28,605 nt of DNA from a virus, in IMG/VR virus record IMGVR_UViG_3300009079_002276, positions 1 to 28,605 of that record. The stretch is one strand, 5' to 3'. The notes under the pieces are model-generated. The model did not search any database, had not been told where the DNA came from, and saw only the letters and a program-made list of their open reading frames with translations. A program made the position numbers and the translations under genes. Shown here one piece after another: positions 1-28,605 of the stretch; within the stretch, counting starts at the first letter, position 1; each line of letters begins with the position of its first letter.

Positions 1-503
1 TGAGTGCTGTCCCAATCACTACTTGTGTTAAGAACGCTCGTGTGAGTGCTGTCCCAGTCACTACTTGTCGCAAGAACGCTGGCATGAGTGCTGTCCCAAT
101 CACTACTTGTGTTAAGAACGCTCGTGTGAGTGCTGTCCCAATCGGCACTTGTCGCTAACACGCTGGCATGTGTACTATCCCAATTGGAACTTGTCGCAAG
201 AACGCTAGCATGAGTGCTGTTCCAATCGGCACTTGTTGCTAACACACTCGCATGAACACTATTCCAATCACCACTTGTGTTAAGAACGCTGGCATGAGTG
301 CTGTCCCAATTGGAACTAGTCGCGACAACACTTGTGTGTGTGCTGTCCCAATCACTACTAGTCGCTAACACGCTTGCGTGAGTGCTGTTCCAATCGGCAC
401 TTGTTGCTAACACACTCGCGTGAGCACTGTTCCAATCGGCACTTGTCGCAAGAACGCTGGCATGAGTGCTGTTCCAATCGGCACTTGTTGCTAACACACT
501 CGC
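1..503 (-). repeat. 42-bp tandem array A (about 12 units, 14-residue repeat)
   Basis: Units of exactly 42 bp encode DSTHASVLATSSDW-type peptides. Tryptophan codons fall at 12, 54, 96 and so on to 474 without any indel. Variable positions are A/S/G before D/N-W, VLAT/VLNT/VNTT, and D/N after W. The array continues beyond the left edge or begins close to it. Confidence 0.93.
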
Positions 504-3500
504 ATGAGTTGATTTGGTATTAACACTATCGATACTACTAAATGTTTCACCATCTGAAAAGATTAAGCTATGTTCGTTGAGGTACACATCTCCACTAGCG
601 CTTATATGACCACCGACAGTCAAATCACCATCAATTATATCATAACCACTAAGCTCTCGTACCTTGATGTCGATAACATCTACAACACTGCTCAGAGCTG
701 TGATGCTAGTGAACACTGCTGTTGTTCCTGCTAGATGACCAGTGATATTCAAATCACCACTAATGGTATCTCCACTGGTGTTAACAAATGTTGTGTTGTT
801 GTAATTTGTGTTGTTTGTAGCACTATCACTATTGACAAATGTATAAGCTCCATCCCAATCACTACTAGTCGCTAACACACTCGTGTGAGTGCTGTTCCAG
901 TCTGAACTTGTAGCAAGAACGCTGGCATGTGTGCTGTCCCAATCGGCACTTGTTGTGTTTACACTCACATGAGTACTATTCCAATCGGCACTTGTTGTGT
1001 TTACACTCACATGAGTACTGTCCCAATCTGAACTTGTCGCTAACACACTGGCATGTGTATTATCCCAGTTGCTGCTTGTTGCTAACACGCTTGCGTGTGT
1101 ACTGTCCCAATCGGCACTTGTTGTGTTTACACTTGCGTGTGTACTGTCCCAATCTGAGCTAGTAGCTAACACACTAGCATGAGTGCTGTTCCAATCGGCA
1201 CTTGTGTTAAGAACGCTTGTGTGTGTACTGTTCCAATCTGAACTTGTCGCTAACACACTCGCATGAGTACTATTCCAATCGGCACTTGTTGTGTTTACAC
1301 TTGCGTGTGTACTGTTCCAATCACCGCTTGTGTTGTGAACGCTTGTGTGAGTGCTGTTCCAATCGGCACTTGTTGTGTTTACACTTGCGTGTGTACTGTC
1401 CCAATCACCGCTTGTGTTGTGAACGCTTGTGTGAGTGGATTTAAATCTTAATACATCTTCTATAGATACGTGCTCGTCAGAGATTATAATATCTCCATCT
1501 GTACTTATACTGCCATCTACTCTTAAATCACCATCAATGATATCATACCCACTTAATTCACGTACCTTTATATCAATAACATCAACAACACTGCTCAGAG
1601 CTGTGATGCTCGTGAACACAGCTGTTGTTCCGGATAAGTGACCTACAACTGCTAGATCACCACTAATGGTATCTCCACTGGTGTTAACAAATGTTGTGTT
1701 GTTGTAATTTGTGTTGTTTGTAGCACTATCACCATTAACCCAGCTATAAACACTATCCCAATCACCGCTTGTTGAAGAAACAGATGTATTTGTTGACTTC
1801 CAGTTATCGATTTGTTCTTGTGATACAAATTTATGTGAACCATGAAAGTCATTTATATCATCTGAATCTAATGTAATTGAGGGTCCTTGATAACCGTTAA
1901 CAAACTGTACAATATTGCCTGGTGCGAACAGCTTTTCATAACCATTATATTCATCAATATTCGGGTAGTATGTGCCATCCGGATCGTCAATTATAGCAAT
2001 TAAATTCTCTTGTGTTGCAGTTACAATCACAAAATCACCACGCTTGATATTTGTTAGATTGGATACTAAACTTGGATTTTCAACACGATCTACATGTGTT
2101 ATAGCTAACCTAGGTACTTGATCATCCTTTAAAACAAGCTTTTGTGATACATCATCAAACTCTAGATTTGCAAAACCTTCACCACTTGTATTGTTAACTA
2201 GATTGTACACACTATCCCAATCTGAACTTGTCGCAAGAACGCTGGCATGAGTGCTGTCCCAATAGGCACTTGTTGCTAACACACTAGCATGTGTGCTGTC
2301 CCAATTGGAACTTGTCGCAAGAACGCTGGCATGAGTGCTGTTCCAGTCACTGCTTGTCGCAAGAACGCTGGCATGAGTGCTGTCCCAATCTGAACTAGTA
2401 GCTAACACACTTGCGTGTGTGCTGTTCCAATCACCGCTTGTAGCTAACACACTTGCGTGTGTGCTGTTCCAATTGGAACTTGTCGCAAGAACGCTGGCAT
2501 GAGTGCTGTCCCAGTCACTACTTGTCGCAAGAACGCTGGCATGAGTGCTGTCCCAATCGGCACTTGTTGTGTTTACACTTGCGTATGTACTGTTCCAATC
2601 ACCGCTTGTAGCTAACACACTTGCGTGTGTGCTGTTCCAATCACCGCTTGTAGCTAACACACTTGCGTGTGTGCTGTTCCAATCACCGCTTGTAGCTAAC
2701 ACACTTGCGTGTGTACTGTTCCAATCACCACTGGTGTTAAGAACGCTAACATGAGTTGATTTGGTGTTGATACTATCAATACTACTAAATGTTTCACCGT
2801 CTGAAAATATTAAGCTATGTTCGTTGAGGTACACATCTCCACTAGCACTTATATGTCCACCGACAGTTAAATCACCATCAATGATATCATACCCGCTCAG
2901 CTCCCGTACTTTAATATCGATGACATCAACAACACTGCTCAGAGCTGTGATGCTCGTGAACACAGCTGTTGTTCCGGATAGATGACCCGTTATGTCTAGG
3001 TCTCCAGTTATAATATCCCCACTAGTGTTTACATAATTCGTTCTGTTATAGTCAGTGTTGTTTGTAGCACTATCACTACTAACAAACGTGTGAGCACCAT
3101 CCCAATCACTACTCGTTGCAAGAACACTGGCATGTGTGCTATCCCAATCGCTACTGGTGTTAAGAACGCTCGTGTGAGTACTGTTCCAATCACCACTTGT
3201 TGTATTGACACTCGCATGTGTGCTATCCCAGTCACTACTTGTCGCTAACACACTGGCATGCGTACTGTTCCAGTCACCACTTGTTGTATTGACACTCGCA
3301 TGTGTGCTGTTCCAATCAGCACTTGTGTTAAGAACGCTTGTGTGTGTACTATCCCAGTCACCACTTGTTGTATTGACACTCGCATGTGTGCTGTTCCAAT
3401 CAGCACTTGTGTTAAGAACGCTTGTGTGTGTACTATCCCAGTCACCACTTGTCGCTAACATACTGGCATGTGTGCTGTCCCAATTGGAACTTGTAGCAAG

Positions 3501-6500
3501 AACGCTGGCATGTGTACTGTCCCAATCGGCACTTGTTGCTAACACACTTGCGTGTGTGCTGTTTAATTGAGTAGAGCTACCACCATCCCAATAAACATCA
3601 CCATGAGCACTTACATTATGTGTGTATATGTTCATCCAATGTTTATCAACGGAACCTAAATCGAAAGACATATTTTGACTAGGTTGTAGATTACTTGCAA
3701 TTTCAGAATTAAAGATAACAGAATCTAAATCAGTATCTCCAACATTGATAATACCATCTGCACCTGCACTTAGATATGCATTCCCATCAACATATAAATC
3801 ACCTTTGACGTGTAAGTCATTCTCTAGAGACACATTACCAGAAACAGCAACACCACTAGTAGCAGACAATGTGCCATGTACTGTTGAGTTGCCTTGATGT
3901 ATCTGATCACCAACAACTGTAAGATTTCCATCAACATCAAAGTCACTTGTTGTGACTGTTTGTAACCTTTGAGGTTTGTCTTGTACTAGTACATTATTAA
4001 TCCAGAACTTCGCATCAACTTCTGTTCTTGCTATCAACTTAACAATACGTTCAGTTGTAGGTACTTCAGTAGCAGACAACACTACTGAATTAACATTCGC
4101 AAAAGGGTTACTAGATGTATATACAATACCTGATTCAACTTCATTAACAAACGCCTCAGAATAAAAATCATCCCACTTTGAAACGAAGTGATAATTTAAT
4201 GTTTGAATATCACCTTGTTGAATGCCGAGTGTCACATTATCTTCTAGAGCTTCAAAAGTAATTGACCAGAAGTTCTGCATATACTCTTGGTCTTGTGTCG
4301 ATACATCATAAACTACACCTAATTCAGATCCTTGGAATGATTGGTTGTTACCAAGTACCCAGTGGTTTGTAACTTCGTCTTTCCTCGCAATTCCAGAGAG
4401 TGTTGACATCGCAGATGATCCTGAACCGTGACCACCACCAACATTACCGTATGAACCTTCATAAACTGTTAGATAATCTACAACCAATGTTTTAGCGCTG
4501 ATTGTGTCAGTATTGAGAGTTGTGAACGTTGAGTTCATAGCACCTGATACAACCAAATCACCCGCTACAGATAAATCACCGGTACTGCTATCAAACTCTA
4601 ATCCAGGTCCCGTACCGTCTTGTAAATAAAATGTAACATCTGCAGCTGCATCAAATGAACCAATTTCAACATGATTATTTGAATTTGTATTCTCTACCAG
4701 CTTTAACAGATCACCTCCACCAGCTGCTAATGTAATACCGTCAGGAATGAAACGTAAGTATGTATTCTCATCATGAAGATGTCTGATGTCACTCTCAATC
4801 TTCAAGTTACCTTGCGCTAGATGCATATTACCTAGTACTTCAAATGTTGGTTCTGGTAACTCATCTACAATTTCATTTGGTAGTTCACCAATCTGTACAG
4901 GTCCGTGAGCTGTTAATCCAGAGTTAAATAAAGCATTACATTCTACTCTAAATGGATGAAACGGCATTTGAGTGTAAGTGACATTCTCAACAGTACCATC
5001 GGATTGATCAACCGGATTGACAGCTCCTGGATTGTACCCTAAGAAATCACACGAATCAAAAACCCATGGTCCATTAACTGCTGATAGTTGACCTACTATA
5101 TTAACATTAGTTGTTATGTTGAGATCATTCTCGCCAGAAACGGTCATAGGACCATCTGTGGTGTCGACAGACAATTGATCTAATTCTGTTGGTACATCAA
5201 CATCTAAAATATTGGATGTTGAGTCATTATCTCCACCATGTATGTAAACGCCACCTTCAGTTGTGTCTATAGTTAATTGATCAAGATAAGTATGAGCTGA
5301 AACATCAAATGTGTATGAATGTATCAAAACATTTGGTACATTGAATGCTGCTCCTTGAGAGGAACCATTAACGGTGAAGCCTCTGGATCCTGTGTTTATC
5401 GATGCACCGTTAGCAAACGTACCTTCATCTGCTACATATAGTTGATCACCTATAGATAATGTACCAGCAACAAATCCGCTGTTATGGACTGTCAGATCAT
5501 ATGTGTCTATATCAACACTATATAGATACTTCCACTTGTTTGTAACACTACCTAAATCAAAGCTATCTGTTATGGTTGGTATAAAATTACCAGAAATATC
5601 ACCCACGAGTGATATTGTGTCTGTCAAGTCATTGCCTATTACGACACTACCATCATTACCGATTAAATTAAAAAATACATCTCCATCAACATGCAAATCA
5701 CCATCAATCTGCAAGTCACTTTGAAATCGTGAGGGTTGTGTTACACTAAGCGATTGTGAGATCGTCTGTGATCCAGCTACATGTAAATCACCATCTGTAT
5801 CAATACCGTCACTCACATTAAGTGTACCGCCAATATCCACAGATCCATCAGTAGTAAATCCTTGTTCTAATGTCAGCTGACCACCAATATGTGTGTTTGT
5901 TAACTTACTATCACCAGTTGCGGTCAATCCATTTGTATTGATATTGACTGCATCAATTTCAGTCGCATTAATACTTACAACCCATGCATTAAACCATCTT
6001 GCAAAATTATTACCTAACGAGAAGAGAGAGTCACTATCTGGAACAATATCACTACCAATCTCGGATTTGAATATTACAGTATCATTATCACTATCCCCAA
6101 CGTTGATTATACCACCGGCTCCAGCACTGAGATATGCATTTCCATCAACTCGAAGATCTCCCGCGATGTGCACATTGTTACTGAAATAAGCATCCGTATT
6201 AAATATAGATCTGTTATTACCAACTATCTGAAACTCACTACCATTTGTATTAATTACTACATTGTGTAGACTTGCAGCATTCGCTTCTAAGGTACCATCA
6301 ACAACAACATCAACCGCTTGTATGGGTGTTTCATTAGTAAATTGTACTGGTGTATTAAAAATTGTTTTGTTGTCACCATTAAAAATTATCGGAAGATATC
6401 TGGAATTAGCTGTAAGTGATTCAAAAACCGTCGGCGCTGAAACATTGAAGATGTTCGCAAAATCTAGATTCTGCCAATCATCTAAATCCGGGCTTGTCAC

Positions 6501-8975
6501 ATGAAATCCACCATATGTGGTGTCAATCTCTACACTATTTGTAAACAATGCTGATTGTGTGAAGTTGGTCGCAGCGTCGACATTAAACGTACCACCACCA
6601 TTAATGTTAAAATTACTCGCTGCAGAAGTTTCAACATCTGTATTTCCTAGAATTGTAGAACTGCCGGTGAAGTCTGTATTCGCATTAATTACAATACCAC
6701 CCGATCCGTGAACTAATAAATTACCATCTTGGGTGTCAATTGTTGTCTTATTAAGATTGGTAGTCTCGTGTACTACCAGAGTGCCTATATCTGATATATT
6801 AGCAGATACATTATTCAGCGATACATCAGATATGAAATTCACTGGTTGATCTGTTTCAAAAACAACTCCACCAGTACCTACAATATTGAAACTATCATTC
6901 AGTGTTGATGTGATGTCAAGACCATTATGTATAGTGGTCTTACCATAAATGTTTGTAGTAGAGTTAATAGCCAGGCGATTATCACCTACATCAGTACCAA
7001 ACTTAATCAACCCAACTCCAGTAACTAAAAACTCTTCACTATGTTCAAGATTTATGCTAATATTACTATATGTTTGTATATCTTTGTAAAAGCTCGTTAT
7101 ACCATCAAACTGCACCTCATCCTCAAAAGTAGCGCTTCCCTCAACACTCAATGTACCTAATGTTAATTTATTGTCTATATATACATTTGTGTCTTCAGTA
7201 AAATTAACATCACCTGTACCTTTAAAAGTTGATCCATTTAAGCTAGTATCTACGATCATATCGTAGGCTGTAGCTGTCCCTGAGAGTGTTATATTTTGAT
7301 TAAAGAAACTAGGTGCACCGACGATCATCGCTCCGTCACCGGTGACAATAAATTCAGCATCAGTCCCTTCAAATGTATTTGTATCTATGGATGTGCCTCT
7401 CAGGTATGTTTCACCATTAACATTCAGATTATTAGTTATCTCAGCACCTAAGTCATTAGCTATATATAAACCACCTTCACCAATCACCTCAACACTACCC
7501 TGTAGTCCACCATTATTTGAAGTGTCGAGTTTTGTATTGTTATAGAATATAGAAGTACCTGTAGATGTGAAGTTACCCTCAAAATCTACTCCATTAGTTG
7601 TCGCGACGTAAAGTCTCTCTGTACCTGTTACTGACATCTGACCATCGGTAGTATCAACAGTCAGCTTATCAACTTCTGTTGGTTTACGAACAATTAGATT
7701 AGAGTCTATCAAAAATTCACCAGAAGAGTCTACATGCAAACCCTTATCACCGGTGATATACATCTTACCGTCAGTCGTATCTACTGTCAATTGATCTACT
7801 TGAGTATGAGCATCAATATCAATTGTAGTGTCTATGTTCATTCCACCAGCACCGATGATTTTGAATTCACCCTCTGTGGTATCTACTGTTAGTTGATCTA
7901 GTTGAGTGTGTCCATCAACATCCAGCGTTGTGTCGATATTAACTCCACCTATTGTATTGATTAGTAGTTCTTGATCACCTTGCACTAACATGCGACCATC
8001 ATCAGTATCTACCGTCAATTGATCTAGTTGAGTATGTTCATCAACATCCAATATAGTATCGATATTGACACCCGCACTAGTAGATATTCTAACTTCATGT
8101 GACCCACTAACTACCATCTCGCCATCAAATGTATCGACGGTGAGCTGATCTAGAAATGTATGTTCATCAATATCAACGACATTATCAATATCGACCGGTG
8201 TGTTAACATATATCAATCCATCACCACTAACAATCATATTACCGTCAGTTGTATCAACAATCAATTGATCTACATATGATGTATCATTAACATGTAATCC
8301 ACCCTCAATATATAACGATCCAGTAACACCTGGATCTGCTTGTGACGTCTGTTGATAGTCACTTGTTGAATCCTCAGGATCACCTACAACACTAACACTA
8401 CCTACAATAGTCATTCTTTGATTAGGTCTATCAACGTCCGGTAAATTGCCGAGGTTGATACCTAACCACCCTCCTAGTAAATCTGAGTCACCTGCGCTAC
8501 CAGTAATGAGTAGAGTAGACTTTCCGTCATTTCTTATATCAACCAAATCATTTGATCCATATTGATCAACATGTAATGCAGCAGTTTTTCCATTACTATT
8601 ATCTGCTACAACAACAATCTCAGTGGCACTTGTTGTATAAACTTGTGTATGTAGATATGTTAGTTCACCAAAAGCTGACAAATTACCAGTAATAGTAACA
8701 TCACCATCGATATATGTACTGTCTCTAAAAACATTCCAACCAACCGGTGCCGGCATACCCCATGGGATGGTATCAAGATTACTTCTATCAGATCTCGGAC
8801 CATTCAAAATATATTCATTGCTAGCACTTACTAGACCACTAATAACAAAGTCACCCATGAATGGAAAATCATGACTCGCTATAGGGTCTAGACCACTATC
8901 AACAATATGAGGACTTGGGAGTGTATGATGATTCGCAGAGTGAAACTTATTATGAAACTTTCTATTACCGGCCAT
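1..8975 (-). CDS. Giant repeat-rich virion fibre protein (5' part, at least 2,991 codons, C-terminus outside window)
   Basis: A single minus-strand frame stays open from the ATG at 8975 to the left edge; the repeat tryptophan codons keep one register all the way to position 12, so I see no frameshift. The first ~50 residues (MAGNRKFHNKFHSANHH...) look like an attachment region. Next come 34-42-residue repeats around LDQLTVDTTDG, then many short beta-type segments of the GDLxVxG kind, three copies of a GIINVGD...DLGS...W block typical of phage tail fibres, and a non-repeated globular stretch at about 3965-4450. The rest (1-3563) is 14-residue repeats alternating with a ~110-residue module. Composition is rich in S, T, N and D and poor in Cys, as in long fibres. 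It lies downstream of two other large structural genes and has its own late promoters. The role as tail fibre or appendage is inferred from architecture; the receptor-binding end is not visible. Confidence 0.88.
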   Translation of the reverse strand, partial: MAGNRKFHNKFHSANHHTLPSPHIVDSGLDPIASHDFPFMGDFVISGLVSASNEYILNGPRSDRSNLDTIPWGMPAPVGWNVFRDSTYIDGDVTITGNLSAFGELTYLHTQVYTTSATEIVVVADNSNGKTAALHVDQYGSNDLVDIRNDGKSTLLITGSAGDSDLLGGWLGINLGNLPDVDRPNQRMTIVGSVSVVGDPEDSTSDYQQTSQADPGVTGSLYIEGGLHVNDTSYVDQLIVDTTDGNMIVSGDGLIYVNTPVDIDNVVDIDEHTFLDQLTVDTFDGEMVVSGSHEVRISTSAGVNIDTILDVDEHTQLDQLTVDTDDGRMLVQGDQELLINTIGGVNIDTTLDVDGHTQLDQLTVDTTEGEFKIIGAGGMNIDTTIDIDAHTQVDQLTVDTTDGKMYITGDKGLHVDSSGEFLIDSNLIVRKPTEVDKLTVDTTDGQMSVTGTERLYVATTNGVDFEGNFTSTGTSIFYNNTKLDTSNNGGLQGSVEVIGEGGLYIANDLGAEITNNLNVNGETYLRGTSIDTNTFEGTDAEFIVTGDGAMIVGAPSFFNQNITLSGTATAYDMIVDTSLNGSTFKGTGDVNFTEDTNVYIDNKLTLGTLSVEGSATFEDEVQFDGITSFYKDIQTYSNISINLEHSEEFLVTGVGLIKFGTDVGDNRLAINSTTNIYGKTTIHNGLDITSTLNDSFNIVGTGGVVFETDQPVNFISDVSLNNVSANISDIGTLVVHETTNLNKTTIDTQDGNLLVHGSGGIVINANTDFTGSSTILGNTDVETSAASNFNINGGGTFNVDAATNFTQSALFTNSVEIDTTYGGFHVTSPDLDDWQNLDFANIFNVSAPTVFESLTANSRYLPIIFNGDNKTIFNTPVQFTNETPIQAVDVVVDGTLEANAASLHNVVINTNGSEFQIVGNNRSIFNTDAYFSNNVHIAGDLRVDGNAYLSAGAGGIINVGDSDNDTVIFKSEIGSDIVPDSDSLFSLGNNFARWFNAWVVSINATEIDAVNINTNGLTATGDSKLTNTHIGGQLTLEQGFTTDGSVDIGGTLNVSDGIDTDGDLHVAGSQTISQSLSVTQPSRFQSDLQIDGDLHVDGDVFFNLIGNDGSVVIGNDLTDTISLVGDISGNFIPTITDSFDLGSVTNKWKYLYSVDIDTYDLTVHNSGFVAGTLSIGDQLYVADEGTFANGASINTGSRGFTVNGSSQGAAFNVPNVLIHSYTFDVSAHTYLDQLTIDTTEGGVYIHGGDNDSTSNILDVDVPTELDQLSVDTTDGPMTVSGENDLNITTNVNIVGQLSAVNGPWVFDSCDFLGYNPGAVNPVDQSDGTVENVTYTQMPFHPFRVECNALFNSGLTAHGPVQIGELPNEIVDELPEPTFEVLGNMHLAQGNLKIESDIRHLHDENTYLRFIPDGITLAAGGGDLLKLVENTNSNNHVEIGSFDAAADVTFYLQDGTGPGLEFDSSTGDLSVAGDLVVSGAMNSTFTTLNTDTISAKTLVVDYLTVYEGSYGNVGGGHGSGSSAMSTLSGIARKDEVTNHWVLGNNQSFQGSELGVVYDVSTQDQEYMQNFWSITFEALEDNVTLGIQQGDIQTLNYHFVSKWDDFYSEAFVNEVESGIVYTSSNPFANVNSVVLSATEVPTTERIVKLIARTEVDAKFWINNVLVQDKPQRLQTVTTSDFDVDGNLTVVGDQIHQGNSTVHGTLSATSGVAVSGNVSLENDLHVKGDLYVDGNAYLSAGADGIINVGDTDLDSVIFNSEIASNLQPSQNMSFDLGSVDKHWMNIYTHNVSAHGDVYWDGGSSTQLNSTHASVLATSADWDSTHASVLATSSNWDSTHASMLATSGDWDSTHTSVLNTSADWNSTHASVNTTSGDWDSTHTSVLNTSADWNSTHASVNTTSGDWNSTHASVLATSSDWDSTHASVNTTSGDWNSTHTSVLNTSSDWDSTHASVLATSSDWDGAHTFVSSDSATNNTDYNRTNYVNTSGDIITGDLDITGHLSGTTAVFTSITALSSVVDVIDIKVRELSGYDIIDGDLTVGGHISASGDVYLNEHSLIFSDGETFSSIDSINTKSTHVSVLNTSGDWNSTHASVLATSGDWNSTHASVLATSGDWNSTHASVLATSGDWNSTYASVNTTSADWDSTHASVLATSSDWDSTHASVLATSSNWNSTHASVLATSGDWNSTHASVLATSSDWDSTHASVLATSSDWNSTHASVLATSSNWDSTHASVLATSAYWDSTHASVLATSSDWDSVYNLVNNTSGEGFANLEFDDVSQKLVLKDDQVPRLAITHVDRVENPSLVSNLTNIKRGDFVIVTATQENLIAIIDDPDGTYYPNIDEYNGYEKLFAPGNIVQFVNGYQGPSITLDSDDINDFHGSHKFVSQEQIDNWKSTNTSVSSTSGDWDSVYSWVNGDSATNNTNYNNTTFVNTSGDTISGDLAVVGHLSGTTAVFTSITALSSVVDVIDIKVRELSGYDIIDGDLRVDGSISTDGDIIISDEHVSIEDVLRFKSTHTSVHNTSGDWDSTHASVNTTSADWNSTHTSVHNTSGDWNSTHASVNTTSADWNSTHASVLATSSDWNSTHTSVLNTSADWNSTHASVLATSSDWDSTHASVNTTSADWDSTHASVLATSSNWDNTHASVLATSSDWDSTHVSVNTTSADWNSTHVSVNTTSADWDSTHASVLATSSDWNSTHTSVLATSSDWDGAYTFVNSDSATNNTNYNNTTFVNTSGDTISGDLNITGHLAGTTAVFTSITALSSVVDVIDIKVRELSGYDIIDGDLTVGGHISASGDVYLNEHSLIFSDGETFSSIDSVNTKSTHASVLATSADWNSTHASVLATSADWNSAHASVLATSADWNSTHASVLATSSDWDSTHTSVVATSSNWDSTHASVLNTSGDWNSVHASVLATSADWNSTHASVLATSSNWDSTHASVLATSADWDSTHTSVLNTSSDWDSTHASVLATSSDWDSTHTSVLNTSSDWDST
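504..851 (-). repeat. Inter-array fibre module, copy 1
   Basis: About 115 residues containing SATNNTNY, NTSGDTISGDL, TTAVFTSITALSSVVDVID, VRELSGYDIIDGDL and a C-terminal part with HISASGDVYLNEHSL. The same module recurs at 1438-1755 and 2756-3099, each time between two 14-residue arrays. Confidence 0.85.
852..1437 (-). repeat. 42-bp tandem array B (14 units)
   Basis: Fourteen in-frame 42-bp units with tryptophan codons at 855 through 1401 at constant spacing. It has the same consensus as array A, with many VNTTSADW/NSTH variants. Confidence 0.93.
1438..1755 (-). repeat. Inter-array fibre module, copy 2 (diverged C-terminal part)
   Basis: Its N-terminal half matches copy 1 almost base for base (NTSGDTISGDL, SSVVDVIDIKVRELSGYDIIDGDL). 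Its C-terminal half differs (SISTDGDIIISDEHVSIEDV instead of HISASGDVYLNEHSL). Two more 14-residue-like units follow at about 1756-1815, and then a unique segment of ~130 residues (1816-2213). Confidence 0.82.
2214..2755 (-). repeat. 42-bp tandem array C (13 units)
   Basis: Thirteen in-frame 42-bp units with tryptophan codons at 2217 through 2721. Neighbouring units around 2595-2720 are nearly identical at the nucleotide level, which suggests recent unit duplication. Confidence 0.93.
2756..3099 (-). repeat. Inter-array fibre module, copy 3
   Basis: The C-terminal half is nearly identical to copy 1 (HISASGDVYLNEHSL, SDGETFSSIDSINTKS). The middle matches copy 2 at the base level, and the N-terminal part differs from both (NRTNYVNTSGDIITGDLDIT). 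Confidence 0.83.
3100..3563 (-). repeat. 42-bp tandem array D (11 units)
   Basis: Eleven in-frame 42-bp units with tryptophan codons at 3102 through 3522. A two-unit block (VLNTSADWNSTH then VNTTSGDWDSTH) is itself repeated at about 3258-3448, giving a higher-order 84-bp period. This is the array nearest the N-terminal part of the protein. Confidence 0.93.
7640..8290 (-). repeat. Degenerate 34-42-residue repeats (LDQLTVDTTDG type)
   Basis: At least six copies of H-x-x-(L/V)DQLTVDTTDGxM-x-(V/I)-x-G followed by a short IDTTLDVD-like strand. Copies start at plus coordinates near 7791, 7893, 8019, 8145 and 8265, so spacing is 102-126 bp. Related single copies occur near 7665 and 5160-5280. The pattern suggests stacked beta-structure in the N-terminal shaft; the structure is inference. 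Confidence 0.75.
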
Positions 8976-8982
8976 ATATTAT

Positions 8983-8990
8983 TATTTATT
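8983..8990 (-). promoter_or_regulatory. Late-type promoter octamer AATAAATA, 7 nt before the fibre ATG
   Basis: The minus strand reads AATAAATA, seven bases, then ATG at 8975. T4-like late promoters use TATAAATA centred near -10, so the predicted start of transcription is at or beside the ATG. No Shine-Dalgarno is present. Confidence 0.5.
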
Positions 8991-9036
8991 TCTGGTATAC
9001 AGATTTAATCATAAAAAAACCTCTAACTATGTCACA

Positions 9037-9044
9037 TATTTATA
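9037..9044 (-). promoter_or_regulatory. Late promoter octamer TATAAATA upstream of the giant fibre gene
   Basis: An exact match to the T4 late consensus on the minus strand, in the 106-bp gap before the fibre gene and 61 bp from its ATG. It would give a leadered transcript, alongside the closer AATAAATA at 8983-8990. Confidence 0.65.
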
Positions 9045-9081
9045 TATAACATTCACTATTAAATAATAACAAAATTAAATG

Positions 9082-10824
9082 TTAGAGAACAACTGTCATT
9101 GACGGTAGTGGATATACATTTAATGACTTTTCAGACATTATAGTCAATATATTCTGTTGTAACTGAAACATCTCATTCAAACATCTATTAATCGTCGACG
9201 TGAGAACAACTTCATTCATACCAACATAGTTATTTGGTGTGATATTATATTTGAGTGTCTCTAACTCACTTGTTGTTAGATACTTAAACCCCATATAAAT
9301 TGAAAATCCACTAGAGTTAAATGCAGTACTGAATCTGCGTGATGTGTTTTCAAGTAATAATAAATTGTTGAACAGCATCTTATTCAAACATTTATTGTAT
9401 GTTAGTGCGTCAACATTTTCATTTTGTTTAATTCTAATATTATTGAACTCAATATACTTCAAATCGATTGGATATTCGATACTGTTTTGAAAACCACTGT
9501 CCTCAAAAAATTGATATATACCACTTCTATTATATTCAAGTAATAAGATTTCATCCTTCACAACATCAAGACCACCGACACTACGTCTTTCCGGGAATAT
9601 AATCAAATCACTTAAATTCCTTACATTTTCATCTGGACCTATGTTGCCTGTTGTTGGGTTGCTGAACTGAAATGAACCGATAAAAGCTCCTGGTCGAGAT
9701 ACGTATTTTTTGTATACATTTTTATCTGTAACGATATACATAATGTTCGGATTCTCAACACTGAAGCTAATTTTCTTGAAGTCTTCTGATAATATTTGTG
9801 AGTTGTATTTGTTAGCATCAATTAACGGTTGTTGATCAACCACCTCAAATGATTTATTGAAAATAGATATTATAGCATCATTATCGATATTATGTGAGAG
9901 TATGTAGAAATTGTTTGTTGATGTGTTAAATTCAATATCTTTAACATCCGAGATACTCAATACACCTAGTGAGAAGCTACTCTTCCAGTTTAGGTGTGAA
10001 TCAAAACACTTGATATTAATCTCCTTGCTTGTTGGGTCCATATCAACAACATAAATCAAATTATCAACAATAGTAAAGCAAACCGGATTTATAAATTTTG
10101 TTTTATCCGCTAACAATCCAGTACCACCAACAGTTCTCGTCAACAGTCTACCTGGAGTGTCATTCAATAGAATTGCATCATCTAACGAAACGAGACCTGA
10201 GAGGTCGAACTTGAATATTATATTGTGATTACCATCCAAAACGAACAGATCCTTATTAGTGTTAGTATTTATATCAATAATATTCTCGAAAAATATATTG
10301 TTTGACGGATGTGTAATGCTACTATCTGAACGTATAACACCACCTGGTGAGTCTGGATTCACAATAACATCAACATTACTATCAGTACCACTTAATAATA
10401 TTATATTTGTAGTCGTTGTCGCTACCAGATTAAAGACACTCTCATCAATATTATTCTGTATTTTCAGTATTTTTTTAACATCAGACAAATCACTATCAAA
10501 TGAACTAAAATTAAAATCATCCTGGCTTGACCACTGTATGCCCAACCCTTTATCAATGATCATATTATCTGTAAAATCTGTATTTGGTATGTTGTTTGTT
10601 GGTATAACAGAACTTGATGTTAGATACAACCAATTCTGATGTATCTTCTCAATACATCTATTAATTGTTACATCTAATATAAACTCGTTAGGTTTGATCT
10701 TGATACTCTCGAAATTGTGAGGTAACGCTAACTTGTCACCGGGCAGTCGTTCCTGTAAGAATCCATTATCATTTAATATACTAATAAATTCGCGTGAGTA
10801 GCTTGTTGTTTTTGTTGTTGTCAT
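9082..10824 (-). CDS. Virion structural protein with propeller-like centre and repeated terminal motif (580 aa)
   Basis: I do not recognise a named family. The centre (about residues 190-450) has the spaced strand pattern of an NHL/YVTN-like beta-propeller: FVLDGNHNIIFKFD, IYVVDMDPTSKEINIKCFD, NFYILSHNIDN and IMYIVTDKNVYK. A motif NExxLxxTxNRCLxxM flanks it: near residues 46-68 (NEFILDVTINRCIEKI), 463-485 (NENVDALTYNKCLNKM) and 535-557 (NEVVLTSTINRCLNEM). The ATG at 10824 overlaps the stop of the upstream gene as ATGA, which implies coupling. A TTG nine bases upstream is an alternative start and lies closer to an AGGA. The position between a 1,368-residue structural protein and the giant fibre suggests a fibre or baseplate component. 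Confidence 0.72.
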   Translation of the reverse strand: MTTTKTTSYSREFISILNDNGFLQERLPGDKLALPHNFESIKIKPNEFILDVTINRCIEKIHQNWLYLTSSSVIPTNNIPNTDFTDNMIIDKGLGIQWSSQDDFNFSSFDSDLSDVKKILKIQNNIDESVFNLVATTTTNIILLSGTDSNVDVIVNPDSPGGVIRSDSSITHPSNNIFFENIIDINTNTNKDLFVLDGNHNIIFKFDLSGLVSLDDAILLNDTPGRLLTRTVGGTGLLADKTKFINPVCFTIVDNLIYVVDMDPTSKEINIKCFDSHLNWKSSFSLGVLSISDVKDIEFNTSTNNFYILSHNIDNDAIISIFNKSFEVVDQQPLIDANKYNSQILSEDFKKISFSVENPNIMYIVTDKNVYKKYVSRPGAFIGSFQFSNPTTGNIGPDENVRNLSDLIIFPERRSVGGLDVVKDEILLLEYNRSGIYQFFEDSGFQNSIEYPIDLKYIEFNNIRIKQNENVDALTYNKCLNKMLFNNLLLLENTSRRFSTAFNSSGFSIYMGFKYLTTSELETLKYNITPNNYVGMNEVVLTSTINRCLNEMFQLQQNILTIMSEKSLNVYPLPSMTVVL

Positions 10825-13800
10825 GATATCCAATTAATCCTTTTCATATAGCTGTTAACAGGTGAGAGGTTGTTAATCTTATCTGTGAGCTGATTGTTGA
10901 TATAGTTTTGTATGCTTGTACCAGTCAGTGTATCATTAACAATGGTTATGTCATAGGCAGTTGATTTCTTCCCAGGTGTCTTGTGTTTATAGAATGATGT
11001 TATGTGATCCAGGTAATCTCTTTTACCACAAGGTAGAGTAAATCTCAGAGGTTCAATCTTCTTATTCATTTTAGATATAGACTTTATATCATTAAAATTT
11101 AAATACGAGTTAAAAACATTATAATTCATAATTTTCATGTTCTTTACAAACATGTAATTTTGCTTATGTATATGTTCAGAGAATGTTATATTATTAAAAT
11201 ATGGTTCCGCTCCGACTAGTATCGGATCTTGTATTGTTTTTGAGAATTTATACGCTGCACCGCTAGCGGTATCATCACTTGATTCAGCGACACGTAAGAT
11301 GCCGTCAACAAATAAACTTATATTACTGTTATTGCTATTGAAAGAGAATGAAAAATTATGAAACCCTGTCGAGAAGTCCTCGACGTTGATAATCATTTTT
11401 TTGACTGATGTTTTATCTGTATCGAAATAACTACTGAGCCTCGTTTTAAAGATTATACAATTCTGATTTAAAACATCTTTACAAATCTGTCTTATTGTTT
11501 CAAAATTTGTCAAGGATTTTTGTGTAGATAGGTTATACTCTATCGGTAGTTCAATTGTATTAGAGCTTAGTACCATCAAATCTCTATCAAGTTTTATATA
11601 ATTGACCTCAGGAGTGTTCTCGCGCCTGATTAGAAGAATAATATATGTAGTAAACTCATGATCTTGGTCAAACTCATTCACCAAATCAAACGCAACACTA
11701 TCAAAATCACCAGATGATAGTGTCGGTTCGATTGTTGATAGATCAATTGACTCAATTACTGATCTACTGTGTAAAGTTTTTGTTATCTTGTTACCATGCA
11801 CTATGAATACTTCATTGTGTGTATTACATTTAATGCCGTGAATCGGCATGCCTGGTTGTGATGAGAAGGCGATTGTCGTTGTTGTATCGCCTCTATTGAC
11901 TCCTCCGGTTAACTGTATATTGAAATCCGATCCATCCTCATTTTTGCTGTCTGGTATATATGCTGGATCACCCTCTACAATTGACACAACATTCGATAGA
12001 TTAACGTTATTCCACTCATTAACAAGTGTAGATAATGTTTTAACACCGTCAGGTATAATAGTTATTATGTTACCCAACTCACCATTGTCTCTGTTGTTTG
12101 CTACAAGCATTATGTATCTACTAGATTGCTGACCAACTATAGGTATAAAATCTTCAAACGATGCATTTATACCGTCTTGTTCACTCAATGTAAATTTATA
12201 CACCACATCACCCTTAACATACCACGGTTGATCAAACATATCAATTGTGTATGATTCACAATCTATAATATATTGATACTCACCGTCATTTGCTGTTTGT
12301 AAATATTTCCTGCCGGAAGTTTCAAGCACAACATCAAAATCATTAGATATTTTCGTATTACCAATACCAATCGGCTCGAAAGGAAATATTGTGTTGAGTT
12401 GATCTAATTGCTCATTATCAATCCGGAATCTAAATATTTGGTCGTGTTCATCCAGGATGTATCGGTAATTTTCATCAATATCAGCATCAACAATCTTACC
12501 AGCTGGTGATTGTTCTAGATCGCTAGCAAGTAATATTATATCTTGCTCTGGTACCCATGGGCTAGAAATTACATCACCATTTGAGTCATAATGATACACA
12601 CTGCCTTGCCCAGTTAATATTAACTGAAACTCTGGATTCTCGTCATTCCACTCCTCAATTATTTCTCCGATATGCTTCGACGAGTAACTACTACTATAAA
12701 GTCTCACAATACCATTCGGCACACCTGGAGTGGATGATGTTATATACACTTCTTGTTGTTCATTACGATATGAAATCGTTGATGTTAATTGCAAATTCTC
12801 AACTAACAAACCTTTAGTATCAAAAACGGTGGCAGATATATCTTTATATATCGTTATATTCTCGTTACCAGCTAACCGTGTGTGAGAAACGGTATCCTCT
12901 ACATCAAAACTCATCACCTCGACCATATCAGTATTATATAGCTTGATATTATCATCACCAAACAAAGTAATGTATGGAGTGCATTCGATTTTATTGAATA
13001 TACCCACACCTTCATTCGTATAATTACCCAAGATCTGACTCCCAATTGGTTTCGACCAATCATCAAAACTCATGTCAAATGTAATTGTAAAATCACTATT
13101 CGTTACATTAGCTGGCGTGTTAGTTTCAATATATTGATCACCAGTGAATGTGAGATAATCATTATTATCATCCTTTATAAATTCAGTTCTATCTTGGTAA
13201 TATGCTGGAACTTCTCCGGAATGAATCGAATCCTCCATTAATCCATCAATCAATGACTCTATATGACTCTTACCGACTCTATAGTAAGCATACAATCCTC
13301 CAGGCTCAAAAACCAAATCGCTAGTTTTATCAAAAATGTAACTATCATGCGCATCTAACCGATCAACAACGTTATCAAATTTGGATCTATAGGTTGAATA
13401 TTGTCCTGATATTTCCAAAGCTTGCGATACAGTGAACTTCTCTGGATTATAATATCTATCAACCCAAACTGGTCCTGGTACATTCTCTTCTCTCCAGAAC
13501 TCACTGAACAGATTAGGTTGTTTATCTTGATTTGGTGTTATAGCTCTGTAAATCTTGTCTCTCCAACTGACGAATATATTCTCATTAAACATCATATTTT
13601 CATTCCATGGAGTTGTTGGCGTACTCCGCAGCCAAGAACACAACCATGTACCTACATCCTCATCAACTGTCTGCCCGCCAGGTGAGTTGTACTTATATCC
13701 TGACGTTTTCTTAAAGATCTTATCAGCATGTAGAGGTGTGTCTCCACCAATTGCACCTTTTTCAATCAAACCAGCGTCATTAATATTAATCTGCTCATAT

Positions 13801-14927
13801 GGGTACATGTTCTGTGGTGTGTTGAAATATGTTATACTGTCCGGTGGTATGTTTATTTCATGCTCGAAAGTGTCATACCCAAGATATAAATTATCCGAAT
13901 CCTTGAAGAACATCTTGTTATATTCTCTATGTTTGCAAGGCTCTCCATCCGGAAATGGGTTTTGATCATTCACATCTCCGTCTGGAGATATTTGATTCTT
14001 GAGTTGTGTTATATTTACAAGAACATCACCATTGTTATCAATATTATAAAATTGTGAGTCTAGCAAATAATTATTGGATACATCTGTGATTGAGTCTGTG
14101 ATATTAACATCTAGATTATTCTGATTGTCGCTTGTTTGATACGTCACCCAATTGTTAGGTAAATTCATATCATTGACAGTCTTCCTATATGGTGTGTATC
14201 TCATTGCTGTTGTTAGAGGTAATGGTGCACCTGGTACATCCGTCGCTGGTAGTAACTTTATTTTGCCTGCGACAATATCAGGCACCAACCAATAAACATC
14301 ACTATTAATAACTTTGTATAGAATCAGGAACCCATTATCGTTGTTTATATAATAATTGAAGAACTCTGCATCAGTAGGTATATCATCTGCCACAACTTTG
14401 AAGACAATACTTAAATCATCTTCCACGACAGACATAAACACACGGTCCATTGTATCTATATGACTTACTGATATGTTGTTATCATCATAGATTGTTATAT
14501 TAAAATATATTTCGTTCGCTTCTTCTGTCTGTGCGTAGAACCAACTGTCCCTACCTGGGTTGTCACCTATGTAATAAACTCTACTATCAGACTTGGATAG
14601 CAATTCTTCTATAGCAATATATGCTGATATATTTGTAAATGTAGGGTAAGCATTGCATATCAAACTAGTTGTAAATTTAACTGGGAAATTTTCTGAATTT
14701 AAGTTGAAGTTCAGAACATCATCAATCTTTAACTCATCCGTTAAGGCGATGTTACTATAACTATCTGTACTGAGATCAGTTATATTTTGCTGTAATTTGG
14801 ATGTAGTGAGCTTCAATCCATCAGAAGTCAAAATCTTCGTGGAATCAAATGATATTAGATCATCATGCTCATGCTTAAAATTTAGAGGCACCCAATCAGA
14901 ATTTGTCTTTATGCTTATTGATTTCAT
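10821..14927 (-). CDS. Large virion protein with LamG-like domain apparently split by an insertion (1,368 aa)
   Basis: Residues 1-570 are unassigned structural-type sequence. Near residue 585 a concanavalin/LamG-like half begins (YLTFTGDQYIET, FTITFDMSFDDW, ILGNYTNEGVGIFN). The matching second half (FSFSFNSNNSNISLFVDGIL, PILVGAEPYF) appears only near residue 1190, so about 550 residues sit between. The intervening part holds propeller-like strands and two copies of a motif ending in EWN(D/N)xN (residues ~735 and ~960). The C-terminus has PCGKRDYLDHITSFYKHKTPGKKS, a conserved-looking tail block. A GTG at 14942 is in frame, but the ATG at 14927 is preferred because the peptide from it (MKSISIKTN) is a normal N-terminus. 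It ends in an ATGA overlap with the next gene. A fibre, baseplate or head-decoration role is inference. Confidence 0.75.
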   Translation of the reverse strand: MKSISIKTNSDWVPLNFKHEHDDLISFDSTKILTSDGLKLTTSKLQQNITDLSTDSYSNIALTDELKIDDVLNFNLNSENFPVKFTTSLICNAYPTFTNISAYIAIEELLSKSDSRVYYIGDNPGRDSWFYAQTEEANEIYFNITIYDDNNISVSHIDTMDRVFMSVVEDDLSIVFKVVADDIPTDAEFFNYYINNDNGFLILYKVINSDVYWLVPDIVAGKIKLLPATDVPGAPLPLTTAMRYTPYRKTVNDMNLPNNWVTYQTSDNQNNLDVNITDSITDVSNNYLLDSQFYNIDNNGDVLVNITQLKNQISPDGDVNDQNPFPDGEPCKHREYNKMFFKDSDNLYLGYDTFEHEINIPPDSITYFNTPQNMYPYEQININDAGLIEKGAIGGDTPLHADKIFKKTSGYKYNSPGGQTVDEDVGTWLCSWLRSTPTTPWNENMMFNENIFVSWRDKIYRAITPNQDKQPNLFSEFWREENVPGPVWVDRYYNPEKFTVSQALEISGQYSTYRSKFDNVVDRLDAHDSYIFDKTSDLVFEPGGLYAYYRVGKSHIESLIDGLMEDSIHSGEVPAYYQDRTEFIKDDNNDYLTFTGDQYIETNTPANVTNSDFTITFDMSFDDWSKPIGSQILGNYTNEGVGIFNKIECTPYITLFGDDNIKLYNTDMVEVMSFDVEDTVSHTRLAGNENITIYKDISATVFDTKGLLVENLQLTSTISYRNEQQEVYITSSTPGVPNGIVRLYSSSYSSKHIGEIIEEWNDENPEFQLILTGQGSVYHYDSNGDVISSPWVPEQDIILLASDLEQSPAGKIVDADIDENYRYILDEHDQIFRFRIDNEQLDQLNTIFPFEPIGIGNTKISNDFDVVLETSGRKYLQTANDGEYQYIIDCESYTIDMFDQPWYVKGDVVYKFTLSEQDGINASFEDFIPIVGQQSSRYIMLVANNRDNGELGNIITIIPDGVKTLSTLVNEWNNVNLSNVVSIVEGDPAYIPDSKNEDGSDFNIQLTGGVNRGDTTTTIAFSSQPGMPIHGIKCNTHNEVFIVHGNKITKTLHSRSVIESIDLSTIEPTLSSGDFDSVAFDLVNEFDQDHEFTTYIILLIRRENTPEVNYIKLDRDLMVLSSNTIELPIEYNLSTQKSLTNFETIRQICKDVLNQNCIIFKTRLSSYFDTDKTSVKKMIINVEDFSTGFHNFSFSFNSNNSNISLFVDGILRVAESSDDTASGAAYKFSKTIQDPILVGAEPYFNNITFSEHIHKQNYMFVKNMKIMNYNVFNSYLNFNDIKSISKMNKKIEPLRFTLPCGKRDYLDHITSFYKHKTPGKKSTAYDITIVNDTLTGTSIQNYINNQLTDKINNLSPVNSYMKRINWIS

Positions 14928-14977
14928 ATGAACATAGTACACAAACGCACCGGAATAATGTATTTAGATGCTGAAAC

Positions 14978-14993
14978 CGCGAAGCTCATCGCG
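14978..14993 (-). terminator. GC-rich hairpin in the gap before the 1,368-aa gene
   Basis: CGCGA and TCGCG form a 5-bp stem with a 6-nt loop in otherwise AT-rich DNA, just after the stop of the 51-aa gene. The following minus-strand bases are GGTTTC, so a long U tract is missing. It could be a weak terminator, or a processing or stability stem-loop. Confidence 0.35.
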
Positions 14994-14997
14994 AGGG

Positions 14998-15153
14998 TTA
15001 AATTAAACCTAAGTAGCGTTTTCTGAGATGCTCGCGAAGTTTATCTTGTGAGTCGTCAGTTGATGTTTGTTCTGTTGTAGTTTCTTGAACTTCACTTACA
15101 ACTTCATCATCTACTTCAGGTGTGTCTGGGGTTATTTCTTCTGTATCTGCCAT
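14998..15153 (-). CDS. Small acidic protein (51 aa), function unknown
   Basis: Starts at the ATG at 15153 (MADTEEITPDTPEVDD). The first ~38 residues are strongly acidic and T/E/D-rich; the end is basic and possibly helical (DKLREHLRKRYLGLI). The frame extends upstream to 15222 without a stop, but that would overlap the previous gene, and the late promoter octamer at 15159-15166 ends five bases before this ATG. It is followed by the large structural gene, so it may be a small virion or assembly factor. I recognise no family. Confidence 0.6.
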   Translation of the reverse strand: MADTEEITPDTPEVDDEVVSEVQETTTEQTSTDDSQDKLREHLRKRYLGLI

Positions 15154-15158
15154 GTATA

Positions 15159-15166
15159 TATTTATA
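15159..15166 (-). promoter_or_regulatory. Late promoter TATAAATA, 5 nt before an ATG
   Basis: Exact T4-type late octamer on the minus strand, then five bases (TATAC) and the ATG at 15153. The expected start of transcription falls on the ATG itself. It likely serves the 51-aa gene and the two structural genes after it. Confidence 0.65.
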
Positions 15167-15169
15167 TCA

Positions 15170-15511
15170 CTAATGTTCAATAACTGATATAGTAAGGCAT
15201 TTGTTGTGTAGCTTGTGTACACCAGTGACAGGTGTTACAGAGTTCATAAAATCCATCTTAGGTTCATTACCTTTACATAGTGAATCAATTGTATACGAGA
15301 ATTTTACACTATTGTTTGATTTGATTATATTGTACGGAAGTGGCACTTCATAGATCTTATTCATGTTTTTATTAGTTTGGATCGTAAATCTAATATAGTA
15401 ACCATCACTATTAAGTAATAATAATTTTCCTCGGCGTACAGTTTTCTCCTCTAAACAAAAGGTTACTTGTTTGAGTAGATAGTCTTCAAGTGTGTTTATA
15501 AAATCGAACAT
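15170..15511 (-). CDS. Conserved-looking phage protein (113 aa), function unknown
   Basis: Begins MFDFINTLEDYLLKQVTFCL at the ATG at 15511, two bases after the TGA of the preceding gene; a GTG at 15541 would overlap that gene by 29 bp. The body alternates hydrophobic and polar residues in beta-like fashion (GKLLLLNSDGYYIRFTI, IYEVPLPYNII). There is no signal peptide or membrane segment. Its place in the operon after a DUF2693-like gene suggests a small accessory protein. I cannot assign a function. Confidence 0.65.
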   Translation of the reverse strand: MFDFINTLEDYLLKQVTFCLEEKTVRRGKLLLLNSDGYYIRFTIQTNKNMNKIYEVPLPYNIIKSNNSVKFSYTIDSLCKGNEPKMDFMNSVTPVTGVHKLHNKCLTISVIEH

Positions 15512-15512
15512 A

Positions 15513-15899
15513 TCAAATATTAAAAAATGTGCTTTTCTCACCAGGTGTCATAGGATATAGCGTGTTGTTAAAATATTCCCAAAACTCACTACCATCACCA
15601 CTCACAGGAATCTGACTAATTAACTCACAGTTATCAACACTGATACATCGGTAATCTTGTTTGAATATATCCCACGCGATTACGAGGTTTTTTCCTGTAG
15701 GGCTGTAATTTAATGAAGAGTATCCTTGTTTATAATTTAAGGTTTCCCGACCAGGTTCACTTTTTAAAATTACGGGACTGTTTGTACATAACATCCTCCT
15801 AGTTGCTGGAGCTCCTGGTTTTGGTCTACGCCGCTTGAATTTAATTTCTAAGACATTATTCTCAAGCAACACCTTGAGTGTGCTTGCACCAACCTTCAT
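15513..15899 (-). CDS. DUF2693-like small phage protein (128 aa)
   Basis: The pattern (V/L)LxxNxLEIKF...TRRMLCT...LVIAWDIFKQDYRCISVDNCE resembles the short DUF2693 proteins of T4-like phages: a strand pair, a RxMxCT turn, then a WDxxxxxxRxxxVDxxxx segment. The N-terminus carries a basic patch (KFKRRRPKP) that could contact nucleic acid. Its ATG overlaps the upstream stop as TAATG, so it is probably translationally coupled to the co-chaperonin gene. The family link is by pattern memory and not certain; the family's function is unknown to me. Confidence 0.55.
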   Translation of the reverse strand: MKVGASTLKVLLENNVLEIKFKRRRPKPGAPATRRMLCTNSPVILKSEPGRETLNYKQGYSSLNYSPTGKNLVIAWDIFKQDYRCISVDNCELISQIPVSGDGSEFWEYFNNTLYPMTPGEKSTFFNI

Positions 15900-16318
15900 T
15901 ATGTAGCCTTAGGTTTGCATATACCGAAAATTCTATCTTCGTTTAAAAAACAACTGTTTTTAATTTTTCCGTGATTCTCAATCTCTAAATTACCAACTGT
16001 AATGCCTTTGTCATGAGGGAAACAAACATGATCTCCAACCTTCACTAGCTTGCAGTTTGGACCGGCCAGGAGAACCTCTCCTAATCTCCATGAAAATGTG
16101 CTAGCGTTGATTGGAATCCAGACCCCATTTTTAAGAATTTCAGAACCATCGTCATTACAATCAACATACTTGACTAATATTATATCATCTAGGACACCTG
16201 AGAGTTCGTATCCGAATAAATTGAAGTTTTCGCTAGAAGAATAATTTTCTAATTGTATTGTGCCTTTGACATCATCACTGAGATCGGCTTGAGCTTGTTG
16301 TACAACGTTGGAGTTCAT
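15899..16318 (-). CDS. GroES/gp31-like co-chaperonin (139 aa)
   Basis: Shows the GroES fold signature: DDIILVKYV (residues 44-52), a mobile-loop region with a hydrophobic Ile-Leu (60-65), GVWIP (65-69), then LGEVLLAGPN...VKVGDHVCFPHDKGI and a final strand LNEDRIFGIC. Phage versions such as T4 gp31 replace GroES on GroEL to fold the capsid protein. The N-terminal ~40 residues (NVVQQAQADLSDDVKG...) extend beyond bacterial GroES. I chose the ATG at 16318; a TTG at 16351 would add 11 residues. From the ATG the gene overlaps the end of the clamp-loader-like gene by 44 bp. The host GroEL partner is inferred. Confidence 0.78.
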   Translation of the reverse strand: MNSNVVQQAQADLSDDVKGTIQLENYSSSENFNLFGYELSGVLDDIILVKYVDCNDDGSEILKNGVWIPINASTFSWRLGEVLLAGPNCKLVKVGDHVCFPHDKGITVGNLEIENHGKIKNSCFLNEDRIFGICKPKAT

Positions 16319-16664
16319 AATAAGATTTAATCTCTCTTTGAGAGATTTCAAGCCGTCGCGCTAAAATAGGTACATTCTCTAACTCTACAGAATCCTCCGG
16401 TTTCTTCTTTTTGATATAATGTATTCTTTTGAAGTTAAGTTTAGGAAATACACGCGATACAAACCTGTAGTATTGTTGCTTCGTTTCAAATGTATTATAC
16501 AACCAATTAGTAGTGTTGTTTATTAATGTAGCCATCGCGGGACTGTACATACTACTCCACCGGTTGATCATATATTGATTGAAATTGACCTCATCATCAA
16601 TATTTTGCAACAACTTACCACGTTTAGTGAACAAGATGTCGTTGAGACAATCAAATATAGTCAC
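16275..16664 (-). CDS. Probable sliding-clamp loader subunit, gp62-like (129 aa)
   Basis: The N-terminus (MTIFDCLNDILFTKRG) followed by MINRWSSMYS, then KRIHYIKKKKPED and LARRLEISQREIKSYYEL, matches the layout of the short phage clamp-loader A subunits (gp62 family) of marine T4-like phages: an FxxLNDI start, an INRxxSM motif and a C-terminal helix where polymerase-clamp loading proteins end. The start is GTG at 16664, overlapping the upstream TGA as GTGA. The serine-rich tail (TTSSSRSQ) is encoded in the overlap with the co-chaperonin gene. The assignment rests on remembered family patterns; gp44 and gp45 are not in the window. Confidence 0.55.
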   Translation of the reverse strand: MTIFDCLNDILFTKRGKLLQNIDDEVNFNQYMINRWSSMYSPAMATLINNTTNWLYNTFETKQQYYRFVSRVFPKLNFKRIHYIKKKKPEDSVELENVPILARRLEISQREIKSYYELQRCTTSSSRSQ

Positions 16665-17245
16665 TTAGATATAATCTTGGTTGTAGCTATGAACATGTCA
16701 TCATTCATCGCGTAAAACATCTCTACAACTGTGTCCTGAAACGTCTTCACTTGCTCGTCTGTCATGTTAGTGCTGTATGCAAAGCTTGGAGCTCTATCAC
16801 CTGCACGTACATTGATACCTGTGTGACCTAATGCAGCTCCATCTTTTGTGTATGTGATGCTCACACTACATTTACCTTTGGGTTGTATGATACCACCGCT
16901 CGTAAACTCTTTATGTACAATTAAATCATCACCATCCACTTCGATAGGAGCTTTGATGATACTCTGTAAGACGTTAGCTATGCCGGTGTTGAATAGTCGC
17001 TGCCATGCCACTGCTCCGAAGCTATCCAAACCAGGTATCTCCCAACAAAAATTGATCGCATCATCACTGTAGATAAAATCATTTTTTAACACATCTTCAT
17101 GATCGATCATACCATCAGCTTCAACAAGCATGGGGCTTCTGAATGTGACGATGTTACCAATAGGTAGCGTCCTGTTCTTGAAAAATGTATATGCGAATCT
17201 TCGGTGAATTAAATCACCATCATAATTGTTAACGTTTACTATCAT
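16661..17245 (-). CDS. DUF366-like protein (194 aa)
   Basis: The order of motifs matches what I know of DUF366, a family of about 180-200 residues best known from archaea: YDGDLIHRRFAY near the start, IGNIVTFRSPM, MIDHEDV, IYSDDAINF, GDDLIV and SVSITYTKDGAALGHTGINV. The C-terminus is helical (DEQVKTFQDTVVEMFYAM). The function of the family is not established to my knowledge. It leads an operon with clamp-loader and co-chaperonin genes and has its own sigma70-type promoter with only six bases between the -10 box and the ATG. An early or middle expression class is inferred from that promoter. Confidence 0.7.
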   Translation of the reverse strand: MIVNVNNYDGDLIHRRFAYTFFKNRTLPIGNIVTFRSPMLVEADGMIDHEDVLKNDFIYSDDAINFCWEIPGLDSFGAVAWQRLFNTGIANVLQSIIKAPIEVDGDDLIVHKEFTSGGIIQPKGKCSVSITYTKDGAALGHTGINVRAGDRAPSFAYSTNMTDEQVKTFQDTVVEMFYAMNDDMFIATTKIISK

Positions 17246-17251
17246 ACATCG

Positions 17252-17280
17252 ATTATACGGTATTTGTGATGTGAAATCAA
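17252..17280 (-). promoter_or_regulatory. Sigma70-type promoter TTGATT-N17-TATAAT, 6 nt before ATG
   Basis: On the minus strand the -35 TTGATT is at 17280-17275, then a 17-bp spacer, TATAAT at 17257-17252, six bases (CGATGT) and the ATG at 17245. The +1 predicted by standard spacing is the A of the ATG. The -35 overlaps the 3' end of the preceding gene. Confidence 0.75.
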
Positions 17281-17786
17281 GTGTAAGGTTGTATTAACTT
17301 TAAAACGTCATCGATGTTTCCACCGTTATTGATGATATAGTTTAAGTGTTTGATTTTTTTAGGATTTGACTTATATTCGTTATATTCGAGATATCTAATA
17401 ATAAACTCATGCTCAACAGATGGTATGAAGGTGTTATTGTGTGCTTGTTTGTCGTGTAAGATTTTATCCGCTAATTTTATGTTTACAGGTATAGCAGAGA
17501 AGCACGTGAGATCATCCGTAAGATCAAACTTTATATCAAGAGCGTTGTTTATAATTACATCAAGTTGCAAGTTATTGTTTGCAGCAATATAACTTTTTGT
17601 TTTGTAGTTGTATTTATCAGTAATTTTTCTATTTAATATTTCAGCAAACTTAAATTTATTATCACATATAATATCTAAATCAGAATTCTTCTCATAGTAA
17701 GGAAAATCCCCAGGAATTTTGATTATACAATAATCATCTAAGCCATCAAAGAGCCAATTAAGATCTACACTAGGTTGATTTAACAT
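17277..17786 (-). CDS. Nucleotidyltransferase-fold protein (169 aa), last gene of the glycan cassette
   Basis: IIKIPGDFPYYEKNSDLDIICD (residues 21-42) has the pol-beta-type nucleotidyltransferase pattern, G-x-x-x-Y...SDxD, with acidic pair Asp36/Asp38. A possible third acid lies in LQLDVII near residue 77. Similar NTase-like proteins sit in bacterial polysaccharide loci and may transfer nucleotidyl or phospho groups. The ATG at 17786 gives a 17-bp overlap with the methyltransferase gene; a GTG at 17819 would overlap by 50 bp. The substrate is unknown. Loss of activity cannot be excluded because the usual GS motif before the acidic pair is not clear. Confidence 0.55.
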   Translation of the reverse strand: MLNQPSVDLNWLFDGLDDYCIIKIPGDFPYYEKNSDLDIICDNKFKFAEILNRKITDKYNYKTKSYIAANNNLQLDVIINNALDIKFDLTDDLTCFSAIPVNIKLADKILHDKQAHNNTFIPSVEHEFIIRYLEYNEYKSNPKKIKHLNYIINNGGNIDDVLKLIQPYT

Positions 17787-18459
17787 ACTTAAAAATGCTA
17801 TTTTCTGTATTTGAACCACCTTTTACTGGACCTACATCCGGAAATTCAGCAATCTCATTTATTTCACCGAGTTTTAAAAGATGGTTGATCTGCTGACGTA
17901 CCGTAGGCATTTGAGAATCATCAAAAATGATTATAGCTCCGTCTTTTAATAATGGTTTTAAATTTAGAAAATCTCTAGCATATGTGGATTTTTCTCCATC
18001 GATATGTGCTGCATCTAACAATAAATGTTTGTTATTATTTACAAATTCCGGAACCACTTTTAAGCAATCACCCTTTAGGAAGGTGAATCTATCAGGAAAC
18101 ATTTCAGTTAGAGCTTCCGCGGCGGCTTCTACATATACTTCTGGGTGTAGGTCTGGACATGGTGGATAATGTTTTGCAATATCATTTGAAATTATTTTGA
18201 TTTTATCGTTGTTGGATAACATAAGAAGTGCAGAGTGACCTCCATTCAAACCTACCTCAAATAGAGTTTCTAACCCTTGTGTGGCGTTAGTGATTCTTTC
18301 CCTTTTCAAAGACGCTTCGTCGCTTAACTCACTATCGTAAAACGGGGGCACGCGTTGTGCATGCTTGTAAAATAAGTTACCCATTAAGACTGGCTCGTAA
18401 CCACGCTCCTCTAGAGATTCTTTTAGTTTAAGATTTAATATTTTTAAGTTGTTTCTCAT
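17770..18459 (-). CDS. Class I SAM-dependent methyltransferase (229 aa)
   Basis: Residues 66-80 (LFEVGLNGGHSALLM) are the SAM-binding motif I with Glu68 and Gly-rich loop. ISNDIA supplies the motif II acid, and LLLDAAHIDGEKSTYARDF followed by GAIIIFDDSQ is typical of the Methyltransf_24 group used in sugar and small-molecule methylation. The length fits a stand-alone enzyme. It overlaps the upstream glycosyltransferase gene by 32 bp and the downstream NTase-like gene by 17 bp, so all three are probably co-translated. In this cassette the likely substrate is a sugar of the phage-directed glycan; that is inference. Confidence 0.8.
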   Translation of the reverse strand: MRNNLKILNLKLKESLEERGYEPVLMGNLFYKHAQRVPPFYDSELSDEASLKRERITNATQGLETLFEVGLNGGHSALLMLSNNDKIKIISNDIAKHYPPCPDLHPEVYVEAAAEALTEMFPDRFTFLKGDCLKVVPEFVNNNKHLLLDAAHIDGEKSTYARDFLNLKPLLKDGAIIIFDDSQMPTVRQQINHLLKLGEINEIAEFPDVGPVKGGSNTENSIFKYVKST

Positions 18460-19165
18460 ATAAGGAAATATTTAAGAGTTTACCTATTAGTGTTGGTGAA
18501 TTTAAGATTACATCTCTAGACATACTGACAATGTTACAGCCTCCATCAGTTAACATTTTATTATAAAGCATAACACAGTAATTATCTGTGATGTCAATAT
18601 TTGTGTCTGTGGTAAATTGTTTAAAATTACGATAATCAATCGGAGCTATTAGTTTACTGTTTAAGCAAAAGCATTCTTGAGGAAATTTATCAGTATGCTC
18701 AATTAATTCTAGCGATCCTAATGTGTTCCATTCTAAAGGTTGGTTTGATGATAATATGACATTTAAACTATTTAAGTATGATGTCATTACTTTACCGCCA
18801 CTCCGGCTAGCCATCAAATTAACTGAATAGTTTGTGCTTGCTTTATAACCAATGAAATCGTACGTCTCTAACAATTTGTAAATGTCGTCAAGTGATTTAA
18901 GCAATATGCAATCAGAATCCATCCATATACCACCATGTTTAGCTAGTAGAGCGACCCTGATGTAATCCGCTACATGAGCTATTTCTTTTAGTTTATATAA
19001 ATTTTTAGGTAGATTGTCTAGGTAGTCAGTTACGTTGCTTCTATTAACTATGTGAACATTAACGTTATCACCAATGTGTTTATATATTGTTTCTCTGCAT
19101 AGCAATATCCAAGCTGGTGTTTCACTAGCCTCGATATTATCCCAGTATAAAAATAAATTATTCAT
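18428..19165 (-). CDS. Capsular-polysaccharide-type glycosyltransferase with DxD (245 aa)
   Basis: The signature ADYIRVALLAKHGGIWMDSD (residues 66-85) with Asp83-x-Asp85 is the hallmark of the GT32 / Caps_synth GT-A group: the helix reading the substrate, then GGxYxDxD binding the metal and nucleotide sugar. The N-terminus (LFLYWDN) fits the first strand of the fold. There is no membrane segment, so it is cytosolic. It follows the ParB-like gene with five bases between them. Donor and acceptor sugars cannot be read from the sequence. Confidence 0.82.
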   Translation of the reverse strand: MNNLFLYWDNIEASETPAWILLCRETIYKHIGDNVNVHIVNRSNVTDYLDNLPKNLYKLKEIAHVADYIRVALLAKHGGIWMDSDCILLKSLDDIYKLLETYDFIGYKASTNYSVNLMASRSGGKVMTSYLNSLNVILSSNQPLEWNTLGSLELIEHTDKFPQECFCLNSKLIAPIDYRNFKQFTTDTNIDITDNYCVMLYNKMLTDGGCNIVSMSRDVILNSPTLIGKLLNISLYEKQLKNIKS

Positions 19166-19170
19166 CGAAT

Positions 19171-20046
19171 CTATATATTAATTACTCTGGTTTGTTTTAT
19201 ATTTAATTTCATTAAAATAGCAATTCTATGTAACCCGTCAACAATTGTATTATTATTTACGATAATAAGTGATTTTTTACCGTCAGCTTTATAGTTTGGG
19301 TCATACGAGTCAATAAGTCTATCAAACGCTTCGCAGAAATGATTTTCTTGCAACTCTTTACCTATGTGTTTATTTACATAATATTGGTACTCAGACTTAT
19401 CTCCCTTTACATATTTGAAGTGAGGTGAGTCTTTAACTTTTATTAAGCCTTTCCCCAAGACATTACATCTCAAGTCTGATATGTTAACTTCTGTTTCTGA
19501 GATGTCTGAAGATCTGACGGTGAGGTGCCACGGGATATGGTAGTCGATGGTATCATATCGACTGTAATAACTTGTATTATTTAAATTAAAATATTTTAAT
19601 AAGTAATCTGTTTGGGATTGATAGTCTGTAGCATGTATAACATGCTCATGGGAAATGCCCCTCGGTAAAGGGTTTATTTGCTGATTTACATTTTTAAATT
19701 TAGGATTATATTTTGATCTTATTCGAGTTTTTAAGTCTGTAATATTCTGGCATTGTATGTGTCTGAATTCACCATCACCAACCATTTGCTCTCGAGGGAT
19801 CAAATTCTTAACTATAATCACCATACATTTCTGAGGAGCGGTATGTAAGTATTTTGATTTAGATTTAAGATGTCCCCAAGGTACTGTGTCGCACTCGTAT
19901 ACATCTCTAATAAAAGATTCTGTGTTAGTGAAAGAGTGATATTTTAATCTAACAACTTGAAAATTAGAATCGATAGCAATTTCATCAACAATTTCTGGTA
20001 CACAATTTAAACCATTGCCCCAAATAATTAGTATGTCATACCTCAT
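19171..20046 (-). CDS. Unknown N-terminal domain fused to a ParB/Srx-like C-terminal domain (291 aa)
   Basis: The C-terminal ~100 residues contain ISDLRCNVLGKGLIKVKDSP, a run of helices (EYQYYVNKHIGKEL...FDRLIDSY) and SLIIVNNNTIVDGLHRIAIL. The VDGxHR signature is the ParB/sulfiredoxin-like active-site loop. The N-terminal part (LIIWGNGLNCVPEIVDEIA; GISHEHVIHATDYQSQTDYL) belongs to no family I can name; the HEHVIHATD block looks like an active-site segment. The gene lies inside a glycosyltransferase cassette, starting in a TAATG overlap with the fucosyltransferase gene. ParB-fold proteins in polysaccharide loci are usually not partitioning proteins; a kinase- or transferase-like role is possible but unproven. 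Confidence 0.6.
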   Translation of the reverse strand: MRYDILIIWGNGLNCVPEIVDEIAIDSNFQVVRLKYHSFTNTESFIRDVYECDTVPWGHLKSKSKYLHTAPQKCMVIIVKNLIPREQMVGDGEFRHIQCQNITDLKTRIRSKYNPKFKNVNQQINPLPRGISHEHVIHATDYQSQTDYLLKYFNLNNTSYYSRYDTIDYHIPWHLTVRSSDISETEVNISDLRCNVLGKGLIKVKDSPHFKYVKGDKSEYQYYVNKHIGKELQENHFCEAFDRLIDSYDPNYKADGKKSLIIVNNNTIVDGLHRIAILMKLNIKQTRVINI

Positions 20047-20798
20047 TATATTTCAATCCAATCTGCTGGAATTAAATCATCAGCATTCATATCTGGGTCT
20101 ACGAACCATTTACCTGGAACTATAACTTTCTTATGCATATCATTACTTAGCCATGCACCCCACCAGCTCAAGCTGCTATTCGCTATTATGTTGCTAGAAC
20201 ACTTTGACATCATGTAAATGATTGAGTCAGCATTTGCTTCGCTTGAGAATACAAACCTATCACCAGTAAAAACTGACTTGCACCAATCAATATCATCTGA
20301 AAATATTAAAAACCTGTCACAATCTACCATCTTCATCGCTTGATCGTAGTAGTCGATGTCTAAGTTTAGATGGTAGTGTTTTAGTTTTGTATAATCACCT
20401 CTTCTCACATGCAAAGAACATAATTGATCGAGCGCTAGATCATCATGACTAACGTGATCAAAACAAAAAGAATCAAGTATAACGCCTCTATTGTGTTCAA
20501 AATATTTATGTGATTGAAAATATCCACTCAAGACACAATCAGTCAAATTGTGAGGTATGCTGTCATACTGAAATCTAGGCTCAGTGTACCTGTTACTTGG
20601 CACAGCATCATTAATCGTCAATTTAGTGAAGATGGTACTTAGATATGTGTTTGGAGACTCTCCTTGACTGGCATGCCAGCTGTTTATTAAGGGTTTGGAT
20701 ATTATAAACTCCTGAGATGTATCTGTTGCATGAGAAATCCCCGCAGCTAACTGAAATAACTGATTGCCGAGACCACCCTTCAATAAACTCGCGATCAT
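20046..20798 (-). CDS. GT11-family alpha-1,2-fucosyltransferase-like enzyme (250 aa)
   Basis: The N-terminal GGLGNQLFQ (residues 8-16), the LHVRRGDY motif (129-136) that binds GDP-sugar, and SSLSWWGAWLS near residue 205 are the three conserved GT11 blocks. The protein should transfer fucose (or a related sugar) from GDP-fucose in alpha-1,2 linkage to a galactose-type acceptor in the cytosol. The ATG immediately follows the TAG of the GT25-like gene (TAGATG), so translation is likely coupled. No GDP-fucose synthesis genes are in the window, so the donor must come from the host or another locus. Confidence 0.9.
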   Translation of the reverse strand: MIASLLKGGLGNQLFQLAAGISHATDTSQEFIISKPLINSWHASQGESPNTYLSTIFTKLTINDAVPSNRYTEPRFQYDSIPHNLTDCVLSGYFQSHKYFEHNRGVILDSFCFDHVSHDDLALDQLCSLHVRRGDYTKLKHYHLNLDIDYYDQAMKMVDCDRFLIFSDDIDWCKSVFTGDRFVFSSEANADSIIYMMSKCSSNIIANSSLSWWGAWLSNDMHKKVIVPGKWFVDPDMNADDLIPADWIEI

Positions 20799-21431
20799 CT
20801 AGCAATTATACGCTACTTTTCTACCCTCAATATCACTAAAATCATCTAGCTGTTTTCCACATCTAGTCAAGAACCATGAGTCCTTGCTTTGGAATTTTTT
20901 CCAAACTTGATCACAAGCCCACAATTGTGGTCTAGAACCACTCATCAACCGCTCCACACTCTCTTGAAACACAGGCAATAACACATCACAAAAATCAACA
21001 TTGATTATATATCCGCATGTTGTTTGTATATTCTCACCCCTCATGAGCAAGTCACACACTGGGTATGTACATCCATATCTCTCATTAAACGCAACTTGAC
21101 ACACATCAAAATTTTTATGATTTTGAAATAATCGAGATATGCGTAAGTCTATCTCCAATGAATTGAGTGTAGGTTTAAAGTCATCCTCCAAAACGATAAC
21201 ATATTTAAATCCGTTTTGTTTCGCATGATCGTAAACTGATATGTGTGACAGCGTACAACCGGATGCGCGCTTCCCAGCAGTTCCATGTCCTGTTGTGTCA
21301 GTTGCGCTCATTCGCGTGTATTCACCTTCACATGCCTTAAAAGCAGGCAACACATTGGACAATACATGTTCGTTCCTGTCTGTGCGTTTATCAAGATTTA
21401 TATAATATAAGTGATCTATATTGCTGTTCAT
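20799..21431 (-). CDS. GT25-family LPS-type glycosyltransferase (210 aa)
   Basis: INLDKRTDR (11-19), GCTLSHISVYDHA (58-70) and VIVLEDDF (78-85, with Glu82-Asp83-Asp84) are the standard GT25 landmarks found in LOS/LPS galactosyltransferases. The protein is cytosolic and its length is near the family norm. Its ATG overlaps the stop of the upstream gene as TGATG. The acceptor is unknown. With GT11, GT2 and Caps_synth-type neighbours it probably builds one branched oligosaccharide. Confidence 0.88.
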   Translation of the reverse strand: MNSNIDHLYYINLDKRTDRNEHVLSNVLPAFKACEGEYTRMSATDTTGHGTAGKRASGCTLSHISVYDHAKQNGFKYVIVLEDDFKPTLNSLEIDLRISRLFQNHKNFDVCQVAFNERYGCTYPVCDLLMRGENIQTTCGYIINVDFCDVLLPVFQESVERLMSGSRPQLWACDQVWKKFQSKDSWFLTRCGKQLDDFSDIEGRKVAYNC

Positions 21432-22174
21432 CAGAATGAATATTTGTCAATTGTTCCAGTTTGCCGGTTTGTTAGATTGACAGGTGAGTGATATAAATGA
21501 ACAGCAACACTATTACAATTACTCACTATTTTAGTGTCTGGATATTTCTCTAGAATTTTATCACACAAAGCCTTCTCCTCACCTCCCCACCCTACAATAT
21601 CTTCGAAGCCACCAACACCTTTAAAATGTTCTGTTTTAACTGAAAAATTACCACCGTATGGAAAATCACTTGACCACTGCTTATTGTATGTCATCGCGCT
21701 ACCCTCGACATGTCGATCCGGTCCGATCCATCCACTGTCTTCACACTCTTTCATGAGCTGTTTGTAGCTCAAGCTATCATTTTGTATGGAATTTAATGAG
21801 TGGTGAGTCGTATTATACACAGGTCCGAAGATAATATTATTTTCCAAATCTGGATCTGCATGATGATCCGCAAACCTGCTCGTCAAAACACAATCACCAT
21901 TTGTAAACAATACGCGATCACCTGTGGATAAATTCATTACTGCATCCTTCCAGTTAGAAGCTAGTGTATATTTATCAGCTTTGCTTCGCGAATTGGACCA
22001 CACCTTTACATCATATTGCTTGATTAAATCCAGGGAACCATCAGTGCTTTGATCGTCCGCAACAATTATTTCAATTTCATCACAGAACTTACACTTCATG
22101 TTGATTGCACTGTCTAGACAGTGCTTTAATCTAGTCCTTTGGTTGTACGATGATATTATAACACTAATCTTCAT
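21431..22174 (-). CDS. GT2/GT27-like glycosyltransferase with galactosyltransferase C-terminal domain (247 aa)
   Basis: The N-terminus SVIISSYNQRTRL and IIVADDQSTDGS (37-48) mark a GT-A, GT2-type fold; FTNGDC near residue 92 stands in for the DxD. The C-terminal FPYGGNFSVKTEHFKGVGGF followed by WGGEEKALC is the Glyco_transf_7C-type block (galactosyltransferase, WGxED-like) known from polysaccharide polymerases and polypeptide GalNAc-transferases. It overlaps its upstream neighbour by ATGA. A Gal or GalNAc donor is suggested by the C-terminal block but not proven. Confidence 0.85.
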   Translation of the reverse strand: MKISVIISSYNQRTRLKHCLDSAINMKCKFCDEIEIIVADDQSTDGSLDLIKQYDVKVWSNSRSKADKYTLASNWKDAVMNLSTGDRVLFTNGDCVLTSRFADHHADPDLENNIIFGPVYNTTHHSLNSIQNDSLSYKQLMKECEDSGWIGPDRHVEGSAMTYNKQWSSDFPYGGNFSVKTEHFKGVGGFEDIVGWGGEEKALCDKILEKYPDTKIVSNCNSVAVHLYHSPVNLTNRQTGTIDKYSF

Positions 22175-22950
22175 GGTTTGATATTCTTTAAAAAATCTAT
22201 TACCTGTTGTTTACTATCTTCAGGTTGTTCGTTACTGCAAACATTGATACCATATCTATCATGAAACGTCTTCACTCCATGAATAAAATTGTCCTTCCAC
22301 TCCTCATCATTCCGAATTTTACTCTCAACAAGATCCGGATCTTGGTCACCAATAAAATCACTACTGTTTTCAATATCTGCGAACCATCTGAACGGAGGGT
22401 GGTGACCTGCTTGAATGATTCTCATAGTATGGTCAACATGTTCCATTGCATTCTTATAAACATCATCCATTAAACCACACTCATCTATAACTTCACTTGT
22501 ATAATAACTAACCGCACCAGTAACATTATGGTATAGGGCCATCTTGATGTCCTTGTAGTCTATCAATAATTTAACGGCAGGTACATCCAATCTCATGTTG
22601 GCATCCCCATGCAAACAAAAATTGAAATGTTTCACACCACTGAGCTCCGCTAGCTTGATATACTGGCTCGTGACATGTTCATTTTTAAAAACAACATCAT
22701 CCTCTACTATAAACAGATTGTCACAATTACTTTCGATTAAGTTTCTGATAGCTATATTCTTAGATTCACCAACTCCGAGGTTCTTGTCATTGTTTATGAT
22801 TTGATAATCTCCCTTAGGTATCTCATCAGACCCATCATTAACAACAACGAGTTGTTCAAATTTCGCGCTGTGTGTGTCGAGTACTGAATTAATACAGCGC
22901 TCGAACATAGGAACTCTATCACATGTAATTATTGCAATTCCGGTAGTCAT
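22171..22950 (-). CDS. GT2-like glycosyltransferase, first gene of the glycan cassette (259 aa)
   Basis: Starts MTTGIAIITCDRVPMF; LVVVNDGSDE is the nucleotide-binding strand, GVGESKNIAIRNL the conserved helix of GT2-type enzymes, and FIVEDDVVF the DxD-type metal site. HVDHTMRIIQAGHHPP is a probable acceptor-side motif. I use the ATG at 22950; a TTG at 22986 would add 12 hydrophobic residues but would read through the -10 region. A sigma70-type promoter ends seven bases before this ATG, and no other clear promoter is seen before 17277, so it probably drives all eight cassette genes. Confidence 0.82.
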   Translation of the reverse strand: MTTGIAIITCDRVPMFERCINSVLDTHSAKFEQLVVVNDGSDEIPKGDYQIINNDKNLGVGESKNIAIRNLIESNCDNLFIVEDDVVFKNEHVTSQYIKLAELSGVKHFNFCLHGDANMRLDVPAVKLLIDYKDIKMALYHNVTGAVSYYTSEVIDECGLMDDVYKNAMEHVDHTMRIIQAGHHPPFRWFADIENSSDFIGDQDPDLVESKIRNDEEWKDNFIHGVKTFHDRYGINVCSNEQPEDSKQQVIDFLKNIKP

Positions 22951-22957
22951 CAATAAT

Positions 22958-22986
22958 ATTATAGTGTATAACCCACTTAAAATCAA
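22958..22986 (-). promoter_or_regulatory. Sigma70-type promoter TTGATT-N17-TATAAT for the glycan cassette, 7 nt before ATG
   Basis: On the minus strand -35 TTGATT is at 22986-22981, then a 17-bp spacer, TATAAT at 22963-22958, seven bases and the ATG at 22950. The -35 shares two bases with the plus-strand late octamer of phoH, so the two promoters cannot be bound independently. Confidence 0.75.
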
Positions 22987-22992
22987 TAAATA
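22985..22992 (+). promoter_or_regulatory. Late-type octamer AATAAATA, 6 nt before the phoH ATG
   Basis: AATAAATA on the plus strand, six bases (TAATTA), then the ATG at 22999. It matches the NATAAATA late form. There is no Shine-Dalgarno. It overlaps the divergent sigma70-type -35. Confidence 0.55.
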
Positions 22993-22998
22993 TAATTA

Positions 22999-23757
22999 AT
23001 GACAAAACGAAAATCCTCATATAAACGATCATCTTCAAAGAACCGCAAGGATGCAGACATTGAAGAGATACCCGAGATTATAACACGCAACTCAATGGAC
23101 CGGAATTTCAAAATACAAACCAAATATGAATTAACAGATGTACATAAAAGCTTCGTTGAGTTGTGTTTTTGTAATGATACAAAAATTGCATTTATAGATG
23201 GCCCGGCTGGTACAGCGAAAACATACTGTGCTGCTTACGCTGGATTGAATCTACTAAAATCACATCGTGTAGATGAGATTGTTTACATAAGAAGTATAAT
23301 AGAGAGCGCTAGTAAGAGTATGGGGAGCCTCCCGGGAGAAGTGGATGATAAATTTCTCCCATGGACATTACCTTTACAGGAGAAACTAAGTGAATTGATA
23401 TCAAGCTCCACGATATCAACACTGTTCTCAACGAATACAATAAAAGCCATCCCGGTCAATTATGTTAGAGGTCTTACATTTAAAGACAGTCTAGTGATTG
23501 TTGATGAAGCTCAGAACTTAACCAGGAGTGAATTGATAACAATTCTAACGAGATTTGGTGAAGATAGTAAAATGTTAGTTATCGGTGATACATTGCAGAG
23601 TGATATTAACGGAAAGAGCGGTTTTAGCGATATATATAACAAGTTCAATGATATAGAGAGTGAGCAAAATGGAGTTTTTTGCTTTAAATTTGAGAATAAG
23701 GATATTTTAAGGAGTCAAATGTTGAAATTTATAGTTAAAAAGTTGGGATCGAAGTAA
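22999..23757 (+). CDS. phoH: PhoH-like P-loop ATPase (252 aa)
   Basis: Walker A GPAGTAKT (68-75), the PhoH-specific SLPGEVDDKFLPW (110-122), and Walker B VIVDEAQN (166-173), followed by ILTRFGEDSKMLVIGD (sensor I region). The N-terminal ~30 residues are very basic and serine-rich (TKRKSSYKRSSSKNRK) and may bind nucleic acid. PhoH genes are common in marine phages; the cellular role is debated (ATP-dependent RNA/DNA helicase-like or phosphate-related). It is one of only three plus-strand genes here. The gene after it starts eight bases past the stop. Confidence 0.92.
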   Translation: MTKRKSSYKRSSSKNRKDADIEEIPEIITRNSMDRNFKIQTKYELTDVHKSFVELCFCNDTKIAFIDGPAGTAKTYCAAYAGLNLLKSHRVDEIVYIRSIIESASKSMGSLPGEVDDKFLPWTLPLQEKLSELISSSTISTLFSTNTIKAIPVNYVRGLTFKDSLVIVDEAQNLTRSELITILTRFGEDSKMLVIGDTLQSDINGKSGFSDIYNKFNDIESEQNGVFCFKFENKDILRSQMLKFIVKKLGSK

Positions 23758-23765
23758 ATATTATT

Positions 23766-24044
23766 GTGAAGTTTGATATATTAGTTAATGAGATATTGAG
23801 AAAGGATGTAAAGGTTGGGGATGATATTGAAAATATAAACCCAGACTGTGAGCATTATAAGACAAAAGGAAAAGTCAAGAAAGTTGTCTCAAGACCAGAA
23901 GAGAATAGTGAGAAGGTAAAAAATAAACACAATGTACCTGGTAGTGACATTGAGTATGAGGTAACAAACAGCACCAAAAATGCTGAACCGGGTGATAAAC
24001 TCAAAAAGAGTTTAGATCAGATTAAAATTAAATCAAAAACTTGA
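23766..24044 (+). CDS. Small phage protein (92 aa), function unknown
   Basis: Starts with GTG at 23766 (KFDILVNEILRKDVKVGDD), eight bases after phoH ends. The middle reads INPDCEHYKTKGKVKKVVSRPE and then GSDIEYEVTNSTKNAEPGDKLKKSLDQI. This layout of two short strands around a CxHY turn and a YxVTN strand looks like a small beta-barrel and recurs, as I remember, among marine phage proteins of unknown role. The linker between the strands is highly charged. Its last 17 bases overlap the 3' end of the convergent gene. Confidence 0.62.
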   Translation: MKFDILVNEILRKDVKVGDDIENINPDCEHYKTKGKVKKVVSRPEENSEKVKNKHNVPGSDIEYEVTNSTKNAEPGDKLKKSLDQIKIKSKT

Positions 24045-24282
24045 GAGCTTTTTGAAATTCTTTTAACACTTTCTTAGGATCACGCTCTTCTCTACTAAGA
24101 ACTTGATTACCATCATTATCTTCGGTGTAAATAGCCTTTGATTGTGATTGGAATTCACGTTTAAAACTCTCAACAAACTCGTCACTAAGCTTTAATTTTG
24201 ATGGATATCTCTCTCTAACTACGGTTTTGTGTATACCAAAGTTTTCAAAAACGTTATCGATGGTCTCATTAAAATTCTTCAT
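24028..24282 (-). CDS. Small charged protein (84 aa), function unknown
   Basis: MKNFNETIDNVFENFG... is probably mostly helical, with a conserved-looking FKREFQSQSKAIYTEDNDGN middle and a coiled C-terminus (DPKKVLKEFQKALKFLI). No motif or family is recognised. Its ATG lies five bases after a TATAAATA octamer, whose last bases also form the stop codon of the upstream kinase-like gene. So it can be transcribed late independently of that gene. It converges on the phoH operon. Confidence 0.6.
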   Translation of the reverse strand: MKNFNETIDNVFENFGIHKTVVRERYPSKLKLSDEFVESFKREFQSQSKAIYTEDNDGNQVLSREERDPKKVLKEFQKALKFLI

Positions 24283-24286
24283 GTAA

Positions 24287-24991
24287 TTATTTATAGATAT
24301 TGAAGTCTACATCACCCTTTTCGCTCAAATCTGGTACAGGCATACCAAATTCATCATAAATTGACGATGCATCCACAAGAGTTTCATCTTCTCCAAACAT
24401 ATTACCCTTATCATTCAAATAAAACTCTAACATTTTGATTCTCTCCTCAGTAGTACCAAAGATCTCAATTAATGCAGCACGGTCTTCCTTAGGAAAAAAT
24501 CTTTCATCATCTTTCGCCCAGCTACTGTACATAGCTTTGAAAAAATTATCAATTTCTGAGATAAACTCAGCGTCTGTCTCTCGGACACCATCGTCTTCTA
24601 TATCATTCTGCGCAACATTAGTGATTGGTATAATTAGAACTATATCCAACATCTTCATGGACTCTCTAACTATAGGTATGCATTTCTCAACAAAGAGTTC
24701 ATCAATATCTCCTACATTTTTATGAAAAGCCCACATGGAATGCACTAAATTATCGATCGGACATCTATCAAAGATTATATGATCTGTATCACTATATCCC
24801 TGCATGTTGTCAATCATATGATTGAGTATATTCCATTGAGTCTCTTTGTTTGTATCTTTACTGTGGTTGTCCTTCGGTAGTATATCTCTATATGACTCCT
24901 TTGGAGTGGTGTACATATCCCAATGTTCTAAGAAACTTTTAAGTAATGTACTTTTACCTTGTGCGGCAGTCCCGGAAATAGCTAATCTCAT
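24287..24991 (-). CDS. P-loop NTPase, deoxynucleotide/NadR-kinase-like (234 aa)
   Basis: Walker A GTAAQGKST (7-15) directly at the N-terminus and HIIFDRCPIDNLVH near residues 71-84 (the DR-x-x-x-D catalytic segment) are as in NadR, AAA_28 and thymidylate-kinase-like proteins. A LVIIPIT-like strand follows, then ERIKMLEFYL. It probably phosphorylates a small substrate such as a nucleotide; the exact substrate is not evident. The length is typical. It stands 33 bp downstream of queE. No convincing promoter is seen in that gap; it may be read through from the queD-queE transcript. Confidence 0.75.
   Translation of the reverse strand: MRLAISGTAAQGKSTLLKSFLEHWDMYTTPKESYRDILPKDNHSKDTNKETQWNILNHMIDNMQGYSDTDHIIFDRCPIDNLVHSMWAFHKNVGDIDELFVEKCIPIVRESMKMLDIVLIIPITNVAQNDIEDDGVRETDAEFISEIDNFFKAMYSSWAKDDERFFPKEDRAALIEIFGTTEERIKMLEFYLNDKGNMFGEDETLVDASSIYDEFGMPVPDLSEKGDVDFNIYK
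24288..24295 (-). promoter_or_regulatory. Late promoter TATAAATA embedded in the stop codon of the kinase-like gene
   Basis: The minus strand reads TAT AAA TAA as the last codons (Tyr-Lys-stop) of the upstream gene; the octamer TATAAATA lies inside them and ends five bases before the ATG at 24282. It is an exact late consensus. Confidence 0.65.
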
Positions 24992-25024
24992 ATGTCTACT
25001 TAATATATAGCATGTTTATTTCAA

Positions 25025-25816
25025 CTACACGCCTGTTAATTTGTCCCAAGCACTAACATGCAGCCTTGTCAATCCAATATAACCATACTTTTTAGCCATT
25101 TCTAAGCAGAATTTTGTTCTCTCATGAAAGTTTTCTTGACTATCCAAACCAGGCATCATGAGAACTTTATTTGCTGGAATATCAAATGGTTTAATGAAAT
25201 CTTCTTCTATCTCCTTCAGACAATCTTCTGTACTTATAACGAACTTGAACCAATAGTTCTCATGCTGCATGATTCTCTCAATCGCGCTAGGTACGATGCG
25301 TCTATCCTTGTTCATACCACTATTTGCTAGCTTGACACTACAATTGATTTGATCAATCATGTCAAATAAATCTGTTTGCATGTATATCGTACCATTTGTT
25401 TCTATCTCATTGAAGGTCTTTGAGAACCTACCAGTTTTCTCGAGACATTGCTCCTTCAACCATGCATGAAATGCAGGAATTGCTCGCTGATGTTTGGGTA
25501 TTGTAGGTTCACCACCAGTCCAGATAAGATGTATCCTGCCATCATATATCCATTGATCAATGCCTTCGGATTCCCATTGTTGTAGTAACTTGTAAAATGG
25601 TTTTTGAAGACCCCTACGCCATACTGCTTCAGTATCACACCACCACGTTGCATCACCAGACTTCATCAAACTACCGTTAGGTCCACCACACATTAGATTG
25701 CATGCCTTTAGTCGGATGAAATATGCAGGATACCCGATAGTGTGTCCTTCACATTGAACTGAATAGAAACTCTCTGAAAGATCTAGTGTTGTTGGTTGCT
25801 CTGTATTTGTACTCAT
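25025..25816 (-). CDS. queE: 7-carboxy-7-deazaguanine synthase, QueE-like radical SAM enzyme (263 aa)
   Basis: FYSVQCEGHTIGYPAYFIRL (17-36) matches the QueE FxSxQGEGxxxGxPxxFxR start (with Cys22 for Gly), and WTGGEPTIP is the SAM-binding GGEP motif. Cluster cysteines are Cys39-x3-Cys43 and Cys60 in WWCDT, giving C-x3-C-x16-C instead of C-x3-C-x2-C. It converts 6-carboxy-tetrahydropterin to 7-carboxy-7-deazaguanine, on the way to preQ0, queuosine or deazaguanine-modified phage DNA. The ATG at 25816 lies one base after the TAA of queD, with GGGGA upstream as ribosome-binding site; an upstream in-frame start at 25852 would overlap queD. Confidence 0.88.
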   Translation of the reverse strand: MSTNTEQPTTLDLSESFYSVQCEGHTIGYPAYFIRLKACNLMCGGPNGSLMKSGDATWWCDTEAVWRRGLQKPFYKLLQQWESEGIDQWIYDGRIHLIWTGGEPTIPKHQRAIPAFHAWLKEQCLEKTGRFSKTFNEIETNGTIYMQTDLFDMIDQINCSVKLANSGMNKDRRIVPSAIERIMQHENYWFKFVISTEDCLKEIEEDFIKPFDIPANKVLMMPGLDSQENFHERTKFCLEMAKKYGYIGLTRLHVSAWDKLTGV

Positions 25817-25817
25817 A

Positions 25818-26423
25818 TTAAATTCCCCACAAATTAGTAGATTTAGTATCAACCCATTTGTTTGTAGTTTTACTGTTGTTTGTGTTTATGGATGCTCCGT
25901 CTGAATCAGGTGTTGGTTGTTTTATATTATCTGTTGCATGAGTGTTGATCGAATCAATTGTATCTACACTGTCAGTAACTTTGTGTGTTTGTTTTGAATA
26001 TATTGCGGAATTGTTCTCATGTTCAAATACTTCAGCTTTGGCGCATCTACATCTACCATCAGTCATTTGCTGTACAAATTTATCAGCAGTCAAACAACAC
26101 CACTCTGCAAAACGCTCAACACCTACACCATTTTCTAAAATATTGAGCACTAATATGTTCTTTTGCTCTAAGTCACGAAACACATCAATATGTGGGTCAT
26201 CTGCTGCAATCACTGTGGTGTGATCAAACATATCTTGAAATATGAGTTTGAGCTTTTTGAGTCCTCCGAAATCAACAACCCAGTTGTTTTCATCGAGATC
26301 ATCAGCCTCAAACCAAAATTTTGCTGTGAGTCTATATCCATGTAACAATGAGCAATGGGACTTGGCTCGTGGTTGTCTGAACGCACAGCTGCCTAATTCT
26401 ATAATCTTAGTACTACTAAACAT
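25818..26423 (-). CDS. queD: QueD-like 6-carboxy-tetrahydropterin synthase with altered zinc site (201 aa)
   Basis: The PTPS/QueD core spans residues 1-142: catalytic Cys24 in HCSLLHGY, DFGGLK (51-56), the Asp67-His68 pair in FDHTT, Glu103 in GVGVERFAEW (for the PTxExxA helix) and the end motif EVFEHENNSAIY (131-142). The usual HGH is HGY (His28, Tyr30) and the FxAAH histidine is absent (GSCAF). Residues 143-201 are a T/S/N/D-rich tail ending WVDTKSTNLWGI, not present in bacterial QueD. The enzyme would convert dihydroneopterin triphosphate to 6-carboxy-tetrahydropterin for QueE, whose gene follows directly. FolE and QueC are not in the window. Confidence 0.83.
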   Translation of the reverse strand: MFSSTKIIELGSCAFRQPRAKSHCSLLHGYRLTAKFWFEADDLDENNWVVDFGGLKKLKLIFQDMFDHTTVIAADDPHIDVFRDLEQKNILVLNILENGVGVERFAEWCCLTADKFVQQMTDGRCRCAKAEVFEHENNSAIYSKQTHKVTDSVDTIDSINTHATDNIKQPTPDSDGASINTNNSKTTNKWVDTKSTNLWGI

Positions 26424-26429
26424 CCGTTT

Positions 26430-26459
26430 ATTATAGTATATATCGTATCAATTATCCAA
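26430..26459 (-). promoter_or_regulatory. Sigma70-type promoter TTGGAT-N18-TATAAT for queD-queE, 6 nt before ATG
   Basis: TATAAT at 26435-26430, then six bases (AAACGG) and the ATG at 26423. The best -35 is a weak TTGGAT with an 18-bp spacer, inside the 3' end of the preceding gene. The -10 spacing to ATG is the same as at 17245. Confidence 0.55.
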
Positions 26460-26711
26460 CTTTATTTCAACACTCTGCAGAGTATTGTTTATATTATCAA
26501 AAAACCAACATGCTGCAGCACTCGCCAACGGTAACAACACCTCTCCAGTGAATGGAAAGATGATAACACCAGTCCAGAAACCTAAACACAGACTACACTT
26601 AAACAATTCTCGTAGTAATTGATTTTTTGTTAAGTAGTTTCTTATACTATTTAATATAGTGCCATATTTTATTATCCAATGCAATCCAATACAAGCAATC
26701 AACTCAATCAT
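26448..26711 (-). CDS. Small membrane protein with CxxCxGFWxG motif (87 aa)
   Basis: Two hydrophobic segments (about 1-20 and 44-72) flank Cys39-x2-Cys42-x-Gly-Phe-Trp-x-Gly. This KCSLCLGFWTG pattern resembles the DUF1360 type of small inner-membrane proteins found in phages and bacteria, function unknown. The C-terminus is polar (NTLQSVEIKLDN). The start ATG overlaps the upstream gene by eight bases. It could act at the host membrane during infection; that is inference. Confidence 0.68.
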   Translation of the reverse strand: MIELIACIGLHWIIKYGTILNSIRNYLTKNQLLRELFKCSLCLGFWTGVIIFPFTGEVLLPLASAAACWFFDNINNTLQSVEIKLDN

Positions 26712-26910
26712 TGTCTGTCTTTTCGATCAAGTCTATAGCTTCAGGTATGAGCCTAGCTTGTTCTTTGGATAATGTTATAATGAAACCATCATCATCACGA
26801 ATTTGTATTGTGTTTGCATTTTTATTATACACTTGAGGACATCTCTTGCCTCCACAGCATAAAATCACACTATCATTAACTTTATCATGTTTTAGATTTT
26901 TATTTTTCAT
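26704..26910 (-). CDS. Small Cys-containing protein (68 aa), function unknown
   Basis: Lysine-rich start, then VILCCGGKRCPQVY (three cysteines that might bind metal, CCxxxxC) and IQIRDDDGFIITLSKEQARLIPEAIDLIEK, which reads as a strand pair followed by a helix. No named family is recognised. The ATG overlaps the stop of the upstream gene as ATGA. An AATAAATA lies ten bases upstream, inside the end of the upstream gene. Confidence 0.62.
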   Translation of the reverse strand: MKNKNLKHDKVNDSVILCCGGKRCPQVYNKNANTIQIRDDDGFIITLSKEQARLIPEAIDLIEKTDND

Positions 26911-27335
26911 AATACATCAATATTTATTATAGTAAGCTCATTTGTACGTGTGTCATATCGTGGAGAAATGCTCGTTACAAACTGATTTTCCAGCTTGCCA
27001 GTAGGGTCATATACCTTCACTTGTGCATTTTTGTTATTGGTTATGATATCAAATGTTTTATCACCATCTGACCCTGATAATATCACACCACCCTCACCAT
27101 TGTCACTCTCAATCTTACTCACATCAATTTGATGTATTAAATCTGCCCCCCGGCCTCTCTTTTGATGGAATACTTTAACCATATCTAGTCCGGGATATGA
27201 TGTGCCTGAATTTTGGGATTGCTTTAGCTCTCGCAACTCACTCGGTAGGTTCTCTGTAACTAAATCTCCTGTCACTCTCTCATAACATTCAAATAGTTTG
27301 TTAAAGTCATTATCGTAATATCCAAATCTCTTCAT
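26907..27335 (-). CDS. Unknown phage protein (142 aa)
   Basis: An N-terminal helical part (MKRFGYYDNDFNKLFECYERV) is followed by a glycine/aspartate-rich middle (GRGADLIHQIDVSKI, GEGGVILSGSDGDKTFD) and a strand-rich end (AQVKVYDPTGKLENQFV, ELTIINIDVL). The N-terminus FxxLFECYERV resembles short phage proteins whose start pairs with virion or assembly factors, but I cannot name the family. A strong AGGAG lies in the 3' end of the upstream gene, so it uses a normal Shine-Dalgarno. The gap to the upstream gene is four bases. Confidence 0.62.
   Translation of the reverse strand: MKRFGYYDNDFNKLFECYERVTGDLVTENLPSELRELKQSQNSGTSYPGLDMVKVFHQKRGRGADLIHQIDVSKIESDNGEGGVILSGSDGDKTFDIITNNKNAQVKVYDPTGKLENQFVTSISPRYDTRTNELTIINIDVL
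26921..26928 (-). promoter_or_regulatory. Possible late octamer AATAAATA, 10 nt before ATG
   Basis: Minus-strand AATAAATA within the 3' end of the 142-aa gene, ten bases before the ATG at 26910. The spacing is looser than at the other sites, and the octamer could be chance in AT-rich DNA. Confidence 0.3.
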
Positions 27336-27339
27336 TAAC

Positions 27340-27993
27340 TCACTCTCCTACAAACAAGTCAACAGCAATATTACCAGCGCTTTCAGATTTATTTAATTGA
27401 TCGACAAGATCATATGTATCCTTCACGGGACTAGGAGACGATATCTTAATAATCAAGTCATCGTCACCCATTCCGGATAATTGTAATAGTGATGGTCTCA
27501 TCATATTCCAGATATCCATCGTCTGTTCAATCGAAATATGACCATATGTTTCACTAGATATGTCATTACTTTGCATTAATTTATGATAGACGGCATCTTT
27601 GTCTACACCATCAGGTAGATTTTTCGCAATCGTGACCTTATCTTTAAGTGAAACTGCCGCACGAAATGCAGTAGCACTCGTCATCCTGGCAACTCCTGCC
27701 GTTTTGACACTCAGCAAATTGCTTGTATATTTGTCAGATTTTAATATGTTACTATATCTTACAGAATCTGGTACATCTTTACCAGATGTGGGCTTAGTTG
27801 TGAGTGGTCGTGACTTATCCGACACAAAAATGTAAACTTTATCATTATTTTTACAAGCATTGAGTGCAGTTGTGTAGTGACCGATGTGAGGTGGTTTGAA
27901 AGCTCCAGGAAAAATACCGACTCTATAAACATCACTACCCTGTTCGTGCAACAAGTTGCCATACATCCTATCAAACTTATTCATTAGTAACAT
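27340..27993 (-). CDS. HxGH-type nucleotidyltransferase (217 aa)
   Basis: GIFPGAFKPPHIGHY (26-40) holds the HxGH catalytic motif (His36-Ile-Gly-His39) of the cytidylyltransferase/NMNAT superfamily, and VARMTSATAFRAAV near residues 101-114 is the phage form of the second (I/M)SxTxxR signature. It would transfer a nucleotidyl group to a small phosphorylated substrate (for example NMN or a sugar/alcohol phosphate); which one is unclear. The second half (residues 125-217) is an extension beyond the minimal domain. The start at 27993 overlaps the upstream gene by 17 bp; an ATG at 27984 (MNKFDRMYGNLL) is equally plausible. Confidence 0.8.
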   Translation of the reverse strand: MLLMNKFDRMYGNLLHEQGSDVYRVGIFPGAFKPPHIGHYTTALNACKNNDKVYIFVSDKSRPLTTKPTSGKDVPDSVRYSNILKSDKYTSNLLSVKTAGVARMTSATAFRAAVSLKDKVTIAKNLPDGVDKDAVYHKLMQSNDISSETYGHISIEQTMDIWNMMRPSLLQLSGMGDDDLIIKISSPSPVKDTYDLVDQLNKSESAGNIAVDLFVGE

Positions 27994-28396
27994 AATCTCT
28001 ATAAAGATTCAATATAGCTGATAGGTCACAGCCACAATCATTGAGCAACTGCTCCAATTGACCTACATTTTTAGCGTTTATTATATCATCAATTTTATCC
28101 GACACTGTTTCATGATATCCACGAGTCATCAGATTATCAACCACATGTTTTTTAAATTTAGTTAGTGGATCTTCACATGGAGCATCAAGTTCATACTCCC
28201 CACTAGAAAGTGACATCGGTTCATTACCCATTGCTGGCACAATGGCTAAAACACCACCTGCTCCATCCTCCTCTAATACATAACCTACATAGTCATTAGA
28301 TTCACCTGCATCATTCGCTGGATCATATTTGACTCGAATGCGTGTAAGTTCAGTCCTATTTAACTGACTCTCCATTAATGAATTAAACTTCGACAT
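27977..28396 (-). CDS. Unknown phage protein (139 aa)
   Basis: Begins MSKFNSLMESQLNRTELTRIRVKYDPANDAGESNDYVGYVLEEDG; the stretch after it is beta-like and the second half helical (DPLTKFKKHVVDNLMTRGY, VGQLEQLLNDCGCDLSAIL). It looks like a soluble two-part protein; no family is recognised. The ATG at 28396 lies five bases after an AATAAATA octamer, making it the first gene of the leftward block 26448-28396. There is no Shine-Dalgarno. Confidence 0.65.
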   Translation of the reverse strand: MSKFNSLMESQLNRTELTRIRVKYDPANDAGESNDYVGYVLEEDGAGGVLAIVPAMGNEPMSLSSGEYELDAPCEDPLTKFKKHVVDNLMTRGYHETVSDKIDDIINAKNVGQLEQLLNDCGCDLSAILNLYRDYVTNE

Positions 28397-28401
28397 GGAA
28401 A

Positions 28402-28409
28402 TATTTATT
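28402..28409 (-). promoter_or_regulatory. Late-type octamer AATAAATA, 5 nt before ATG
   Basis: Minus-strand AATAAATA, then TTTCC and the ATG at 28396. It has the same geometry as at 15153 and 24282. Confidence 0.55.
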
Positions 28410-28417
28410 AAAACAAG

Positions 28418-28446
28418 TTGTTTTTACACCTAATTGTTACTATAAT
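28418..28446 (+). promoter_or_regulatory. Sigma70-type promoter TTGTTT-N17-TATAAT, 7 nt before ATG
   Basis: Plus-strand -35 TTGTTT at 28418-28423, 17-bp spacer, TATAAT at 28441-28446, then seven bases and the ATG at 28454. It has the same spacing as the glycan-cassette promoter at 22958-22986 and is divergent from the late octamer at 28402-28409. Confidence 0.68.
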
Positions 28447-28453
28447 ATGACAT

Positions 28454-28605
28454 ATGACTGATAAATCGAATAATTACGAGTGGTTAGGTGATGATGAACT
28501 AACTGGTGAAAAGGACACTATCGCAAGAGAGATCATGGGCGAAGAGTATAGTAGGGGGTATGCATCACCTATACGCGTATATGATACAAAAATTAATGCA
28601 GATAA
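28454..28605 (+). CDS. Start of a plus-strand gene (first ~50 residues; continues past the right edge)
   Basis: Opens at the ATG at 28454 as MTDKSNNYEWLGDDEL, continues with an acidic part containing REIMGEEYSRGY, and remains open to the window end. The segment is too short to assign. The support is an in-frame start directly behind a good sigma70-type promoter, and the lack of any competing minus-strand gene here. Confidence 0.55.
   Translation, partial: MTDKSNNYEWLGDDELTGEKDTIAREIMGEEYSRGYASPIRVYDTKINAD

Follow-up and report, generated by a model that had tools for sequence, protein, structure and literature searches.

Promoters placed at start codons predict leaderless mRNAs in an uncultivated lineage of T4-like aquatic phages

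Does a phage whose promoters end only a few nucleotides before its start codons dispense with the ribosome-binding leader as a rule, or does the arrangement in one fragment reflect chance, compaction or misplaced gene starts? The question was raised by a 28,605-nucleotide stretch of DNA from an uncultivated T4-like phage (the window; positions 1 to 28,605 of IMG/VR record IMGVR_UViG_3300009079_002276), in which the original prediction noted that the promoter core ends 5-7 nt before the ATG of nine operon-leading genes, four with promoters of sigma70 type and five of late type, none with a Shine-Dalgarno (SD) sequence, whereas genes inside operons use stop/start overlaps; from this it was inferred that leaderless initiation is systematic in the phage. 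The sites were read directly from the sequence, and all nine promoters were found at the positions and spacings claimed, without SD, so the observation is confirmed. Their coordinates and the behavior of orthologous starts are listed in Table 1.

Table 1. Promoters adjacent to start codons in the window (d, nucleotides between the promoter core and ATG).
Coordinates	Strand	Class	Promoter elements and spacing	Start codon and gene	Orthologous starts
8973..8989	-	Late	ATAAATA (8989-8983), N7	ATG 8975-8973, giant repeat-rich tail-fibre-like ORF	Late d=6 in two of four, degenerate late box in a third
15151..15165	-	Late	ATAAATA (15165-15159), N5	ATG 15153-15151, 51-aa ORF	None found; the weakest of the nine
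17243..17280	-	Sigma70	TTGATT (17280-17275), N17, TATAAT (17257-17252), N6	ATG 17245-17243, DUF366 gene (Pfam)	Kept in 11 of 11, d=6-7
22948..22986	-	Sigma70	TTGATT (22986-22981), N17, TATAAT (22963-22958), N7	ATG 22950-22948, glycosyltransferase-like gene	Kept in 7 of 9, d=6-8
22986..23001	+	Late	ATAAATA (22986-22992), N6; back to back with the 22950 promoter	ATG 22999-23001, phoH	Late d=6-7 in 8 of 11
24280..24294	-	Late	ATAAATA (24294-24288), N5	ATG 24282-24280, 84-aa gene	Late box d=5-7 in 8 of 12
26421..26459	-	Sigma70	TTGGAT (26459-26454), N18, TATAAT (26435-26430), N6	ATG 26423-26421, QueD-like gene (named from reading the sequence)	Kept in 17 of 17, 15 at d=6
28394..28408	-	Late	ATAAATA (28408-28402), N5	ATG 28396-28394, 139-aa gene	Late d=5-7 in 8 of 8
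28418..28456	+	Sigma70	TTGTTT (28418-28423), N17, TATAAT (28441-28446), N7	ATG 28454-28456, gene running off the contig	Kept at d=7 in 2 of 3

The simplest alternative is chance, because the GC content is 34-41% and both motifs also occur inside genes. However, five of the 11 copies of ATAAATA in the window lie 5-7 nt before the ATG of a gene, and an order-2 Markov model of the same upstream regions expects 0.12 late and 0.02 sigma70 hits (0.14 in total) at the window's 29 starts, against five and four observed (P <= 5e-5). Chance is contradicted by these figures, by the distance peaks described next, and by the absence of such starts in the equally AT-rich T4.

The original prediction had proposed plotting the distance from promoter to ATG across relatives, and this was done for 12 related records (~0.88 Mb). 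The distances from ATAAATA to ATG number 0, 10, 3, 5 and 1 at d=0-4, then 72, 34, 28, 12 and 20 at d=5-9; those from TTG-N16-18-TATAAT to ATG number 0 at d=1-5, then 45, 16, 6, 5 and 3 at d=6-10, over a background of about 2 per distance. The comparison heptamers TATTTAT and ATTAATA are flat, whereas TTAAATA and AAATAAT, which overlap the real motif, also peak; the reverse of ATAAATA cannot serve as a control because the heptamer reads the same backwards. Late boxes of T4 occupy -13 to -6, from A(-13) and a start about one helical turn downstream (PMC2988020), such that d=5 puts the A of ATG at +1; for TATAAT at -12 to -7 the corresponding distance is d=6. The one-base offset between the two peaks is therefore what the two promoter geometries require if the A of ATG is +1. 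Independent samples of terminase and gp23 loci repeat the peak, indicating a property of a whole lineage and not only of this contig.

The bases around the start codons agree with this placement. A pyrimidine, as in the usual -1/+1 initiator, precedes ATG at 96% of late sites with d=5 and 91% of sigma70 sites with d=6, and at 84% of all predicted leaderless starts against 50% of coupled starts. In the leaderless windows ATG is used 233 times, GTG 14 times and TTG four times. SD sequences of 4 nt or more precede 3-6% of predicted leaderless genes, compared with 18% of genes elsewhere and 20% of shuffled upstream regions; the genome-wide SD frequency is at background (about 0.15, against 0.67 in T4). 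About half of the non-coupled starts lack a strict adjacent motif, indicating that other initiation modes or weaker promoters exist. The stop/start overlaps within operons, which the original prediction named as the contrasting class, are real but ordinary for T4-like phages, being no more common than in T4 or S-PM2, and were rejected as a special feature.

An annotation artefact, with true start codons lying downstream behind ordinary leaders, was also considered, because several ORFs have further in-frame ATGs and start choice in metagenomic phages is uncertain. It is very unlikely: tblastn alignments of orthologues reach residue 1 (as in relatives of PhoH) and the spacing to that same ATG is kept, down to about 50% protein identity. 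Eight of the nine starts have orthologues, most of which keep the promoter. In the SAR11 phage HTVC008M, the seven such sites in the first 50 kb, those of the genes at 6280, 7562, 19456, 31132 and 49760 on the plus strand and 16007 and 18916 on the minus strand, fall exactly on starts annotated by the depositors.

The late promoters are of T4 type. The octamer NATAAATA is found without a -35 element, its seven core bases are intact at all five late sites of the window, and the base before the core is A, T or C, rarely G. It is the same octamer as the T4 late promoter TATAAATA read by gp55 (PMC2988020) and the cyanophage NATAAATA (PMC2984593). Homologues of gp55 were identified in eight relatives, including those labelled here G005, G012 and G001, but not in the window itself. 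Relatives also encode gp17, gp18, gp20, gp23 and gp46/47, the core genes of T4-like myoviruses (Straboviridae/Kyanoviridae relatives), which including gp55 have 25-40% identity to T4, while the window carries PhoH and a gp62-like clamp loader. No close phage isolate was found: there was no nucleotide match, the nucleotidyltransferase and the 1373-aa protein had no match, and the terminase and gp23 are at most 38% and about 35% identical, respectively, to those of isolates.

Coliphage T4 and two cyanophages show no placement of promoters at start codons. T4 and S-PM2 have no start at d=5-9; their nearest starts lie 12 nt or more downstream of the late box, mostly 19-37, leaving a leader. The SAR11 phages HTVC008M and Mosig and the OM43 phage Melnitz possess a minor set of late genes (8, 6 and 3, respectively) with ATG exactly 5 nt after ATAAATA, but keep SD at 58-69% of starts and show no sigma70 leaderless peak. 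Among bacteria, leaderless (TA-led) genes have a -10 box about 12 bp before the start, so that transcription and translation start together without SD (Zheng et al. 2011, PMC3160421); these were described for cellular genomes with host sigma factors, and are most frequent in Actinobacteria and Deinococcus-Thermus, whereas the phage lineage has a full -35/-10 and a second, phage-encoded promoter class. In Deinococcus-Thermus, an ORF-adjacent -10 motif with strict spacing drives leaderless expression of about a third of genes (Zhong et al. 2025, PMC12340547), but there TANNNT needs no -35, whereas the sigma70 sites of the phages carry TTG at 16-18 bp spacing. Leaderless genes with ORF-adjacent -10 boxes are thus known in bacteria; lineage-wide use by a T4-type phage was not found in a literature search that did not extend to subscription papers or preprints.

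The major capsid gene is the exception. gp23 keeps a structured leader with a hairpin and an SD, the SD-like AAGGA(G) being kept in 68% of 72 distinct starts, against 19% in neighboring genes, and some gp18 genes also keep leaders; a search of Rfam found no family in the gp23 leaders. This bears on the possibility that a host with ribosomes that ignore SD, as in Bacteroidota, imposes SD-free translation, promoter adjacency being a by-product of compaction. The background-level SD frequency of the lineage is in its favor, but it is unlikely given the SD of gp23. Moreover, coupled starts have A at -3 with a frequency of 0.40, the same as at neighboring positions, unlike the Kozak-like pattern described for Bacteroidota (PMC6847099). 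The early promoters are TTG-N17-TATAAT, not the -7 box TAnnTTTG of Bacteroidota, and compaction alone does not give sharp edges at 5 and 6 nt. Attempts to identify the host failed: a terminase-profile scan of GTDB genomes found only two distant hits (34%) in one Marinimicrobia MAG, ARAGORN found no tRNA in the close relatives and two in G001, and a comparison of bS21 with solved structures did not point decisively to any host.

The explanation favored with high confidence is that in this widespread lineage the promoter and the start codon are one unit, such that most operon-leading messages should begin at the AUG itself. In this view, host RNA polymerase with its main sigma factor and, late in infection, with the phage gp55-type sigma factor would start transcription on or 1-4 nt before the A of ATG; the mRNA would have no 5' leader and no SD, and would be translated by recognition of a 5'-terminal AUG, probably by 70S ribosomes, with downstream cistrons reached by translational coupling. 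Because a minority of genes, above all gp23, keep a leader, the host ribosome is probably SD-competent and leaderless placement would be the default of the phage rather than a necessity. The motif positions, the distance peaks, their conservation, the depletion of SD and the presence of gp55 were established by the analysis, whereas the transcription start, the leaderless state of the mRNA, 70S initiation and the SD competence of the host are inferred, no RNA 5' end being mapped for any member. The interpretation that leaderless initiation is systematic is supported, having passed every sequence test that was run, but it remains a prediction and is not universal. Additional upstream promoters could give leadered versions of some genes. 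It is also possible, though unlikely, that transcription starts mostly 2-6 nt before ATG and initiation is leadered but SD-independent: 57% of late sites within d=5-9 sit at d=6-9, giving predicted leaders of 1-4 nt, and spacings of 8-9 nt would leave 3-4 nt, short but not strictly zero. Against this, the modal spacings are exactly d=5 and d=6 with the pyrimidine just before the A of ATG, and start-site choice of RNA polymerase varies by a base or two, so that the modes overlap in function.

A further reading, possible but tentative, is that a large T4-type phage lineage has all but abandoned ribosome-binding sites, expressing operon heads by leaderless mRNAs from both host-type and gp55-type promoters and later cistrons by coupling, while the structured SD leader kept for the major capsid gene would give the phage two translation channels that could be tuned separately during infection, for instance by phage-encoded bS21 (present in G001 and in the relatives G020, G022 and G023). 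The link between bS21 and leaderless use is only a loose correlation, and was not adopted as the explanation.

A published attempt to predict middle and late promoters in SAR11 myophages was reported as unsuccessful (PMC7029224); in these abundant aquatic phages the promoter motif fixes the start codon, so that gene starts and operons can be annotated directly from sequence. Leaderless mRNAs in phages are known mainly as single cases such as lambda cI. A lineage in which the promoter doubles as the start-codon selector for most operons, in both temporal classes, would give a natural system for asking how leaderless initiation competes with SD-led initiation, why an SD leader is kept for the most abundant protein, and whether infection changes the ribosome.

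The 28,605-base IMG/VR record, a fragment of a viral genome, had no nucleotide match among 50,697 phage records. It encodes PhoH, DUF366, an AAA kinase-like protein and a gp62-like clamp-loader subunit and, by reading of the sequence, QueD-like and QueE-like proteins, glycosyltransferases and a giant repetitive tail-fibre-like protein. Relatives encode the T4 core proteins gp17, gp18, gp20, gp23, gp46, gp47 and gp55, but the terminase is at most 38% identical to that of any isolate; this is a T4-like myovirus lineage without a close isolate. The giant open reading frame (2991 aa, cut by the contig end) contains many near-identical repeats of about 14 residues (HASVLATSSDWDST). DUF366 together with the QueE-like and QueD-like genes suggests 7-deazaguanine synthesis, possibly for DNA modification.

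Features of the fragment and of related phages, with their coordinates
Record	Coordinates	Strand	Feature
IMG/VR fragment	3-8975	-	Giant tail-fibre-like ORF
IMG/VR fragment	16661-17245, 25025-25852, 25818-26423		DUF366 together with QueE-like and QueD-like genes
IMG/VR fragment	17277-22950		Cluster of seven or eight glycosyltransferase, methyltransferase and related genes under one predicted leaderless sigma70 promoter
IMG/VR fragment	22948-23001		Divergent gene pair with back-to-back promoters
IMG/VR fragment	28394-28456		Divergent gene pair with back-to-back promoters
G001 (relative)	80975-81127		Ribosomal protein bS21 gene
G020 (relative)	84906-85037		Ribosomal protein bS21 gene
G022 (relative)	39344-39463		Ribosomal protein bS21 gene
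G023 (relative)	70324-70455		Ribosomal protein bS21 gene
L226 (example among related loci L226-L305)	3891-4003		Conserved structured leader, about 110 nt upstream of gp23
L244 (example among related loci L226-L305)	3891-4003		Conserved structured leader, about 110 nt upstream of gp23

The original prediction placed nine promoters directly before start codons, and this observation was confirmed: all nine lie at the expected positions with the expected spacings. Both classes are good matches, the four sigma70 sites having TTG hexamers 17-18 bp upstream of a perfect TATAAT. Under an order-2 Markov model of the same upstream regions, 0.14 such sites are expected in 29 starts, whereas nine are seen. 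In the two divergent gene pairs, the gaps of 48-57 bp consist only of back-to-back promoters, one late and one sigma70; at 22986 the -35 hexamer of one touches the late box of the other.

The genome-wide distance analysis that had been proposed as a test was extended to relatives because the record is only a fragment; these were found through PhoH and the nucleotidyltransferase, and whole records were retrieved. In 12 records (0.88 Mb, 568 occurrences of ATAAATA), with genes called by a simple longest-ORF method, the number of motifs ending at a given distance from an in-frame gene-start ATG is 0, 10, 3, 5 and 1 at 0-4 nt, then 72, 34, 28, 12 and 20 at 5-9 nt, and then falls to a background near 2-3. 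For TTG-N16-18-TATAAT (237 sites) it is 0 at 1-5 nt and 45, 16, 6, 5 and 3 at 6-10 nt. Some records may be near-duplicates, but removal of duplicate sites leaves the peak (51 of 57 late sites at 5 nt in the close set). The T4 late box spans -13 to -6 (PMC2988020). TATAAT spans -12 to -7. If the A of ATG is +1, the distances must be 5 and 6, and both peaks, with their sharp left edges, fall exactly there; this one-base offset between two independent promoter classes is the strongest evidence.

There are other, independent signs. Transcription prefers a pyrimidine at -1 and a purine at +1, and a pyrimidine precedes the ATG at 96% of late sites with a distance of 5 nt and 91% of sigma70 sites with a distance of 6 nt; the figure is 84% over all predicted leaderless starts and 50% at coupled starts. 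ATG is used almost alone (233 ATG against 14 GTG and 4 TTG), as expected if the terminal AUG is the main signal. A Shine-Dalgarno (SD) sequence of 4 nt or more occurs at 3% and 6% of late and sigma70 predicted leaderless starts, respectively, at 18% of other starts and at 20% of shuffled upstream sequences, but at 68-79% in T4. About half of the non-coupled starts lack a strict adjacent motif.

Orthologous starts keep the promoter and its spacing although the proteins have diverged to 50-70% and the spacer letters change: 17 of 17 for QueD, 11 of 11 for DUF366, 8 of 8 for the 139-aa gene at 28396, 8 of 11 for PhoH, 8 of 12 at 5-7 nt for the 84-aa gene and 7 of 9 for the glycosyltransferase, a tally that leaves out the 51-aa gene at 15153. 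This conservation also supports the start codons.

A terminase profile found 455 related viral contigs, and among the best 80 of these, the contigs long enough to analyse show the same peak and background SD. A gp23 profile found at least 555, and the genes neighbouring gp23 repeat the peak, with 53 at 5 nt and 2 at 4 nt. As controls, T4 and S-PM2 have no start at 5-9 nt, their distances lying mostly at 19-37 nt. The SAR11 phages HTVC008M and Mosig and the OM43 phage Melnitz have 8, 6 and 3 starts, respectively, at exactly 5 nt, and the seven sites in the first 50 kb of HTVC008M all fall on depositor-annotated starts; these phages keep SD at 58-69% of starts. The arrangement exists in part, then, in cultured phages, which makes it testable. 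Genes for ribosomal protein bS21, which affects SD recognition in Bacteroidota, are present in four relatives and in HTVC008M, Mosig and Melnitz, the three cultured phages with predicted leaderless late starts, but not in T4 or S-PM2; this is a correlation only.

These results support the interpretation in the original prediction that leaderless initiation is systematic in this phage, although as a prediction from sequence. In this view, host polymerase would act early at TTG-N17-TATAAT and a gp55-type sigma factor late at NATAAATA, both starting transcription on or just before the ATG; the leaderless mRNA would be bound through its terminal AUG, probably by 70S ribosomes (a mode reviewed in PMC9031893), and downstream cistrons would be coupled. 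Coupling itself is ordinary, in proportions that match those of T4 and S-PM2. The motif positions, the distance peaks, their conservation, the depletion of SD and the presence of gp55 homologues were established by the analysis, whereas the site of transcription initiation and the mode of translation are inferred from them.

ORF-adjacent -10 boxes and leaderless genes are well described in bacteria (PMC3160421; PMC12340547), as are the late promoters of T4 and cyanophages (PMC2988020; PMC2984593), the latter without this placement so far as was found. A paper on SAR11 myophages reports that prediction of middle and late promoters was unsuccessful (PMC7029224). No paper describing leaderless use in T4-like phages was found in the open-access literature searched.

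The predicted leaderless arrangement has exceptions. The tail-sheath gene gp18 is mixed, switching among close relatives (loci L142-L221) between predicted leaderless arrangements, many at 5, 6 or 9 nt, and leadered arrangements with 18-20 nt. The major capsid gene gp23 is not leaderless: of 72 distinct starts, none has a late box within 50 nt, and 68% carry an SD of 4 nt or more, against 19% in neighbouring genes. Upstream of gp23 is a conserved hairpin (GAGGC...GCCTGA) with paired changes (T/A, G/C) in the variants GAGGT/ACCTGA and GAGGG/CCCTGA, often followed by a second hairpin ending in GGTCGA, and then AAGGA(G); no Rfam family matches this leader. Because the host has not been identified, a host-imposed loss of SD remains possible. 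Nevertheless, as an inference that rests on sequence only, the gp23 leader suggests that the host ribosome can read SD, that leaderless placement is therefore not forced, and that the most abundant protein uses another route.
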